Source: Comamonas halotolerans
Lineage (GTDB): Bacteria; Pseudomonadota; Gammaproteobacteria; Burkholderiales; Burkholderiaceae_C
Direction of reading: 5' to 3'
DNA length: 64,000 nt
Assembly (NCBI RefSeq): GCF_030162935.1
Contig: NZ_JASAUZ010000023.1
Location: forward strand, 124,001-188,000
The first letter of the stretch is position 1. Each line of letters starts with the position of its first letter. The notes under the pieces are model-generated. The model was not told where the DNA came from. It did no database searches and worked only from the letters and a program-made list of their open reading frames with translations. A program made the position numbers and the translations under genes. This document shows, piece after piece, positions 1 through 64,000 of the stretch.

Positions 1-198
1 ACTTCTCGCCGCGCTGACGGCAACACCGCAGCATCAATTTCCTTGTATATCAACTCCATCAGAGTTGCACGGAGCGTGACACGATTTAGTAGCGGTGAAA
101 AAGATGCGGTAGTCACGGGCATTGTTCCCGCTGGGGCAACTTACTTGGTGAGCGAATTTGAAGGCGATGCAATCTATATCTGGGCAGAATTGAGATGA
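1..198 (+). CDS. Phage tail fibre protein, C-terminal fragment (5' end outside window)
   Basis: The frame is open from the first base to a TGA at 196-198, giving 65 residues of a C-terminus that ends WAELR. It directly precedes a small fibre-assembly-like gene and the sheath/tube genes. In P2-type phages this is where the tail fibre (gpH) gene lies, so I call it the fibre C-terminus. The stop overlaps the next start as ATGA, showing translational coupling. The fragment alone has no diagnostic motif; the call rests on gene order. Confidence 0.55.
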   Translation, partial: TSRRADGNTAASISLYINSIRVARSVTRFSSGEKDAVVTGIVPAGATYLVSEFEGDAIYIWAELR

Positions 199-602
199 GG
201 CAACACAAATACTTCACAGATGATGCGGGCACTGTTTATGCCTACGAGGCCGACGGTTCCCAAGACGGCTACATCTCGCCCACCTTACGGGCCATGACCG
301 AAGAGGAAATTCAGGCCCACCTGAATCCACCGCCTGCAGTGGTAGCACCGCCACAGCAGTGCACGCCTGCCCAGGGGCTTGTGGCACTGTTTGCCATCAA
401 AGGCATCACCGAAGATCAGGTGCTTGCAGCGATTGAGCAAATCCCGGATCCCGTGCAGCGCTACACCGCAAAAATCGGCTATCAACGCGCCACGTCCTGG
501 GAACTCAAGAGCCCCACCATGCAGTTTCTGGCCCAGCTGCTACAGCTGTCAGAGACAGATATGGATGAGCTATTTAGCTATGCCGTGACAGTACAAGTCT
601 GA
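195..602 (+). CDS. Probable tail fibre assembly protein (gpG position)
   Basis: This 135-residue protein begins with an aromatic/charged segment (YFTDDAGTVYAYEADGSQ) followed by an EEEIQAHLNPP segment. That pattern is common in phage fibre-assembly or fibre-associated chaperone proteins that read 'T-x-EE-hxxhhNPP'. It overlaps the end of the fibre gene by four bases (ATGA) and is followed by the sheath gene, which fits the P2 order H-G-FI. I do not see a conserved catalytic motif. Family placement is by position and N-terminal pattern only. A proline-rich linker (residues about 44-55) separates the N-terminal part from a helical C-terminal part. Confidence 0.5.
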   Translation: MRQHKYFTDDAGTVYAYEADGSQDGYISPTLRAMTEEEIQAHLNPPPAVVAPPQQCTPAQGLVALFAIKGITEDQVLAAIEQIPDPVQRYTAKIGYQRATSWELKSPTMQFLAQLLQLSETDMDELFSYAVTVQV

Positions 603-746
603 CGCAATGCAGATGGAAAAACGCTGGCAGCAATCCCGCGCACGCATCCATTTTTCCGTCACCTGAACCGCCACAACAGCCGCTGCTGGCCGCTGCGTGC
701 AGCTCGAGTGAGCATAGAGGCTCCACACCAACAGGAGCCCTGCCAC

Positions 747-1955
747 ATGGCTGCAACCGACTATCACCACGGCGTCCGAGTCATTGAAACTACGGGCGCA
801 GGCGCGGCTATCCGCGTTGTCTCCACCGCCGTTATTGGCTTGGTGGCCACCGCGCCGGAAGCTGACGATGATGCCTTTCCCATCAACACTCCCGTATTGC
901 TGACCAACCCCGCCGGTGGCATTGGCAAAGCGGGCAAGAGTGGCACCCTCGCCCGTGCGCTGGATGCCATCAGCAAACAATCCCGCGCACTGACCATTGT
1001 GGTGCGCGTGGAGGAAGGTGCGGAGGCGTCTGAAACCGTCTCCAACATCATTGGTTCTGTACTGCCCACAGGCCAGCGCACAGGCATTCAGGCCCTGCTG
1101 TCAGCCGAGAGTGAACTTGGCGTCAAGCCGCGCATCATCGGTGTGCCAGAGCTGGACACGCAAGAAGTTGCCAATGCGCTGGCCAGTGCTGCCCAGGCGC
1201 TGCGCGCCTTCACTTATGTGGCTGCGCGAGATACCGCAGGCAACTACGCGCAAACAAAAGAGCAGGCCACGGCTTACCGCAAGGAATTTGGCCAGCGTGA
1301 GGTCATGGTGCTCTACCCCAACTTCCTGGCCTGGGACAGCAACGCCGGGGAAGACGGCAAAGGCGCGGTGGTCACGCAAAGCGCCGTCGCCTACGCCATG
1401 GGCTTGCGTGCCAAGCTGGATCAGGAAGTGGGCTGGCACAAGAACATCAGCAATGCCGTTATCAACGGCCCCCAGGGCGTCACCGTGCCTGTGTTCTTTG
1501 ACTTGCAGAACCCTGCCAGCGATGCAGGCTATCTGAACGCGCAGGAGGTGACCACCATCATCCGCCGCAGCGGCTATCGCTTCTGGGGCTCACGCACCTG
1601 TGAAGAGCAAGGCGGGCGCTTTGCCTTTGAGAACTACACACGCACCGCCCAGGTGCTGGCAGACACCATTGCCGAGGCGCACTTCACCTTCGTTGACAAG
1701 CCCATGCACCCCAGCTTGGTGCGCGACATGCTGGGCTTCATCAATAGCCGCTTCCGCGATCTGGTCAACGGTGGTTATCTGATTGGCGCCGAAGCCTACT
1801 TTGACCCCGACCGCAACAGCAAGGAAGACCTTGCAGCTGGCCGCTTGCTTATCAGCTACCGCTACACCCCTGTGCCGCCGCTGGAAAACCTCATCTTTGA
1901 GCAGTCCATCACGGACGATTTCCTGGCTGAATTTGCCGCCGCCATCCAAGCCTGA
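747..1955 (+). CDS. FI: Contractile tail sheath protein (P2 gpFI)
   Basis: This 402-residue protein begins MAATDYHHGVRV, the standard opening of P2-type sheath proteins. It carries the family's N-terminal VRVIETTGAGAAIRVVSTAVIGLVATAP segment (cited by its position, residues 8-35). Sheath subunits stack around the tail tube and contract on infection. The frame is open further upstream to 708, but an AGGAG ribosome site at 733-737 is spaced for the ATG at 747, which also matches the family start. It is followed 16 bases later by the tube gene. Length is close to the P2 protein (about 396 residues). Confidence 0.93.
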   Translation: MAATDYHHGVRVIETTGAGAAIRVVSTAVIGLVATAPEADDDAFPINTPVLLTNPAGGIGKAGKSGTLARALDAISKQSRALTIVVRVEEGAEASETVSNIIGSVLPTGQRTGIQALLSAESELGVKPRIIGVPELDTQEVANALASAAQALRAFTYVAARDTAGNYAQTKEQATAYRKEFGQREVMVLYPNFLAWDSNAGEDGKGAVVTQSAVAYAMGLRAKLDQEVGWHKNISNAVINGPQGVTVPVFFDLQNPASDAGYLNAQEVTTIIRRSGYRFWGSRTCEEQGGRFAFENYTRTAQVLADTIAEAHFTFVDKPMHPSLVRDMLGFINSRFRDLVNGGYLIGAEAYFDPDRNSKEDLAAGRLLISYRYTPVPPLENLIFEQSITDDFLAEFAAAIQA

Positions 1956-1971
1956 CCCGGAGTGAACCAAT

Positions 1972-2481
1972 ATGTCTTTGCCTAGCAAACTTAAAAACTT
2001 CAACCTCTTCGGTGACGGCGACCTCTGGCGTGCCCAGATTGATTCCGTCACCCTGCCCAAGCTCACCCGCAAAGTGGAAGAGTGGCGCGGCGGCGGTATG
2101 CACGGCCCCATTGATGTGGATCTTGGCCTGGAAAAGCTGGAACTCACCTTCAAGGCGGGCGGCTTTTTGCTGGATGGTTACCGCGCCTTCGGTGCGTCCA
2201 CGCACAACGCCAACCAGTGGCGCTTTGCCGGTGCCTACGAAGATGACAGCACCGGTGCCGTCCTGGCTGTGGAAATTCTGGTGCGTGGCCGTGTGCGTGA
2301 AATCGACCCGGGCGAAGCCAAAGCCGGTGATGACACCGAGCACACGCATGCCATCTCCGTGAGCTACTACAAGCTCACTGTGAACGGTGTTGATGAAATT
2401 GAAATCGACATGCCAGGCTATCTGTTCAATGTGCGCGGGCAAGACATGCTGTCCAAGCTGCGCCGCGCTATCGGCATGTAA
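1972..2481 (+). CDS. FII: Major tail tube protein (P2 gpFII)
   Basis: The 169-residue product matches the tail tube family: it starts MSLPSKLKNFNLFGDG, and has the conserved GPIDVDLGLEKLE region near residues 44-56. It ends with a segment reading DEIEIDMPGYLFNVRGQD. The protein polymerises into the inner tube through which DNA passes. It follows the sheath gene closely in the late operon. Length is normal for the family (P2 FII is 172 residues). Confidence 0.93.
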   Translation: MSLPSKLKNFNLFGDGDLWRAQIDSVTLPKLTRKVEEWRGGGMHGPIDVDLGLEKLELTFKAGGFLLDGYRAFGASTHNANQWRFAGAYEDDSTGAVLAVEILVRGRVREIDPGEAKAGDDTEHTHAISVSYYKLTVNGVDEIEIDMPGYLFNVRGQDMLSKLRRAIGM

Positions 2482-2497
2482 ACCACCTGCCACACCA

Positions 2498-2522
2498 GCA
2501 CGCCGGGCCCACGGCCCGGTGC
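2498..2522 (+). other. GC-rich hairpin between FII and E
   Basis: Arms reading CCGGGCC and GGCCCGG face each other around a CAC loop, with further pairing outside. No T-run follows, so it is unlikely to be a full intrinsic terminator. It could be an RNA-stability or processing element that sets the level of tube message above that of E. Confidence 0.35.
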
Positions 2523-2554
2523 TCTCTCGCAATCTCTACACCTGTTGACGCACC

Positions 2555-2896
2555 ATGCAAGACACCACCACAACCACCACAGAACTGCCTCCAACCGTTG
2601 CCACCGACGGTGACAACACCGTCACGCTGGACTACCCGCTCAAGCGTGGCGACACAGAGCTGCGCACCATCACTCTGCGCAAACCTATGGCTGGAGAGCT
2701 GCGTGGCATCAAGCTGACCGAACTGCTGGCCCTGGACGTGGGAGCCGTGCAGAAGCTGCTGCCCCGCATCACCACGCCCACGATGACCACGCATGAGGTG
2801 GCCAGCCTCGACCCTGCCGACCTCACCGAGCTGGCCACAGAGGTGGCGGGTTTTTTCGTGCGCAAGAGTGCCCGTGCGGCGTACCTGAACGCGTAG
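2555..2896 (+). CDS. E: Phage tail assembly chaperone E
   Basis: The 113-residue product is in the P2 gpE position between tube and tape measure. Its N-terminal part is threonine-rich; the middle carries the gpE-type segment YPLKRGDTELRTITLRKP (residues 28-45). Tail assembly chaperones of this type bind the tape measure protein during tail assembly. The gene contains the slippery site at 2851-2857 that gives the longer E+E' product. It ends at a TAG at 2894-2896, just before the E' start-like ATG at 2905. Confidence 0.85.
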   Translation: MQDTTTTTTELPPTVATDGDNTVTLDYPLKRGDTELRTITLRKPMAGELRGIKLTELLALDVGAVQKLLPRITTPTMTTHEVASLDPADLTELATEVAGFFVRKSARAAYLNA

Positions 2897-3024
2897 AAGA
2901 CGCCATGGCGGATCTGGCCACCATCTTTCACTGGCGGCCTGCGGACATGGACTGCATGTCGCTGGCTGAATTGATGGACTGGCGCGAACGTGCACGCTTG
3001 CGTGCTCAAAAACAGGGCATGTAA
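2555..3024 (+). CDS. E+E': E+E' tail assembly chaperone made by -1 ribosomal frameshift
   Basis: Reading E to the heptamer T TTT TTC at 2851-2857 and slipping back one base enters a frame that stays open to TAA at 3022-3024. The predicted fusion has about 156 residues. Its last 39 residues (from an in-frame ATG at 2905) read MADLATIFHWRPADMD and then a short basic tail, the typical E' ending. In P2, lambda and many tailed phages the two-chaperone ratio is set by exactly this kind of slip. The heptamer is in the correct phase with the zero frame (codons GGT TTT TTC). The frameshift is inferred from sequence, not shown experimentally here. Confidence 0.85.
2851..2857 (+). promoter_or_regulatory. 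-1 frameshift slippery heptamer TTTTTTC
   Basis: In the E reading frame the bases divide as T TTT TTC, the canonical X XXY YYZ arrangement for -1 slippage. P2 uses T TTT TTG at the equivalent place. Slipped reading enters E' without a stop. Confidence 0.85.
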
Positions 3025-3035
3025 TACTATGGGCT

Positions 3036-3161
3036 ATGAACATCATCATGTACGCACTGATTGCGCTGGGCTTCCTCACACTGGTGAGCGCAATAGTCAT
3101 GGCGGCCTACTTCTGCGCATTGGCGGGTGGCTTTGTCATGCGCATGCTGCTGGGCAGGTAA
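3036..3161 (+). CDS. Small single-pass membrane protein (41 residues)
   Basis: An ATG at 3036 opens a 41-residue frame between E' and the tape measure gene. About residues 3-34 are almost wholly hydrophobic (IIMYALIALGFLTLVSAIV at the start), followed by a basic end RMLLGR, so it looks like a single transmembrane helix. P2-like phages of beta-proteobacteria often carry a tiny gene here. I do not know its function. The ribosome site is weak, which lowers confidence. Confidence 0.5.
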   Translation: MNIIMYALIALGFLTLVSAIVMAAYFCALAGGFVMRMLLGR

Positions 3162-3194
3162 GTACCGCTGCCTGCGCAGCCCAAGGGGCCGCGC

Positions 3195-6122
3195 ATGGAT
3201 AAGCGTTTGCAGCTTCTGCTGGAACTCAAAGACAAGGTCACAGCCCCGCTGCGTGGCATTCAGGCTGGCAGCCAGGATGCGGCAGCCGCACTCAAGGCAA
3301 CCCGTGAGCAAGTGCGCGAAATGGAAAAGGCCCAGCGTGACATCACGGGCCTGCGCACCACCACCGTGCAATTGCGCGGCCAGCAGCGTGAGCTGCAAGC
3401 GCTGCAGGGCAAGCTGGCGCAAACCAATGGCCAGTTGACTGATGCACGAGAGCGGCACAAACACATCACGGCATCGCTGAAAACCTCGCGTGAAGCTCAT
3501 GCGCGTATGACTGCGGCCCTGCAAAACGGTGCCGAGGTAACGCCCGCATTTATTGGGCAGCTGGAACAAACCCGTGCTTCCCTGTTTAACAGCCAGAGCG
3601 CCTATGAGCGCTCCAAGTCCACCCTGAATCAGTACCGGGCGCAGATCAAAAACACCCAGGGCAACATTCAACAACTCAGTGGCAGGATCAACAACGGACA
3701 AGAGCGCCTGCAAGGCTACAAGCAGCGGCTGGAGCAGGCTGGCATAAGCACAGACCGGCTGGGGCTGCGCTCCAAAGAGCTACGCTCCCGCATTGACCAG
3801 GGCAGCGCATCTATTGACCGGCAAAAGCAGGCCCTGGCACGTTTGCACGAGCAGCAAGAAAAAATCAGCGCACTCAAGGCCCAGCACGGCAAAGCGATGG
3901 TGCATGCTGGGATGGTGACTGCGTTAGGTGGAGGAATGTTCGCTGCTGGCCGCAAGGGCGTACAGGCAGGAATGAACCCTGTGCAGGAATACGCCCAGCA
4001 CCAAGATCACATGCTAGGCATCGCACGGCAGGTCGAAGGTGCCCGCAGTAGCGCAGGAAATCTCACGCCCGTCTACTACGCAATTGAGGAACAGATTCGG
4101 GGACTGAGTCAGCAAATTCCTCTTGCGACAACCGCCATCACCGACATGGTGACGGCTGCGGCACGCATGGAGGTGCCGACCGATAAGCTGGCCGAGTTCA
4201 CTCTGATGAGTTCAGAGATGGCTACCGCATTTGATGCCGTTCCAGATGAAATCACCGAAGCAATGGGCAAGGTTGCCAAGAACTTCAAGATTCCCACGGA
4301 CAACATCGAATCTATCCGCAGTTTGGCTGACTCCATCAATTACCTCGATGACAACGCCATCAGCAAAGGCGGCGACATCATCAGCTTCCTCAATCGAACA
4401 TCCGGGGTGATCTCCACCGTAGCCATGTCTGAAAAGGATGCGGCAGCGCTGGGGTCAACGCTTCTCACCTTGGGGGAACGTGAAGAAACTGCGGCTACGG
4501 CAGCAAACGCGATCATCCAGAAATTCGCGGCAGCAACGAAAGGCACCAAAAAATTTCAGTCTGCATTGAAAGAAGTGGGCCTTAACAGCAACGCTGTCCA
4601 AAAAGGAATGGCTAAGGATGCCACCGACACTTTGATGAAGGTGGTCAATGCCATTCAAAAGCTACCAGAGGACAAACGCATCGGCGTCATGGTCGAGCTG
4701 GTTGGAATGGAGCATAGCGACACCTTGGCCAAGCTGGTCGATAAGCCGGAAGAGTTCCAGCGTCAGCTCAAGTTGGCTAACAGCACAGAGTCCCAAGGCT
4801 CCATGGCCAGGGAGGCAGATGCGCGCAATCAAACGCTTTCCGCGCAATGGCAGATGACGCAAAACCGGGCCTTTAACCTGAAGGCCGCCATAGGCTCGTC
4901 ATTGGAGCCAGCCTTGGTTTCACTGATGAAAGCAGTCAATCCGCTCATTGAGGGATTCTCCGCTTTTGTGATGCAGCACAAAGAGCTTGCCAAGTGGGTA
5001 CTTGGAGGCTTGGTTGCAATTTCGGCCTTTACTGCCTTACTTGGAGTCCTGCTGATCCCCTTGGGCCTTATCTACGGCAAGGTCATGCTGCTGCGCTTTG
5101 GCTTTGGTCTGCTGGGCTTCAAATTGCCTAGTCTGGTGGCGGGCATCAAAGGAGTTGCGGCAATGGTTGCCCGCCTGGGGCCGCTGCTAGTTCGTGCCGC
5201 GCCAATGCTGCTGCGCATTCTGGGGCCTATTGGGCTGCTGGTAACGGCTGGCTGGATGCTATACAGCAATTGGGATGCCATTTGTGGCGGTGCCAAAGCG
5301 CTCTGGCAAGACTTGGGTGATTGGTGGAACGGCTTTTCCGCCCGCATGGCCAGCATCCTGTCTGGCATGTGGAATGCCGTGGTCAGTACAGCCCAGGGGG
5401 TTTTGACGGGGCTGGTGGAAGGTGTGCGCAACCTGCTGGACGGCGGCGTGGGTGCTTGGATGGCTGCCCTGCTGAACTTCTCGCCCTTCGGTGTGCTGTG
5501 GAATGCCATTACTGCGGCGTTGTCTGCGCTGGGCATTCAGGTGCCTGAGCAATTCCGCAACTTTGGCAGCTTTATCGTGGATGGATTGATAGGCGGCATT
5601 CAAAGCAAGCTGTCTGCATTGAAAGAAGCCGTAGTGGGTGCTGCAAGCTCTGCAGCCAGCTGGTTCAAGGAACGATTGGGCATTGCCAGTCCATCCAAGC
5701 TGTTTACTCAATATGGAGGGTGGATTTCAGAGGGGGCTGCAAATGGCATCGAATCCGGTCAATTCAAGGTACGCGCTGCAGCGCTGGCCATGGCCGGTGC
5801 TGCCTCTGTGGGTATGCCAGCATTTGCGGCAACGGCAGAGTTGCCCCCAGGGCTGATTGACCACCGCCCGGCCATCACTTTGCCAACATTTGCTGCGGCT
5901 CCAGAGATGCCCGCTGTGGCAATTGACCGCCGCCCGGCCATTGCTGCGCCCGCTGCCATGCGCCCGACGGTCACCATTCAGGGTGACAACATCACCATGC
6001 ATATTCACTCCCAGCCCGGCATGGACGCCCAGGCCCTGGCGCAAGCCATCAGCGCAGAACTGCAACGCCGCGAATATGCAAAGGCTGCGCGTCTGCAAAA
6101 CGCTTTCAACGACTTTGGATAA
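3195..6122 (+). CDS. T: Tail tape measure protein (P2 gpT)
   Basis: This 975-residue protein is the longest in the tail operon. Its N-terminal 230 residues are rich in heptad-like Gln/Lys/Arg/Leu coiled coil. Next comes the tape-measure core (residues about 290-580) with the TALGSTLLTLGEREET-like region. A hydrophobic middle follows (about 600-690, several possible membrane-inserting helices), then a C-terminal part with WFKERLGIASPSKLF, a motif common near tape-measure C-termini. It sets tail length and is later ejected to help DNA cross the membrane. The position after E/E' and before U matches P2. Confidence 0.92.
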   Translation: MDKRLQLLLELKDKVTAPLRGIQAGSQDAAAALKATREQVREMEKAQRDITGLRTTTVQLRGQQRELQALQGKLAQTNGQLTDARERHKHITASLKTSREAHARMTAALQNGAEVTPAFIGQLEQTRASLFNSQSAYERSKSTLNQYRAQIKNTQGNIQQLSGRINNGQERLQGYKQRLEQAGISTDRLGLRSKELRSRIDQGSASIDRQKQALARLHEQQEKISALKAQHGKAMVHAGMVTALGGGMFAAGRKGVQAGMNPVQEYAQHQDHMLGIARQVEGARSSAGNLTPVYYAIEEQIRGLSQQIPLATTAITDMVTAAARMEVPTDKLAEFTLMSSEMATAFDAVPDEITEAMGKVAKNFKIPTDNIESIRSLADSINYLDDNAISKGGDIISFLNRTSGVISTVAMSEKDAAALGSTLLTLGEREETAATAANAIIQKFAAATKGTKKFQSALKEVGLNSNAVQKGMAKDATDTLMKVVNAIQKLPEDKRIGVMVELVGMEHSDTLAKLVDKPEEFQRQLKLANSTESQGSMAREADARNQTLSAQWQMTQNRAFNLKAAIGSSLEPALVSLMKAVNPLIEGFSAFVMQHKELAKWVLGGLVAISAFTALLGVLLIPLGLIYGKVMLLRFGFGLLGFKLPSLVAGIKGVAAMVARLGPLLVRAAPMLLRILGPIGLLVTAGWMLYSNWDAICGGAKALWQDLGDWWNGFSARMASILSGMWNAVVSTAQGVLTGLVEGVRNLLDGGVGAWMAALLNFSPFGVLWNAITAALSALGIQVPEQFRNFGSFIVDGLIGGIQSKLSALKEAVVGAASSAASWFKERLGIASPSKLFTQYGGWISEGAANGIESGQFKVRAAALAMAGAASVGMPAFAATAELPPGLIDHRPAITLPTFAAAPEMPAVAIDRRPAIAAPAAMRPTVTIQGDNITMHIHSQPGMDAQALAQAISAELQRREYAKAARLQNAFNDFG

Positions 6123-6128
6123 CCGTCT

Positions 6129-6626
6129 ATGCAAATGCTCTGCCTGGGGCTGTTTGTTTTCAGCCTCAATACCTTGGCCTACCAGGAACTGCAACGGCGC
6201 ACCGCCTGGAAGCACCCCACCCAAAGCATTGTTGGCGGGCGTGATGCCTCGCAGTTTCTGGGGCCGGGCGAAGACACCATCACTTTGAGCGGCAGCATGG
6301 TGCCCGAGTTTGCAGGCCAGCCCGCCAGCCTGGATGAATTGCGCCGCATGGCCAACACGGGGCAGGCATGGGTACTGGTAGAGGGTAGCGGCACGGTGTA
6401 CGGTGCCTTTGTCATCATGGATCTGCAGGAAACCAAAACCCTGTTTTATGTGGATGGCACTCCGCGCAAGATTGAATTTACGCTGTCATTGCGCCGCGTG
6501 GATCAAGATCCTGATGAATCCGACGATGCGCAAGATGGCACCAGTGGCAACGATATGGGCGACCTGGAGCCGGAAGATGACAGTGCGTACAACGACGAAC
6601 AACCAGAGCTGCAGGGTACGCCATGA
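6129..6626 (+). CDS. U: Tail completion/terminator protein (P2 gpU)
   Basis: The 165-residue product has the gpU features: an N-terminal LNTLAYQELQRRTAWKHP segment, the DTITLSGSMVPEF motif near residue 55, and a FTLSLRRVD segment. gpU caps the tail tube during assembly. The stop overlaps the D start by four bases (ATGA), showing coupled translation. The C-terminal 40 residues are strongly acidic and appear to be a variable extension. Confidence 0.9.
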   Translation: MQMLCLGLFVFSLNTLAYQELQRRTAWKHPTQSIVGGRDASQFLGPGEDTITLSGSMVPEFAGQPASLDELRRMANTGQAWVLVEGSGTVYGAFVIMDLQETKTLFYVDGTPRKIEFTLSLRRVDQDPDESDDAQDGTSGNDMGDLEPEDDSAYNDEQPELQGTP

Positions 6627-7777
6627 GCACCGCGCCCAACAGTACGCCCAGTACAACCACCACCGTTCGCGCAGGGCTGCCGGTTGCGCAGTCCACGGGC
6701 AAGCCTGAGCGCCCCGCTGCCAACCTGCGGCCTGTGTGGCGCGTTACCGTCAAGGGCCAGGACATCAGCGCCCGCATTGCGCCGCGTCTTGTCAGTCTGA
6801 ACATCACAGACAACCAGGGCGATGAAGCCGATGAAGTGGAAATTGTTGTCAGCGACCACGATGGTGCAATTGAACTGCCCGACACCGGTGACACGCTGAC
6901 CGTGGCCATTGGCTGGCAACTCGATGGCGGTGCTGGCCAGGATGCACCGCAGCAAGACTTCCCCCTTGGGCTGGTGGACAAAGGCAGCTACACCATTCAG
7001 GCCGTGGAATACAGCGGTGCGCCCGATGCCATCACCTTGCGTGCGCGTGCGGCCAACCTGCTGGATGAACTGCGCACCATCAAAGACCGCAGCTGGCACA
7101 AAACCACTGTGGGGGCCATTGTGCAAAGCATTGCAGCAGCCAACAAGCTCAAGGCCAGTATCGACAAGGAAATTGCAGTGCGCAAAGTGCCGCATGCAGA
7201 CCAAGCCCATGAGTCAGACGCTTCGTTCTTGCGCCGCCTGGGCAAGCAAATGGACTGCCTGTGCACCATCAAAAATGGTACCCTTCTGTTTAGCCAAGCC
7301 CGCAAGGCCCAGACACCCAGCGGCCAGCCGCTGCCTACCGTCATCATTGTGCGCAGTGACGGCGATCAGCACCGCTGGGCACGCGCTGACCGAGACTCAT
7401 ACAGCGGCGTCAAAGCCTGCTACAACGACATCAAGCGCGGCACGCGCCGCAGTGTGCTGGCAGGTATCAGTGGCAGAGCCAAAACGCTGCGCCAGACGTT
7501 TGCCAGTGAGGCTGATGCCCTGGCCGCCGCCCGTGCCGAATGGCTGCGCATTCAGCGCGGCATTTACAGCTTTGACATCACCCTGGCACGCGGACGCGCA
7601 GACCTCATGCCGCAACGCCCCGCCGTGGTCAGCGGCTACAAAAAACAAATTGATGAAACACCGTGGATCATCACCAACGTGCGCCACAGCCTGAGCAGCA
7701 GCGGCTATACCAGCCAGATCACGCTTGAGACGCACCAAGCCGAGGGTGTGGATGGTGGGGATGAGGCAACAGAGTAG
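6623..7777 (+). CDS. D: Baseplate hub / late control protein D (P2 gpD)
   Basis: The 384-residue product matches gpD: RPVWRVTVKGQDISARIAPR near the N-terminus, then the hub fold. Around residues 190-196 it has SDASFLRRLGKQ, and the end reads PWIITNVRHSLSSSGYTSQITLETH. gpD forms the hub at the tail tip, like phage T4 gp27. It is the last gene of the rightward late operon. The final 250 bases of this gene are present a second time at 9600-9850, which marks the left border of the cargo region. Confidence 0.93.
   Translation: MSTAPNSTPSTTTTVRAGLPVAQSTGKPERPAANLRPVWRVTVKGQDISARIAPRLVSLNITDNQGDEADEVEIVVSDHDGAIELPDTGDTLTVAIGWQLDGGAGQDAPQQDFPLGLVDKGSYTIQAVEYSGAPDAITLRARAANLLDELRTIKDRSWHKTTVGAIVQSIAAANKLKASIDKEIAVRKVPHADQAHESDASFLRRLGKQMDCLCTIKNGTLLFSQARKAQTPSGQPLPTVIIVRSDGDQHRWARADRDSYSGVKACYNDIKRGTRRSVLAGISGRAKTLRQTFASEADALAAARAEWLRIQRGIYSFDITLARGRADLMPQRPAVVSGYKKQIDETPWIITNVRHSLSSSGYTSQITLETHQAEGVDGGDEATE
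7520..7770 (+). repeat. Direct repeat, copy 1: 3' end of gene D
   Basis: These 251 bases align without gaps to 9600-9850 (constant offset 2080). By eye about nine in ten positions match, with many differences at third codon positions. The copies are therefore homologous alleles from related phages rather than a fresh duplication. Copy 1 is the functional end of D. Confidence 0.9.
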
Positions 7778-7894
7778 ATATTGTTCAACGCAGCATTACG
7801 CGCTCAACTGATTGACCTGCACGAGGACTGCTACCGACCATAAGCAGCCATTGCGGAAATGAGAAGCGACGGTCACACAGCAAGGTTTGCAGCT

Positions 7895-8602
7895 TTACTG
7901 CTTACACCTGAACACTTCTGCTCGATGATGCTCCATGTACTTCTCATGTTCAGGTTTCAGTGCGATCCTCATAGAAGATGTGATCCCAAGCTTATCGGCC
8001 TCGGTGAATAGGGGTGAAAGGCTGATAAACCCATCAGTATCGAACGTGATAAAGCCTTTATCGAACGCCTTGTCCAGATTTGGCGAAAGCAGCAAACCAT
8101 TCCATTGGTCCAATCGCTCACTATTCGTTGAGTTCTTCCACGGCTTAATGTGAGACGCAACGAGGAGGCTTGTATCGCTGAACCCAGTTACAGCACAGCA
8201 GGTCCAATGCAGTAGCACCTTGTCTCGGAACGTACCCTGTCCGATCCTGGATTTGATAAGCGCCGTTTTCTCGGTCGGCGTCGTGGTCGGATCGCTCATG
8301 ATTTGTTCAACGTCGTCTTGCATGTCATCACCGCCATTGCTCGCGAGGTATGCGGCGTACTGCGACAAGGTTGCGCTATACATGTGATGCCCACGCGCGT
8401 TTCTCTCTTTGAAGACGGGCAGCTCCTGGATGAGTTGGGAAAGCTCATCAAAGGCTGATGAGCTGGTTAAAGCGAATAAAGGGCCTGAAATCAGACCGCT
8501 ATCCATTGCCCATTCGGACAATGATCCACGGAGTGCTCCGTCGTAACTTCTTGCGGAGGACTTCGACAACCCCTTATCAATCATCCAGTCGTAGAAGTTC
8601 AT
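7895..8602 (-). CDS. HNH endonuclease with an N-terminal SAM-like helical domain
   Basis: The 235-residue protein has a C-terminal HNH_2-type nuclease domain (about 125-190): C136 with VTG, then ASHI with H151, the W-N168-GLLL segment and N175-LD177-KAFD. The spacing matches HNH nucleases of the restriction-endonuclease-like group. The first 85 residues (YDWMIDKGLSKSSARSY) resemble the core-binding helical domain of phage integrases and likely bind DNA. It reads against the late operon, so it has its own promoter and behaves as a cargo gene. Proteins of this layout are common in defence islands, but restriction activity is inference. Confidence 0.8.
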   Translation of the reverse strand: MNFYDWMIDKGLSKSSARSYDGALRGSLSEWAMDSGLISGPLFALTSSSAFDELSQLIQELPVFKERNARGHHMYSATLSQYAAYLASNGGDDMQDDVEQIMSDPTTTPTEKTALIKSRIGQGTFRDKVLLHWTCCAVTGFSDTSLLVASHIKPWKNSTNSERLDQWNGLLLSPNLDKAFDKGFITFDTDGFISLSPLFTEADKLGITSSMRIALKPEHEKYMEHHRAEVFRCKQ

Positions 8603-8734
8603 GTCTTAATAATCGTGTCAGATAGGTTGATTCGCCCGAAAAGATTTTTGAACGCCATGAACCCGGCTCTTGAAAGTCAGCTTTTGGCCGAAACTGTGAC
8701 AGTCGCAAAACGACCCAAAGCAGACTGCCAAATT

Positions 8735-8801
8735 GTTAACGTGTTTGAGGTAACCGGCAGCTGGCTTGCCGGGGCATGTCCGGTTGATTGATAGGTTAGA
8801 C
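8735..8801 (-). other. attC-like integron recombination element
   Basis: On the minus strand the element begins with GTCTAAC (fits RYYYAAC), immediately after the stop codon of the gene at 8803-9189. It continues through nested inverted repeats (AACCGG..CCGGTT and CCGGCA..TGCCGG) and ends CAAACACG before TTAAC. The opposite boundary of the gene carries GTTAGAC at 9210-9216, the exact complement of the GTCTAAC box. That is what a circularised gene cassette requires. No integron integrase is nearby. Confidence 0.55.
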
Positions 8802-9216
8802 CTCACTGCTTTCCCGGCACTCGATTGATGACTTTCAGGAATGCTGTGTCGGGAATGCTGCTCGGTGACAACTTGCACGCCGCTGCTGCTTCCTTGAGTA
8901 GCACTACCAACGCGTCGTCGATGTTTGGCTTTGAAGGCGTTGATGCGACTTGGAGAAGATTGTGAAGGGCGGCAAGAACCTTCTCATCTTTTCGAAAAAC
9001 TACTAAAACCTCATTAACCGCCGAACAGAAAGCTGCTCCGTTTAAGTCATCTCGATTGCCAAGCATTCTGCGAAGGGTGTCGGTCTTGAGCTTTCGATCT
9101 TCGATGCGAACCATAAACCAGACGGTAAGCACCGAGCCGACAACACCCGAAGCAAGAGCGAGAAAGATATTAAGGAGCAGTTGCAACATTGGCGATCCGA
9201 GTGGGTGAGGTCTAAC
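8736..9216 (-). mobile_element. Putative solitary integron-type gene cassette
   Basis: The 128-residue gene is bracketed by a perfect 12-base inverted repeat, GTTAGACCTCAC at 8795-8806 and GTGAGGTCTAAC at 9205-9216, with the attC-like element on its 3' side. Total size is about 480 bases with one promoterless-looking gene, typical of a cassette. This is an inference from structure. The next cassette boundary downstream is degraded (TTAAC rather than TTRRRY). Confidence 0.5.
8803..9189 (-). CDS. Small membrane-anchored protein of unknown function (cassette gene)
   Basis: The frame is open to 9288, but the ATG at 9189 gives a 128-residue protein starting MLQLLLNIFLALASGVVG. The first 25 residues or so form a single membrane helix, followed by a soluble part beginning VRIEDRKLKTDTLRRMLGNRDDL. 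That segment is shared by a family of uncharacterised bacterial proteins with 'RIEDRRxRxxxxLRxMLGxR'. I recognise the type but not a function. The start choice is supported by the cassette boundary at 9216, just upstream. It sits between the HNH nuclease and the second copy of the D end. Confidence 0.65.
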   Translation of the reverse strand: MLQLLLNIFLALASGVVGSVLTVWFMVRIEDRKLKTDTLRRMLGNRDDLNGAAFCSAVNEVLVVFRKDEKVLAALHNLLQVASTPSKPNIDDALVVLLKEAAAACKLSPSSIPDTAFLKVINRVPGKQ

Positions 9217-9448
9217 TAGATTTACGAGGCACGCAACAGGCATGCCCAGTTCGTCTAATACTGTAAGCGCCTGCATTTCTACAGGCAAATTGGCTGTTGT
9301 CGCGTTTAGTGAAGCCTAAAAATTTTGATCTCAGTCATTGGCGGATGCTGAAGGTCAATTACGAAGGACTGCTCATAGCCGCCAGCAGTCGCTCACTATC
9401 AACCAATACATGGCTTTCAAGCCAGCCCAGCCACCCACACCGCTTCCA

Positions 9449-9598
9449 TCACAATTGGATGGGGTGGCCCTGCTCTTTGAGCTTCATCGCTGCATCAAAC
9501 TTTAGGCCATATGACTCATGATTCCAGTATTTGGGCGCCCCTGCAAACCCAATCAGCAGATAGCGAATCTTGCGGGTGGTGTTATCCACGCAAATTCC
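9449..9598 (-). pseudogene. Truncated gene end cut by the D repeat
   Basis: On the minus strand a frame entering from the D repeat reads GICVDNTTRKIRYLLIGFAG and continues about 30 residues to a stop at 9449. Its upstream part is inside the D repeat and makes no sense as protein, so it looks like the C-terminus of a gene whose 5' end was lost at the repeat junction (9599/9600). The rest of 9217-9448 holds no convincing gene. Confidence 0.3.
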
Positions 9599-9599
9599 A

Positions 9600-9850
9600 C
9601 TGGCCGCCGCCCGTGCCGAATGGCTGCGCATTCAGCGCGGCATCTACAGCTTTGACATCACCCTGGCACGCGGACGTGCAGACCTCATGCCGCAACGCCC
9701 CGCCGTGATCAGCGGCTACAAAAAGCAAATCGATGAAACGCCGTGGATCATCACCAATGTGCGCCACAGCCTGAGCAGCAGTGGCTACTCCAGCCAGATC
9801 ACGCTGGGAAAGCACTAGGCGGAAGGGGCGGATGGCGGGGATGAGACAAC
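9600..9850 (+). repeat. Direct repeat, copy 2: orphan 3' end of a second D allele
   Basis: The sequence corresponds to the last 80 or so codons of D and stays in frame, but ends at an earlier stop (ITLGKH, TAG at 9817-9819). Homology continues past that stop for another 30 bases. There is no start or ribosome site of its own, so it should not be annotated as a gene. It marks the right border of the HNH/cassette block. Confidence 0.88.
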
Positions 9851-10687
9851 TCATTGATTAATATTTTCTGTATTCTTATTTTCTTCAATTCTTTTGTTAA
9901 TCTCGCAAGCAATAAAATATTTATTTACCTGAGACATAAAAACCATAATTATCAACAAACAGGTAATTGAAATAGCAGCAGCGAATTTTTTTGATTTATT
10001 TACCGTATTTTTATAGAATTTTTTACCTTCGATGCTAAATATGCCGCAAGCGATGTATTTATTGAATAACTTATTCTCATCAGCATTGTCTGGCTCTGGA
10101 TATGCGCCAGCGGTCACTTTATCGCATTGTCTGCGGCTAAGTATTTCATCATAAATAGATAGCTTTTTACCATCAAAATGAAAATTTTGCTCTGTTTCAA
10201 CAACAACGAATTTTGCATCTTCTGTGTTTAGAAAAAAATTGGAAAGAACAATAGCCATTACAAGAGCAAAAATAAGAAGTATATTAATAATAATATCCGA
10301 CTTGAAACTACTTTTTTTTATCCTAACAAGCCGTACATCAAATAGATTTGATATCTTGCGAAGCTCAAGAAAGTTTACATTATTAGAGTAAAGCCAATAT
10401 CTTAGCGATTTAACGTGATCAATGGTTTCCACATCAAACCTATATCTATATCTAAACAATTCTAAATCTCTAATAGTATCCCACTCATTATTCAGTTCTT
10501 TGTCATTGAATTCCAGCTTGCCGCCAAAAAATATCCACACTCTATCCAAAAGGAAGTTAATAGATTTAGCCCTGTAGATACAAACACAAAGACAAATAAA
10601 AATAATGCCTGCTACAAATACTCCTCCAAATATAGGAATTGAACTAGGGATTGAACCTATTCCATCAACAACATCTGCATTACTCAT
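9851..10687 (-). CDS. AT-rich multi-pass membrane protein of unknown function
   Basis: The 278-residue protein has three likely membrane helices: about residues 17-38 (PIFGGVFVAGIIFICLCV), 130-152 (IIINILLIFALVMAIVL) and 236-257. A soluble loop of about 90 residues lies between the first and second, another of about 80 between the second and third. The first loop contains FLLDRVWIFFGGKLEF and a charged region with WDTIRDLELFRYRYRF. It follows the coiled-coil gene by 27 bases on the same strand, so the two form an operon. Base composition is strikingly AT-rich compared with the phage and host genes, a sign of recent transfer. I do not recognise a characterised family; an accessory role such as phage exclusion is inference. 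Confidence 0.7.
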   Translation of the reverse strand: MSNADVVDGIGSIPSSIPIFGGVFVAGIIFICLCVCIYRAKSINFLLDRVWIFFGGKLEFNDKELNNEWDTIRDLELFRYRYRFDVETIDHVKSLRYWLYSNNVNFLELRKISNLFDVRLVRIKKSSFKSDIIINILLIFALVMAIVLSNFFLNTEDAKFVVVETEQNFHFDGKKLSIYDEILSRRQCDKVTAGAYPEPDNADENKLFNKYIACGIFSIEGKKFYKNTVNKSKKFAAAISITCLLIIMVFMSQVNKYFIACEINKRIEENKNTENINQ

Positions 10688-10714
10688 ATTTTCTTTCGAT
10701 ATATTTTTTTATTT

Positions 10715-12184
10715 TCACTTACTGCGTAAAATCTCAAGCAGCTTTTTAAGTTCATCAGCGTTGAGTTTTTCAAAGAACTGAAGAACAGGTGGCTTTTCAG
10801 TATGCTTACCATCCAAAGTTGTTGAAGCGTTGTAAGCAATAGCATTGATCGATTTGGCAATAAGCTCCTTTTGTAATTCTTCTGCATCAACCCTCAAATC
10901 CTGAAGCTGTTTCTTGTAACCTTCATACGAAGAAGCGAGCGCTTCTTTATGGGCATACTCTTGCTGCAGTCGCTCATACTGGCTTCTGCGAGTAGCAGAA
11001 AATACTGCAAACCAAACAACAGGAATTACCACTGGTGCACGTACCAAAAGTGTTTTCAACATCTCCTGCCAATCATGGGGCTTTACCAGCTCGACCTTGA
11101 AAGGATTACTTGTGTAGTCAATTATCATAAATAGTCCAGAGATCAGCAAAAAAACCAGTGCTCCGTAAAACGCTTTCGTGTAATTACTAATACGTTTATC
11201 GAATGAGTCTTTTAACACTTTATACGCTGTCGCCAGACCAGCACTAGTTGCCCCTGGTAAAAGCGACTCCACTTTTTGAAACATTGCATTGTGACGCACG
11301 TTATGAGCTTCTTCGTAAGTTCTGAGTTGTTCAAGCCTCTCATCTAGCTCATGCTTAAGACCCTTGTGCTCGGCTTCGACACCTCCCGTATCAGGCCGAC
11401 CGAAAATTCTATGATAGAAGTTTTTGAGATCCTCATGTTCATTTGTCGCTGACTCTGTCAAAGCATTTAACTTATCTCGTAACTTTCTTATATCTCTTTC
11501 GTATCCTGAAATAATCTGCGACGTAGATTCAGGACCATTAAAAATTTTTTCATAGTAGTCACTGACAGCCTTCTGGTCATTCGTAATCTTTTCGACCATA
11601 TTTCTAATACGAATTTCAGTTGATTTATTTTCATTATTCACAGAAAAAATATAATCATCAAAGCTTTTAACCCTAGCTTCAATATCATCAATTCGCTTCT
11701 TCTGTGCTATCGCCTCATCATTAGCAATGGATAGAGCAGACTGTGCTTCTTTCGCACTATGCACAAAATTTTTAATATATTTAGTAACACTACTTGAGTA
11801 AGCTTCAACCGCGCTGCTAAAAGCATCAATTTCCTGATCCGGCACCAATATGTATGGTCGTACTAATAAAAATAGGCTGTCTGCACTAGAATTTGCACCA
11901 GTCAAATTACCAGCATTTTTATTACCGTTGTACGCAGTAACTTGATCAAAACAAGTTTTTGTCAGTTGATGCAATTTTTCATAAATTGCTACAGGGAAGA
12001 GTTCAGGGTCAGATTTTTTAATTACATTATCAATCAAAGTCAGAATTTTTCTAAGTCTTGCGAATTCATAAATGGCAGAAGGCGGTGAACTATCATTAAT
12101 GTCTACATCATTTAATGCATTTAAAAGCTGATTCCATACCGTTTGAAATTTATTATTTTTAGCTGCATCAATCCAACGACTCAC
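10715..12184 (-). CDS. AT-rich coiled-coil membrane protein of unknown function
   Basis: The 489-residue protein starts at a GTG with a good ribosome site (AAGGGGA just upstream). Residues 1-130 are a helical soluble domain and about 135-335 a long coiled coil with frequent Lys/Glu/Asp. A conserved-looking LLPGATSAGLATAYKVL segment follows near 313-329. Two membrane helices come next (about 340-360 and 378-397), then a second coiled coil near 405-440 and a short helical tail. The architecture resembles sensor or scaffold proteins of membrane-acting phage defence modules, but I know no named system with this pair. It is the first gene of a leftward two-gene operon and is AT-rich. Confidence 0.7.
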   Translation of the reverse strand: MSRWIDAAKNNKFQTVWNQLLNALNDVDINDSSPPSAIYEFARLRKILTLIDNVIKKSDPELFPVAIYEKLHQLTKTCFDQVTAYNGNKNAGNLTGANSSADSLFLLVRPYILVPDQEIDAFSSAVEAYSSSVTKYIKNFVHSAKEAQSALSIANDEAIAQKKRIDDIEARVKSFDDYIFSVNNENKSTEIRIRNMVEKITNDQKAVSDYYEKIFNGPESTSQIISGYERDIRKLRDKLNALTESATNEHEDLKNFYHRIFGRPDTGGVEAEHKGLKHELDERLEQLRTYEEAHNVRHNAMFQKVESLLPGATSAGLATAYKVLKDSFDKRISNYTKAFYGALVFLLISGLFMIIDYTSNPFKVELVKPHDWQEMLKTLLVRAPVVIPVVWFAVFSATRRSQYERLQQEYAHKEALASSYEGYKKQLQDLRVDAEELQKELIAKSINAIAYNASTTLDGKHTEKPPVLQFFEKLNADELKKLLEILRSK

Positions 12185-12579
12185 AAGGTTCCCCTTTATA
12201 TTTTATTTAATGAAAGGCATTAAGTTGAAAAAAAATTCACTCATCGCTACACATAACTCTTCCGCCCCGAATCCGAATAGCAATGCCACCCACTACGCGA
12301 CCCGGTGCAGATATTTCCACGGCAGCAACTGCAGTTACCACTCGCAGCATGGAAGCATCAGGCCTAGACAGCGGCTGGAACTACCGCCCTTGGAGCCACT
12401 CATCGAGCCGTCATTGCATACAAACTACTCACCCGCGCAATGCACCCCCGCCCTTTTTCCCTGGGCATGACTAGCTCGCAGCATAGATATGAAATACACA
12501 TTGAACCAATGTGCAGAACATGACTATGGCTCTCAATAGAGCAGTACTCGTTCTGGGCACTTTGACGCTCGAATCTTCT
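12185..12579. other. Intergenic region upstream of the coiled-coil operon
   Basis: About 395 bases without a supportable gene. The AT-rich part next to 12184 probably holds the leftward promoter of the two-gene operon. The remaining part is of phage-like composition. A 63-codon rightward frame at 12283-12474 has no ribosome site or recognisable features. Confidence 0.5.
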
Positions 12580-12724
12580 CCCATTCCACCCATACACCAC
12601 ACGCCCGCAGACGTGTACCTCGTGTTTGCCGCTGAGGATATCGGTTTGCTTGATGGCGGGGTTGTAACTGCTCACCTCGTAGCAGCCATCCATGCGCTGG
12701 CGCACTCGTTTGATGAACAGGCAG
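12580..12724 (-). pseudogene. Duplicate of the repressor gene 3' end
   Basis: These bases match 13398-13542 at a constant offset of 818 with about six mismatches. On the minus strand they encode the last 48 or so residues of the S24 repressor (FIKRVRQRMDGCYEVSS...), but there is no N-terminal part or start. The copy lies on the far side of the OB-fold gene from the intact repressor, so that gene is bracketed by two copies of the repressor end. Confidence 0.88.
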
Positions 12725-12789
12725 TTACAGCGCGTAGATGGTGTCAATCCATTCACACGCCCTAAATGCAGGGTGTGTGTACTCAACAA

Positions 12790-13311
12790 TCACAGCAATG
12801 AGCAATCGCCAGCCATTGGAGTCTTGACAATGTCGCCCTTGCCAGTGCAAATCAGCGTTACCTTGCTGCCCTTAGAGATGTTGGCAAGCAGCGAGGCAGC
12901 AGCTTTATCGAAACTGAAATGTGGAGCATTAAAGCTGTTGCCGCTGGAGTGCAACACAAGGTATGGATCGCCCATGATGTCGGTGTTGATGTCACTTACC
13001 GTGCCGCTGACCTTGAACTTCTTTCCCTTGTATTTTTGATCTGCTGCCACCGTATTGGCGTCATATGCTTTAACAAGATCAGAAGCTGTCACGGTGGGCA
13101 AACTGTCGGCTTCCAGCTTGGCTTGCGCAGCTTTAGCCAATGCTTCTTCAGCAGCACGTTGATCCCTTGCAGCCTGATCTGCAGCGGCACGTTGTTCCCG
13201 AGCAGCTTGATCTGCAGCCTTTTCCTCTGGCGACTTGGTGGATTCAATAATCGCGCCAATTACCATCAAACCAAGAAAGCACAAAACGATCCATTTCAGC
13301 AATTTCTTCAT
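12790..13311 (-). CDS. Membrane-anchored OB-fold (tRNA_anti-like) protein
   Basis: Starting at the ATG at 13311, the 173-residue protein begins MKKLLKWIVLCFLGLMVIGA, a membrane anchor or signal. An Ala/Gln/Arg-rich helix follows, with DQAAREQRAA repeated twice (about residues 30-55). Then comes an OB-fold domain with YDANTVAADQKYKGKKFKVSG and VTLICTGKG, the signature of tRNA_anti-like proteins. Such proteins are found in the cell envelope and in phage and plasmid cargo; no function is established. The frame is open further to 13407, but the hydrophobic start is better. The gene is bracketed by two copies of the repressor 3' end, marking it as acquired cargo. Confidence 0.7.
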   Translation of the reverse strand: MKKLLKWIVLCFLGLMVIGAIIESTKSPEEKAADQAAREQRAAADQAARDQRAAEEALAKAAQAKLEADSLPTVTASDLVKAYDANTVAADQKYKGKKFKVSGTVSDINTDIMGDPYLVLHSSGNSFNAPHFSFDKAAASLLANISKGSKVTLICTGKGDIVKTPMAGDCSLL

Positions 13312-13385
13312 AACAACGCCCTCTCCGACCCCATCTCTGTGGGTAATTTGAAATCTTGTAATTCCTGACTCAGCGGCTGCTTTCT

Positions 13386-14084
13386 TTAAAACCTCCGCCC
13401 ATTCCACCCGTACACCACACGCCCGCAGACTTGTACCTCGTGTTTGCCGCTAAGGATATCGGTTTGCTTGATGGCGGGGTTGTCGCTGCTCACCTCGTAG
13501 CAGCCATCCATGCGCTGGCGCACACGTTTGATGAACAGACGGTTGTGTGCTTGCAACACATAGACACCGTCAATCTCCACACTTTGTACGTCAGTGTCCA
13601 CCAGCGCAAAGTCACCGGATTCCAGCGTGCCATGCATGCTGTCGCCGTAGGCGTGCACCATCTTCAAAGCGGTAGGTCTGCATCGCGGCAGGTTGTTGGA
13701 AATCCAGGTTCTGGACAGCGGCACATCACCAAGAATCACGTCCTCGGTCACCAGCTCATTGCCAGGGCCCATGCTGCCTGTCGAGCTATACAGCGGAACA
13801 TAGATCGCATCACTGTCACTCGCTGGCGCTGGTACTGCACCGGAAAGATTCCGATCCTTCACAGGTGGAATGAGCGTGCTTCGCTTCCCAGTTAATAAGT
13901 ACCCTGGATCAACTCCAACAGTAGCAATGGCCTGCAGATATGCAGCAGATGGGCTGTTCTCGCCCTTTTCGTACTTGTGCTGGGCCAACTTTTTTACGCC
14001 ACCAGCCTCAGCCAAGGCCTCTTGACTAAGCCCCAATCGTGTTCGCTCTTCCCGTAAGCGCGATGAAAAGTTATCTAATTCCAT
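13386..14084 (-). CDS. Prophage repressor, XRE helix-turn-helix plus S24 peptidase
   Basis: The 232-residue product has an N-terminal XRE DNA-binding domain (residues 7-62, LGLSQEALAEAGGVKKLAQHKYEKG). A LexA/CI-type S24 domain follows, with Ser149 in HAYGDSM and the lysine of the dyad at K186 in FIKRV. Self-cleavage in response to DNA damage would induce the prophage. It faces left, away from the early genes, with a perfect 18-base palindrome just upstream. The 3' end has a second copy at 12580-12724. Confidence 0.9.
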   Translation of the reverse strand: MELDNFSSRLREERTRLGLSQEALAEAGGVKKLAQHKYEKGENSPSAAYLQAIATVGVDPGYLLTGKRSTLIPPVKDRNLSGAVPAPASDSDAIYVPLYSSTGSMGPGNELVTEDVILGDVPLSRTWISNNLPRCRPTALKMVHAYGDSMHGTLESGDFALVDTDVQSVEIDGVYVLQAHNRLFIKRVRQRMDGCYEVSSDNPAIKQTDILSGKHEVQVCGRVVYGWNGRRF

Positions 14085-14098
14085 ACTTTTTCATGACA

Positions 14099-14116
14099 GT
14101 TATGCAATTGCATAAC
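14099..14116. promoter_or_regulatory. 18-base palindromic operator of the repressor region
   Basis: GTTATGCAATTGCATAAC is a perfect palindrome 15 bases upstream of the repressor start, in the divergent control region. A second inverted repeat (CTCACT..AGTGAG, 14125-14144) follows. These are the obvious candidates for repressor and Cro/Cox-type binding. Confidence 0.7.
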
Positions 14117-14148
14117 AGAATTCACTCACTTCTTAACGAGTGAGAGCC

Positions 14149-14694
14149 ATGAACACACCACGTAAGCCCACTGCCGCGCCAATCAATCCGATGCCTGCAC
14201 ACGTTCGCATTGGCCGTGACTTCATCGGACATCCGCACAAGCCCCATTACCTGTGCATGCGCCCAGGCAGTGAGCAAATGGTCTGGAGCGCAAGACTGCA
14301 ACCCCATGCTTTTTCAATAGCTGACGCCATTGCGCTTGCACCATTCTTCGAACTCGTCGTGAAACAGGGCGTCCATTTCCCAATCCGATTGGACGGCGTG
14401 GAGCCCTTTAACTGGAGCCAGTTGCACCGCAAAGTCATCGGGGGAGGCACCTTCGTCGTCGGGGTTGAAGGTGGAAAACACATCCTCTACGAGGAACTGC
14501 TCACCGTTGCGAGTTGCAAGCACTTGCCCAACGACTGGTTTCTTCATGGTCTTTCCTCAATATCTATCCGGCTTCCGAGTCTCGGTAACTGTGCATCAGC
14601 CAACGTCTTGCACCGAAGGCGCATGCAGCACCTGCGTAACGCTCAAGCATTGGAGAGCACTGGTACCCACTTTCAACAATTCCAAAACTCTTAA
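14149..14694 (+). CDS. Doubtful early phage ORF divergent from the repressor
   Basis: A frame of about 181 codons starts at ATG 14149 after a GAGTGAGAG ribosome site. The first 55 residues look protein-like (HVRIGRDFIGHPHKPHYLCM). The C-terminal half lies opposite the better supported leftward gene at 14314-14547, and its last 50 codons look random. The real product may be short, or there may be none. I do not see a Cox- or Cro-like helix-turn-helix. Confidence 0.3.
   Translation: MNTPRKPTAAPINPMPAHVRIGRDFIGHPHKPHYLCMRPGSEQMVWSARLQPHAFSIADAIALAPFFELVVKQGVHFPIRLDGVEPFNWSQLHRKVIGGGTFVVGVEGGKHILYEELLTVASCKHLPNDWFLHGLSSISIRLPSLGNCASANVLHRRRMQHLRNAQALESTGTHFQQFQNS
14314..14547 (-). CDS. Small acidic phage protein of unknown function
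   Basis: The 77-residue product starts MKKPVVGQVLATRNGEQFLV and is strongly acidic, ending WEMDALFHDEFEEWCKRNGV. A GAGGAAAG ribosome site lies at the right spacing. It is on the same strand as the repressor and about 230 bases upstream of it, so it may be made with it or have its own promoter. No known family is apparent; the strong ribosome site and codon choice support it as a real gene. Confidence 0.65.
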   Translation of the reverse strand: MKKPVVGQVLATRNGEQFLVEDVFSTFNPDDEGASPDDFAVQLAPVKGLHAVQSDWEMDALFHDEFEEWCKRNGVSY

Positions 14695-14704
14695 CAAACA
14701 CATT

Positions 14705-14902
14705 ATGACCAAGCCACAACCCGCACCCAAGCACCGCCGGACGGTTGATGAAATCCTGTATCTGCGCGTTGATCCCCTTGACGCCGCCCAGGTGCGCCAG
14801 ATCGCCGTGGCCGAAGGCCGCAAATACACCACCACAGTGCGCAAGCTGATTGGCCTGGGCTTGAAAGCGTATGCAGCGCAAGCTGCTGTGAATGGTGGCT
14901 GA
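14705..14902 (+). CDS. Small ribbon-helix-helix-like protein
   Basis: The ATG at 14705 gives 65 residues: a basic start (PAPKHRRTVDE), then ILYLRVDPLDAAQVRQIAVAEGRKYTTTVRKLIGLGLKAYAAQ. This beta strand followed by two helices looks like a ribbon-helix-helix DNA-binding domain. It lies just before the CII-like gene in the rightward early region and may act in lysis-lysogeny control. The ribosome site is weak. Confidence 0.55.
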   Translation: MTKPQPAPKHRRTVDEILYLRVDPLDAAQVRQIAVAEGRKYTTTVRKLIGLGLKAYAAQAAVNGG

Positions 14903-14999
14903 TTGCGTCATGCATTGCATCTTGCCCCGCACCGCACGCAAGCACACGCAATTTGTTTTGCGCAGCGTTGCGCACTGAGCACCCACGGAAGGAACCCAT

Positions 15000-15308
15000 A
15001 TGAACATGCGCACATCACACGGCACTGGAACGATTGAGCGCGTACTGCGCCAGAACCTGAGCCAGCCCAAAAGCGCTGTGGCTGAGGCTGCAGGCTGGGA
15101 TGCCAGCAATGTCAGCCGTGTGCTCAGTGGCCAGCAAGGTGTGCCGGTTTCCAAGCTGGATGCCATTGTGGGCGCAGCAGGCTATGTGTTGATAAGCCGC
15201 CGCTACTTTGATGCCATTGGCACGCTGGGCGAGGTGGGCATGCATTGCCACTGCGCCCGCACAGGTGGTGGTGAATGCGGTGCTGGTGTGGTGCGTTGCG
15301 CTGAGTAG
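15000..15308 (+). CDS. CII-like phage transcriptional regulator
   Basis: The 102-residue protein contains the CII-type helix-turn-helix KSAVAEAAGWDASNVSRVLSG near residues 24-44, compared with lambda CII's AEAVGVDKSQISRW. The start at 15000 follows a GGAAGGA ribosome site. The C-terminal half has several Cys and His residues (HCHCARTGGGEC) that could bind metal. It likely helps set the lysogeny decision or early expression. Confidence 0.7.
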   Translation: MNMRTSHGTGTIERVLRQNLSQPKSAVAEAAGWDASNVSRVLSGQQGVPVSKLDAIVGAAGYVLISRRYFDAIGTLGEVGMHCHCARTGGGECGAGVVRCAE

Positions 15309-15319
15309 GGCCAGAACTG

Positions 15320-15835
15320 ATGTTCATAAATACCCCCTTCCCCTCTACCCCAGATGCAGCCGATGCGGCCTTGCAGGCCCATGAGCGCTTGGCAGCCAGT
15401 GGGCGAAAGATCGCGGCGGGTGCTGCTGCCCAGGTCGATGACTATCAGCCTTATGCCTGCCAGACCGAAAGCGCTGCAGAAGGTTTGTTCTCCAGCCTGC
15501 CGGGCATGGTGCGCGAATACCAGCGCGTGCCCTGTCCCGATTGTGGTTCTCCTTGCCTGATTCGTACCAGCCGCCAGATGTCAAAGCTAACCCGTGAGTA
15601 TTACTACTTTTGCGTCAACGCGGAATGCGGAGGCACTTACGGCGCAACGATGGAAATCAACCGCCGCATTTCCCCAAGCGCTATGCCAGATCCGGCAATC
15701 AATCTGCCCAACTCCAAGCACATGCGCCGCGATGTCATCAAAGCGCAGATGGACTATGCACAGACATCAGACCGGCCTTTGCTGTCCGAGCGGCGCAAGC
15801 CGGAAACCGGCAACTTGTTTGACAAGCCCGGATAA
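15320..15835 (+). CDS. ogr: Ogr/Delta-type late gene activator
   Basis: This 171-residue product contains the zinc-binding Ogr/Delta domain at about residues 73-120: CPDCGSPCLIRTS..., then FCVNAECGGTYGATMEINR. The cysteine pairs are C73/C76 with a second C-x4-C pair. Ogr proteins bind upstream of P2 late promoters and contact the RNA polymerase alpha subunit. It is longer than P2 Ogr (72 residues) because of an N-terminal helical extension (1-70) and a C-terminal tail. In P2 ogr sits after D; here it is in the early region. Confidence 0.8.
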   Translation: MFINTPFPSTPDAADAALQAHERLAASGRKIAAGAAAQVDDYQPYACQTESAAEGLFSSLPGMVREYQRVPCPDCGSPCLIRTSRQMSKLTREYYYFCVNAECGGTYGATMEINRRISPSAMPDPAINLPNSKHMRRDVIKAQMDYAQTSDRPLLSERRKPETGNLFDKPG

Positions 15836-15951
15836 CACCCAGCGCCTGTAAGGCGCACCCCTACCCCACTTCACAACCCCATGCACAGAGCCTGTTTGCA
15901 GGCCCTGCGGGATTTCTTACGCCTTTTTTCTTGAATAACGGAGGTCACACC

Positions 15952-16260
15952 ATGCAGGCGAACCCAATCGACACCACGAAAGATCACTGGAAAAAGCATG
16001 GTTCCGTGCTTTGCGGGTATCAGCAGCAGTCCGACATCGTCATATACAGCTACTACTTCCCGGAGGCCGCAGGGGTGAAAGCGGGGGTGAAGCTTTGCGG
16101 GGGTGTTCGTGGGGTTGTGAGCCTGGGAGTGGTACTGACGCCAGATGCTGCAATTGCCCTTGCAGATGCCTTGAAAGCTGCTGCAACCACCGCCTGCGAG
16201 GTACAGGCCGCTGTTGATGCCGTCTGTGCAGTCGCTGCACAGCCTGGAGCTGCAGCATGA
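15952..16260 (+). CDS. Hypothetical phage protein
   Basis: The ATG at 15952 follows a strong GGAGG ribosome site, giving 102 residues. The protein begins MQANPIDTTKDHWKKHGSV and has a strand-rich middle (DIVIYSYYFPEAAG). Its C-terminal half is Ala-rich and helical (TPDAAIALADALKAAATTA). The stop overlaps the next start (ATGA). I do not recognise its function. Confidence 0.65.
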   Translation: MQANPIDTTKDHWKKHGSVLCGYQQQSDIVIYSYYFPEAAGVKAGVKLCGGVRGVVSLGVVLTPDAAIALADALKAAATTACEVQAAVDAVCAVAAQPGAAA

Positions 16261-16406
16261 GCGTGTACCGCATCACCCATATTGATGAGTGCCGCACGCG
16301 CCGCCGTATGCGTGTGCTGGCCAGGAACTGCCGTCAAGCCTTGCGCATGGTGGAGCAGCAGTTTGGCGACGCATGGTTTGCCTGCGCTGTGCGCGTGGAG
16401 GTGTAG
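16257..16406 (+). CDS. Small basic phage protein (49 residues)
   Basis: It starts inside the stop of the preceding gene (ATGA at 16257) and encodes MSVYRITHIDECRTRRRMRV... ending VRVEV. It is arginine-rich, consistent with nucleic-acid binding. A similar tiny protein is commonly placed just before gene A in P2-like phages of this order. The overlap on one side and the next ATG three bases after its stop support it as a real coupled gene. Confidence 0.6.
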   Translation: MSVYRITHIDECRTRRRMRVLARNCRQALRMVEQQFGDAWFACAVRVEV

Positions 16407-16408
16407 TT

Positions 16409-16810
16409 ATGAGTGCCACAGCACCCATTGAAGACCTGCACGAGCAGATGAAAGCCATGGGCAGGACGCTGAAAACGCTAAAGCCCATCAAGCCCAAGCA
16501 CTTGAACAAGCCTGCTGAAAGTTTGACCGTGCCAGAAGCGCGTGAGCGACTGCGCATTCTGCGTGACAGGCTGCTGCAAAAAGCCAGCGCCGGGCGCTGG
16601 CATGACGCTGAGAGCAAAGAGTGGTCGCACATTGGCCACGAGCAGCGCGTGATGTTGATGATGCTTGCGGGCATTGACGGTGACCTGGACGCGCTGGCCG
16701 CCCGTGCGTGGCGAGAGTTCACGCCGCCAGAGCGTGCGGCCATCAAATCGGAAATCAGAGCGGCCCGGCGCACCTTCTCGCGGGTGGCTGCCCTGTGCAG
16801 CAGGTTGTGA
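16409..16810 (+). CDS. Hypothetical phage protein upstream of A
   Basis: The 133-residue protein starts MSATAPIEDLHEQMKAMGRT at the ATG following the preceding stop. The frame is open further upstream, but that part overlaps the preceding gene. It is helical and basic, with a central segment RERLRILRDRLLQKASAGRW and a C-terminal AAIKSEIRAARRTFSRVAAL. It precedes gene A by three bases and probably belongs to the replication operon. Function unknown. Confidence 0.65.
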   Translation: MSATAPIEDLHEQMKAMGRTLKTLKPIKPKHLNKPAESLTVPEARERLRILRDRLLQKASAGRWHDAESKEWSHIGHEQRVMLMMLAGIDGDLDALAARAWREFTPPERAAIKSEIRAARRTFSRVAALCSRL

Positions 16811-16813
16811 GGT

Positions 16814-18748
16814 ATGGCAATGGCCCGCAAACCTGTTACCCAAGCCATCAAGCAGTCTGCACGTAGCCTGCCCACCGCATCCCTGAAAGAGTGGAAGCGT
16901 TACAAGCCCGCGCCCTGGATGGCCAAGCGTGCGCTGGATGCGTTGCTGCGTGCCGTGCCTGAGCAATGGCGCCAGCCCATTGAACTAAGCGGGCTGGGCA
17001 AGCTGGATTTGCACAACCCCGACCCGGCCCCACTGTGGCTGCAAAGCTGGGATGCCATGCAGGCGATTGCCGAGTTTGATGAACGCTTTGGCCGCGCCAG
17101 CAGCTGGAACCTGACGGCGGGCGAGATTTGCGAGATGGCAAAGCGCATCACTGAGGAAGCGCAGGAGCTGGATGCTGCCATGGTGGCCGAGGGTGCCGGT
17201 GTGCCCCAGCGCATTGACACGGTGCGCATGTTGTTGCGCATGCTGGGCGTGCAGGAAAGCCGCCCGCTGCAGGGCTTGCCAGACATAAAACGCAGCCAGG
17301 ATGCCAAGTGGTGGCGACGCTTGTTGCGCAAGCATGTGGCCCGTGTGGTGGAAGCCGGGGCTGTGCGCCTGGGCATTGTGAACCGCATGCAGGGTGGCTA
17401 TGCCAGTGACTTGGCCGTGCGCCGCCGGCAGGCGCAGCTGGAAGGCAACCAGGAGGCGTTGAAGCGCAGCCTGTTCAAGAACGAAGCGGGGCAGATTTGG
17501 TCGCTGGCAGAACTGGTGGCGTTGTCCCCTTCAAACCCCATCATTCGCGGTGGCGAGCTGATGACGCGCATTCGTGGCGCGGAAGAGTATGCAGACGCCC
17601 GCAACCATGTGGGCCTGTTTTTTACCCAGACCGCACCCAGCAGATTCCACGCCATGACGGTAGGTGCTGGCGGCAGGCCGCGCCGCAACCCGCGCTATGA
17701 CGGGGTGAGCACGCCGCGTGATGCGCAGCGGTGGTTGTGCACACGTTGGAAACGCTTGCGAGCACACCTGAAGAAACAGGGCATCAATATTTATGGCATT
17801 CGTGTCGTAGAGCCGCACCACGATGCCACGCCCCACTGGCACATGCTGATTTGGGCAGAGACCGAGGCGGAGGCGCAGTACGTTGAGCTGGCCATGAAGG
17901 CGTGGTGGCTTCAAGAAGACGGTGACGAGCCCGGCGCATTCAAGAACAGAGTGAACTGCAAGCGCATGACCAGCGGCGGCGCTGCGGGTTATGTGGCCAA
18001 GTACATCGCCAAGAGCGTGGGTCACGCTGCACTGGCAGACCACCTGGATGTCGTGCAAGGCCAGTTGTGGGACGTGGAACAAAACGATATGCCCGGTCAC
18101 CGCCGTGTGGATGCCTGGGCATCCACCTGGGGCATACGGCAGTTTCAGGCCATTGGTATGCCCAGCGTGTGCGTGTGGCGTGAGTTGCGCCGTGTGGGCA
18201 AAGACCAGATTCGCAGCTTGCACCGCGATGGCGATCTGACCACGCACCGCGCGTGGGTGGCTTGCCACCGTGAAGGCAACATTCAAGCCAACTGGCGCGT
18301 GTACATGGAGGCCATGGGCGGCCACTGCCGTGGGCGTGGTGGCTGGCACTTGCGCATGGCGCACCGCCCACTGCGCGAGGGTGAATGCAACCAGTACGGC
18401 GAGGAGCTGACTGTGGGCCGCGTGGTGGGTCTGCAAACCGTCCGTGGTCAGTGGCTGATTAGCCGCCGCATGGCGTGGACGCCGGTGGCTGCTGAGACTG
18501 AAACCTTTGACCCTGAACTGTGCACAGATAGCGATTCCGGGCGTTCCCTCGCCATAGGCGAGGCACGAGCGGCTATGCCGCGACCTTGGACTGGTTTCCA
18601 TAACTGTAGAGCCCGCCTGACAGGGGCACTGCGTAGAGCACTTTTAGGACGCGGAAGGCATGAATTTGAAGACTGCCTGCCGGTTCCGACCCACCGGACG
18701 GACGCCGAATGGCGCTCCATCGGCCCTTCCCCCATCCCTTTTTTCTAA
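16814..18748 (+). CDS. A: Replication initiation endonuclease A (rolling-circle)
   Basis: The 644-residue product is the P2 gpA family nuclease that nicks the phage origin and stays covalently bound to the 5' end. The metal-binding motif HHDATPHWH is at residues 335-343. The two-tyrosine active site YVAKY is at 393-397, as in P2 gpA's Y450/Y454. The N-terminal third is helical. The phage origin in P2 lies inside this gene, though I could not locate the nick site. The C-terminal 60 residues are less conserved. It is translated right after the upstream small genes. Confidence 0.92.
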   Translation: MAMARKPVTQAIKQSARSLPTASLKEWKRYKPAPWMAKRALDALLRAVPEQWRQPIELSGLGKLDLHNPDPAPLWLQSWDAMQAIAEFDERFGRASSWNLTAGEICEMAKRITEEAQELDAAMVAEGAGVPQRIDTVRMLLRMLGVQESRPLQGLPDIKRSQDAKWWRRLLRKHVARVVEAGAVRLGIVNRMQGGYASDLAVRRRQAQLEGNQEALKRSLFKNEAGQIWSLAELVALSPSNPIIRGGELMTRIRGAEEYADARNHVGLFFTQTAPSRFHAMTVGAGGRPRRNPRYDGVSTPRDAQRWLCTRWKRLRAHLKKQGINIYGIRVVEPHHDATPHWHMLIWAETEAEAQYVELAMKAWWLQEDGDEPGAFKNRVNCKRMTSGGAAGYVAKYIAKSVGHAALADHLDVVQGQLWDVEQNDMPGHRRVDAWASTWGIRQFQAIGMPSVCVWRELRRVGKDQIRSLHRDGDLTTHRAWVACHREGNIQANWRVYMEAMGGHCRGRGGWHLRMAHRPLREGECNQYGEELTVGRVVGLQTVRGQWLISRRMAWTPVAAETETFDPELCTDSDSGRSLAIGEARAAMPRPWTGFHNCRARLTGALRRALLGRGRHEFEDCLPVPTHRTDAEWRSIGPSPIPFF

Positions 18749-18773
18749 CCTGAACCCGCAGGAGGAGTGACCC

Positions 18774-18995
18774 ATGCCCGTGAAACGCACAGAACCCAGC
18801 CGCAGCGCCGTCAATCCGGCGCACGGGTTCAAGTACACCAACGCCGCCAGCACCAATCTGGCCAAGCGCTTTGCAGAGATGCGCCGCGCCCAGGCCAGGG
18901 CCGAACGCGATGCGGCCAAGGCGCTGGAAGCCCAGGCACAGCTGGATCTTGCGGCGGTGGTGTTGCCGATCCATAGAAAGGGGTTCGCGCAATGA
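18774..18995 (+). CDS. Small basic phage protein
   Basis: The 73-residue product starts after a strong AGGAGG site and reads MPVKRTEPSRSAVNPAHGFKY, then a charged helix (MRRAQARAERDAAKALEAQ). Its stop overlaps the next start (ATGA at 18992). Function unknown; part of the early operon. Confidence 0.65.
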   Translation: MPVKRTEPSRSAVNPAHGFKYTNAASTNLAKRFAEMRRAQARAERDAAKALEAQAQLDLAAVVLPIHRKGFAQ

Positions 18996-19243
18996 GCACC
19001 GTTGAAGTTGCAGAAAAGGTCTGTTGTGACTGCAACGAATCATGGCCTGCAGATGCGGAGTTTTTTCACCGCGTACCGGGCAACTGTGACGGGCTGAGTG
19101 GTCAGTGCAAAGCCTGCCGATCAGATTACGACCGAAAGCGCAACAGATCGACTAACCGCAAGCCGGGAGCGCTGACCAGGGATTTGCAAGCCATGTTCGC
19201 AACCCTGACCAAACAGCAGCCGCAGCTGCATCAACACCCATGA
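18992..19243 (+). CDS. Small zinc-ribbon-like phage protein
   Basis: The 83-residue protein has two CxxC pairs, CCDCNE near residues 11-15 and CKACRSD near 39-44. They enclose a WPADAEFFHR segment seen in small phage zinc-binding proteins. The tail is basic (DRKRNRSTNRK). A role in DNA or RNA binding is likely but not established. Its stop overlaps the next start by four bases. Confidence 0.65.
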   Translation: MSTVEVAEKVCCDCNESWPADAEFFHRVPGNCDGLSGQCKACRSDYDRKRNRSTNRKPGALTRDLQAMFATLTKQQPQLHQHP

Positions 19244-19491
19244 ACAAGAACAGAAACAAGGAAAACGACATGCACCAACGATTTCACAACATTCAGGCGC
19301 TCAAAAGCTATCGCGCCACGCTGATTCCCGTTAACGCCGACGCCACGGCGCTGGAAGATTTGGCCGACGCCGGGCTGCTGCCCACGATCCGCGTTAAGGC
19401 GGCCAATGCCACCCATGCCGAAGCGCAGGCACACATCGCCAGCGGCAAGGGTGTGCTGCGCGTAGAGCGCGTGGAATCTCTCATCGTTTAA
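19240..19491 (+). CDS. Hypothetical phage protein
   Basis: Coupled to the preceding gene through ATGA, this encodes 83 residues. The likely domain starts at the internal methionine (MHQRFHNIQALKSYRATLIPV) and has an alpha/beta appearance, ending VLRVERVESLIV. A GAAAACGAC stretch before the internal ATG at 19270 could give a 73-residue form. No known function. Confidence 0.55.
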   Translation: MNKNRNKENDMHQRFHNIQALKSYRATLIPVNADATALEDLADAGLLPTIRVKAANATHAEAQAHIASGKGVLRVERVESLIV

Positions 19492-19509
19492 GACACAGGA
19501 GACATTGCA

Positions 19510-19758
19510 ATGCAAACACAAGCAAACACAGCGCATGAAGCCAGCCAAAAGCACTGCACTGCACCTTCTCTGTCAGAAGTGATTCGGCGGTTGAAAGAAG
19601 AAAAGGAGCAAATCTGCGTGGAGCTGAGGGCAACTCCCGCCAGGGACTGGAACAGCCCCCGCTTTCGGGAATTGGGTAACAGAGAAGATGAGTTGCATGT
19701 GACCTTGAGTGTGCTGCAAAGGCTGGGCTTCCAGCCGCTGCAGATAGACCAAGCCTAA
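19510..19758 (+). CDS. Hypothetical phage protein
   Basis: The 82-residue helical protein follows a CAGGAGA ribosome site. It contains a charged helix VIRRLKEEKEQICVELRAT and a second one, LGNREDELHVTLSVLQRLGF. It belongs to the early operon. Function unknown. Confidence 0.6.
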   Translation: MQTQANTAHEASQKHCTAPSLSEVIRRLKEEKEQICVELRATPARDWNSPRFRELGNREDELHVTLSVLQRLGFQPLQIDQA

Positions 19759-19794
19759 GCCGCCAGCAAGGAGCTTTTTAACGCCTGAAAAAAT

Positions 19795-20001
19795 ATGACA
19801 TTCGAAGCAAACACCAGCATCACGTTGCTCAGCGCAACAGAAGTCGCCGCCCACATCAAAATGAGCAAGTCATGGATCTATGGTCAGATCAAGAAAAACA
19901 AATTTCCGAAGCCTGTGCGTGTTGGCTCACAAAAAACCGCCTGGAAACTGACCGAGATTGCCGAATGGGTCGACAACCTACCCAAAGAGAGCACGCACTA
20001 G
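19795..20001 (+). CDS. alpA: AlpA-type DNA-binding regulator / excisionase-like
   Basis: The 68-residue protein matches the AlpA/MerR-like winged helix-turn-helix: LLSATEVAAHIKMSKSWIY, then KNKFPKPVRVGSQKTAWKL and EIAEWVDN. AlpA proteins control integrase expression and often double as excisionase. Its stop overlaps the end of the convergent integrase by four bases (19998-20001), which fits such a partnership. Confidence 0.88.
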   Translation: MTFEANTSITLLSATEVAAHIKMSKSWIYGQIKKNKFPKPVRVGSQKTAWKLTEIAEWVDNLPKESTH

Positions 20002-21275
20002 TTCTTGCCTTCCAGGTACTGGAAAAGCAGGCGCAGCGCATCTTCTTTCTCCTTCATGTACTCATAGGCGTTGTAGTGCCTATCTTGCACCCCAGAGATT
20101 CCGTGGCTTTGCAGGCGGCCACGGATTTCTTTTGAAACTCCAAGACTTGCTAATAGCGTTTCGACACCCGATCGCACGCGCTTCGGTTGGAAGTCCTGAT
20201 TTCCTGGGAGTTTCTTCGACCAGAGGCGGATAGTGTTATCTCCAAGCGGCTCACCAGCTTTCACACTCAACGCATACTCACCCACCGGATTACACAATTC
20301 CAATGCACGCTTGGCCTCGGGGATAAGGGGCACAAGATGCTGCCGAGGTGCGGTTCCTACCTTCCCCTTCCCATCCCATAGCACGATGTGCCCGGCATGA
20401 ATATCGGCAGTTTTTAAAAGCCTGAGCTGTTCCAACCGCTGGCCACCAGTCAACAGGTGCAGACGTAGCACTGCCCCGGCTTTCGTGTCCAGGTTCTTGA
20501 TGGACTGCCAGTAGGCGCGCATTTCTTCACCCGTGAGCGGATTCATATCCGCCCCACCTCCCCCAGCCACTTTCACGTCATTGACCGGGTTGAACTTCAG
20601 CGCATAGCCCTTGAATTTCAACGGCACTGCCGGATTCGTTTTAGCCTCGCGTGCCATCTGAAAAGCTGCCCGGAGCATTTTGCGCAAACCCCAGGCCGTG
20701 GTGACTTTGCCGACCTCGATCATCTTACGCAAAACATCTGCAATTTGCTCTTCTGTTACCTCGTTTGCAGGCAGTGCGGCCAACTCTGGCCAAGGGTCAA
20801 ACACATGCAACTTGAACTGCGTACACACCTTCCGGGCAGACACTTTGCCATTTGCCTGCAGCCAGTCTGCATAGTCTGTCAGCAGCGCCTGCAGGGTAAA
20901 GCTTGAGAGATTTTGCTTTTCCTGCTTGACCCGTTGCACCTCAGCCTTACGGGCAGCCACAGCAGCCGCGTAGCCACCAGCCTCCAGGTTGGCATAGTGC
21001 AGCACCGCCATTTCACGAGCCACCTCTTGCGCAGCAGCGACTGAATACCCCCGTGCAGTTGGCTTGAGATCCTTTGGCTTGGCACGCGAATCCCACACAC
21101 CAATGGGCTCGCGTGCACTGACATTCTTGAATGTGTAACGCCAATAGAACATCACCACATCACCCGCCATGCGCCGCGCCTCCAGCGACCCTGCGGGGGC
21201 AATTTTCGCCAACCTCATAAACTTACCAAGGGCAAGCTCCGCAAACATCTGCCCGTGTGTAGTAGCCATGCTCAA
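19998..21275 (-). CDS. int: Tyrosine site-specific integrase
   Basis: The 425-residue protein has an N-terminal arm-binding domain, a SAM-like core-binding domain (about 125-225) and a C-terminal catalytic domain. The first arginine is in LLTGGQRLEQLRLL (about residue 280), the C-terminal arginine in RVRSG, and the tyrosine nucleophile in DRHYNAY. The usual HxxR histidine position is substituted (PKRVR), a variation seen in one branch of phage integrases. It closes the prophage, transcribed towards the phage genes, with the attachment region expected upstream at 21276-21620. Confidence 0.93.
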   Translation of the reverse strand: MSMATTHGQMFAELALGKFMRLAKIAPAGSLEARRMAGDVVMFYWRYTFKNVSAREPIGVWDSRAKPKDLKPTARGYSVAAAQEVAREMAVLHYANLEAGGYAAAVAARKAEVQRVKQEKQNLSSFTLQALLTDYADWLQANGKVSARKVCTQFKLHVFDPWPELAALPANEVTEEQIADVLRKMIEVGKVTTAWGLRKMLRAAFQMAREAKTNPAVPLKFKGYALKFNPVNDVKVAGGGGADMNPLTGEEMRAYWQSIKNLDTKAGAVLRLHLLTGGQRLEQLRLLKTADIHAGHIVLWDGKGKVGTAPRQHLVPLIPEAKRALELCNPVGEYALSVKAGEPLGDNTIRLWSKKLPGNQDFQPKRVRSGVETLLASLGVSKEIRGRLQSHGISGVQDRHYNAYEYMKEKEDALRLLFQYLEGKN

Positions 21276-21620
21276 CCCCTGCGCAGACTGTCACCGCAAG
21301 AGCCCAGACATTTCTGTGACAGTTTTGGTGACAGTTTTAAAAAGATTGGGATTGTATTGGCTTGGACTAGCTTGGACATTGCGACCAAGCAAATCAACAC
21401 GTTAAGAGGATCACGTCGTCCAAACCGATGTAAGCCAATGTAGATGTTTTCCTCTACATGGCTCCGAAAGACAAATTCGCCCGCCGCTGGAGCAATGCGA
21501 CGAATGAAGCGGCGCATTCTAGCGGCTAATCACATCCTTCAGAATTTGAGGATTAACCACACTGGCATTTCTCTCCTGGTGTTTCTACGATGACAGCAGC
21601 TTTTACAAGGAGATTTTGCT
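21276..21620. other. Integrase upstream region, probable attachment-site end of the prophage
   Basis: This 345-base stretch holds no gene I can support. GTGACAGTTTT occurs twice in tandem (about 21316-21339), with its inverse ACTGTCACC at about 21287. GCTTGGAC is repeated (about 21360-21376), and ATGTAGA/TCTACAT form an inverted repeat at 21438-21459. Such clusters fit arm-type and core integrase sites. I cannot define the core because the left att site is outside the window. No tRNA gene is present here. Confidence 0.5.
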
Positions 21621-22070
21621 GTGCCCATGTTTGTTGACACATCGCCACCCGGCCACTGCATTTTTTGCAAGATCGTGGACGGAGAGATTCCCGCAGCCAA
21701 GGTTTATGAAGACGAGCTGAGCATCGCTTTTATGGACATTGGCCAGGTCAACCCCGGTCATGTGCTGGTGGCCAGCAAACGCCATGCTGTCACAGTGCTT
21801 GACCTCACGCCAGAAGAAGCCGCCGCCGTCATGCAGACAGCGCAGCGGATTGCTCAGGCCGCCCACACCGCATTTGCACCTGAAGGGCTGACTCTGTTTC
21901 AGGCCAATGGCGCTGCCGGTGGACAGACCGTATTTCACTTTCACATGCATGTGTTGCCACGGCACGAAGGCGACGGCGTTGCGCTGGAATGGCCTCGCAA
22001 AGAACCTGCTGTGCATCTGCTGCAAGACTATGCTGAGCAATTGCAAGCCGCGCTTCGATCCATCGCCTAG
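21621..22070 (+). CDS. HIT-family nucleotide hydrolase
   Basis: The 149-residue protein has the histidine-triad motif HFHMHVLPR with H106, H108 and H110, and the HIT N-terminal signature CIFCKIVDGEIPAAKVYED. HIT enzymes of this class hydrolyse nucleotide phosphoramidates or diadenosine polyphosphates. I prefer the GTG at 21621, eight bases after an AAGGAG site; an ATG at 21627 is also possible. It is the first host gene after the prophage. Confidence 0.9.
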   Translation: MPMFVDTSPPGHCIFCKIVDGEIPAAKVYEDELSIAFMDIGQVNPGHVLVASKRHAVTVLDLTPEEAAAVMQTAQRIAQAAHTAFAPEGLTLFQANGAAGGQTVFHFHMHVLPRHEGDGVALEWPRKEPAVHLLQDYAEQLQAALRSIA

Positions 22071-22227
22071 CCGCGCCCAGCGGTGCTGGCAACTTGATCC
22101 CTCGGTGCTCAGTTCAGCCCTTCTCCAATTTCGTGAGTCCTGTTCGCTGATACTGGTAAACACTTTGCAGACTTTTCTAGCGTCAGCTTCTCCAGCACGA
22201 ATTTATTGGAATTGAGGGCAGGAATTA

Positions 22228-22653
22228 ATGCTCACAGGAATGAATCACCTAACCCTGTCTGTCCGGTCCCTGGATCAAAGCGTGCTTTTCTACAGAGACG
22301 TGCTTGGTTTTCACCTTGCTGCGAAATGGAGAACGGGCGCCTACCTGGAGCTTGGCGACTTATGGTTATGTCTCTCAATGGACGAAAAGAGGGGTGCGCA
22401 CCCCTTACCCGAGTACACACACTATGCTTTTTCGATCGCACAGAAGGATTTTTCTGCCTTTGCATCCAAACTGCGAGAGCAAGGCGTGCTGGAATGGAAG
22501 CTCAATAGCAGCGAAGGTGACTCCTTCTATTTCCTGGATCCTGACGGCCACAAGCTGGAAGCACACGTTGGTAGCCTGGCATCCCGACTCAGCAAATGCC
22601 GCGCTCAGCCTTATGCAGAGATGGAGTTTTTCGACAAAGCCCAAGCTCTTTAG
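22228..22653 (+). CDS. fosA: Fosfomycin resistance glutathione transferase FosA
   Basis: The 141-residue VOC-fold protein is very close to the FosA pattern. It begins [19 protein letters not shown], with metal ligands H7, H65 (THYAFS) and E111 (GHKLEAHVG), the active-site T9, and the signature [16 protein letters not shown]. FosA adds glutathione to fosfomycin with Mn2+ and K+, opening the epoxide. It is a single gene on the host side next to the purine block, so probably a chromosomal intrinsic gene. Confidence 0.9.
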
Positions 22654-22695
22654 GTACCTTGTCGGCAAGGTACTGCGCGCCTCACCCGCCAAGGC

Positions 22696-23760
22696 TCACG
22701 CAGCTTGTGCAAACCGCTCAAAACAGGCGTCCAGCTGCTCGACCCATGCGCTTTTTTGAGCATCGCTGACAAAGCTGGCTTCCAGGCTGTTGCGCGCCAG
22801 CTGGTAAGCCTGCTTGGGCCCCATGCCAGTTGCTGCAAAAACTTGCTGATAGTTCTCGTTGATATAGCCACCAAAATAGGCTGGGTCGTCGGAGTTCACA
22901 GTAACGTTCAGCCCCGCCTGCAACAGGCGCGGAAGGTTGTGCTCACGCAGATCAGGAAAGACACATAGCTTTTGATTGGACAATGGACACACCGTCAGTG
23001 GTATACGTGACTGTGCCAGACGCTGCATCAAGGACAGGTCTTTTTCTGACTGCACACCGTGATCGATGCGCTCCACGCGCAAGAGGTTCAGCGCGCTCCA
23101 GACATAGTCGGGAGGCCCTTCTTCGCCCGCATGGGCCACCAGATGAAAACCCAGTTCGCGGCAACGTGCAAACACGTTCTGGAACTTCTCGGGCGGGTTG
23201 CCTACCTCTGAGCTATCAAGCCCAATGCCAATGAAATGCGCGCGATACGGCAAGGCGGCTTTCAGGGTCGCAAAAGCGGCTTCTTCACTCAAGTGGCGCA
23301 GAAAATTCAGAATCAGTGCACTGCTGATTCCCCATTTGGCCTGCGCATCTGCGCAAGCCCGTGACAGACCATGGATGATGGTGGCCATAGGCACACCACG
23401 CTCGGTGTGTGTCTGCGGATCAAAAAAGATCTCGGCACGCACTGCATGGTCCGCCACTGCGCGTTCCAGATAAGCCATGGTCATGTCATAGAAGTCCTGC
23501 TCCCGGAGCAGGACGCTGGCACCTGCGTAGTAGATATCCAGGAAGCTTTGCAGGTCTGTAAAAGCATAGGCGCTACGCAATTCCTCCACGCTGCTGTATT
23601 TCAGCTTCACCCCATTGCGTGCTGCCAATGCAAAGATCAACTCGGGCTCCAGTGAACCCTCGATGTGCATATGCAGCTCTGCCTTGGGCATGGTGCGCAA
23701 AAGCTCGGGCAGTTGCGCTGCAGTGATGTGCTGAACAGCAGGAGGAATGGCGTAACTCAT
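22696..23760 (-). CDS. Adenine deaminase (adenosine deaminase-like family)
   Basis: The 354-residue protein belongs to the metal-dependent deaminase family. It carries HxH in AELHMHIEGSLEPEL, then AHAGEEGPPDY, RIDHGVQ, TVCPLSNQKL and NSDDPAYFGGY. The last three and the EIFFDPQTHTERGV segment are typical of the adenine deaminase branch (as in Pseudomonas PA0148) rather than true adenosine deaminase. It would convert adenine to hypoxanthine, feeding xanthine dehydrogenase. The ATG at 23760 lies right after the Rieske gene stop. It is the last gene of the leftward block. Confidence 0.85.
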   Translation of the reverse strand: MSYAIPPAVQHITAAQLPELLRTMPKAELHMHIEGSLEPELIFALAARNGVKLKYSSVEELRSAYAFTDLQSFLDIYYAGASVLLREQDFYDMTMAYLERAVADHAVRAEIFFDPQTHTERGVPMATIIHGLSRACADAQAKWGISSALILNFLRHLSEEAAFATLKAALPYRAHFIGIGLDSSEVGNPPEKFQNVFARCRELGFHLVAHAGEEGPPDYVWSALNLLRVERIDHGVQSEKDLSLMQRLAQSRIPLTVCPLSNQKLCVFPDLREHNLPRLLQAGLNVTVNSDDPAYFGGYINENYQQVFAATGMGPKQAYQLARNSLEASFVSDAQKSAWVEQLDACFERFAQAA

Positions 23761-23764
23761 AACA

Positions 23765-24748
23765 TCAACAAACTCCGAAAGTGACGCCACTGGCTTTCAG
23801 ATAGCGTCGGTAAGCAGACGACATGCGATCCGCCGAAGAGTGCAGTTCCGCACGAGGATCCAGCGGCAGTTCCTTTGGCTGTTGCGACTCCAGGACCGGC
23901 TGGTCTTGCGTGAAGATAGTGTGCTGGAAAGCTTGCAGCTTGTCATCGCTGGATTCGAAGTCTGCGACGGCCAAGCGGAACCACACACGACTGGTGCTCG
24001 GTGTCACGGGGCAAATGAACAGCCCAATCGACTCGCGCCAGCCGTCCTTGCTGCTACCTTCCTCCGGAACCTTGCTCAGCAGCGCAGTAAAAGGCGCTGT
24101 GACTTCGTAGGTGTAGTGCACTTCTGCAGGCTTGGTGGAATGCAGGTTCGACAATGGCTGCACGGCTTTGCAGTTGGTGGCTTTTACCCCAAAAGCGGTG
24201 CTCTCCACATTGTAGGGAGCCATCTCTGTGGCATCACGGCTGCCCAGCCAACCTTCATGCACAAAGCCAAAGTGCGACATGTCGAGGAAGTTCTCGATGA
24301 TGCGCGGCGCACTGGCCTGCACGTCGTAAGGACCGCAGTTGACCTTGCGCAGACGTTCGTCGCTCTCGGCTTCGAACACGGGCAGGGCCACGTCCGCACC
24401 TTCCGGCTTTTCAAGCTGTACCCAGATCAAGCCATAAGCTTCTTGCACGCCGAACGATTTCACGCAGTGCTGTGGCGGGGGGGTAAAACCTGGCACCGCC
24501 GGTACTTTCACACACTGGCCAGTGGTGGAGAATTGCCAGCCGTGATAGGGGCACTCCAGGTTACCTTCATTCACCCGCCCCAACGAAAAGCGGGCTCCGC
24601 GGTGCGGGCAGCGGTCGACAAACGCCTTGGCGACACCTTGTGCATCACGCCAAAGTACCAAGTCCTCACCGAGCAAGCGCACGCCGACAGGGCTTGCAAC
24701 TACATCGGAGGCCAAAGCTACGGGGTGCCATTGATTTTTTTCCATCAT
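23765..24748 (-). CDS. Rieske non-haem iron oxygenase, alpha-type subunit
   Basis: The 327-residue protein has a Rieske [2Fe-2S] site, C47-P-H49 and C66-PY-H69, and a catalytic iron site, N153..D156-MSH159-FGFVH164. It is therefore a full-length oxygenase of the VanA or N-demethylase type. Such enzymes need a reductase partner, and none is adjacent. It lies between a nucleoside transporter lipoprotein and adenine deaminase with a four-base gap to the latter. A role in demethylating or hydroxylating a purine-like substrate is a reasonable inference; the true substrate is unknown. A terminator-like hairpin precedes it, so expression may differ from the transporter. Confidence 0.85.
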   Translation of the reverse strand: MMEKNQWHPVALASDVVASPVGVRLLGEDLVLWRDAQGVAKAFVDRCPHRGARFSLGRVNEGNLECPYHGWQFSTTGQCVKVPAVPGFTPPPQHCVKSFGVQEAYGLIWVQLEKPEGADVALPVFEAESDERLRKVNCGPYDVQASAPRIIENFLDMSHFGFVHEGWLGSRDATEMAPYNVESTAFGVKATNCKAVQPLSNLHSTKPAEVHYTYEVTAPFTALLSKVPEEGSSKDGWRESIGLFICPVTPSTSRVWFRLAVADFESSDDKLQAFQHTIFTQDQPVLESQQPKELPLDPRAELHSSADRMSSAYRRYLKASGVTFGVC

Positions 24749-24792
24749 GGGGATTACGGTCGCTGTTGTATTCGGAGGCTGCTATCTTTCCA

Positions 24793-24821
24793 AAGAAAAG
24801 GGCTGCACACAGGCAGCCCTT
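24793..24821 (-). terminator. Intrinsic terminator after the first BMP lipoprotein gene
   Basis: A perfect nine-base stem AAGGGCTGC/GCAGCCCTT, followed on the minus strand by TTTTCTTT, lies between the lipoprotein gene and the Rieske gene. Partial read-through would lower expression of the downstream enzymes. Confidence 0.75.
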
Positions 24822-24859
24822 GCAATATCCGAGCCATCTAGTGGCTCGTTGGTACTGAC

Positions 24860-26005
24860 TTACTGGCCAGGCACCTTGCCTTCCACGCCCTTGACGTAGA
24901 AGTTGATACTGCTCAGGAAAGCATCATCTGCCACGGCACCATCGGCCAAAATTTCCTTGCCGTCATTGCTAGTCAGCGGCCCCTTCCAGATTTGCAAAGT
25001 ACCAGCCTTCAAACCGGCCTTGGCTTCTTCCATCTTGGCTTTGACTTCCGCAGGAATGTCTTCGGCAACGGAGACCAAGTCAATGGCACCTTCCTTTACA
25101 CCCCACCATGCACTACCTGTTTGCCAGCTGTTGTTCAGCACATCATTGATGGTCTTGGAGTAATAAGGTTGCCAGTTGATGATGGCCGACCCCAGATGCG
25201 CCTTGGGACCGTAGGCAGTCATGTCCGAGTCCCAGCCAAAAGCACGGACCCCCTTTTCTTCGGCTGTCTTGAGCACGGCAGGCGAGTCTGTATTCTGGAA
25301 CAGAACATCCGCGCCACCGTTAATCAAGCTGGTGGCTGCTTCGGTCTCTTTGGGAGGGCTGAACCATTCATTCACCCACACCACCTTGGTGGTGATGCTT
25401 GGGTTCACGGACTGGGCGCCCAGTGTGAAGGAGTTGATGTTGCGAATCACCTCAGGAATTGGCACCGAACCAACGATGCCCAAGGTGTTGGACTTGGTCA
25501 TGCCGCCAGCAATAATGCCCGCCATGTAAGCACCTTCGTAAGTACGGCTGTCATAGGTGCGCACGTTCTCGGCGGTCTTGTAGCCGGTCGCGTGGTTGAA
25601 CTTCACATCCTTGTACTCAGGCGCAATCTTTTGCAGCGTATCCATGTAACCGAAGGTGGTGCCGAAGATCACCTTGTTGCCCTGGTTGGCCAGATCACGA
25701 AGTACACGCTCTGCATCGGGGCCTTCAGGCACACTTTCCACGAAGGTTGTGACGATCTTGTCGCCGAACTCTTCCTGGATTTTTTTACGTGCCGTGTCGT
25801 GCGCGAACGACCAGCCACCGTCACCCACCGGGCCCACATAGGCAAAAGCCACCTTCAAGGGCTCAGCCTTTGCGGGAGCTTCAGCAGCAGGAGCAGGTGC
25901 TGCAGCAACAGGCTCTTCTTTTTTGCCACATGCAGCCAGGGCAGTGATGGTCAGCGCCGATACGGCAGCCAGTTTGAACATCGAACGTTTGTTCAGATCA
26001 GTCAT
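24860..26005 (-). CDS. BMP-family purine nucleoside-binding lipoprotein (first copy)
   Basis: The 381-residue protein has a lipoprotein signal with lipobox LAAC (Cys26) and an Ala/Pro linker. The BMP (PnrA-like) domain follows, with AFAYVGPVGDGGWSFAHD and the DVLFQNTDSPAVLKTAEE and GWDSDMTAYGP regions near residues 260-300. BMP proteins bind purine nucleosides or related ligands for ABC import. It is a paralogue of the protein at 26344-27495; both have the same layout and length. No permease is between them, so it may share the downstream-encoded transporter with a different ligand range. Confidence 0.88.
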   Translation of the reverse strand: MTDLNKRSMFKLAAVSALTITALAACGKKEEPVAAAPAPAAEAPAKAEPLKVAFAYVGPVGDGGWSFAHDTARKKIQEEFGDKIVTTFVESVPEGPDAERVLRDLANQGNKVIFGTTFGYMDTLQKIAPEYKDVKFNHATGYKTAENVRTYDSRTYEGAYMAGIIAGGMTKSNTLGIVGSVPIPEVIRNINSFTLGAQSVNPSITTKVVWVNEWFSPPKETEAATSLINGGADVLFQNTDSPAVLKTAEEKGVRAFGWDSDMTAYGPKAHLGSAIINWQPYYSKTINDVLNNSWQTGSAWWGVKEGAIDLVSVAEDIPAEVKAKMEEAKAGLKAGTLQIWKGPLTSNDGKEILADGAVADDAFLSSINFYVKGVEGKVPGQ

Positions 26006-26343
26006 GGGTCATCCTTAAGGATCGGAAAATAAGCAAACCACTGCAGCAACACTGCATCCGGCTTTTGCCAGCGCTTGCTGCAACCATTGCCAAATGGCGT
26101 GATGGTTGCACAAAACCAGTGCAATTTTGACAACAATCATCCCAGCGCAGCAGTTTCAGTAGGTGCAAATTCATACCCAGCCTCCATTCGGAATGCTGTG
26201 GACAGCACTTGCCGCAAGATGTATGCCATTGCGCACGCAGCAGCGGTATACCGCACGCCATTTGGCTATGCAACAAAAAGGCCTCCGTCTCACGGGAGGC
26301 CTTGCGCAGCGACGGGGTTTATTCCATCGCTGACTTTACGCAA
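26006..26343. other. Intergenic region between the two BMP genes
   Basis: The 338 bases contain a leftward terminator next to the second BMP gene. They also hold a 12-base perfect palindrome GCGGTATACCGC (26243-26254) and a TGTATGCC at 26220-26227, about 215-250 bases upstream of the first BMP start. No gene is supportable. The first BMP gene therefore probably has its own promoter here. Confidence 0.5.
26275..26303 (-). terminator. Intrinsic terminator after the second BMP gene
   Basis: Stem AGGCCTCC/GGAGGCCT with a run of five T on the minus strand, 40 bases after the stop of the BMP gene at 26344. It ends the transporter transcript. Confidence 0.8.
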
Positions 26344-27495
26344 TTACTTTGCGCCGGGTACGGTGCCTTCGACACCATCCACATAGAACTTGATACTGGT
26401 GATGAAGGCCATGTCTGCCACTTCACCTTCAGCCAGCAATTGCTTGCCGGTATTGTCTTTCAAAGGGCCCTTCCAGATCTGGAAGCTGCCATCCTTGAGG
26501 CCTTGGCGCACTTGCTCGACCTTGTCCTTGATCTCTTGCGGCACTTCGTCCGAGATCTTGACCAGATCCATTGCACCTTCCTTGACACCCCACCAGAAGT
26601 TCTGACCGTTTTCCACCTTGCCGTCCAGTGCATCCTGCACCACCTTGGTGTAGTAAGGCGTCCAGTCGATCACGGCAGAGCCCAGGTGCGCCTTGGGCGC
26701 ATAAGCGCTCATATCACCATCCTTGCCAAAGGCATAGGCACCACGCTCTTCAGCGGTCTTGAGCACGGCCGGAGAGTTCGTGTTCTGGTACATCACATCC
26801 ACGCCACCATTGATCAGGCTGTTGGCCGCTTCAGCTTCTTGTGGGGGGCTGAACCAGGAATTCACCCACACCACCTTGGCCTTGATGGAAGGATCCACGC
26901 TTTGGGCGCCCAGCACAAAGGAGTTGATATTGCGCACCACCTCCGGAATTGGCACCGAAGCCACAACACCCACAGTCTTGGTCTTGCTCATCGCACCAGC
27001 CACGATACCGGCCATGTACGCACCTTCGAAGGTCTTGGCATCGTAAGTGGCACTATTGGCAGCTTGCTTGTAGCCCGTTGCGTGCTGGAAGTTCACACCA
27101 CTCAGCTCTGGCGCCACCTTTTGCACATATTCCTGATAGCCGAAGCTGGTTGCGAAGATCAGCTTGTTGCCCTGTGCCGCCATATCACGCATCACACGCT
27201 CAGAATCCGGCCCCTCTGCCACGCTTTCCACAAAGGAAGTCTCGATCTTGTCGCCAAACTTCTCTTGCACAGCCTTGCGCCCCAGTTCGTGCTGGAAAGT
27301 CCAGCCACCGTCACCGATGGGGCTGACATAGACAAAGCCGACCTTCAAGGGCTCGGCTTTGGCTGGTGCTTCAGCAGCAGGTGCCGCTGGCGCCTGTGCA
27401 GCTTCTTCCTTTTTACCGCAAGCAGCGAGAGTGGCAACGGTGATGGCCGACAGCGCCACCATCTTCAGCACGGTGCGTTTGTGCAGTTGGGACAT
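26344..27495 (-). CDS. BMP-family purine nucleoside-binding lipoprotein (second copy)
   Basis: The 383-residue protein has lipobox LAAC with Cys26 and the BMP domain (KVGFVYVSPIGDGGWTFQHE). It is closely similar to the first copy along its full length, so the pair arose by duplication. It follows the two permease genes and is the likely partner of the ABC transporter encoded upstream (27597-31181). A hairpin with a T-run lies between the permease and this gene, so a separate promoter or processing step is likely. Confidence 0.88.
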   Translation of the reverse strand: MSQLHKRTVLKMVALSAITVATLAACGKKEEAAQAPAAPAAEAPAKAEPLKVGFVYVSPIGDGGWTFQHELGRKAVQEKFGDKIETSFVESVAEGPDSERVMRDMAAQGNKLIFATSFGYQEYVQKVAPELSGVNFQHATGYKQAANSATYDAKTFEGAYMAGIVAGAMSKTKTVGVVASVPIPEVVRNINSFVLGAQSVDPSIKAKVVWVNSWFSPPQEAEAANSLINGGVDVMYQNTNSPAVLKTAEERGAYAFGKDGDMSAYAPKAHLGSAVIDWTPYYTKVVQDALDGKVENGQNFWWGVKEGAMDLVKISDEVPQEIKDKVEQVRQGLKDGSFQIWKGPLKDNTGKQLLAEGEVADMAFITSIKFYVDGVEGTVPGAK

Positions 27496-27518
27496 GGATA
27501 TTTCCTCGACGTGGATGT

Positions 27519-27547
27519 AAAAAAAGGCGGACCTGGAAAGCCCGCCT
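27519..27547 (-). terminator. Terminator-like hairpin between permease and BMP genes
   Basis: On the minus strand, AGGCGG/CCGCCT arms flank a short loop and end in seven T. It lies upstream of the second BMP start at 27495. It may limit read-through from the permease genes or stabilise the 3' end of their message. Confidence 0.7.
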
Positions 27548-27596
27548 CGCGCTGCCTCGGCTTCTTATGCAGAGCACAGCGCCATGGTTGGAACTC

Positions 27597-28517
27597 TCAA
27601 GAACCTGGGTAAAACGGCTTTCCAAGCGAAGCCGGCATATTCGCACGAATCCAGGCTGGATTGCGCGAAATCAGCACCAAAACGACGATCGTCGCCACAT
27701 ACGGGAGCATGCTGAGCAACTGGCTCGCGATATGCACACCCGAGGCTTGCAGGTGAAACTGCAGCATGGTCACACCGCCAAAAAGGTAGGCTCCCAGCAA
27801 AATCCGTGTGGGGCGCCACGTTGCAAACGTGGTCAGCGCCAGTGCAATCCAGCCCCGGCCTGCAACCATGCCCTCCACCCACAGCGGGGTGTAGACGGTC
27901 GACACATAAGCTCCTGCCAGACCGCACAAGGCACCACCGGCCATGACTGCACCCAGACGGATCAGGCGTACGTTGTAACCCAGCGCATGCGCGGACTCCG
28001 GCGACTCCCCCACCGAACGCAGCACCAGGCCCGCGCGGGTGCGATACAAAAAGTACACCAGCAAAGCCGCAATGATGATGGCGCCATACACCAACGGATG
28101 ATGACGGAACAATGCGGGGCCCAACACAGGAATGTCCGCCAGGAAGGGGATTTCAAACTTCGGTGATTCAGGCATCTTGGCCTGCACATAGTTAAGGCCA
28201 GCAAACGCCGAGAAACCACCGCCAAACAGACTCAAGGCCAGGCCGGTAGCCGACTGGTTGGTGTTGAGCCAGATCACCAGCACACCAAACACCGCAGCCA
28301 GCAGAGCACCGGCACCCATGCCCGCCAAAAAGCCCATCCAGGTACTACCGGTGTGCACCACAGCGGCAAAACCTGCCAGTGCTGCACACAGCATCATGCC
28401 CTCGGCCCCCAGATTGATCACACCGGCTTTTTCGTTGATCAGCAAACCCAAGGCTGCCAGAGCCAGTACCGTGCCGGCACTCAGCGTCGAAGCAAACAGC
28501 AATGCATACGCGTCCAT
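27597..28517 (-). CDS. ABC nucleoside transporter permease (second subunit)
   Basis: The 306-residue multi-pass protein begins MDAYALLFASTLSAGTVLAL. It carries the branched family signature INEKAGVINLGAEGMMLCAA and ends NPAWIRANMPASLGKPFYPGS. It is the RbsC/BMP-type second permease. The start at 28517 overlaps the stop of the first permease, so the two are coupled. Confidence 0.9.
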   Translation of the reverse strand: MDAYALLFASTLSAGTVLALAALGLLINEKAGVINLGAEGMMLCAALAGFAAVVHTGSTWMGFLAGMGAGALLAAVFGVLVIWLNTNQSATGLALSLFGGGFSAFAGLNYVQAKMPESPKFEIPFLADIPVLGPALFRHHPLVYGAIIIAALLVYFLYRTRAGLVLRSVGESPESAHALGYNVRLIRLGAVMAGGALCGLAGAYVSTVYTPLWVEGMVAGRGWIALALTTFATWRPTRILLGAYLFGGVTMLQFHLQASGVHIASQLLSMLPYVATIVVLVLISRNPAWIRANMPASLGKPFYPGS

Positions 28518-29599
28518 TACTGGGCTCCCTTCACTACAGGCTTGGAAGCCACCCAACGTACACGGTAGGCAATCAAAGTGTCACAAGCGAGCAGCGTAAA
28601 CAGCAGCAACCCCTGGAACACCCCCGTCAAAGACTTGGGCAAGCCCAGGCGCGATTGCGCCAGCTCGCCACCGATATAGAACATGCTCATCAAAATGGCC
28701 GAAAAAATCATTCCAACGGGGTGCAATCGGCCCACAAAGGCCACGATGATGGCCGCAAAGCCATAGCCTGCGGGTACATAGGGGGTGAGTTGACCGATAG
28801 GACCTGCCACCTCCAGCGCACCCGCCAATCCGGCTGCGCCACCAGAGATCAGCAATGCAGTCCACAGCGCACGGCGCGAAGAAAAGCCCGCATAACGTGC
28901 TGCAGCCGGTGCCATACCGCCAACCTGCTGCGCAAAACCCGCCTTGGTGCGGAACAGGAAAATCCACAAGGCCGCTGCACCTGCCAATGCCAGCAGCGTA
29001 CCGATGTGCACACGTGTGCCAGCAATCAGCTTGGGAATCTGGGTGACGCTGTCAAAAGTTTTGGACTGCGGGAAGTTGTAGCCCATGGGGTCCTTCCAAG
29101 GACCATAGACCAGATAGCCCAGCACCAGCGTGCCGACGTACACCAGCATCAGGCTCACCAGAATCTCATTGGCGTTGAACTTGTCACGCAGGAAGGCAAC
29201 AATGCCCGCCCAGACCATGCCACCCAGCACCCCGGCCAGCAAAATGGCAGGAATGATCCAGGGGCCTGTGTTCTGATCGGCCAGCAGCGCCACGCCGCCC
29301 GCTGTCACCGCACCAATCACGAACTGACCTTCGGCACCGATGTTCCAGATGTTTGAGCGAAAGCACACCGACAGACCCAAAGCGATCAGCAACAAGGGCG
29401 TGGCCTTCATCACCAGCTCACCCAGGGCGTAAGAGGTCTTGATAGGTTCCCAGAAGAAGGCTTGCAAGCCCCTGACGGGGTCTTTGCCCAGCGCGATGAA
29501 CAAGGCAACACCAATGGCCACGGTGATCAACAGCGCCAGAATGGGCGCGCCATAGGTCCAGAACTTGGAGACCTGTGGACGAGGTTCAAGCTTAAACAT
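28517..29599 (-). CDS. ABC nucleoside transporter permease (first subunit)
   Basis: The 360-residue permease begins MFKLEPRPQVSKFWTYGA at the ATG at 29599, a few bases inside the end of the ATPase gene. It contains the FRSNIWNIGAEGQFVIGAVT segment typical of BMP-associated permeases and about eight to ten membrane helices. The next permease starts at its stop codon. The frame is open further upstream, but that part lies inside the ATPase gene and has no ribosome site. Confidence 0.9.
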   Translation of the reverse strand: MFKLEPRPQVSKFWTYGAPILALLITVAIGVALFIALGKDPVRGLQAFFWEPIKTSYALGELVMKATPLLLIALGLSVCFRSNIWNIGAEGQFVIGAVTAGGVALLADQNTGPWIIPAILLAGVLGGMVWAGIVAFLRDKFNANEILVSLMLVYVGTLVLGYLVYGPWKDPMGYNFPQSKTFDSVTQIPKLIAGTRVHIGTLLALAGAAALWIFLFRTKAGFAQQVGGMAPAAARYAGFSSRRALWTALLISGGAAGLAGALEVAGPIGQLTPYVPAGYGFAAIIVAFVGRLHPVGMIFSAILMSMFYIGGELAQSRLGLPKSLTGVFQGLLLFTLLACDTLIAYRVRWVASKPVVKGAQ

Positions 29600-31181
29600 G
29601 CTGTGCGCTTCCCTTATCTGCTTCGACTTGCGCCAGGTGCTGCTGCACATCGGCATTCCACAAACCACTCATCCACTCACCCACCAATTGCAGCGTGGCG
29701 TCTGCGCGCTTGAGCGATGGGCTCAATTGCCCCCTGGCCACCACATGCAAACGATCACAGATTTCAAACAGTTCATCCAGCTCTTCACTGAGTACCAGTA
29801 CTGCGCATCCCGCATCACGCAGCGCCAGAATTTCTCCGCGGATTTGTGCGGCTGCGCCCACATCCACCCCCCAGGTGGGTTGAGAAACGATCAGCAGCTT
29901 GGGTTTGGCGTCAATCTCACGACCCACGATGAACTTTTGCAGATTGCCGCCAGACAGCGACTTGGCCAGAGAATTCGGACCTCCGGCTTTCACGCCAAAG
30001 CGCTTGATGATGTCTGTAGCATGGGCCTCCAGCTTGCTGATGCTCAGCCAGCCCCCCTTGCCCACGGCATCATCACGTGTGAGCAACATGTTGTGCGCCA
30101 GACCCATGGTCGGCACCGCACCTCTGCCCAGACGCTCTTCAGGAACGAAATGCAAGCCCAGCGCGCGGCGCTGCTTGGGATTCAGGCGTCCTGCAGCCTG
30201 CCCCGTGACGTAGATCATCTGGGCATCCGCACGTGTGTCTTCCCCTGACAGCGCATACAGCAGCTCTTGCTGACCATTGCCCGACACGCCGGCAATGCCT
30301 ACAACTTCACCAGCACGCACTTCAAACTGCATGTCGATCAGATCCACCCCGAACTGATCCTGCTTTTTCAAGGTCAGGCCACTGACATGCAGCACAGTGT
30401 CACCGGTTTGCACCTCACGGTACTGCAACGCCGGAGGCTCGGCACCAATCATCAAACGCGACAGCGATGCATTGCTCTCTTGCTGAGGATTGCAGTAGCC
30501 GGTGACCTTACCACCACGCAGCACGGTACATGCCGTGCACAGCTCACGGATTTCGTGCAGCTTGTGGCTTATGTAAAGAATGGAGCAGCCTTCGGATGCC
30601 AGCTTTTTGAGCACCACGAACAGCTTCTCCACTGCTTGCGGAGTCAGCACCGAAGTGGGTTCGTCCAGAATCAGCACACGCGGATCCGTCAGCAAGGCTC
30701 GGATGATTTCCACGCGCTGCATCTCGCCCACCGACAAGGTGTGCACGGGCCGGGATGGATCGATATCCATACCGTACTCCGCACCCTTGGCTTCGATGCG
30801 CGCAGTCACCTCCGCCAAGGTCATGCTTTTGTCCAGCCCCAGCCAGACGTTCTCTGCCACAGTCAGCGTGTCAAACAGACTGAAGTGCTGGAACACCATC
30901 GCAATGCCGAGCTGACGCGCCTCTTGGGGATTGCGGATATGGACAGGCTTGCCATCAAACAGCACCTGACCTTCATCAGGCTTGACGGTGCCATAAATGA
31001 TTTTCATCAGCGTGGACTTGCCCGCGCCGTTCTCACCCAATACGGCGTGCACTTCACCTGGCAGCACAGTCAGCGATACCCCGTCATTGGCCACCACGGC
31101 CGGATATCGCTTGGTAATGCCCACCAGTTGCAGACGCGGTGGCGCTTCACCGGGTTGGGGGATGGATTGAGGGGAATTCAT
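29592..31181 (-). CDS. ABC nucleoside transporter ATPase (two nucleotide-binding domains)
   Basis: The 529-residue protein has two ABC cassettes like RbsA/MglA. The first has Walker A GENGAGKST (near 50-58), signature LSVGEMQRVEI and Walker B LILDEPTSVLTP. The second has a degenerate Walker A (GVSGNGQQELLYAL) and signature SGGNLQKFIVGRE. It is the first gene of the transporter operon. The product powers import of nucleosides bound by the BMP lipoproteins. Confidence 0.92.
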   Translation of the reverse strand: MNSPQSIPQPGEAPPRLQLVGITKRYPAVVANDGVSLTVLPGEVHAVLGENGAGKSTLMKIIYGTVKPDEGQVLFDGKPVHIRNPQEARQLGIAMVFQHFSLFDTLTVAENVWLGLDKSMTLAEVTARIEAKGAEYGMDIDPSRPVHTLSVGEMQRVEIIRALLTDPRVLILDEPTSVLTPQAVEKLFVVLKKLASEGCSILYISHKLHEIRELCTACTVLRGGKVTGYCNPQQESNASLSRLMIGAEPPALQYREVQTGDTVLHVSGLTLKKQDQFGVDLIDMQFEVRAGEVVGIAGVSGNGQQELLYALSGEDTRADAQMIYVTGQAAGRLNPKQRRALGLHFVPEERLGRGAVPTMGLAHNMLLTRDDAVGKGGWLSISKLEAHATDIIKRFGVKAGGPNSLAKSLSGGNLQKFIVGREIDAKPKLLIVSQPTWGVDVGAAAQIRGEILALRDAGCAVLVLSEELDELFEICDRLHVVARGQLSPSLKRADATLQLVGEWMSGLWNADVQQHLAQVEADKGSAQHV

Positions 31182-31267
31182 GCGCGAATTTTCTCAGTTT
31201 CAATAAAAAATCTTGTGAACAAAAACTGCTAACCCGCAGCTTCAACTTGGTCTATTTGCTATTTGTT

Positions 31268-32191
31268 TCATAGCTGCATAGCAGTGTGTTTAACAGCATC
31301 ACGCAACCATGCACCGGCACTGGAATGGTGCGTTCGGTCGTGCCACAACTGGTAATAGCGCATTTGTGGCAGAGGCACTGGAGGCTCCAAAATCGCCAAA
31401 GGCAGCTGTGCGGCATAACGCTCGCAAAACTGCCTTCCCGTAGTCAGCACTAGCAAACTCGATGCCACCATCTGTGGCATCAAGCCAAAATGCGCACAGC
31501 GCACGGCAATGTTGCGGCGCATGCCTTGCGCATTCAATGCTTCATCAATGACACCTTTGGCGCCAGGGTGCGTCGGCATGGGCGCTATGTGTTCGGCATC
31601 CAGCCATTCCTGGGCACTCCATCCTCGGCGTACTGCGGGGTGACCCTGACTGACCAAGCACACGGTGTCATCGGCAAACAACTGGGCCATGCGCAACTCT
31701 GCAGGCGGCTGGGGCCAATTGCCAATCACCACATCCACATCGCCATGCGCCAGCTGACCGTTGTAGTCCACGTCATGGCTCAGCGCCATGATCTCCACAG
31801 TACATAGCGGCGCATGCTTTTTCAGATAAGCCACCAGCTTGGGCAGAAACTGCGGATCCAGATAATCACTTGCTGCTATGCGAAAGACGCGCGATGCGCT
31901 GCGCGGATCGAACGAGCGCGCTTCAATAAACAGGTTCTCGGCCGCTTGCAAGATCGCCGCAGATGGCTCCAGCATGCGCAGCGCCGCATCAGTAGGCTGC
32001 ATGCCACTGCCCGAGCGCACCAAAATCGGATCACCCGATAAATCGCGCAGACGCTTGAGCGCTGTAGAAACCGCTGGCTGGTGCATGCCAAGGCGCACCG
32101 CTGCACGCGAAACGCTGCGTTCGGCAATGACCGTATGCAGCACGCGAATCAGGTGCAGATCGATTTTTTCGAAAGGCGTGGTTTCTCGCAT
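31268..32191 (-). CDS. LysR-family transcriptional regulator
   Basis: The ATG at 32191 gives 307 residues: an N-terminal winged HTH (LHLIRVLHTVIAERSVSRA...PAVSTALKRLRDLSGDPILVR), then a type-2 periplasmic-fold effector domain (IAASDYLDPQFLPKLVAYL and after). It sits upstream of the transporter ATPase on the same strand with an 86-base gap, so it may control it or be co-transcribed. Most LysR regulators act on a divergent gene; here none is divergent. Confidence 0.85.
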   Translation of the reverse strand: MRETTPFEKIDLHLIRVLHTVIAERSVSRAAVRLGMHQPAVSTALKRLRDLSGDPILVRSGSGMQPTDAALRMLEPSAAILQAAENLFIEARSFDPRSASRVFRIAASDYLDPQFLPKLVAYLKKHAPLCTVEIMALSHDVDYNGQLAHGDVDVVIGNWPQPPAELRMAQLFADDTVCLVSQGHPAVRRGWSAQEWLDAEHIAPMPTHPGAKGVIDEALNAQGMRRNIAVRCAHFGLMPQMVASSLLVLTTGRQFCERYAAQLPLAILEPPVPLPQMRYYQLWHDRTHHSSAGAWLRDAVKHTAMQL

Positions 32192-32266
32192 GAAAGAAAT
32201 AAGGGCCGCGATTGCGACCCAGTATGCCAAGGCTCGGATGCCACGAGGGCAGGGATTATTCGGAGG

Positions 32267-33061
32267 TTAATGCTGCTGCACAGCTTCACCCGTCAATGCA
32301 GCTTCATCCAATCGCGCTTGCCAGTACGCCAGACGGGCGTTGTGGCGAGCCATGATGGCTGCATCGATCACTTCTTTGTGGATGTCGGAATAGTCTTCCA
32401 GCTCATCTACCAATTTCAGCATCTTGCGTTCCATCTTGGACATCTGCTCCATCAGCTCATCTTCCGGCGTCTTCTCCGTGCGCAATGGGTTGGCCAATAC
32501 GGCCAGCAGCTTGCTACTTTTACTCGGATCAGTCGTCCCCAGGGCCCGACATGCACCGTCGTATTCCGCACGAATACTGTTGAACTCTTCCATGCGCTCA
32601 TTGAAGCCCTCGCTAAGCACGGCCTTCAAATCGGTTTCAGCTTGCAAATAGGCTGCATGGCAACGTTGCACTTCGCTTTCGCGCTGCAACCGCTCCTTGC
32701 GGGTGCGCGGACCTTCCAGCCGAAACAGCATTGCGAAGATCAGTACGGCAGCAGCGCCATACCATAGCAACCAGTTTGTCGGAACGTGAAAACCTCCCCA
32801 AGCTAGCGCCGCAGTACCCGCCCAGGCTCCCATATAAATGAGCTGACTTTCCCAGCGCACTTCTCGTGGCACTGGAATAGGCGCCAGTTTGACCAAGGCG
32901 TGAAATTGCTGTGGCTCTTTGGCTTGGGGAGCCTGGAGCTTGGCGACGCGCTCGGAAACTTCGTCAATATGAAACTCAGGAGGTTCCGATTCAGGCTGAG
33001 CAGATGCAGACCAGAACTTGAGGGAGCTTTTGGCACGACGCAAGAAATTAGAAAAGCTCAT
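32267..33061 (-). CDS. Membrane protein of unknown function
   Basis: Starting at 33061 the protein has 264 residues: a basic N-terminus (MSFSNFLRRAKSSLKFW), a Pro/Glu-rich region, two adjacent membrane helices (about 90-130), then a long charged helix region (TRKERLQRESEVQR...) with coiled-coil character, ending in VQQH. I do not recognise a family. It lies between the LysR gene and the divergent xdhA, whose promoter region it borders. Confidence 0.6.
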   Translation of the reverse strand: MSFSNFLRRAKSSLKFWSASAQPESEPPEFHIDEVSERVAKLQAPQAKEPQQFHALVKLAPIPVPREVRWESQLIYMGAWAGTAALAWGGFHVPTNWLLWYGAAAVLIFAMLFRLEGPRTRKERLQRESEVQRCHAAYLQAETDLKAVLSEGFNERMEEFNSIRAEYDGACRALGTTDPSKSSKLLAVLANPLRTEKTPEDELMEQMSKMERKMLKLVDELEDYSDIHKEVIDAAIMARHNARLAYWQARLDEAALTGEAVQQH

Positions 33062-33154
33062 GTTGCGGCAAAAGTTCCAAGAAGACAGGTCATAGAGTTT
33101 AACAATCACAAGCAAGGCACCCACCTAGCTTGCACGGAAGTTGCTTACAGAACG

Positions 33155-33162
33155 TGTATACA
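33155..33162. promoter_or_regulatory. Candidate purine-regulon operator upstream of xdhA (TGTATACA)
   Basis: The palindromic octamer lies about 80 bases upstream of the xdhA start. The same octamer or its TGTATGCA variant lies upstream of five other transcription units in the window. The half-sites GT..AC fit the binding style of FCD-type GntR repressors. Confidence 0.6.
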
Positions 33163-33241
33163 GATTGCAGCCTATAGATCGACACCTACATGGACACCGA
33201 CTTTATTGCTGTAAACGCATGAACTGCATATGGAAGTCTAT

Positions 33242-34822
33242 ATGCCATCGCCAACTCCGAGTGGCTTAATCACCCAAATACCGCCAGATCGCAAGCTTAT
33301 GTCCTCACGACCTCTCCATTTTTTGCGCCGCGGTCAGCCCGTGACGCTGCACGACGTTCCCCCGGACCGCACCCTGCTGGAGGTGCTGCGCGAAGACTTG
33401 CATTGCACCGGCACCAAAGAAGGCTGTGGCGAGGGTGACTGCGGCGCCTGTACCGTGGTGCTTGGCGAGCGCGTATCCGATGCCGATGGACAGGAACAGC
33501 TGAGCTACAAAGCCATCAACAGTTGTATTCGCTTGGCGCATTCCGTCGAGGGCATGGCTTTGTGGACAGTGGAAGATTTGACCCAGGACCCTGATATCCA
33601 GCTTCCAGCAGGCAAAGATCTCCACCCTGTGCAAGAAGCCCTGGTGCAATGCCATGGCACACAATGCGGTTTCTGCACACCCGGTTTTGTCATGAGCATG
33701 TTCGGCATGTATCAAAACCATGACCAGGGTGCCAGGCTTGACCGCTCAGGTGCACAAGAAGCGCTGTCGGGCAATCTGTGCCGCTGCACGGGTTATCGCC
33801 CTATTCTGGATGCTGCCCAGCAGATGGCATTTTTACCTCCGGCCACCGTCAATGCACCCGCAGTGATGCAAAAGCTCAAGCAACTCGAACAGCAAGCTCA
33901 AGCCCATCACGAGGCAACAATGGGGCAGACCGCACCCAGCTACCAACGCCCCGGCAGCATGCGTGAGTTGCTGCAAATCCGGGCAGCCTATCCGCGCGCA
34001 CAAGTGGTGGCAGGTTGCACCGATGTTGGGCTGTGGGTCACCAAGCAGCACCGAAGATTCGACATGGTGCTGGATGTGACAGGCGCAGAGGAGCTGAAAA
34101 CCATCCAACGTTCTGAAAATTACCTGCACATAGGTGCCGCAGCCACTTTGCATGAGGCTTTCGCAGCACTCAAAAGCCACTGGCCCCAATTGCACAAATT
34201 TGCAGCGCGCTTTGCTGGCCTGCCCGTACGCAACAGTGGAACGCTTGGTGGAAATGTGGCCAATGGCTCTCCCATCGGGGACTCCATGCCACTGCTGATT
34301 GCCTTAAATGCCCAGGTGGTACTGGCCAGCGTGCGCGGAGAGCGCAGCCTGCCCCTGGAGCAGCTTTACACAGGCTACCGCCAGAACCTCATGGCCGCAG
34401 ACGAACTGGTCACACGCATTGACGTTCCTGTGCCCAACACCGATGAATCCACACCATATTTGCGTGCTTACAAAATCAGCAAGCGCCAGGATGACGACAT
34501 CTCCGCCGTGTGTCTGGTCATCCATATCCATGTGAAAGACAAGCTGATCTCCCAGGCCAGCATTGGTGCAGGCGGCGTGGCAGCCACCCCTGCACGTGCC
34601 AGGCAGACTGAAGAAGCCTTGATCGGTCAGCCCTGGTGCGAAGACTCGCTACAAGCCACAGCAAAAGTTTTGCAAGCAGAATTCAACCCTATCTCCGATA
34701 TGCGCGCCAGCAGCGATTACCGCAAGCATGTGCTGGGCAGTTTGATGCAGCGCTTTTGGCTGGAAAGCCAAGGGCTCGCCTGCACATCCCTTGAAAACAT
34801 TCGCGTGGAGGTGGCCGCATGA
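33242..34822 (+). CDS. xdhA: Xanthine dehydrogenase small subunit (2Fe-2S and FAD)
   Basis: The product (526 residues from the ATG at 33242, after GGAAG) has a ferredoxin-type domain with CTGTKEGCGEGDCGACTVVL. A second 2Fe-2S domain follows, with CGFCTPGFVMSMFG and NLCRCTGYRPI (residues about 130-190). Then comes an FAD-binding domain with GCTDVGLWVTKQ and GNVANGSPIGDSMP. An ATG at 33299 is an alternative start and matches many family members. Together with XdhB it oxidises hypoxanthine to xanthine and xanthine to urate. Its stop overlaps the start of xdhB by four bases. Confidence 0.95.
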   Translation: MPSPTPSGLITQIPPDRKLMSSRPLHFLRRGQPVTLHDVPPDRTLLEVLREDLHCTGTKEGCGEGDCGACTVVLGERVSDADGQEQLSYKAINSCIRLAHSVEGMALWTVEDLTQDPDIQLPAGKDLHPVQEALVQCHGTQCGFCTPGFVMSMFGMYQNHDQGARLDRSGAQEALSGNLCRCTGYRPILDAAQQMAFLPPATVNAPAVMQKLKQLEQQAQAHHEATMGQTAPSYQRPGSMRELLQIRAAYPRAQVVAGCTDVGLWVTKQHRRFDMVLDVTGAEELKTIQRSENYLHIGAAATLHEAFAALKSHWPQLHKFAARFAGLPVRNSGTLGGNVANGSPIGDSMPLLIALNAQVVLASVRGERSLPLEQLYTGYRQNLMAADELVTRIDVPVPNTDESTPYLRAYKISKRQDDDISAVCLVIHIHVKDKLISQASIGAGGVAATPARARQTEEALIGQPWCEDSLQATAKVLQAEFNPISDMRASSDYRKHVLGSLMQRFWLESQGLACTSLENIRVEVAA

Positions 34823-37146
34823 GCAATGCAATCCCCACAGCAACGACCACAAGCACCGGTGTGGTTGGACAATCGAACATCCACGAGAGCGCCCGCGCAC
34901 AGGTTTTAGGCAGTGCGCCTTATCTGGACGATCTGCCCGAGCTGCGCGGCACGCTCTACGCCGCACCGATTCTCTCCACTGTAGCCCATGGCACACTGCA
35001 TGGCTTGGACAGCAGTGAAGCACTGACCATGCCTGGCGTGCGCGGCATCGTCCTGGCGGCAGATATTCCTGGCGATCCTATCCTGGCCGCATTTGGCCAT
35101 GACGAACCCATTTTCGCGCTCGAAAAAGTTTTCCATGTGGGTCAGGTGCTGGGCCTGGTAGTCGCTGACAGTGTGATGGCGGCGCGTCGCGCTGCACGCA
35201 AAGTCAAAGCGGACATCACGCCGCTGCCCGCCATACTGGATACTGCAACCGCGATAGCCCAACAGAGTTTTGTGCTGCCACCCGTGCATGTACAACGCGG
35301 CGATGCCGATGCGGGTCTTGCCCGCGCCAGCCACCGCTTGCAGGGCACGCTGGAGGTCGGTGGACAGGAGCATTTCTACCTCGAAGGCCAGATTGCCTAC
35401 GTCATTCCGGCGGAGCAAAACCAGTGGATCGTGCACTCCAGCACCCAGCATCCAGGCGAAGTTCAGGAATGGGTGGCGCATGCCCTGGGTATCAGCGCAC
35501 ACGCCGTCACCGTCCAATGTCGCCGCATGGGTGGCGGCTTTGGTGGCAAGGAAACCCAGGCCGGACATCTGGCCGTATGGTCTGCACTGGCGGCCCGCAA
35601 ATTCGGCTGCCCCATCAAGCTGCGACTGGACCGCGATGATGATTTCATGGTCACTGGCAAGCGCCACCCCTTTGACTACAAATGGGATGTGGGCTTCGAT
35701 GACACTGGCCTGATCACTGGCTTGAAGCTGGAGATGGCCGCACATTGCGGCTTCAGTGCAGACCTGTCCGGCCCGGTAGCCGACCGCGCCATTTTTCATG
35801 CTGACAACGCCTACTTTTTGTCAGACGTGAGCATCACCTCCTACCGCTGCAAGCTCAATACGCAGAGCCATACGGCCTTTCGCGGTTTTGGCGGACCACA
35901 GGGGGTGATCGTGATAGAGACCATCATGGGCGATATTGCACGCACCCTGGGCCTGGATGCCCTAGACGTGCGCCAGCGCAATTACTACGCTGCGGATGCC
36001 AGCTCTGCACGCGCCGTCACTCACTACCAGATGAGGGTGGAAGACAACATCCTGCACCCCATGACGCAAAAGCTGACGCAGTCAGCCAACTATCAGCAAA
36101 GGCTGGCAGCCATTGCTGCATGGAATACACAAAATACGGTGTTGCAGCGCGGCATTGCTGTGACGCCCGTGAAGTTCGGCATCAGCTTCACGGCCACACT
36201 GTTCAATCAGGCCGGAGCGCTGGTGCACGTCTATACCGATGGCAGCGTGCAGGTCAACCACGGTGGCACCGAGATGGGCCAGGGACTGAACACCAAAGTG
36301 GCGCAAATCGTGGCTGATGAACTCGGCGTGCCGCTGTCGCAGGTGCAGGTCACTGCCAGCGACACCAGCAAGGTACCCAATGCCAGTGCCACAGCGGCCA
36401 GCAGCGGCACCGACCTCAATGGCCGCGCCGCGCAATATGCTGCTGGCAAAGTGCGCAGCAATCTGGCCGCTTTTGTGGCGGGATTGGACAATTGTGGCGC
36501 TGGTGCCGTGACTTTCTCTGCCGGGAAAATTCATACACCCAGCGGGTCGCGCGATTTCAAAGCCGTGGTCAAGGAAGCCTATGCCAACCGCATCCAGCTG
36601 TGGAGCGATGGTTTTTACCGCACACCCAAGATCCACTACGACAAGACAACGCTGACGGGCCGCCCTTTCTATTACTTTGCCTATGGTCTGGCGTGCACAG
36701 AAGTGGCCATTGATACGCTCACGGGCGAATCCAAGGTACTGGCTGTTGATGTGCTGTATGACGCAGGCAAGAGCATCAATCCCGCCATCGATGTCGGGCA
36801 GGTGGAAGGCGGATTCATTCAAGGCATGGGCTGGCTGACGACCGAGCAATTGGTGTGGAATGACAAAGGCGTGCTGACCACACACGCTCCCAGCACCTAC
36901 AAAATCCCGGCCACAGGCGATGTTCCGGAGCATTTCAAGATTGAGTTGTACCAAGAGCCCAACTTTGAAGACAACGTGGGCGCTAGCAAAGCCGTGGGTG
37001 AACCCCCCTTCATGCTCGCAATCAGCGTCTACGAAGCGCTACGCCATGCCATTGCCAGTGCGCGCGACAGACAAGGGAAGAAGGGGGTGGTGCAACTGCA
37101 AGCTCCCGCTACTGCGGAGCATGTGTTGCAAGCGTTGCTGCGTTAG
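34819..37146 (+). CDS. xdhB: Xanthine dehydrogenase large subunit (molybdenum cofactor)
   Basis: The 775-residue protein matches XdhB: the molybdopterin-binding GGGFGGKET segment (about residue 240), FRGFGGPQG (about 360), ASSGTDLNG and AVGEPPFMLAISVYEAL with the conserved catalytic-site glutamate near 730. It is translationally coupled to xdhA. Its last four bases overlap the end of the convergent diguanylate cyclase gene. XdhC for its cofactor is encoded elsewhere at 41583-42407. Confidence 0.95.
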   Translation: MSNAIPTATTTSTGVVGQSNIHESARAQVLGSAPYLDDLPELRGTLYAAPILSTVAHGTLHGLDSSEALTMPGVRGIVLAADIPGDPILAAFGHDEPIFALEKVFHVGQVLGLVVADSVMAARRAARKVKADITPLPAILDTATAIAQQSFVLPPVHVQRGDADAGLARASHRLQGTLEVGGQEHFYLEGQIAYVIPAEQNQWIVHSSTQHPGEVQEWVAHALGISAHAVTVQCRRMGGGFGGKETQAGHLAVWSALAARKFGCPIKLRLDRDDDFMVTGKRHPFDYKWDVGFDDTGLITGLKLEMAAHCGFSADLSGPVADRAIFHADNAYFLSDVSITSYRCKLNTQSHTAFRGFGGPQGVIVIETIMGDIARTLGLDALDVRQRNYYAADASSARAVTHYQMRVEDNILHPMTQKLTQSANYQQRLAAIAAWNTQNTVLQRGIAVTPVKFGISFTATLFNQAGALVHVYTDGSVQVNHGGTEMGQGLNTKVAQIVADELGVPLSQVQVTASDTSKVPNASATAASSGTDLNGRAAQYAAGKVRSNLAAFVAGLDNCGAGAVTFSAGKIHTPSGSRDFKAVVKEAYANRIQLWSDGFYRTPKIHYDKTTLTGRPFYYFAYGLACTEVAIDTLTGESKVLAVDVLYDAGKSINPAIDVGQVEGGFIQGMGWLTTEQLVWNDKGVLTTHAPSTYKIPATGDVPEHFKIELYQEPNFEDNVGASKAVGEPPFMLAISVYEALRHAIASARDRQGKKGVVQLQAPATAEHVLQALLR

Positions 37147-39140
37147 TCTTGCAAACTGCGGTTGGCGCTGATCTGCCCCACCGCGACTTGACAGCGACCA
37201 CGGCGCTTGGCCTCATAGCAAGCCATGTCTGCTGCATGCAAGGCCTGCTGCGGGGTATGCCGAAGAGCGTCTACTGCCACCACACCGATGCTGACGCTGA
37301 CCCAGTGACGCTCCCCTCCCCAACTGGGTTGCCAGCGCCAAACCGCGTCACACAGCGCCTGTCCAATGCCTTGTGCATGGGCTAGGCTGATACCCGGCAA
37401 AAGCACGGCGAATTCATCACCGCTAAGGCGCGCTACATTTCCCAGAGGTTGGGTATAACTGGCGAGCAAACGCCCTACATGACGCAGAATTTTGTTCCCC
37501 ATCTCGCGTGAGGTGGTTTCATTCATCATGCCCAGATAATCCAGGTCAGCAAATAGCAGGCAGCCCTGTGCAGGAACAAGCTTGTTCTCAATCACAGCAG
37601 TTTTCCCAGCTTGCATGCTGTCAGTGACCCATGATTGCAGCCCCCACATAAAGGCTTCACGGGTGGGCATGCCTGTGAGGGTGTCACGCCAAGCATGTTC
37701 CTGGTTAGGCAAAGGCATTGCCCGACGCTGACGCCATGGCAGCTGCATGCGCCACACCGTGGCCGAAGAGAGCTGGGAGGGAATCCATGCCAGCACATCC
37801 ACCGACACCCAGTCCCCATCCTTCTTGCGCAGCTTCAGCATACCTTCGAAACTTCCCAGGTCCACAAGGGCGTGCCGCACGTCCGCCAAAACCGCAGCAC
37901 TTTCGAAGAATTGCTCCATGGTGAGCGGCTCATTCTCCGCACCAAAATAGCCCAGCATGACCGCAACTTGTGGCGTTGCCAGCGTGATGCGCCCCTCATG
38001 CTCAAGCAACATGGCTGAAGGCACCGCCTCGAACATGGCCATGGCACCTGCCTGTAGTGACAAGCGCTGTGCAAACGCTCGTTCTTGCAAGGCATCTTCC
38101 TCCAGATCGGTGTCCAATTCCCCGTCTGGTTGAGACAGCAAACTGCGCTTTGGCAACGATGTCCGGCGAGGCCACGGAGCCAGCCAGCCCCACAACAAAG
38201 CACCTGCAAGCACCGTCAACAGCAAGGCTCCACCTGCCAGTCCCAACCATACCTGGGCAGGCAGATCCTGCCCAAAGAAAATATCCTTGGAAGTATCGCG
38301 CACCACGACCAGTTGCCACTGAGGCAGTGGCAACCCCACACGCGTCACCAGCGTCGCCCCCCACTGCTGCGTATCGGCATTGGCTGCCGAAGGGTTGGAA
38401 AGCGCCTTCCAGGCTTGCTCATGCGGAGCCAGCAAATTATCAATGTGCTGCCAGCGGTGCGTGGAATCCGAATGCGCCAGTACCATGCCATCGTTATCCA
38501 GCAAGAGATACTGCAGATTTTTCTCAGGCTCAGTGACCTCTGGCAGCAAGGCAGCCAAAGGCAATTTCACAGTGGCCGCCAAAGCACCCGTGACACGCCC
38601 ATCTTCACGTCGCATCGGCACACTCAACAGCAAGCGCAGATGCTGTTTGTCGTCAACTGCCGAAACATTGGTGATGAAAGGCTTGCCTTCAGAAATGGTT
38701 CGGCGCAGCGCATCCACACCTTGCACGTCAATGTCAGTCACTGTGCCGACCGCTGCATGATGGGTCACAGAGCCTGATGGCAACGCCACATGCAGGCTTG
38801 CAAACAAGCGCAGCATGGAGCCGTCTTGTTGCATCAAAGCATCTAGCACCGCTGGTTTATCCAGCAAGCTGGTGTGCAAGCCTTCTGCGATGGAGTTGAG
38901 CAATCGCTGATGAGCCTCCATGCGGGCAGTGAGCATGCGTGCCCATAAATCAGCTTCAACGGTTTGGTGTGCAACCAAGCGCTCTTGCATGCGCTCATCA
39001 AATACCCGTACCAGAAAGAAAGCGCACAGCAACATGGCAGACAGCACCAATGCCACCAAAACACAGATCGCCATGCGAACGCCATGCCAGCTGGTGGCTG
39101 TACTATCCGGCGAAAGAAGGTTGCTTTTAATCCGGTTCAC
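37143..39140 (-). CDS. Membrane diguanylate cyclase with periplasmic sensor and PAS-like domain
   Basis: The 665-residue protein has an N-terminal helix (about 22-48), a periplasmic Cache-like sensor (to about 285), a second helix (about 295-318), a PAS-like region (about 365-480) and a C-terminal GGDEF domain. The signature is SGDEF (RLSGDEFAVLLPG) rather than GGDEF, a substitution found in active enzymes. The upstream metal-site region is FADLDYLGMMNE. No inhibitory RxxD is at the usual place five residues before SGDEF. The product would raise cyclic-di-GMP. Nothing links it to purine use except position. Confidence 0.85.
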   Translation of the reverse strand: MNRIKSNLLSPDSTATSWHGVRMAICVLVALVLSAMLLCAFFLVRVFDERMQERLVAHQTVEADLWARMLTARMEAHQRLLNSIAEGLHTSLLDKPAVLDALMQQDGSMLRLFASLHVALPSGSVTHHAAVGTVTDIDVQGVDALRRTISEGKPFITNVSAVDDKQHLRLLLSVPMRREDGRVTGALAATVKLPLAALLPEVTEPEKNLQYLLLDNDGMVLAHSDSTHRWQHIDNLLAPHEQAWKALSNPSAANADTQQWGATLVTRVGLPLPQWQLVVVRDTSKDIFFGQDLPAQVWLGLAGGALLLTVLAGALLWGWLAPWPRRTSLPKRSLLSQPDGELDTDLEEDALQERAFAQRLSLQAGAMAMFEAVPSAMLLEHEGRITLATPQVAVMLGYFGAENEPLTMEQFFESAAVLADVRHALVDLGSFEGMLKLRKKDGDWVSVDVLAWIPSQLSSATVWRMQLPWRQRRAMPLPNQEHAWRDTLTGMPTREAFMWGLQSWVTDSMQAGKTAVIENKLVPAQGCLLFADLDYLGMMNETTSREMGNKILRHVGRLLASYTQPLGNVARLSGDEFAVLLPGISLAHAQGIGQALCDAVWRWQPSWGGERHWVSVSIGVVAVDALRHTPQQALHAADMACYEAKRRGRCQVAVGQISANRSLQD

Positions 39141-39220
39141 ACCCCACTATAGGCACGTGAACACACTCTTTCACACGGGTAGAACCCTTGCCAGACAGCG
39201 GCTGACAGCAGCCAAAAGCA

Positions 39221-39243
39221 AAAGAGGCCTTACGGCCTCTTTT
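39221..39243. terminator. Bidirectional terminator between crp-like and cyclase genes
   Basis: Perfect arms AAAGAGGCC/GGCCTCTTT around a TTAC loop with A- and T-runs on the two sides. It follows the leftward regulator gene that ends at 39264. Confidence 0.8.
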
Positions 39244-39263
39244 CTCCTCCCCGATGGATATCT

Positions 39264-39887
39264 TCAGATACCCGCCATGCTTTGCAATGCACTGGGTTTG
39301 GGTAAATTCAAGACATTACCCGTCCCAGCGATCAGACCATGCTCGCGCAAGTGGCGCAGCACACGTGAAAAGGTTTCTGGCGCAATCCCCAATTGGGCAG
39401 CAATAGAGCGTTTGCGCTGGTGCAATGTGACACGCATGGTGCCGTTGTCAGCCTGCTGCGCATGGCGTAGCAGCCATTGTGCACACCGCGCTTCGGCATC
39501 CTGAGACAGGCGACTCACTGCTGTCTCGGTCTGCTGGCAATAGCCATGCGCCATGTCACGCACCAAAGTCACCACCGTCTCAGGCAAACCCTCCAGACTT
39601 TGCCGGAAAGCACTCAGCGAAATACGACGCAAGCGTACCCGCGAGTCGGTAACCATATCGATGCCACATGCTTTATCGGCCAAAGCAAAAGCAGCATCCA
39701 GCCAAGCTGGGCCTTCAACCATGCCAAGCTGGTGGCGCATTTGACCGTCATCCCGCACACCCAACACCACGCAACCGCTGTCGAGGTACAGTACGGAATC
39801 AGGACGCGAACCACGTTGACGCAGCAATTGCCCGGCGGAAACCACCTCTGCTTGGGCCAAGGGATCAAATGATGGGATGAGGAACAT
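39264..39887 (-). CDS. Crp/Fnr-family transcriptional regulator
   Basis: From the ATG at 39887 the protein has 207 residues: a cyclic-nucleotide-like sensor (VSAGQLLRQRGSRPDSVLYLDSG) and a Crp-type winged HTH with RKRSIAAQLGIAPETFSRVLRHLREHGLI. It lacks the N-terminal cysteine cluster of oxygen-sensing FNR, so its signal is unclear. A TTGA-N6-TCAA site lies 37-50 bases upstream, suggesting control by an FNR-type regulator or by itself. It follows puuD on the same strand, separated by a terminator. Confidence 0.85.
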   Translation of the reverse strand: MFLIPSFDPLAQAEVVSAGQLLRQRGSRPDSVLYLDSGCVVLGVRDDGQMRHQLGMVEGPAWLDAAFALADKACGIDMVTDSRVRLRRISLSAFRQSLEGLPETVVTLVRDMAHGYCQQTETAVSRLSQDAEARCAQWLLRHAQQADNGTMRVTLHQRKRSIAAQLGIAPETFSRVLRHLREHGLIAGTGNVLNLPKPSALQSMAGI

Positions 39888-39923
39888 AGTCCCAGACTTT
39901 GCCTGAGCCCATACCAGACTATG

Positions 39924-39937
39924 TTGAGCCAAGTCAA
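39924..39937. promoter_or_regulatory. FNR/DNR-type box upstream of the Crp-like regulator
   Basis: TTGAGCCAAGTCAA keeps the TTGA-N6-TCAA core of the FNR consensus (TTGAT-N4-ATCAA), with one mismatch in each half-site. It is centred about 43 bases before the translation start at 39887. Confidence 0.5.
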
Positions 39938-40020
39938 CATTGCAATCTGGTTTTGTCAAGATTCTTTTCTCCTCAAAGTTTCCAGAGGAGCGTACGCTTG
40001 AAAGCTGCATGCAAGCCAGA

Positions 40021-40048
40021 AAAAACCCGCAGCGCATGGCTGCGGGTT
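40021..40048 (-). terminator. Intrinsic terminator after puuD
   Basis: On the minus strand, AACCCGCAGC/GCTGCGGGTT arms are followed by a T-run (complement of 40021-40025). It lies 30 bases after the puuD stop. Confidence 0.8.
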
Positions 40049-40077
40049 ACACCTAAGAGCGTGGTTTTGCGTTGCCT

Positions 40078-41379
40078 TTACTTGATCGCAGCGCCACTTT
40101 CAAACCATTGTTTGAAGGCTGCACGCTCTTCTTCATTGAGCGCATCAGGATTGCCAAACGGCATCTTGCGCAGCAGCACCACCTGTTGGTAAATCTGCTG
40201 GGCATGGGACTTGACCTCTTCGGCCGTATCGAACTTCACGTTCTTTTGCGCGATGGTGTTGGCGCTGTGACACACCACACAATGTTGCTGCATCACGGCA
40301 TGCAGTTTTTCATAGCTTCCTACAGTGCCTGTACTTGCACTGCCAGTAGCAGCGGACACTGCCGGTGCCACAGCTTTCGCTTCCTCGCCTTGCAACACCG
40401 ACTGTCCAACGGGCGCAATCACCGCCGGATTGACTGCTACTGCTGCTGGAGGCATCGGCTTGAGCCAGGCCAGCACACCCAGCAACACAACCATACCAAC
40501 GGCCGCATACTTCCAGGGGTGAGGATTTCGGCCCAGTTTGTAACCATGACGCATCACGAAGAACTGGCGAATGGCAGCTCCCGCAAACATCATCAAAATC
40601 AGTACCAGCCAATTCAGTTCATGTGAATGCAGCCAGCCATAGTGGTTGGACAGCATGGCAAACAGTACAGGCAGGGTGAAGTAGGTGTTGTGCACGCTAC
40701 GCTGCTTGCCGCGCTTGCCATGAATAGGGTCTACAGGCTCACCCGCCTTGATGGAGGCAACCACCTTCTTTTGGCCAGGAATGATCCAGAAGAACACGTT
40801 CGCGCTCATGGAAGTCGCCAACATTGCTCCAATCAGCAGAAATGCGGCTTGCCCCGGGAACAAATGGCAGGCAAGGTAAGAGGCAATACAGACCAGCACC
40901 AAAACCAGCGCGCCGACGATGCCGTCTCCCCCCTCTTTTTCACCAAAGATGCGACAGATTGCGTTGTACAGCAGCCAGAACACCACCAGAAAGGCCAGCG
41001 CCACCACAATGGCCATTTGACTGGACATGACCGGATTGGCTGGATTGACCAGGTAAATATTGGCATTCCAGAGATAGGACACTGTCAGCAGCGCAAATCC
41101 CGACAGCCATGTCGTGTAACTTTCCCAATAGAACCAGTGCAGGTGATCCGGCAGTTTGGGCGGTGAGACATTGAATTTGACAGGGTGGTAGAACCCCCCT
41201 CCGTGGACGGCCCACAATTCACCGCTGACGCCTTGTTTCTTGAGGTCTTCATCAACTGGTGGTGTCAGACTGCTGTCGAGAAATACAAAATAAAACGACG
41301 AGCCTACCCATGCGATGGCGGTAATGACATGCAGCCACCGCAACAGCAGGTTGGCCCAGTCGAGAAAATAGCTTTCCAT
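40078..41379 (-). CDS. puuD: Membrane urate hydroxylase with C-terminal cytochrome c domain
   Basis: The 433-residue protein has about eight membrane helices (residues 10-315), with the PuuD-type N-terminus LLRWLHVITAIAWVGSSFYFVFLD. A C-terminal periplasmic domain has haem c site CVVCH (near residue 364) and a second ligand region with KMPFGNPDAL. PuuD turns urate into 5-hydroxyisourate, passing electrons to the respiratory chain instead of making hydrogen peroxide. The product is taken by HIU hydrolase encoded at 43638. A purine-regulon site lies about 140 bases upstream of its start. Confidence 0.92.
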   Translation of the reverse strand: MESYFLDWANLLLRWLHVITAIAWVGSSFYFVFLDSSLTPPVDEDLKKQGVSGELWAVHGGGFYHPVKFNVSPPKLPDHLHWFYWESYTTWLSGFALLTVSYLWNANIYLVNPANPVMSSQMAIVVALAFLVVFWLLYNAICRIFGEKEGGDGIVGALVLVLVCIASYLACHLFPGQAAFLLIGAMLATSMSANVFFWIIPGQKKVVASIKAGEPVDPIHGKRGKQRSVHNTYFTLPVLFAMLSNHYGWLHSHELNWLVLILMMFAGAAIRQFFVMRHGYKLGRNPHPWKYAAVGMVVLLGVLAWLKPMPPAAVAVNPAVIAPVGQSVLQGEEAKAVAPAVSAATGSASTGTVGSYEKLHAVMQQHCVVCHSANTIAQKNVKFDTAEEVKSHAQQIYQQVVLLRKMPFGNPDALNEEERAAFKQWFESGAAIK

Positions 41380-41517
41380 AGCTCTTCACTCCGGCAGTAT
41401 GGTGCTGCCTAGGATCAATCCTGCTCACCACTGCGGGCGCTCTGAGCAGAAGAAGGGGTCGCGCACCTGGGATACGAGCATCCTTATGGGCACCGCTGCG
41501 ACCTGTCTTTGCCGAAA

Positions 41518-41556
41518 GTGTATGCATTTTTTGTCGACAATTTTGAAAAAATGCAT
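41518..41556. promoter_or_regulatory. Operator cluster upstream of puuD
   Basis: TGTATGCA at 41519-41526 is followed by a TTTTTTG tract. An 11-base inverted repeat ATGCATTTTTT (41522-41532) / AAAAAATGCAT (41546-41556) encloses the palindrome TTGTCGACAA (41531-41540). This is the densest symmetric element in the purine region. Confidence 0.6.
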
Positions 41557-41582
41557 GTTCCTAGGACAACTACCAACCCGCG

Positions 41583-42407
41583 TCAGATGATTGCAAGCTG
41601 CTTGGCTCGCAATTGCAATAACTGTGCCGCCACAGCGATGGCAATCACTTCCGGCTCTTTGCCTGGAACCTCTGTCATTCCTATTGGACAGGTGATGTGG
41701 GCGACCTCATCTTCGGCAAACCCGCGTTCCGCCAATCTTCTCTGGAAAACCGCCCATTTGGTCGCACTACCAATCAAGCCCACAAATGGCAGATCCCCCT
41801 GCATGCGCTGGCGGCGAAGGCAGGCACAGACAATGTCCAGATCCTCGGCATGACTAAAGCTCATGATCAACACCAGCGAATGTGCAGCCAGGCCGCGCAC
41901 CGCATCATGAACGGGTTCGGAATGTTCGCATCGCACATGTGCAGGCGGTTCGGCAGGGAGCATCTCCTCGCGACTGTCCACCCACTGAACATCAAAGGAC
42001 AAGGGCTGTAAAACACGTACCAGAGCATGACCCACATGGCCAGCGCCAAACAGGGCTACAGGTACTTTCACGGGCTGCAAGCGCTTCAGCACAGCTTCCA
42101 CCGTCGCTTGCGTCACTGCGCACAGACGGATCTCCACCACGCCCCCGCAGCACTGGCCCAAAGAAGGCCCTAACGCAAGGCGGTGTATGCGAGCCTGCCC
42201 TTCCAGGCCTTGTTGCAGCCATGCACGTGCAAGCCGCAATGCCTCCCACTCCAGATGGCCACCACCAATCGTGCCAATCAATGCACAAGGCTGCACCGCC
42301 ATCCACGCACCTGGACCGCGTGGTGCCGACCCTTGCACCGACACCACTTCGACCAGACACACCAGGCCTTGTGCGACGGCTGTCATCAGTCGCTGTCTAT
42401 CGTTCAC
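41583..42407 (-). CDS. xdhC: Xanthine dehydrogenase accessory protein XdhC
   Basis: The 274-residue protein has the XdhC N-terminal domain (GSAPRGPGAWMAVQ...GTIGGGHLEWEALRLA) and the C-terminal Rossmann-like domain (PVALFGAGHVGHALV). XdhC binds molybdenum cofactor, adds sulfur to it and passes it to XdhB. I choose the GTG start at 42407 because AAAAGGTGA lies at good spacing. It ends just before the puuD promoter region, on the same strand. Confidence 0.92.
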   Translation of the reverse strand: MNDRQRLMTAVAQGLVCLVEVVSVQGSAPRGPGAWMAVQPCALIGTIGGGHLEWEALRLARAWLQQGLEGQARIHRLALGPSLGQCCGGVVEIRLCAVTQATVEAVLKRLQPVKVPVALFGAGHVGHALVRVLQPLSFDVQWVDSREEMLPAEPPAHVRCEHSEPVHDAVRGLAAHSLVLIMSFSHAEDLDIVCACLRRQRMQGDLPFVGLIGSATKWAVFQRRLAERGFAEDEVAHITCPIGMTEVPGKEPEVIAIAVAAQLLQLRAKQLAII

Positions 42408-42497
42408 CCAATCACCTTTTTTCTTACACCGAAGCCCGCAAACCAAGCACAAGTCTTGCCACTTCTACATCCGCCGCAATCCGGATAAGCTTGCACC

Positions 42498-42986
42498 ATG
42501 AGTGAAAAGTCTGTTCCCACATCTTGCCCACACCCTAAGCGCCATTGGCTGTGGGGTGGAATGGCTGCAGCGGTAGCTGCCCTTTTGGCTGCCTGTGGCA
42601 TCACGCCCTCAAGCCCTCCACCATCCTCCAGCGGCTCCTCCAGCGCCACCAATCCCCGCTCATACCGCCAGGATGCAGCGCGACATTTGTATGCGAAAAA
42701 TGCCTCCCGTATTTACAAAGGTAAGCTGCCGCCCCTGCTGTACGCAATAGGTACATTGGAAGTGAACCTGGATCGCAAGGGGCAGGTGCGCAGCTTCAAC
42801 TGGATGCGTGCGCCACGCCACGCACCAGAAGTGATCCGAGAAATCGAGCGCACCGTGCGTGCAGCCGCCCCCTTTCCTGTTGCGAGCAGACTCGGTTATG
42901 TCACCTACACCGACACCTGGTTGTGGGACAAATCTGGAAAATTCCAGCTCGACACTTTGACAGAAGGCCAGCGTGACGGAGATTGA
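42498..42986 (+). CDS. Lipoprotein with TonB C-terminal-like domain
   Basis: The 162-residue protein has a signal segment ending LAAC (Cys at 33), a Ser/Pro linker and a domain reading YAIGTLEVNLDRKGQVRSFNWMRAP followed by APEVIREIERTVRAAAPFP. That pattern resembles the TonB C-terminal or energy-transducer fold. It is likely attached to a membrane from the periplasmic side. Its 3' end overlaps the next gene. Function unknown. Confidence 0.65.
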   Translation: MSEKSVPTSCPHPKRHWLWGGMAAAVAALLAACGITPSSPPPSSSGSSSATNPRSYRQDAARHLYAKNASRIYKGKLPPLLYAIGTLEVNLDRKGQVRSFNWMRAPRHAPEVIREIERTVRAAAPFPVASRLGYVTYTDTWLWDKSGKFQLDTLTEGQRDGD

Positions 42987-43506
42987 TTCCAACGCCCTGC
43001 CTCAGGCACACATACGTGCGTTGCAAGCTAGTGATGTTGCCGCCTTTCAAAACCTGCGCCTGATGGCACTGCACCAACATCCGCAGGCTTTTTTCACCTC
43101 GCCTGAAGAGCAGGCGGCCATGCCTTTATCCGCTGTTGCCCACAGCATTGAGCCGGGAGCCGAACAGTTTGTCCTGGGTGCCTTTTGCGCAGACCAGCTC
43201 GTTGGCACTATGGGTCTGCAACGCCAGCGCCCCCGAAAATTGGCCCACAAAGCCGAGATTTGGGCTGTCTACGTTCACCCTGATCAACGCACCCAAGGCC
43301 TTGCACAAGCCTTGTTGCGCTCCACCTTGGAGCGCGCACGCACCATGCCAGGGCTAACTCAGGTGAAATTGGGCGTGGCCAGCATCAATCACGCGGCCAT
43401 CGCGCTGTACCAGCAATTCGGTTTTGTACGCTATGGGGTAGAGCCGCATTGTCTGCTGATTGACGGCACTTATTACGACGAAGACTGGATGCAGCTCACC
43501 CTCTAG
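42973..43506 (+). CDS. GNAT-family N-acetyltransferase
   Basis: The 177-residue protein (GTG start at 42973) has GNAT features: AEIWAVYVHPDQRTQGLAQALL with the acetyl-CoA loop, then VKLGVASINHAAIALYQQFGFVRYG. It overlaps the preceding gene by 14 bases in another frame. Substrate unknown. Confidence 0.88.
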   Translation: MTEIDSNALPQAHIRALQASDVAAFQNLRLMALHQHPQAFFTSPEEQAAMPLSAVAHSIEPGAEQFVLGAFCADQLVGTMGLQRQRPRKLAHKAEIWAVYVHPDQRTQGLAQALLRSTLERARTMPGLTQVKLGVASINHAAIALYQQFGFVRYGVEPHCLLIDGTYYDEDWMQLTL

Positions 43507-43637
43507 GCTCACGGCCATTCAGCTGAGACTAGGCGCCCCACACATACGAGAAGAGGCGCACTTCGCAAAAGCCCACCAGCGCCAGCATCGGAAGCACTCA
43601 CTGCCGAGCTTCGCAGGGCAGAGCGAAGCCATTGAAC

Positions 43638-43988
43638 TCAGGAACCTCTATAGGTGGAATAACTCCAAGGGCTGACCAGCAACGGCACATGGTAATGCTG
43701 GTCTGCATGAGCTACACCAAAGTCCAGACTCACCACATTCAGAAAATTGGGTTCGGGAAGTTGCACGCCTTTTGCTTTGAAGTAGGCTGCAACATCAAAG
43801 GACAAGCGGTATGACCCCACTTTAAGACTGTTGTTGTCGAAAAGAGGGGCGTCCGTGCGGCCATCGTGGTTTAGGGTCAGATCTTTGACCAGGGTGGTCT
43901 TGTCGCCGTCGACAGCAAACAATTTCACCGCCATGCCAGCTGCCGGGCAGCCATTCATGGTGTCTAGAACGTGGGTACTCAAGCCCAT
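43638..43988 (-). CDS. hiuH: 5-Hydroxyisourate hydrolase
   Basis: The 116-residue protein is a transthyretin-like HIU hydrolase: it starts MGLSTHVLDTMNGCPAAGM, has the middle segment NHDGRTDAPL and ends in the signature YRGS. It converts 5-hydroxyisourate to OHCU, after PuuD. The ATG at 43988 follows AAGGAG. It is divergent from the GntR gene, with the TGTATACA site between them. Confidence 0.95.
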   Translation of the reverse strand: MGLSTHVLDTMNGCPAAGMAVKLFAVDGDKTTLVKDLTLNHDGRTDAPLFDNNSLKVGSYRLSFDVAAYFKAKGVQLPEPNFLNVVSLDFGVAHADQHYHVPLLVSPWSYSTYRGS

Positions 43989-44042
43989 GGGGTAACTCCT
44001 TAATTTGCTGCAGCTGCCTCGCAACCGCTTGTTCACCAAAAG

Positions 44043-44057
44043 TGTATACAATTTTTG
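44043..44057. promoter_or_regulatory. Candidate purine-regulon operator between hiuH and gntR
   Basis: TGTATACAATTTTTG lies about 55 bases from the hiuH start and about 14-20 bases before the GntR start. The extended TTTTTG tail is shared with the sites upstream of puuD and the NCS2 permease. Position fits autoregulation of GntR. Confidence 0.65.
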
Positions 44058-44070
44058 CTTAAACGCATCT

Positions 44071-44760
44071 ATGATGATCCCTATGGAAACATCCTCCACC
44101 AGTGCCATTGCCGACGCTCTGACTCGCGCCATCGTCGAGCACAAGCTGCTGCCCGGAACCAAGCTGGCAGAGCAAAAGCTCGCCGATCATTTTGGCGTTT
44201 CTCGCACGCTGGTCAGGCAAGCTTTGTTCCAGCTTTCGCAAAATCGGCTGGTCACTCTCGCACCTGCCCGTGGTGCTTTTGTTGCCACGCCTTCCGTAGA
44301 GGAAGCCAAACAGGTCTTCGCTGTGCGCCGCATGCTGGAAACCGAAATGACCCGCGCCTTTGTGCGTCAAGTCACGGCCAAGCAGATCAAGAGCCTGAGA
44401 AACCACATCGCCGCTGAAAAAAAGGCCATGGACCGCAACGATGTGGGCCAGCGCACCGAATTGCTGGGTGACTTCCACGTGGTCATGGCCGAGTTGATGG
44501 GCAATCAGGTGCTGGCACAGCTGCTGGGCGATCTGATATCGCGCTGCGCCCTCATTACGCTGATGTACCAGAGCACCAGCGCTGCCGAACACTCACACGA
44601 AGAGCACGAAGCCATCGTGGCCGCCTTGGCCAACAAGGACGAAGCAACCGCCGTACGCCTGATGCAAGACCATCTACAGCATGTGGAAGAAGGCCTGACC
44701 TTTGACCGAGATCTACCGACCAATGATTTGTCCATGGCGCTGTCCAGCGTCAGTTTCTAA
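44071..44760 (+). CDS. GntR-family (FCD) regulator of the purine operon
   Basis: About 229 residues from the ATG at 44071 (44083 is also possible). The N-terminal winged HTH reads LLPGTKLAEQKLADHFGVSRTLVRQALFQL; a C-terminal helical FCD ligand domain follows, with metal-site HEEHEAI. It is followed 30 bases later by puuE, so it begins the allantoin operon, and is divergent from hiuH. It resembles HpxS-type regulators of purine catabolism. Binding to TGTATRCA is inferred. Confidence 0.85.
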   Translation: MMIPMETSSTSAIADALTRAIVEHKLLPGTKLAEQKLADHFGVSRTLVRQALFQLSQNRLVTLAPARGAFVATPSVEEAKQVFAVRRMLETEMTRAFVRQVTAKQIKSLRNHIAAEKKAMDRNDVGQRTELLGDFHVVMAELMGNQVLAQLLGDLISRCALITLMYQSTSAAEHSHEEHEAIVAALANKDEATAVRLMQDHLQHVEEGLTFDRDLPTNDLSMALSSVSF

Positions 44761-44790
44761 ATTTGCCTTTGCTCGATTGTTCAACGCCCC

Positions 44791-45750
44791 ATGACCTACA
44801 ACGCTTGCGCTCCCTACCCCCGTGACCTAATTGGCTATGGCCGCCAAACGCCCCACCCAGAGTGGCCAGGCCAAGCGCGTGTTGCTGTGCAGTTTGTGTT
44901 GAACTACGAAGAAGGCGGAGAAAACTGCGTACTGCATGGTGACCCTGGCAGTGAACAGTTTTTGTCTGAAATGTTCAACCCTGCTGCCTATCCTGAGCGC
45001 CATATGAGCATGGAAGGCATCTATGAATACGGTTCGCGCTCTGGCGTGTGGCGCATCCTGCGCGAATTTGAAAAGCGCGGCCTGCCGCTGACCGTGTTTG
45101 GCGTGGCCACGGCCTTGCAAAGGCACCGCGAAGTCGCGCAAGCTTTCCACGAGCTGGGCCACGAAGTGGCTTGCCATGGCCTGAAATGGATTCACTATCA
45201 AGGCGTGCCCGAAGAGGTTGAGCGTGCGCACATGGCTCAGTGCATGGAGATCTTTGGAGAGCTGTATGGACATGACGGTGATCATGGCCTGGGTTGGTAC
45301 ACCGGACGCGACAGCCCCAATACCCACCGCCTCGTGGCCGATGATGGCCGCTTCACCTACGACAGCGACTACTACGGAGATGATCTGCCGTTCTGGATGA
45401 CAGTTGGCAAGTCCGATGGCAGCCAGCACCAGCAACTGATCGTGCCCTACACCCTGGATTGCAACGACATGCGCTTTGCGCTGCCCCAGGGATACTCGCA
45501 CGCTGATCCATTCTTCCAGTACCTCAAAGACACGTTTGACGCCCTGTATGCCGAAGGTGCTGCCGATGGCGACAACGCCCCCAAGATGATGAGCATTGGC
45601 ATGCACTGCCGTCTGCTGGGCCGCCCTGGCCGCATCACCGCACTGCAGCGTTTTCTGGACCACATTCAGCAGCACGACCAGGTGTGGGTGGCACGCCGCA
45701 TTGATATTGCACGCCACTGGGTCCAACGCTTTCCTGCCCCTGCTCTGTGA
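44791..45750 (+). CDS. puuE: Cofactor-free allantoinase PuuE
   Basis: The 319-residue protein belongs to the polysaccharide-deacetylase-like allantoinases. Features are YPRDLIGYGRQTPHPEWPG, the central NYEEGGEN segment, EVACHGLKWIHYQ and GWYTGRDSPNTHRLV. It opens the allantoin ring to allantoate and differs from the zinc amidohydrolase AllB. It precedes the fused OHCU decarboxylase/allantoate amidohydrolase gene in the same operon. Confidence 0.93.
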   Translation: MTYNACAPYPRDLIGYGRQTPHPEWPGQARVAVQFVLNYEEGGENCVLHGDPGSEQFLSEMFNPAAYPERHMSMEGIYEYGSRSGVWRILREFEKRGLPLTVFGVATALQRHREVAQAFHELGHEVACHGLKWIHYQGVPEEVERAHMAQCMEIFGELYGHDGDHGLGWYTGRDSPNTHRLVADDGRFTYDSDYYGDDLPFWMTVGKSDGSQHQQLIVPYTLDCNDMRFALPQGYSHADPFFQYLKDTFDALYAEGAADGDNAPKMMSIGMHCRLLGRPGRITALQRFLDHIQQHDQVWVARRIDIARHWVQRFPAPAL

Positions 45751-45828
45751 ATTGAAACTTTCTGCGCAATCAGCTGCCGCCCCTCTTGCAACAACGCCGG
45801 CAGCCTTCCTAATTGAATTGGAGACACC

Positions 45829-47598
45829 ATGGCCCTGACCCTGGAACAACTCAACGCGGCAGACACTGCCACAGCCGTGCAACTGCTCGATGGCTTGTAT
45901 GAGCATTCGCCATGGATTGCCGAGCAAGCGCTGACACAGCGCCCATTCAAATCACTGGCCCACCTCAAATACGCCATGGTCCAGGTGCTGGAAAAAGCCG
46001 GCGTGCAGCCCCAGCTGGATCTGATCCGCGCCCACCCTGAGCTTGCAGGCAAGGCCATGGTGGCCAAAATACTAACCGCAGAATCCACCAATGAGCAGAA
46101 CAAGGCCGGCCTGACCAACTGCACGCCCGAAGAGTTCGCGCAGATTCAGCAACTCAATGCAGACTACAACGCACGCTTTGGCTTCCCATTCATTCTTGCG
46201 GTGCGCGGCCCTCGTGGCACCGGCTTGCTCAAGCAGGAAATCATCGCCACATTTGCACGCCGCCTGAACAACCACCCCGATTTCGAGCGCGCCGAGGCAA
46301 TCCGTAACATCCACCGCATTGCGGAGATTCGTCTCAACGACAAGTTCGGCTACGAGCCAACTCTGGGCAACGACGTCTGGGACTGGCAGGAAAAACTGGC
46401 CCAGCACAGTGAACCGGGCTATGCAGAAAAAGGCCAGCTCACCGTCACCTACCTGACCGATGCGCACCGTGCCTGCGCACAGCGCATCAGCCACTGGATG
46501 CGTGACTGCGGTTTTGACGAGGTGGAAGTGGATGCGGTGGGCAACGTCGTGGGTCGCTACCACCCCGCCATCGAAGGCGCCAAATACCTGCTGACCGGCA
46601 GCCACTACGATACCGTGCGCAACGGTGGCAAATACGATGGTCGCCTGGGCATCTTTGTGCCCATGGCCTGCGTGCGAGAGCTGCACCGCCAGGGCAAGCG
46701 CCTGCCTTTTGGCATCGAAGTCGTAGGTTTTGCCGAAGAAGAAGGCCAGCGCTACAAGGCCACATTCCTCGGATCCGGTGCCTTGATTGGCGACTTCAGG
46801 CCCGAATGGCTGGACCAGAAGGATGCCGACGGCATCACCATGCGCGAGGCCATGCAGCATGCCGGTCTGTGCATTGACGACATCCCCAAGCTCCGCCGCG
46901 ATGCTGCCCAGTACCTGGGCTTTATCGAAGTGCACATCGAGCAAGGCCCTGTGCTCAATGAACTGGATATTCCACTGGGTGTGGTCACCTCCATCAATGG
47001 CGGAGTGCGTTATGTCTGCGAAATGATCGGCACAGCCAGCCACGCAGGCACCACGCCCATGAATCGCCGCCGCGATGCCGCGCTGGGCGTTGCAGAGCTA
47101 GCCCTGTATATGGAGCAGCGCGCAGCACAAGATGGCGACAGCGTAGCGACTATCGGCATGCTGCAAGTGCCCAATGGCTCCATCAACGTTGTCCCTGGCA
47201 GGTGTGCATTCAGCATGGACATGCGCGCGCCCACCGATCCCCAGCGCGACGCGATGGTGGCCGACGTACTGGCCAAGCTGGAAGAAATTGCCCGGCGCCG
47301 CTGCCTGCAGACCAAGCTGGAACTGGCCATGAAGGCCGCAGCTGCACCCAGCGCACCGGCCCTGCAGGCACTCTGGGAGAAAGCCGTGCAAGCCTTGGGC
47401 GTTCCTGTTTACCGCATGCCTAGCGGCGCAGGCCACGACGCCATGAAACTGCACGAAATCATGCCCCAGGCCATGCTGTTCACGCGAGGTCTGAACGGTG
47501 GCATCAGCCACAACCCTCTGGAATCCACCACCAGCGACGACATGCAACTGGCCGTTGATGCGTTCAGCCATGTGCTGCAACAACTGGCCACCGAATAA
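45829..47598 (+). CDS. Fusion: OHCU decarboxylase and allantoate amidohydrolase
   Basis: The 589-residue protein joins two enzymes. Residues 1-165 form OHCU decarboxylase: catalytic H69 in RAHPELAG and the substrate loop FPFILAVRGP (119-128). Residues about 185-589 form an M20 allantoate amidohydrolase: zinc ligands H259 in TGSHYDT and D270 in KYDGRLG, EEEGQRY near 305, HIEQGP near 372 and SGAGHDA near 529. The order is OHCU -> S-allantoin, then (after PuuE) allantoate -> ureidoglycine with CO2 and ammonia release. The frame is intact across the junction. It follows puuE by 78 bases. Confidence 0.93.
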   Translation: MALTLEQLNAADTATAVQLLDGLYEHSPWIAEQALTQRPFKSLAHLKYAMVQVLEKAGVQPQLDLIRAHPELAGKAMVAKILTAESTNEQNKAGLTNCTPEEFAQIQQLNADYNARFGFPFILAVRGPRGTGLLKQEIIATFARRLNNHPDFERAEAIRNIHRIAEIRLNDKFGYEPTLGNDVWDWQEKLAQHSEPGYAEKGQLTVTYLTDAHRACAQRISHWMRDCGFDEVEVDAVGNVVGRYHPAIEGAKYLLTGSHYDTVRNGGKYDGRLGIFVPMACVRELHRQGKRLPFGIEVVGFAEEEGQRYKATFLGSGALIGDFRPEWLDQKDADGITMREAMQHAGLCIDDIPKLRRDAAQYLGFIEVHIEQGPVLNELDIPLGVVTSINGGVRYVCEMIGTASHAGTTPMNRRRDAALGVAELALYMEQRAAQDGDSVATIGMLQVPNGSINVVPGRCAFSMDMRAPTDPQRDAMVADVLAKLEEIARRRCLQTKLELAMKAAAAPSAPALQALWEKAVQALGVPVYRMPSGAGHDAMKLHEIMPQAMLFTRGLNGGISHNPLESTTSDDMQLAVDAFSHVLQQLATE

Positions 47599-47623
47599 CA
47601 AGCGACAAGAAGAGACAACCACC

Positions 47624-48901
47624 ATGAACCAAGACCGTCAAGCTACCTACGCTGCACTGGACGCCTGGATTGACCAGCATTTCGACGAGCAGGTGCAGTT
47701 TTTACAGGCACTGGTACAAGTGCCTACTGATACCCCTCCTGGCAACAACGCGCCCCATGCGGAGCGCACTGCCGATTTGATACAAGCTTTCGGCTTTGCT
47801 GCTGAAAAACACGTGGTGCCCGAGCAAGAGGTCAAGGACTACGGCATGCAGTCCATCACCAACCTCATCGTGCGTCGCCAATACGGAGCCCAAGGCGATG
47901 GCGGCAAAACCATTGCATTGAATGCCCACGGAGATGTGGTGCCCCCAGGCGAAGGTTGGAGCAAAGATCCTTACGGCGCGGAAATCGAAGATGGAAAAAT
48001 GTATGGCCGTGCCACCGCCGTGAGCAAGAGCGACTTTTCCACCTTCACCTACGCTGTGCGCGCACTGGAGGCTGTGGCCAAGCCCACTAAAGGCAGTATC
48101 GAACTGCACTTCACCTACGATGAAGAATTTGGCGGCGAGCTGGGCCCGGGATGGTTGCTCAAGCAAGGTCTGACCAAGCCCGATTTGATGGTGGCCGCAG
48201 GCTTTAGCTATGAAGTCGTGACCGCACATAACGGCTGCCTGCAAATGGAAGTCACCGTGCACGGCAAGATGGCTCACGCTGCCGTGCCGCATACTGGCGT
48301 GGATGCGCTGCAGGCAGCAGTTGCCATCATGAGCGGTTTGTATGCCGAAAACGTGAAGTACCAGAAAGTGTTGTCCAAGGTGCCTGGCATCAAGCACCCC
48401 TATGTCAACATTGGCCGCATCGAAGGCGGAACCAACACCAATGTGATCCCCGGCAAGGTGGTGCTCAAGCTCGACCGACGCATGATCCCGGAGGAGAACC
48501 CTGCCGAAGTCGAAGCGTCGATTCGAGCCGTGATTGCTACTGCCGTGGAAAGTTTCAACGCCGAGCGTGGCTACAAGGGCGATGACGCCGTACGCGTGGA
48601 CATCAAGCGCTTGCTGCTGGCGAATGCCATGACTCCGCTGGCGGGTAATCAGCCGCTGGTTGATGCCATTCAGACCCATGGCGAACTTATCTTTGGTGAA
48701 AAACCTGCCGCCGTGGGCACTCCGCTGTACACCGACGTGCGCCTCTATGTGGAGCGCGGCATTCCCGGCGTGATCTATGGCGCTGGTCCACGCTCGGTGC
48801 TGGAAAGCCATGCCAAGCGTTCCGACGAACGACTTGAACTTGAAGACCTGCGCCGTGCCACAAAGGTGGTTGCACGGAGCTTGGCGGATTGGATGGCTTA
48901 G
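47624..48901 (+). CDS. M20-family amidohydrolase / deacylase
   Basis: The 425-residue protein (ATG at 47624) has the M20 zinc sites: LNAHGDVVPPG, then YDEEFGGELG, and HAAVPHTGVDAL in the dimerisation domain. It is of the ArgE/DapE/carboxypeptidase type, distinct from the AllC-like domain just upstream. Its place after the allantoate step suggests it acts on ureidoglycolate or another carbamoyl compound, but that is inference. A strong terminator follows. Confidence 0.8.
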   Translation: MNQDRQATYAALDAWIDQHFDEQVQFLQALVQVPTDTPPGNNAPHAERTADLIQAFGFAAEKHVVPEQEVKDYGMQSITNLIVRRQYGAQGDGGKTIALNAHGDVVPPGEGWSKDPYGAEIEDGKMYGRATAVSKSDFSTFTYAVRALEAVAKPTKGSIELHFTYDEEFGGELGPGWLLKQGLTKPDLMVAAGFSYEVVTAHNGCLQMEVTVHGKMAHAAVPHTGVDALQAAVAIMSGLYAENVKYQKVLSKVPGIKHPYVNIGRIEGGTNTNVIPGKVVLKLDRRMIPEENPAEVEASIRAVIATAVESFNAERGYKGDDAVRVDIKRLLLANAMTPLAGNQPLVDAIQTHGELIFGEKPAAVGTPLYTDVRLYVERGIPGVIYGAGPRSVLESHAKRSDERLELEDLRRATKVVARSLADWMA

Positions 48902-48934
48902 GCTAAAGTCAATTCGCTTCAGTTTCTTTTTGTT

Positions 48935-48967
48935 GCCCTTGTTGCTCACCCGACAAGGGCTTTTTTT
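48935..48967 (+). terminator. Intrinsic terminator ending the allantoin operon
   Basis: GCCCTTGT/ACAAGGGC stem with a run of seven T, 35 bases after the M20 gene stop. Confidence 0.9.
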
Positions 48968-49318
48968 CGCCTTGTGGATCCAGCACCTGACATGGTCTTC
49001 CATTTGATATACACCATGCAGTCTTGATTGGTCGCTATGGATATTGAAATTTGAAGCGAATACCTACGGTTTGAGCCTGTTCCTGGCAACGCGCTTCCGG
49101 CCCTTGCCCAATCGGGTTGCGAGCGACAGTCAGCAAACCACCACCTACCGCTTGATAACGCACCTAAGCAGTGCGACTTACCGCCGTTTTGGTGCAATCC
49201 TCTGGTTAACCCCTGTTCACCTTACGCCACATGGCCCACGTAATCCCCCGTGACGATGGCACCAATCTTGCAGACAGTTCTTGCATACAAGATTTGAATA
49301 TCTAACTGCGAGGCTTCC
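48968..49318. promoter_or_regulatory. Intergenic region upstream of the symporter, with an operator-like site
   Basis: No gene is supportable in these 351 bases. TTGCATACAA (49281-49290), whose complement contains TGTATGCA, lies about 30 bases before the symporter start, inside CTTGCATACAAG. This is the same site family as upstream of xdhA, puuD and the NCS2 permease. Confidence 0.55.
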
Positions 49319-50620
49319 ATGCGTTTTTTGAAATCACTTTTTGGACAAGTGCTGCTGGCTCTGGTGGCGGGTGTGGTGATCGGACTGCTCTGGCCAGAGA
49401 CCGGCATTGCCCTCAAACCACTGGGCGATGGGTTTATCAAGCTCATCAAGATGCTGATTCCACTGATCGTGTTCTGCGTTGTTGTACATGGCATTGCCGG
49501 CACTGGTGACCTCAAACGTGTGGGACGTGTGGGTGTCAAAGCCCTGGTGTATTTCGAGGTGGTCACCACCATTGCGCTCGCATTGGGACTCGTATTGGCG
49601 GTCTGGTTCCAGCCAGGAGTCGGCATGAATGTGGATCCGAAGGCGCTGGATGCTTCTGCAATGAGTGCCTACACCAGCACTGCTGAAAAGCTCGCTGGCG
49701 GTGGCACTGCCGAGTTCTTGCTCAAACTCATCCCCACCACCGCTGTCAGCGCGTTTGCCACAGGGGACGTGCTGCAGGTACTGCTGTTTTCGATTGTCTT
49801 TGGCTGCGCTCTGGCAATGCTGGGAGAGCGTGGACGCAAAGTGACGGGTTTGATCGAAGACCTGTCACTGGTGCTGTTCAAAACCATGGGCATCATCATC
49901 AAGCTGGCTCCCCTGGGTGTGCTGGGTGCTATCGCCTTTACCGTAGGCAAATACGGTGTTGGCTCACTCAAGCAGTTGGGCATGCTGGTGGTGCTGTTTT
50001 ATGCAGCCGTCGTGGTGTTTGTGGTGGTTGTGCTGGGGTTGATCCTGCGCTTTTCCGGCTTCAGCCTGTTCAAGCTTCTGCGCTATCTGCGCGAAGAGCT
50101 GGCCGTGGTGTTCGCCACCACTTCGTCGGACAGCGTTCTGCCGCAAATCATGGCCAAGCTCAAACACATGGGCGTGCGTGATTCCACAGTGGGTCTGGTC
50201 ATCCCCACGGGCTATTCCTTCAACCTGGATGCATTCTCCATCTACATCACCATGGCGGCAGTGTTTATTGCTCAAGCCACCAACACCCCGATTTCCATGG
50301 TGGATCTTTTGACCATTCTGGCCATTTCACTGCTCACGTCCAAAGGTGCACACGGCGTCCCCGGGTCAGCCATCGTGGTTCTGGCCGCCACGTTGCAGGC
50401 GGTTCCCGCCATTCCAGCCATCGGCTTGGTACTGGTACTGTCGGTGGATTGGTTCATGGGCATTGCCCGTGCGCTGGGTAACCTGATTGGCAACTGCGTA
50501 GCCACAGTGGCGATCGCAGCCTGGGAAGGCGACATCGACAAAGACCGCGCCCACAAAGTGCTCAATGGCGAAGATGTCCCCGCTCTGGAACAACCCGAAG
50601 AACGCGCTTGGCAACGCTAA
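49319..50620 (+). CDS. Dicarboxylate/amino acid:cation symporter (DctA/GltP family)
   Basis: The 433-residue membrane protein has eight helices and two re-entrant loops with family motifs. These are FATTSSDSVLPQIM (serine-rich loop), GLVIPTGYSFNLDAFSIYITMA and SKGAHGVPGSAIVVL. It imports C4-dicarboxylates or acidic amino acids with protons or sodium. Its location between the allantoin genes and a GntR gene, and the operator-like site upstream, suggest a purine-breakdown acid as substrate. Confidence 0.9.
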   Translation: MRFLKSLFGQVLLALVAGVVIGLLWPETGIALKPLGDGFIKLIKMLIPLIVFCVVVHGIAGTGDLKRVGRVGVKALVYFEVVTTIALALGLVLAVWFQPGVGMNVDPKALDASAMSAYTSTAEKLAGGGTAEFLLKLIPTTAVSAFATGDVLQVLLFSIVFGCALAMLGERGRKVTGLIEDLSLVLFKTMGIIIKLAPLGVLGAIAFTVGKYGVGSLKQLGMLVVLFYAAVVVFVVVVLGLILRFSGFSLFKLLRYLREELAVVFATTSSDSVLPQIMAKLKHMGVRDSTVGLVIPTGYSFNLDAFSIYITMAAVFIAQATNTPISMVDLLTILAISLLTSKGAHGVPGSAIVVLAATLQAVPAIPAIGLVLVLSVDWFMGIARALGNLIGNCVATVAIAAWEGDIDKDRAHKVLNGEDVPALEQPEERAWQR

Positions 50621-50635
50621 TCTAAGATAGAACGC

Positions 50636-51316
50636 ATGCAGCACCCCACGCAATCCATCGCCCAGCAAGTCGTCCAATCCATTTTGGCGCGCAAACTGCA
50701 GCCCGGAGAACGTTTGGGTGAGCAAGCCTTGTCCGATCTTTTCGGTGTCAGCCGAACTTTGGTACGCGAAGCCCTGATGCAACTTCAAGCACGCGGCTTT
50801 GTGCAAGTGCATCCACGTCGCGGATGGTTTGTCGTGGAACCCTCAGTCACCGAGGCGCGCGATGCTTTTGCTGCACGCCGCGTGATCGAAACCGGCTTGC
50901 TGCAAGAACAAGGCCGCCCTCTGCAGCAAGTCACTCGCCAATTGCGACAGCACCTGGCACAAGAACAAGCCGCCCTGGAAGGAGCAGACCCGGCCACGCG
51001 GGCGTTTTTGCTGGCTGACTTCCATGTGTGTCTTGCACAAAGCATGGGGCATGAAGCACTGAGCCTGATCCTGCGCGACCTGACTGCGCGCACCACGCTG
51101 GCAGCGACGCTCTACCAGTCCCAGCAGGATGCGAATCTGTCATGCCGCCAGCATGAAGGTATTGTCCAGGCACTGGAAGCTGGCGATACGGCATTGGCTG
51201 CCCAGTTGTTGCGAGAGCATCTGGGCGAAGTCGAGCAGTCACTCAGTCCAAGCAAGGCCCAGCCGCACGACCCTCTGCGTGAGCGCCTGCAGCCAATCGA
51301 TCTGCCCTCGATATAA
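50636..51316 (+). CDS. Second GntR-family (FCD) regulator
   Basis: The 226-residue protein has an N-terminal winged HTH (LQPGERLGEQALSDLFGVSRTLVREAL) and an FCD domain with the metal-site CRQHEGIVQAL. It is similar in layout to the regulator at 44071, so the two are probably paralogues. It begins 15 bases after the symporter stop. Which GntR binds TGTATRCA is not decided by the sequence. Confidence 0.85.
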   Translation: MQHPTQSIAQQVVQSILARKLQPGERLGEQALSDLFGVSRTLVREALMQLQARGFVQVHPRRGWFVVEPSVTEARDAFAARRVIETGLLQEQGRPLQQVTRQLRQHLAQEQAALEGADPATRAFLLADFHVCLAQSMGHEALSLILRDLTARTTLAATLYQSQQDANLSCRQHEGIVQALEAGDTALAAQLLREHLGEVEQSLSPSKAQPHDPLRERLQPIDLPSI

Positions 51317-51519
51317 GCACTGCATCCACGCCCCTTACTGGCATTCTTTTTGCTCATTCATTGCGCGACTGAGCAACTTTCTTTTCACATTACAAAAAAG
51401 CTTTTTGTGTTTTAAAAGCGTAATGCTGAGATAACCCTTCATGTGCGGCTAACAACGGGCAAACCCTAGTGAAATGCGGCTCAAACGAGGGTTTTGGATA
51501 AATTTTCTCTTCACTGCTT

Positions 51520-51540
51520 TGTATACACTTTTTGTATGGA
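51520..51540. promoter_or_regulatory. Candidate purine-regulon operator upstream of the NCS2 permease
   Basis: TGTATACACTTTTTG, with a second TTTGTATGG repeat directly following, lies about 75 bases before the permease start. The region 51317-51601 holds no gene and reads AT-rich. Confidence 0.65.
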
Positions 51541-51601
51541 TAGTTGTGCGCAAAACAGCGTATGACAAGCCTTCAAAAAACTAAGGATTCAAGGAAGACC
51601 C

Positions 51602-53089
51602 ATGCAAACCACCGAGCATCCCGTTGATGAAAAACTGCCTTTGGGGCGCGTCACAGCACTCGGCCTGCAACACGTACTGGTGATGTATGCCGGCGCAGTT
51701 GCTGTGCCTTTGATTGTGGGGCGAGCCCTGAACCTCCCGCCTGAGCAAGTCGCCATGCTGATTTCTGCCGACTTGTTTGTTTGCGGACTGATCACCCTGG
51801 TACAAGCCATGGGCTGCACGCAGTGGTTTGGCATCAAGCTACCCGTGATGATGGGAGTCACTTTTGCGGCGGTCGGCCCCATGGTGTCCATGGCGCAATC
51901 TACCGGTGGACATGCCGGAGCAGGGTTGATTTTTGGTTCTGTGATTGGCGCCGGCATCATCTCCATATTGATCGCACCTGCCGTCAGCCGTTTGTTACGC
52001 TTCTTCCCACCTGTCGTGACAGGCACCATCATCACCGTGATTGGCATCAGCCTGATGCGCGTGGGTATCAACTGGATCTTCGGCAACCCCGTGGGGCCCA
52101 CCGCCCCCTCCGTACCCAATCCTGAACACCTGAAGTGGCTGTCTGAGGCACAAGCCATGGCAGGCGCTCCAGGCACTTCCCTGCCGCCCGTGCCTAAAGG
52201 GTTTGCTGTGGTTCCAACCATTCCCAACCCGAAATATGCAGATCTCACAGGTGTTGGCATCTCCGCTGCCGTGCTGCTGACCATCTTGCTGATCGCGCGT
52301 TTTGGCAAAGGCTTCTTGGCCAATATCTCCGTGCTTTTGGGCATTGTGGTGGGCGGCGTGATTACCGCTGCCATGGGTTTGATGGACTTTCACAAAGTCG
52401 GTGAAGCGCAATGGTTCAACCTTGTGCTGCCCTTCGAGATTGCCATGCCCGTTTTTGACCCCATCCTGATTTTGACCATGACCCTCGTCATGATCGTGGT
52501 GATGATTGAGTCCACCGGCATGTTCCTGGCCTTGTCCGACATGACTGGCAAAAAAATCAACCAGGACGATTTGACCCGTGGCTTGCGCACCGATGGCCTG
52601 GGCACCTTGGTGGGGGGTATTTTCAACACTTTTCCCTACACCAGCTTCTCGCAAAACGTGGGCTTGGTAGCCGTTACAGGCGTCAAAAGCCGCTGGGTGT
52701 GCGTGGCAGGTGGAGGCATCCTGATCTTGCTGGGTCTGCTGCCCAAAATGGCCATGCTGATTGAGTCACTGCCTACCGTCGTGCTGGGAGGTGCAGGACT
52801 GGTGATGTTCGGCATGGTGGCTGCCACCGGCATTCGCATTCTGTCCAATGTGGATTTTCAAACCAACCGCAACAACGCCATGATTGTGGCTGTCTCCATC
52901 GGCGTGGGCATGATTCCCCTGGTGGCACCAAATTTCCGCCAGTGGATGCCTCACGCTATCCATCCACTGATTGAATCCGGTATCCTCTTGGCATCGCTTG
53001 CCGCTGTGCTTTTGAATGTGTTCTTCAACGGCGCGCGCGGCGATACAGAAGCTGTTATTCAAGCCGCACGCCAGGCCGACGCTCACTAA
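51602..53089 (+). CDS. NCS2 purine (urate/xanthine) permease
   Basis: The 495-residue protein has about 14 membrane helices and the NAT signature QNVGLVAVTG (residues about 348-357). It also has the conserved helix-1 QHVLVMYAGAVAVPLIVG. The family imports urate, xanthine or uracil by cation symport; the signature and context favour urate or xanthine. It ends in a terminator. Substrate range cannot be set from sequence alone. Confidence 0.88.
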   Translation: MQTTEHPVDEKLPLGRVTALGLQHVLVMYAGAVAVPLIVGRALNLPPEQVAMLISADLFVCGLITLVQAMGCTQWFGIKLPVMMGVTFAAVGPMVSMAQSTGGHAGAGLIFGSVIGAGIISILIAPAVSRLLRFFPPVVTGTIITVIGISLMRVGINWIFGNPVGPTAPSVPNPEHLKWLSEAQAMAGAPGTSLPPVPKGFAVVPTIPNPKYADLTGVGISAAVLLTILLIARFGKGFLANISVLLGIVVGGVITAAMGLMDFHKVGEAQWFNLVLPFEIAMPVFDPILILTMTLVMIVVMIESTGMFLALSDMTGKKINQDDLTRGLRTDGLGTLVGGIFNTFPYTSFSQNVGLVAVTGVKSRWVCVAGGGILILLGLLPKMAMLIESLPTVVLGGAGLVMFGMVAATGIRILSNVDFQTNRNNAMIVAVSIGVGMIPLVAPNFRQWMPHAIHPLIESGILLASLAAVLLNVFFNGARGDTEAVIQAARQADAH

Positions 53090-53135
53090 GCTCGTCCGCC
53101 TTTGCCCGACGCCCATTACCGTGAGCGCCCCAAGG

Positions 53136-53160
53136 CCCCTGCCACATCCGCAGGGGTTTT
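53136..53160 (+). terminator. Intrinsic terminator after the NCS2 permease
   Basis: CCCCTGC/GCAGGGG arms followed by TTTT. Confidence 0.85.
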
Positions 53161-53219
53161 GTGTCTTAAGGCCACGCACTGACTCCAGCGCACAAGCTGT
53201 GCATCTGTTTGAAACACGC

Positions 53220-53241
53220 GACCTAGGGTAAGCTCTAGGTC
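53220..53241. promoter_or_regulatory. MerR-like inverted repeat upstream of maeB
   Basis: GACCTAG and CTAGGTC face each other across eight bases, about 47 bases before the maeB start. On the minus strand it reads TTGACC followed by the second arm, the layout of MerR-type promoters. No MerR gene is in the window. Confidence 0.45.
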
Positions 53242-53287
53242 AACAAGCCTCAGGCTTGAAAATTTGCCAGTATTAGAAGACTTTTGT

Positions 53288-55585
<2,298 letters not shown>

Positions 55586-55608
55586 GCGACTCAACGCTTC
55601 AGCACAAG

Positions 55609-55636
55609 GCCCTTGGCATTACGCCAGGGGCTTTTT
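55609..55636 (+). terminator. Intrinsic terminator after maeB
   Basis: GCCCTTGGC/GCCAGGGGC arms followed by TTTTT, 24 bases after the stop. Confidence 0.88.
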
Positions 55637-55910
55637 CATGGCCGCTTCACTTTTCAAAGCAGTCTACGCTTGTGCATCAATGGATTGATTGCAGCCTCAG
55701 CATCCAACCATTTTCATTCGGCACGACATACCCTTTTTACTGCAGCGCCGCCAATCCGCTCCTGTACATACGTTTTCGTGCCCGCGCTGAACCGAAGTGC
55801 GCCACTGCGCCATCAGCACCGCTCCTGCGAAAGCCCGCGCTCATTGGGGTAAAGTAACCGCAACTTCTGCCCGCAGGCGGCCCTGCCCATCCTGCTATAA
55901 ACCCCACCGA
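55637..55910. other. Intergenic region before the tetronate cluster
   Basis: No gene, repeat or clear promoter motif is seen here. GC content rises sharply beyond it. Confidence 0.4.
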
Positions 55911-56678
55911 ATGTCAGTGTCCTTTGAACCCGTCAAGGCTGGTACGTCGCTTGCCGATCAAGTGGCCCAATCCCTCGAATCCAGCATTCGCCAGGGTCAG
56001 TTGCGCCCTGGCGACCGCCTGCCCACCGAGGCGGCCATGGTCACGCAATTTGGAGTCAGCCGTACCGTGGTGCGCGAGGCGATCTCGCGCCTGAAATCCA
56101 GCGGCCTGGTGGAATCCAAGCAAGGCAGCGGCGTCTATGTGCAGGCGGCCCGTGTCGAGCCGCTGGATCTAGACAAGACCCAGGCCGCCTCACAAGAGGC
56201 CGTGATCCAGATCGTCGAAGTGCGCCGCGCACTGGAGGCCGAGGTGGCCGAGCTTGCCGCCGCGCGCCGCACCCCCGAGGACATCCACCGCATCCATGTG
56301 GCCGTGCAGGCCCTGGCCGATGCGGTGCAGCAGGGGCGCGACGGGGTGAGTGAGGACGTGGCCTTCCACCGCGCCATTGCCCAGGCCGCACGTAACCCGT
56401 TCCTGCTCAACACCCTGGACTATTTGTCCCAGATTCTTGCCGGTGCCACGCGCGTGACCCGGGCGAATGAAGCGCGGCGCACCGACTTCTCCACCGCCGT
56501 GACGCAGGAGCATGCTGGCATCGTGCAGGCCATCGAGGCCGGTGACCCCGCTGCGGCCCGCGCCGCCGCCACCGCGCACATGAACAACGCCATTGTCCGC
56601 ATCCGCCAGGCCGATCCTGCCTTCTGGGCAAAGGATGGCCGCCGCCTGGCCCAGGCCCTGCTGCCGGACACGCTGTAA
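55911..56678 (+). CDS. FadR-type GntR regulator of the tetronate cluster
   Basis: From the ATG at 55911 the protein has 255 residues: a winged HTH (LRPGDRLPTEAAMVTQFGVSRTVVREAI) and a C-terminal FCD domain with FHRAIAQAARNPF and QEHAGIVQAI. Its place at the head of the tetronate genes suggests it represses them until a tetronate is present. A TTGT-N6-ACAA site lies between it and the permease. Confidence 0.88.
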   Translation: MSVSFEPVKAGTSLADQVAQSLESSIRQGQLRPGDRLPTEAAMVTQFGVSRTVVREAISRLKSSGLVESKQGSGVYVQAARVEPLDLDKTQAASQEAVIQIVEVRRALEAEVAELAAARRTPEDIHRIHVAVQALADAVQQGRDGVSEDVAFHRAIAQAARNPFLLNTLDYLSQILAGATRVTRANEARRTDFSTAVTQEHAGIVQAIEAGDPAAARAAATAHMNNAIVRIRQADPAFWAKDGRRLAQALLPDTL

Positions 56679-56756
56679 AACGACGCGCCCGCGCAACACC
56701 CTCCGATTGTTCTTCAAGCGTACGCAGTTTCCCCGGGGTATCTTGGCAAGAAAAAT

Positions 56757-56770
56757 TTGTATGATGACAA
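56757..56770. promoter_or_regulatory. GntR-type operator upstream of the GntP permease
   Basis: TTGTATGATGACAA has TTGT and ACAA arms and lies in the 154-base gap between the regulator and the permease start at 56833. It differs from the purine octamer by its longer spacer. Confidence 0.5.
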
Positions 56771-56832
56771 TATAAGCAGGCAAAACAGCAGTGCTGTCGC
56801 CTTCCTGAATACAAACTTCGAGACACATTTCC

Positions 56833-58196
56833 ATGTCCACACTTGCCCTCCTGAGCATTGCCGGGGGCAGCTCGCGCTGCTGCTCGTCCTGATCATCCGC
56901 CTGCAAGTCCACGCCTTCGTGGCACTGATGTTGGTCAGCCTGTTGGTGGCCCTGGCCACCAATATCCCGGTGGCCGAGATCATTCCCACCCTGATCGCTG
57001 GCATGGGCGGCACCCTGGGCTCGGTGGCCATTCTGGTGGCGCTAGGCGCCATGCTGGGCCGCATGATCGAGGTGTCTGGCGGCGCCAACACCCTGGCTCA
57101 GCGCTTCACCCAGATCCTGGGCTCACGTCGCGTGCCAGCCGCCCTGACAGCCGCAGCTCTGGTACTTTCTATCCCTGTGTTCTTCGACGTGGGCTTCATC
57201 ATCCTGATCCCCATCATTTATGGCTTTTGCAAGGCAGCGGGCGTCAACCCTGTCAAATACGGCCTGCCGGTGGCCGGCATCATGCTGGCCACCCACGTGG
57301 TGGTGCCACCGCACCCAGGCATCGTCGGCGGCGCGGCCGTGCTGTCGGCCGATGTGGGCTGGATCACATTGATCGGCTTGGCCACCTGCATTCCCCTGGC
57401 CTTTCTGGCTCAGTACGTGGGTGGCAAGCTCAACCGCCGCGACTACGTAATGCAGCCCGATGCCGAAGCGCAGTTCCGCAAGTTCGGTACTGATGCGTCA
57501 AGCCCCGCCCCCTCCAGCAAGCTGCCCAGCGTGGCCGCCGTGTTGACGCTGATTCTCGCCCCCCTGGCGCTGATCATGCTGGGCACTACCGGCGCCACCC
57601 TCCTGCCCAAGGGCGACAGCCTGCGCAACCTGATGTCGTTCACCGGTGCTCCGGTGTTCGCCCTGATGGTCGCTATCGGTCTGGCCTTTGTTTTGCTGGT
57701 ACGTCCCCTGGGCTGGACCCGTACTCGCACCAATGAGGTGATGGAGTCGGCCCTGCCCGCCGCCGCCACCGTGATCCTGGTGACCGGCGCAGGCGGCGTG
57801 TTTGCCAAGGTGCTGACCGTCAGCGGCATCGGCACCGCCCTGTCCCAGACCCTGGCCGACACCGGCCTGCCCCTGATCCTGCTGGGCTTTGTGATCTCCC
57901 TGGCGCTGCGCGCCGCACAGGGTTCGGCCACCGTGGCCATCCTGACTACCTGTGGCCTGCTGGCCGAGAGCATCAACGGCGGTGGCTACAGCGCCCTGCA
58001 AGTTGCCATCCTGACCGTGGCCATCGGCTTCGGCGGTCTGGGCCTGTCGCACGTGAACGATTCGGGCTTCTGGATCGTCACCCGCTACCTGGGCCTGAGC
58101 GTGGCCGACGGGCTGCGCAGCTGGACGGTGCTGACCACCATCCTGGGACTTGCCGGCTTCCTGCTGACCTGCTTGATCTGGGTTCTGGCATCCTGA
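56833..58196 (+). pseudogene. GntP-family tetronate permease with an apparent 1-base frameshift near the start
   Basis: The main frame encodes a full GntP permease (about 12 helices; LALLLVLIIRLQVHAFVALM through FGGLGLSHVNDSGFWIVTRYL). The natural start, ATG 56833 (MSTLALLSIAGG), is in another frame. Adding one G to the GGGGG run at 56863-56867 would join the two as MSTLALLSIAGGQLALLLVL, a normal GntP N-terminus. The only upstream start in the main frame is a poor TTG at 56757. The cause may be a sequencing error in a homopolymer or a real mutation. In context the protein should import L-threonate or D-erythronate. Confidence 0.8.
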
Positions 58197-58281
58197 TCCA
58201 GGCCTTGTCTTCTTCCACGCCGGGACTGCCCGGCGTTTGCGTTTGCTTCTGCAACATCCTCATTCGATTGGAAATTATCAA

Positions 58282-59193
58282 ATGACTCAGAAAAAAGTCG
58301 GCGTGATCGGTCTGGGCGCCATGGGCCTGGGCATTGCCAAAACCCTGCGTAACAACGGCTACACCGTGCACGTCTGTGACGTACGCCCCGGCGCAGCCGA
58401 TGACTTTGCCAAGAATGGCGGCGTAGCCTGCGCCTCGCCAGCCGAGCTGGCCGCCCAGGTGGACGTGGTGGTGTCCGTGGTAGTCAACGCCGCCCAGACC
58501 GAATCCGTGCTGTTCGGCGAACACGGTGCTGCCGCCTCCATGCAAGCCGGCAGCACCTTCATCATGTGCTCCACGGTCGACCCCAACTGGTCCATCGCCC
58601 TGGAAGCACGTCTGGCGCAGAGCGGCATCCTGTATGTGGACGGCCCCATCTCCGGCGGCGCGGCCAAGGCCGCCTCGGGCCAGATGACGATGATGACCTC
58701 GGCCGCGCCCGCCGCCTACGCGGCCGCAGGCGACGTGCTTGAAGCCATGGCCGGCAAGGTCTACCGTCTGGGCGACAAGGCCGGTGCGGGCAGCAAGGTC
58801 AAGATCATCAACCAGCTGCTGGCCGGTGTGCACATTGCCGCCGCCGCCGAAGCCATGGCCCTGGGCCTGCGTGAAGGCGTGGACGCCGCCGCCATCTACG
58901 ACGTGATCACCCACAGCGCTGGCAACAGCTGGATGTTCGAAAACCGCATGGCCCACGTGCTGGCCGGTGACTACACCCCCCTGTCGGCCGTGGACATCTT
59001 CGTCAAGGACCTGGGTCTGGTGCTGGATACGGCCCGTGCCAGCAAATTCCCGCTGCCTCTGGCGGCGACCGCGCACCAGATGTTCATGCAGGCCTCCACC
59101 GCCGGCTTTGCCAAGGAAGACGACAGCGCCGTGATCAAGATCTTCCCCGGCATCACCCTGCCCAAGGCAGCCAACGACGAAAGCCAGCCATGA
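58282..59193 (+). CDS. ltnD: L-threonate dehydrogenase
   Basis: The 303-residue protein is a beta-hydroxyacid dehydrogenase. It has the NAD-binding GLGAMG (10-15), the substrate site DGPISGGAAKAASG (120-133), and catalytic K174 in GAGSKVKIINQLL. Within this gene set it matches LtnD, which oxidises L-threonate (or D-erythronate) to a 2-oxo-tetronate. The ATG at 58282 is chosen; its stop overlaps the OtnK start (ATGA). Confidence 0.93.
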   Translation: MTQKKVGVIGLGAMGLGIAKTLRNNGYTVHVCDVRPGAADDFAKNGGVACASPAELAAQVDVVVSVVVNAAQTESVLFGEHGAAASMQAGSTFIMCSTVDPNWSIALEARLAQSGILYVDGPISGGAAKAASGQMTMMTSAAPAAYAAAGDVLEAMAGKVYRLGDKAGAGSKVKIINQLLAGVHIAAAAEAMALGLREGVDAAAIYDVITHSAGNSWMFENRMAHVLAGDYTPLSAVDIFVKDLGLVLDTARASKFPLPLAATAHQMFMQASTAGFAKEDDSAVIKIFPGITLPKAANDESQP

Positions 59194-60467
59194 GCAGCAC
59201 CGCCCGCCTGAAGATCGGCTGCATTGCCGACGATTTCACCGGAGCCACCGATCTGGCCAACAACCTGGTGCGCTCCGGCATGCGTGTGGTGCAGACCATC
59301 GGCGTGCCCCAGACTCCGCTGGACACCGAGGCAGACGCCGTGGTCGTGGCCCTGAAGTCGCGCACCATCCCAGCCAATGAAGCCATCGCCCAGTCGCTGG
59401 ACGCCCTGCGCTGGCTGCAGACCCAGGGTGCGCAGCAGATCTACTTCAAGTACTGCTCGACCTTCGACAGCACGCCCGCCGGCAACATCGGCCCCGTGAC
59501 CGAGGCACTGATGGACGCCCTGGGCTGCGACTTCACCATCGCCACCCCTGCCTTCCCGGACAACAAGCGCACGGTGTTCAAGGGCTACCTGTTCGCGGGC
59601 GATGTGCTGCTCAATGAAAGCGGCATGCAAAACCACCCGCTGACCCCCATGACCGACCCCAACCTGATGCGCGTGCTGCAGGCACAGTGCCAATGCAAGG
59701 TGGGCCTGATCGACCACAGCGTGGTCGCCCAGGGTGAAGCCGCCATCCGCGGCCGCATCGCGGCCCTGAAGGCCGAAGGCGTGAGCATCGCCATCGTGGA
59801 TGCGGTGTCCAACGCCGACCTGCTGCGCATGGGGCCCGCCCTGTCCGACATGGCCCTGGTCACCGCCGGCTCGGGCGTGGCGATCGCGCTGCCCGCCAAT
59901 TTCGGCCTGCAGCCCACCGGCCAGGCGGCAGCCCTGCCCGCCGCCAGCGGCCTGCAGGCAGTGGTCTCGGGCAGCTGCTCGGTGGCCACCAACCAGCAGG
60001 TGCTGCACTTCATCCAGTCCGGCCGCCCGGCCCTGGCCATCGACCCGCTGCGTATCGCCTCCGGCCAGGACGTGCGCACAGAAGTCCTGGCCTGGGCCCA
60101 GAACAAGATCGCCCACGGCCCGGTGCTGATCTATTCCACGGCCGAGCCTGCAGCCGTCAAGGCCATCCAGGGCCAGTTGGGCGTGGAGCAGGCCGGCGCC
60201 ATGGTCGAGCAGACCATTGCCGGCATCGCGCGTGGTCTGGTGGAGCTGGGCGTGCGCCAACTGGTGGTGGCCGGCGGCGAGACCTCGGGCGCCTGCGTGC
60301 AGGCACTGGAGATCGAGCAAATGCGCATCGGCGGCCAGATCGACCCCGGCGTACCATGGTGCCACGCGGCCTCGCCCGCCGCCCCCGAGGGCTTGCACAT
60401 TACGCTCAAGTCGGGCAACTTCGGAGCCCCGGACTTCTTCTCCAAGGCCTTCACGGCCCTGATCTGA
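59190..60467 (+). CDS. otnK: 3-Oxo-tetronate 4-kinase
   Basis: The 425-residue protein is a DUF1537-family four-carbon acid sugar kinase: IADDFTGATDLANNLVRSG at the N-terminus, YFKYCSTFDSTPAGNIG in the middle, and VVAGGETSGACVQAL near the C-terminal ATP site. It phosphorylates 3-oxo-tetronate at C4. It is coupled to ltnD by overlap and followed by otnC. Confidence 0.94.
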   Translation: MSSTARLKIGCIADDFTGATDLANNLVRSGMRVVQTIGVPQTPLDTEADAVVVALKSRTIPANEAIAQSLDALRWLQTQGAQQIYFKYCSTFDSTPAGNIGPVTEALMDALGCDFTIATPAFPDNKRTVFKGYLFAGDVLLNESGMQNHPLTPMTDPNLMRVLQAQCQCKVGLIDHSVVAQGEAAIRGRIAALKAEGVSIAIVDAVSNADLLRMGPALSDMALVTAGSGVAIALPANFGLQPTGQAAALPAASGLQAVVSGSCSVATNQQVLHFIQSGRPALAIDPLRIASGQDVRTEVLAWAQNKIAHGPVLIYSTAEPAAVKAIQGQLGVEQAGAMVEQTIAGIARGLVELGVRQLVVAGGETSGACVQALEIEQMRIGGQIDPGVPWCHAASPAAPEGLHITLKSGNFGAPDFFSKAFTALI

Positions 60468-60482
60468 CCCTGAAGGCACCCC

Positions 60483-61175
60483 ATGCCCACCGACTTTCTG
60501 ACCGAAGCCCACGCCCGCGCGGAAATCTGCCGCGTGGGGCGCTCACTGTTCGAGCGTGGCTATGTGCATGCCACGGCCGGCAACATCAGCGTGCGCCTGG
60601 CAGATGGCTACCTGATCACGCCCACCGATGCCTGCCTGGGCACGCTGCAGCCTGAGCGGCTGGCCAAGCTGGACCTGCAGGGCCAACAGCTCAGCGGCGA
60701 CCGGGCCAGCAAGACCATCGTGCTGCACCGCCGCATCTATGAGGCCAGCGCCACCACGGCCGCTCCCGCTGGCTGTGTGATCCACACGCACAGCACGCAA
60801 CTGGTAGCCTGCTCGCTGCAGGCCGGTACCGCCACACCGCAGGATGAACTGCTACCCGCTCTCACCCCCTACTTCGTAATGAAGGTCGGGCGAGTGCCGC
60901 ACATTCCCTACCACCGCCCCGGGGCCCCCGAGGCGGCCCAAGCCGTGGTCGAGGCGATTGCGCGCTATGCTGCCGCAGGACGCCCCATCCGCGCAGTGAT
61001 GCTGGAGCGCCTGGGCCCCAATGTCTGGCACGACAGTCCGGCCACCGCCATGGCCACGCTGGAAGAGCTGGAGGAAACCGCCCAGCTGTGGCAGCTGTGC
61101 CGCCACCAGCCCGCCACGCCCCTGAGCGAGGCGCAGATCAACGAACTGCGCCAGACTTTTGGCGCGTCGTGGTAA
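60483..61175 (+). CDS. otnC: 3-Oxo-tetronate 4-phosphate decarboxylase (class II aldolase family)
   Basis: The 230-residue protein has the class II aldolase/adducin fold: HATAGNISVRLADG, zinc histidines H101 and H103 in HTHSTQ, and HIPYHRPGAPE later. It removes CO2 from 3-oxo-tetronate 4-phosphate, leaving dihydroxyacetone phosphate. It follows otnK by 15 bases. Confidence 0.93.
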   Translation: MPTDFLTEAHARAEICRVGRSLFERGYVHATAGNISVRLADGYLITPTDACLGTLQPERLAKLDLQGQQLSGDRASKTIVLHRRIYEASATTAAPAGCVIHTHSTQLVACSLQAGTATPQDELLPALTPYFVMKVGRVPHIPYHRPGAPEAAQAVVEAIARYAAAGRPIRAVMLERLGPNVWHDSPATAMATLEELEETAQLWQLCRHQPATPLSEAQINELRQTFGASW

Positions 61176-61235
61176 CCCCCATCCATCCCTGGCGTGCAGG
61201 CCCTGGCGCCCGCAGGCCGAACAAAGAGAGCAACC

Positions 61236-62036
61236 ATGCCCCGTTTTGCTGCCAACCTGTCCATGCTCTACAACGACGTGGATTTCCTCGAGCGCTTTGC
61301 CGCTGCTTCCCGCGATGGTTTCAAGGCCGTGGAATACCTCTTCCCCTACGCCTACATGCCCGAGCAACTGGCCGCCCAGCTGCGCCAGCACGGCCTGCAG
61401 CAGGTGCTGTTCAACGCCCCGCCCGGTGACTGGGACGCGGGCGAGCGCGGCATCGCCTGCCTGCCCGGCCGCCAGACCGAGTTCCGCGAAGGCATTGCCC
61501 GCGCCATCACCTACGCCCAGGCCCTGCAGTGCCCCCGCATCCACGTGATGGCGGGTCTGGTGCCGCAGGATGTCGATCCCGCCACCGTGCGCGCGACCTA
61601 TGTGACCAATGTGCGCTACGCCGCAGAGCAGGCCGCCGCCCATGGCATCCAGATCCTGCTGGAGCCCATCAATGGCCGCGACATGCCGGGCTTCTTCCTC
61701 AGCCGACAGGACCAGGCCCACGCACTGGTGGCCGAGATCGGTGCCACCAACGTCAAGGTGCAGATGGACCTGTACCACTGCCAGATCGTCGAAGGCGACC
61801 TGGCCATGAAGATCCGCCAGTATCTGCCCACAGGCAATGTCGGCCACTTCCAGATCGCCGGTGTGCCCGAGCGCCACGAACCCGATGTGGGCGAGATCAA
61901 TTACCCCTACCTGTTCCAGCTTCTGGACACACTGGGCTATGACGGATGGATAGGCTGCGAATACAAGCCCGCCCTGGGCGCGGCACCACACGCCACCCGC
62001 GATGGACTGGGTTGGCTGCAGCCCTGGCTAGCCTAA
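61236..62036 (+). CDS. otnI: 2-Oxo-tetronate isomerase
   Basis: The 266-residue TIM-barrel protein is of the hydroxypyruvate-isomerase-like family ([47 protein letters not shown]). In this cluster it acts as OtnI, moving the keto group so that OtnK can act. The ATG at 61236 follows AAAGAGAG. Confidence 0.93.
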
Positions 62037-62176
62037 GGCTAAGGCGCTCCAGGCCGGGACTCGGCTGTCCTCCCACGCCAGGCTGGTACAGCGCCTGCCA
62101 CCGCCCGTGGTAGGTTGCTCCCCGCCTACGCTGCATGCGGGGATGCCTCATCACCACCGACATCACTTACCAATTC

Positions 62177-62210
62177 AAAAAGCCACTGGCCGCACGGCCC
62201 AGGGCTTTTT
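62177..62210. terminator. Bidirectional terminator after otnI
   Basis: AAAAAGCC and GGGCTTTTT arms with further pairing (CTGGCC/GGCCCAG) serve both the rightward otn operon and the leftward flavin reductase gene that ends at 62310. The rest of 62037-62309 shows no gene. Confidence 0.8.
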
Positions 62211-62309
62211 GCATCGCTGCTTCAGTGTGCGTAGCTAGCTGCTCGCTCTGGCCGGCTACGATTTCCAAGAAAAATCACATGCAAGCTGCGCGCAGCCAGT
62301 GCCAGCCGC

Positions 62310-62963
62310 TCAAATTTCATCGATGGCGGTGCTGACACTGCTGCCCTGCCACGCGGCTTTGCCTTCGTGCGCTTCTATGGCAAAGCGCTCCCTGCAGGTG
62401 ACATAAAAGCTTGCCCCAAACCTCCCTACTGGAAAGTAATCTTGCAGCTTGACGCGCCACTTCTCGGTGTCCACCAGCCCATCCCGTACAGCCAACCATT
62501 GCACGCGCCCGATAAAGACATAGCGGCTATCGGTTTCCATCAGCTCATGCAACACGCATTCAAAGGCCACAGGGGCTTCGGCTATGCGCGGCACTTGCAA
62601 TGTTTGGGAATCCACGGTGCTCAGGCCGGTATAGAGCAACTCGCTTTCAGTAACCGGCAGTTTGTCACCACAACGGTGCATGGCTGCAGCAATAGGCTCA
62701 TCCGCCAGATGCACTACGAACTCCCTGGTACGCAAGATATGGGCCGCAGTGTCTTTGAGCTGACCATCCTGCTGCTTATTCACGCTCAGCATCACCACCG
62801 GCGGATCTTCGCCGACCATGTTGAACATGCTGAAAGGGGCTGCATTGACTGTACCGTCCTCACCCAGCGTGGTGACCAGAGCGATCGGCCTGGGAACAAT
62901 CAGGCTGGCCATGAGCTTGTAACGCTCATAGGCACCGAGGGTGGAGAAATCGATTTCTGTCAT
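62310..62963 (-). CDS. Flavin reductase-like (FMN-binding split barrel) protein
   Basis: From the ATG at 62963 the protein has 217 residues and belongs to the flavin reductase-like domain family: YKLMASLIVPRPIALVTTLGEDG, NAAPFSMFNMVGEDPPVVMLSV, then RTREFVVHLADE. These proteins bind FMN and often serve oxygenases. It is divergent from the NMT1-type transporter gene, with TGTATGCA midway between the starts. Its role is not set; it could serve a monooxygenase outside the window. Confidence 0.85.
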   Translation of the reverse strand: MTEIDFSTLGAYERYKLMASLIVPRPIALVTTLGEDGTVNAAPFSMFNMVGEDPPVVMLSVNKQQDGQLKDTAAHILRTREFVVHLADEPIAAAMHRCGDKLPVTESELLYTGLSTVDSQTLQVPRIAEAPVAFECVLHELMETDSRYVFIGRVQWLAVRDGLVDTEKWRVKLQDYFPVGRFGASFYVTCRERFAIEAHEGKAAWQGSSVSTAIDEI

Positions 62964-63007
62964 TTCAAAGGTTCCGTCATTTTTTGAATGCTGCCGGTTC
63001 CGCAACT

Positions 63008-63028
63008 TGTATGCCAAGTGTGTATGCA
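63008..63028. promoter_or_regulatory. Candidate purine-regulon operator in the divergent reductase/NMT1 promoter
   Basis: TGTATGCC at 63008-63015 and TGTATGCA at 63021-63028 are direct repeats 13 bases apart, midway between starts at 62963 and 63087. They match the site family seen at the purine genes. Confidence 0.55.
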
Positions 63029-63086
63029 GTCTGGGCATTGTTCTTGCTCAAGCCTTGTATCTTCAATCCTTGATGGCATTCCCACT

Positions 63087-64000
63087 ATGCTCAAACGCCA
63101 ATTTCTCCCGACTGCTGCTGCCACTTTGCTTGCTTTCAACGCCTGGACTGCCGCCCACGCCCAGGCCACACCGTTGAAGTTTCAACTTGACTGGCGCTTT
63201 GAGGGCCCTGCAGCGTTTTTTGTACATCCTGAACAAAAAGGCTATTTCAAGGAGCTGGGTCTGGACGTACGCGTCGAAGCGGCCAGCGGCGCGGGCGCCA
63301 TCCAGCGTGTGGCATCAGGCACGCACGACCTGGGTTTTGCCGATATGGCTGCGCTGATGGAATTTCATGCCAACAATCCTGAAGCGCCCATCAAGCCTGT
63401 GGCCATCATGATGATCTACAACACCACACCTGCCTCGGTGATGGCGCTCAAGAAATCAGGCATCACCCAAGCGGCCGATCTGAGTGGAAAAAAGCTTGGC
63501 GCACCCATTTTTGATGCTGGCCGGCGCACATTCCCCATCTTTGCGCAAGCCAACGGCGTAACGGATGTGCAGTGGACCACCATGGATCCGCCGCTGCGCG
63601 AAACAATGCTGGCACGCGGTGACCTGGATGCAGTCACTGGCTATACCTTTACCAGCTTGCTCAACTTGGAAGCCCGCGGCATCAAGCGTGAAGACATTGT
63701 GGTGCTGCCTTACGCAACCCATGGCGTGCAACTGTATGGCAACGTCATCATTGCCAGCCCCAAGCTGATTGCGGAAAAACCGGAGGTCGTCAAGGCCTTC
63801 CTCAAGGCCTTTGCCAAAGGGGCCAAAGAAGTCATCAGCCAGCCTGAAGCAGCTGTGGCCTCACTCAAAGCCAAAGATGGTCTGGTGAATGAGCCACTGG
63901 AAGTTAAGCGCCTCAAGCTGACACTGGAGACCGCCGTCGACAGCGTTGGTGCGCGCAAAGAGGGCTTTGGTCAAATCAACCCTGAGCGCTTGCAATTGAT
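63087..64000 (+). CDS. NMT1/THI5-type ABC substrate-binding protein (3' end outside window)
   Basis: An ATG at 63087 opens a frame that runs off the end of the window, so it is truncated here at 304 residues. It begins MLKRQFLPTAAATLLAFNAW with cleavage near AHAQA, then PLKFQLDWRFEGPAAFFVHP. The NMT1-like fold follows with GYFKELGLDVRVEAASG and DLGFADMAALMEF. Family members bind riboflavin/thiamine precursors, nitriles, sulfonates or small heterocycles. The ligand is unknown; the operator suggests a purine- or pyrimidine-related compound. Confidence 0.85.
   Translation, partial: MLKRQFLPTAAATLLAFNAWTAAHAQATPLKFQLDWRFEGPAAFFVHPEQKGYFKELGLDVRVEAASGAGAIQRVASGTHDLGFADMAALMEFHANNPEAPIKPVAIMMIYNTTPASVMALKKSGITQAADLSGKKLGAPIFDAGRRTFPIFAQANGVTDVQWTTMDPPLRETMLARGDLDAVTGYTFTSLLNLEARGIKREDIVVLPYATHGVQLYGNVIIASPKLIAEKPEVVKAFLKAFAKGAKEVISQPEAAVASLKAKDGLVNEPLEVKRLKLTLETAVDSVGARKEGFGQINPERLQL

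What the first reader, a model, noticed from the sequence alone, without database searches (positions are those of the whole stretch)
33155..63028. A shared TGTATRCA operator marks an apparent purine regulon
Exact TGTATACA occurs three times in the window as far as I can find: 33155 (xdhA), 44043 (hiuH/gntR) and 51520 (NCS2 permease). All three are in promoter regions of purine genes. The variant TGTATGCA or its complement occurs at 41519 (puuD), 49282 (symporter) and 63021 (reductase/NMT1). Three sites extend to TGTATRCA-N-TTTTTG. Two FCD-type GntR regulators are encoded in the same region, and their known sites have GT..AC half-sites. The regulon would unite transporters, the urate pathway and an unassigned reductase/NMT1 pair.
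Basis: partly seen in the sequence, partly recalled or inferred. Interest (0 to 1): 0.75.

Follow-up and report, generated by a model that had tools for sequence, protein, structure and literature searches.

The report
Purine-regulon operator with urate-oxidase leader RNA
The shared DNA word is a real, conserved switch site for genes that take up and break down urate, though only about half of the listed sites belong to it, and next to one of them the urate oxidase gene carries a conserved folded RNA leader of an apparently undescribed type.

Summary
Sites at hiuH/gntR (44043), puuD (41519) and the NCS2 permease (51520) share one palindrome, conserved before the same genes (gntR 80/80 named loci, NCS2 22/22, puuD 32/42; xdhC 0/45, puuE 0/78), though NCS2 and puuD sites thin out in more distant genera. 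A model trained without this genome ranks these three places first genome-wide. Of 20 family genomes lacking this GntR, 4 have weak hits. Most likely GntR 44071 represses itself and the urate pathway. The dctA site (49282) belongs to a different operator that travels with dctA and the paralogous GntR 50636. The xdhA site (33155) was found in 0/20 relatives and is at background level; 63021 is not supported. Unexpected: between the puuD operator and the puuD start lies a pseudoknotted leader RNA (41418-41505, minus), found in 53/54 puuD loci and 14/18 more distant ones, with compensatory changes in all three helices and no acceptable Rfam match. It may be a new riboswitch class; ligand and function are untested.

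The parts
44035..44058 (.). operator between hiuH and gntR1 (core TGTATACA 44043-44050)
   Evidence: 23.9 bits with a model trained without this genome, best in the genome; found at gntR1 in 20/20 relatives, 80/80 named loci and 20/20 more distant genomes
41511..41535 (-). operator upstream of puuD (core 41519-41526, TGCATACA in puuD direction)
   Evidence: 15.0 bits, third place genome-wide; 12/12 relatives, 32/42 named loci, 8/17 more distant loci
51518..51536 (+). operator upstream of the NCS2 permease (core 51520-51527)
   Evidence: 19.7 bits, second place genome-wide; 14/14 relatives, 17/19 with the second set, 22/22 named loci, but 1/11 more distant loci
41418..41505 (-). puuD leader RNA: P1 41503-41498 with 41462-41457; pseudoknot 41496-41493 with 41436-41433; P3 41449-41443 with 41427-41421
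   Evidence: 86.2 bits with R3, of which it is a training member; over 59 sequences 17 pairs, 98.8% of 994 cells paired, 10 pairs with two-sided changes; no acceptable Rfam match
44071..44760 (+). GntR1, FCD-type GntR, proposed repressor of this operator
   Evidence: Pfam GntR and FCD; the operator sits at its gene and is mostly absent where it is absent
43638..43988 (-). hiuH, 5-hydroxyisourate hydrolase (start chosen from the extent of orthologues)
   Evidence: TIGR02962 above cut-off on the longer ORF 43638-44162
44791..45750 (+). puuE, allantoinase
   Evidence: TIGR03212 above cut-off
45829..47598 (+). OHCU decarboxylase / allantoate amidohydrolase fusion
   Evidence: NF010373 and TIGR03164 above cut-off
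40078..41379 (-). puuD, membrane urate oxidase
   Evidence: Pfam Urate_ox_N, 415.7 bits
51602..53089 (+). NCS2 xanthine/urate-type permease
   Evidence: TIGR03173 above cut-off
33147..33166 (+). weak candidate site upstream of xdhA (core 33155-33162), doubtful
   Evidence: 10.0 bits; 0/20 other genomes
49274..49297 (+). different operator upstream of dctA (core 49282-49289)
   Evidence: 23.9 bits with model R2 trained without this genome, best in the genome; 4.0-5.5 bits with R1
49319..50620 (+). dctA, C4-dicarboxylate transporter
   Evidence: NF009587 above cut-off
50636..51316 (+). GntR2, paralogous FCD-type GntR, proposed regulator of dctA
   Evidence: Pfam GntR and FCD; 42% identical to GntR1; near dctA in the 20 loci fetched for it
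63021..63028 (+). TGTATGCA between the flavin reductase and an NMT1 gene; not supported as a member
   Evidence: 6.4 bits with R1

Best explanation
Two layers of control meet at the urate genes. (1) GntR1 (44071-44760), an FCD-type GntR, binds as a dimer to the A/T-armed palindrome around TGTATACA in the hiuH/gntR1 intergenic region, before puuD and before the NCS2 permease. It represses these units, including its own, until an intermediate of the pathway binds the FCD domain. Shown by computation: the sites, their conservation, and their tie to GntR1. Inferred: binding, repression and inducer. (2) The puuD messenger probably starts near the operator and carries a folded leader of about 88 nt (P1, P2, P3 and a pseudoknot) before the puuD start. 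Shown: the fold, by covariation. Inferred: that it tunes puuD translation, most likely as a metabolite-sensing RNA. The dctA site is a sister operator of the paralogue GntR2: similar core, different flanking bases.
For: Conservation with internal controls: gntR1 20/20, hiuH 12/12, puuD 12/12, NCS2 14/14, xdhC 0/12 in the regions of 20 relatives; 80/80, 58/58, 32/42, 22/22 against xdhC 0/45, puuE 0/78 and fusion gene 1/72 in 80 named loci, with random 60-nt stretches 60/4000 and 230-nt stretches 201/4000; gntR1 20/20 and hiuH 18/19 in more distant genomes. Genome scan with the target genome left out of training: the three purine places rank first. Absence control: of 20 family genomes without a GntR1 match (20 of 71 such), 4 have hits at E<=0.5, none above 14.6 bits; 21/21 genomes with GntR1 have hits, best 18-24 bits, but 20 of these 21 supplied the training sites. 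Two operators: alignment column 20 is T in 47/47 purine sites and G in 17/18 dctA sites; R1 and R2 each rank their own place first. The proteins share recognition-helix residues SRT-x-VR but differ in wing residues, A66/A69 in GntR1 against R or K 61 and W64 in GntR2. RNA: 26 invariant core columns in 37 leaders picked without any RNA pattern; 46 sequences, 99.4% of 782 cells paired, 15 two-sided cells, 0/500 shuffles; 14 further loci at E<0.001, directly before puuD; 59 sequences, 98.8% of 994 cells, 52 two-sided cells, slid controls at most 60.3%; 53/54 loci; in-frame stops in 43/53.
Against: No binding, expression or ligand data. The puuD operator is missing in 10/42 named loci and 9/17 more distant ones; the NCS2 operator is missing in 2/19 and in 10/11 more distant loci, so only the hiuH/gntR1 site is constant. 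No sigma-70 consensus promoter was found at 41300-44200, so overlap with a promoter is unproven. Single-sequence folding of the leader is not unusual against shuffles (z from +0.58 to -2.42 in ten folds), and the minimum-energy fold of the full window leader lacks P3. In A4 the P1 5' strand and both pseudoknot strands were fixed by the pattern used to pick the sequences, so their invariance there says nothing; in A5 the pseudoknot has a two-sided change in 2 related sequences only. Four of 18 more distant family puuD loci and both alphaproteobacterial ones tested lack the RNA.
Confidence: 0.8

Rival explanations
1. One regulator reads all TGTATRCA sites, uniting xdhA, urate genes, dctA, permease and the reductase/NMT1 pair.
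For: Shared core; dctA and GntR2 lie beside the purine genes here and in two fetched relatives (L071, L072); an NMT1-ABC-deaminase operon elsewhere in this genome has a 12.4-bit site and 1 of 11 orthologous promoters has a 12.6-bit site.
Against: dctA sites form their own class with G where the purine class has T; dctA-gntR2 also occurs far from the purine cluster with this class, for example in G018, G147, G219 and G289; xdhA 0/20; 63021 only 6.4 bits.
Confidence: 0.1
2. GntR2, not GntR1, reads the purine operators, or both do so interchangeably.
For: Paralogues 42% identical with the same recognition-helix residues but one.
Against: The operator sits at gntR1 in all loci tested (20/20, 80/80, 20/20). 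In one search, 8 of the 20 relatives have no GntR2 match at E<=1e-45 (up to 9 candidates scored per genome) and in a ninth, G213, the only match is GntR1 itself; all keep the gntR1 site.
Confidence: 0.07
3. The bare 8-mer cluster is chance or a promoter-composition effect.
For: 18 copies genome-wide; the 12 copies outside the window that I looked at all overlap some ORF of at least 100 aa, although so do two of the three window copies.
Against: Conservation with flanks in dozens of genomes and clean negative controls.
Confidence: 0.02
4. The puuD leader is a protein-binding or processing element, an attenuator, or a structural stabiliser of the mRNA rather than a metabolite sensor.
For: No ligand evidence; the leader lies between genes of one direction in many loci, where processing elements also occur.
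Against: No terminator-like site was reported at the leader; of the 26 invariant core columns 16 lie outside P1 and P3, 7 of these in the pseudoknot, which resembles a ligand pocket; in the loci at hand it is tied to one gene.
Confidence: 0.4

Closest known systems
FadR/FCD-subfamily GntR regulators with GT-N2-AC operators (HpxS group named in Suvorova et al. 2015, PMC4494728; sections 10 and 17 and passages read)
   Same: GntR plus FCD domains; A/T-rich palindrome with GT-AC spaced by 2 nt; site at its own gene
   Different: The paper's main text names HpxS once in that list and gives no regulon; whether HpxS is the orthologue of GntR1, and whether RegPrecise already lists this regulon, could not be checked
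NMT1 motif = xanthine riboswitch (Yu and Breaker 2020, PMC7373994; abstract, section 5 and passages read)
   Same: Proteobacterial leader RNA tied to purine oxidation, present in this family (a Hydrogenophaga example); proposed control of translation start
   Different: NMT1 motif is a bulged hairpin and the genes listed in section 5 do not include puuD; the puuD leader is two hairpins joined by a pseudoknot, was found only before puuD in the loci at hand, and has no acceptable Rfam match
PuuD cytochrome c urate oxidase loci (Doniselli et al. 2015, PMC4562309; passages read)
   Same: puuD grouped with purine-degradation genes
   Different: The words GntR and regulator do not occur in its main text
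HpxR/HpxS of Klebsiella, HucR/PecS/MftR urate-responsive MarR proteins (recalled, no call)
   Same: Control of purine or urate genes by small-molecule-responsive regulators
   Different: Other gene sets or other protein families

Membership tests
FCD/FadR-subfamily GntR regulator with GT-N2-AC palindrome | N-terminal GntR winged helix and C-terminal FCD domain | tested here: met
   Pfam GntR 58.0 and FCD 84.6 bits, both above gathering
FCD/FadR-subfamily GntR regulator with GT-N2-AC palindrome | Palindromic A/T-armed site with GT-N2-AC at its own promoter | tested here: met
   TGYATRC core: T11, G12, A14, T15 and C17 invariant in 47 aligned sites, GTATAC the commonest form; site at gntR1 in 80/80 loci
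FCD/FadR-subfamily GntR regulator with GT-N2-AC palindrome | Binds the site and responds to a ligand | not testable with these tools
   needs bench work
HpxS orthologous group | Orthology to HpxS and same regulon | not tested
   No HpxS sequence or RegPrecise table at hand; HpxS only named in PMC4494728
NMT1 motif / xanthine riboswitch | Match to the Rfam family | tested here: not met
   No match at gathering or at E<=1 over 31-53.3 kb; on the leader alone only a 6.2-bit chance match to another family. That the NMT1 motif is in Rfam 15 is recalled
NMT1 motif / xanthine riboswitch | Bulged two-stem hairpin before dioxygenase, NMT1 or tauA-type genes | tested here: not met
   Two hairpins plus pseudoknot before puuD
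Riboswitch in general | Conserved covarying structure in a 5' leader of a metabolic gene | tested here: met
   that the stretch is transcribed as a 5' leader is inferred from position
Riboswitch in general | Ligand binding and ligand-dependent expression | not testable with these tools
   needs in-line probing and reporter fusions
Riboswitch in general | Recognisable expression platform | tested here: inconclusive
   A further hairpin before the ribosome-binding site folds in L226, but the pattern match (ending inside P3) ends 19-183 nt before the start codon and no alternative fold was tested for conservation

The most novel reading that the evidence does not exclude
The puuD leader is a new riboswitch class that senses urate or a neighbouring metabolite (xanthine, 5-hydroxyisourate) and sets translation of the membrane urate oxidase in Comamonadaceae, downstream of a GntR repressor that controls the same transcript.
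Probability: 0.42. Interest if true: 0.82.

Novelty: new variant of a known kind. Interest (0 to 1): 0.64.

Why it matters
It gives a testable operator and repressor for bacterial urate breakdown across a large environmental family, separates two paralogous repressors that share a core word but differ in flanks, and turns up a structured RNA of unknown ligand on a urate oxidase gene. A urate-specific RNA would be both a new riboswitch and a useful sensor.

Tried and rejected
Rejected: one regulon for all six sites. Rejected: sigma-54 control as a theme shared by dctA, puuD and NCS2; a TGGCAC-N5-TTGCA match sits 25 nt before the dctA core in this window, but only 3 of 19 relatives have even a two-mismatch form at that place, and the window count of one-mismatch matches is not far from chance (20 found, 13.3 expected, 7/100 shuffles as high). 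Rejected: the leader as coding sequence (in-frame stops in 43/53, varying lengths). Rejected: known Rfam family.

Errors of mine that were caught: a supposed 433-aa gene at 47702-49003 (minus), used as a landmark, is an antisense shadow ORF; the plus-strand ORF 47498-48901 is an M20 ArgE/DapE-type hydrolase. In one search loci matched on the minus strand were read in the wrong orientation; one search replaced it. One search (R1 on 30 loci with default filters) found nothing, but it also missed the 33155 site itself and so is no evidence; one search repeated it on 22 of these loci without filters: the only upstream hit is 33155 itself, and the other hits (L092 at 11.0 bits, L090 at 8.0) lie downstream of the xdhA match start. 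One search looked at 21 xdhA loci of 20 other genomes; a second partial xdhA of G147 (L099) was left out.

Literature: ten searches. None held the five terms or the six together. each listed one paper (PMC1978522, PMC8305402), seen as listings only. Six phrases for a urate riboswitch or puuD motif gave none. The main texts of PMC11109978, PMC8632094, PMC7266159 and PMC6429828 were searched for urate, uric, xanthine, purine and some host names and only passages were read; no motif before a urate oxidase appeared in them. Supplements were not read, so an unnamed motif in a supplement is possible.

Rows left out before counts: duplicates L058 and L062 from A1 and L070 from A2 (47 of 49 and 18 of 19 sites); L139 (truncated) from the dctA count, in which L070 and L141 are the same locus. 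The 46 sequences of A4 are the distinct matches of a pattern that fixes the P1 5' strand and the pseudoknot strands.
Full report
What was checked. In the window the exact word is enriched (3 against 0.19), but in the whole 4.05-Mb genome there are 18 copies and 8 of the reversed word, so the 8-mer alone carries little. The flanks decide. Three sites have A/T arms that make a longer palindrome: 44043 (CAAAAGTGTATACAATTTTTG), 41519 and, on one side, 51520; 33155, 49282 and 63021 do not.

Genes. Family scans give xdhA, xdhB, xdhC, hiuH, allantoinase puuE, an OHCU decarboxylase/allantoate amidohydrolase fusion, a DctA-type transporter and an NCS2 permease, urate oxidase puuD, two FCD-type GntR proteins at 44071 (GntR1) and 50636 (GntR2), and a third at 55797. 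The nearest named relatives found are Comamonas avium and C. kerstersii (GntR1 92% identical; the tool warns that the genome's own record may be left out).

Conservation. Relatives of GntR1 occur in 228 of 299 sampled family genomes at E<=1e-30. I took 20 kb around 20 of the closest. A site with at most one mismatch is present at gntR1 in 20/20, hiuH 12/12, puuD 12/12 and NCS2 14/14, and before xdhC in 0/12. In 80 named loci it is at gntR1 80/80, hiuH 58/58, NCS2 22/22, puuD 32/42, against xdhC 0/45, puuE 0/78 and the fusion gene 1/72; random stretches gave 60/4000 (60 nt) and 201/4000 (230 nt). In 20 more distant genomes of the family it is within 220 nt of gntR1 in 20/20 and before hiuH in 18/19, but before puuD in only 8/17 and before NCS2 in only 1/11; there puuD and NCS2 often follow hiuH or puuD in one direction. 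So the hiuH/gntR1 site is the constant core of the regulon and the others are lineage-dependent.

Unbiased scan. A sequence model (R1) from 47 sites of relatives, none from this genome, was run on the whole genome. Its three best places are 44035 (23.9 bits), 51518 (19.7) and 41511 (15.0); the only other place up to E=10 is C23:355600 (12.4 bits), outside the window (150 of 586 first-look candidates were scored). That place precedes an NMT1-type binding protein, an ATPase, a permease, a TadA-like deaminase and UreD. In 21 genomes with GntR1, R1 hits at E<=0.5 occur in 21/21, but 20 of these gave the training sites; in regions of 20 more distant genomes not used in training R1 hits at E<=1 occur in 17/20. 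In 20 of the 71 sampled genomes without a GntR1 match, 4/20 have hits, none above 14.6 bits. Together these tie the operator to GntR1.

The dctA site is another operator. Of 22 testable dctA starts (one locus counted twice, L139 left out as truncated) 19 carry a site of the form CTACATTTCTTGYATRCAAGATTTG or its core CTTGCATACAAGA. At alignment column 20 it has G in 17/18, where the purine class has T in 47/47. Its model R2, again without this genome, ranks 49274 first (23.9 bits); the next place, 14.5 bits, precedes a TctC-type binding protein (the protein family of that gene is read from its sequence and its likeness to TctC hits, not scanned itself). GntR1 and GntR2 share the recognition-helix residues SRT-x-VR and differ in wing residues. 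Same centre, different periphery is what the GntR literature describes, with extra half-sites at 7-12 nt (PMC4494728). That GntR2 reads the dctA class is inferred from position and co-occurrence.

xdhA and 63021. xdhA has matches in all 21 genomes, but no site with up to one mismatch lies within 420 nt upstream in the 20 others (21 loci). Scored without filters over 22 xdhA loci, 33155 has 10.0 bits and no other locus has an upstream hit, while a stretch inside another xdhA gene reaches 11.0; among exact copies in this genome the best unrelated one has 9.2. So 33155 is at background level. The closest species could not be reached for xdhA. The 63021 site scores 6.4 bits. Its NMT1 gene is 65% identical to the NMT1 gene of C23:355600. 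Of 13 such NMT1 promoters, 10 have a sigma-54-like TGGCAY-N5-TTGCW element with at most one mismatch within 250 nt (from the window-wide rate about 0.03 would be expected per promoter), and 3 have a TGYATRCA site, of which two score 12.4-12.6 bits. So 63021 may be a decayed or nascent site at a nitrogen-type promoter; it is not a demonstrated member.

The leader RNA. Reading the puuD promoters showed that the stretch between operator and start codon is strikingly conserved: in 37 leaders picked only by gene and operator, 26 core columns are invariant. It lies at 41418-41505, minus strand, with the form GGUCGC-AGCGG-[variable P2]-GCGRCC-linker-CUGCUCA-GAGCGCCCGCAGUGG-UGAGCAG. On 46 distinct sequences P1, P3 and a pseudoknot (GCGG with CCGC of the P3 loop) pair in 99.4% of 782 cells; no shuffle of 500 reached any of the five measures, and slid partners pair in at most 55.1%. 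These 46 were picked by a pattern that fixes the P1 5' strand and the pseudoknot strands, so there only P3 and the P1 3' strand were free. A covariance model R3 with P1 and P3 only found 14 more loci at E<0.001 among 23 sources not used in building, all directly before puuD. With them (59 sequences, from 60 sources; L276 gave none) 98.8% of 994 cells pair, 10 of 17 pairs show two-sided changes (7 of 7 in P3, 2 of 6 in P1, 1 of 4 in the pseudoknot, which the model did not contain), 52 cells in all, 0/500 shuffles, slid at most 60.3%. It occurs in 53 of 54 puuD loci, in 9 of them without the operator, and in 14 of 18 of the more distant set; the 4 without it (L307, L310, L318, L322) have puuD within about 70 nt of the preceding gene. 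Two alphaproteobacterial puuD loci lack it. Among the 78 and 54 sources the best matches that are not puuD leaders scored 21.4 and 17.1 bits; these sources are centred on purine loci, so use by other genes elsewhere is not excluded. Against it: single-sequence energies are not special.

Is it known? Rfam 15 gives no match (only 6.2 bits to an unrelated family). The xanthine riboswitch (NMT1 motif) has another fold and other genes in the text I read. No paper in the library holds any of the six phrases searched for a urate riboswitch or puuD motif. Supplements and closed papers were not seen.

Mechanism. Most likely GntR1 keeps hiuH, puuE and the fusion gene, puuD and the permease off until a pathway intermediate releases it, with autoregulation at 44043. 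The puuD transcript then passes a second check by its leader, probably at translation, since no terminator-like site was reported there. The inducer and the RNA ligand are unknown; urate or a neighbour is my guess for the RNA. Confidence: conserved GntR1 operator 0.9, separate dctA operator 0.85, leader is a structured RNA 0.95, leader senses a metabolite about 0.55, urate or neighbour about 0.42.

Verdict. The operator part is a well-supported new member of a known kind (and may already be catalogued as HpxS); the combination with an undescribed structured leader on urate oxidase makes it a new variant worth testing.

Noticed in passing
63033-63048 (+) and C23:355600 region (L169, L197): Sigma-54-like elements before NMT1-type binding-protein genes in 10 of 13 promoters, some with a TGCACC...GGTGAACA dyad like an NtrC site (label recalled; sequences), suggesting nitrogen control of this purine-type ABC operon.
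   Followed up: partly
G000 C12:427256-427272 (L162): Second-best dctA-class site (14.5 bits) lies before what reads as a TctC-type binding protein, a possible second target of GntR2.
   Followed up: partly
49222-49300 and dctA promoters of relatives: About 35 nt upstream of the dctA operator many relatives keep a GGGNNTNNCCC-like palindrome; some have a second TGTCTACA/TTGTATTCA box.
   Followed up: no
47702-49003 (-): A 433-aa ORF that looks conserved is an antisense shadow of the M20-type hydrolase gene 47498-48901 (+).
   Followed up: yes
42498-42986 (+): A 162-aa predicted protein with a lipoprotein-like N-terminus (read from the sequence), present near hiuH in 11 of 20 fetched regions, without NCBIfam, Pfam or PDB match at the limits used.
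   Followed up: partly
55797-56678 (+): A third FCD-type GntR beside a GntP permease and a hydroxy-acid dehydrogenase / 2-oxo-tetronate isomerase cluster.
   Followed up: no
41380-41417 (-): Between P3 and the puuD start several relatives have a further short hairpin of changing sequence just before the ribosome-binding site.
   Followed up: partly
   Followed up: yes
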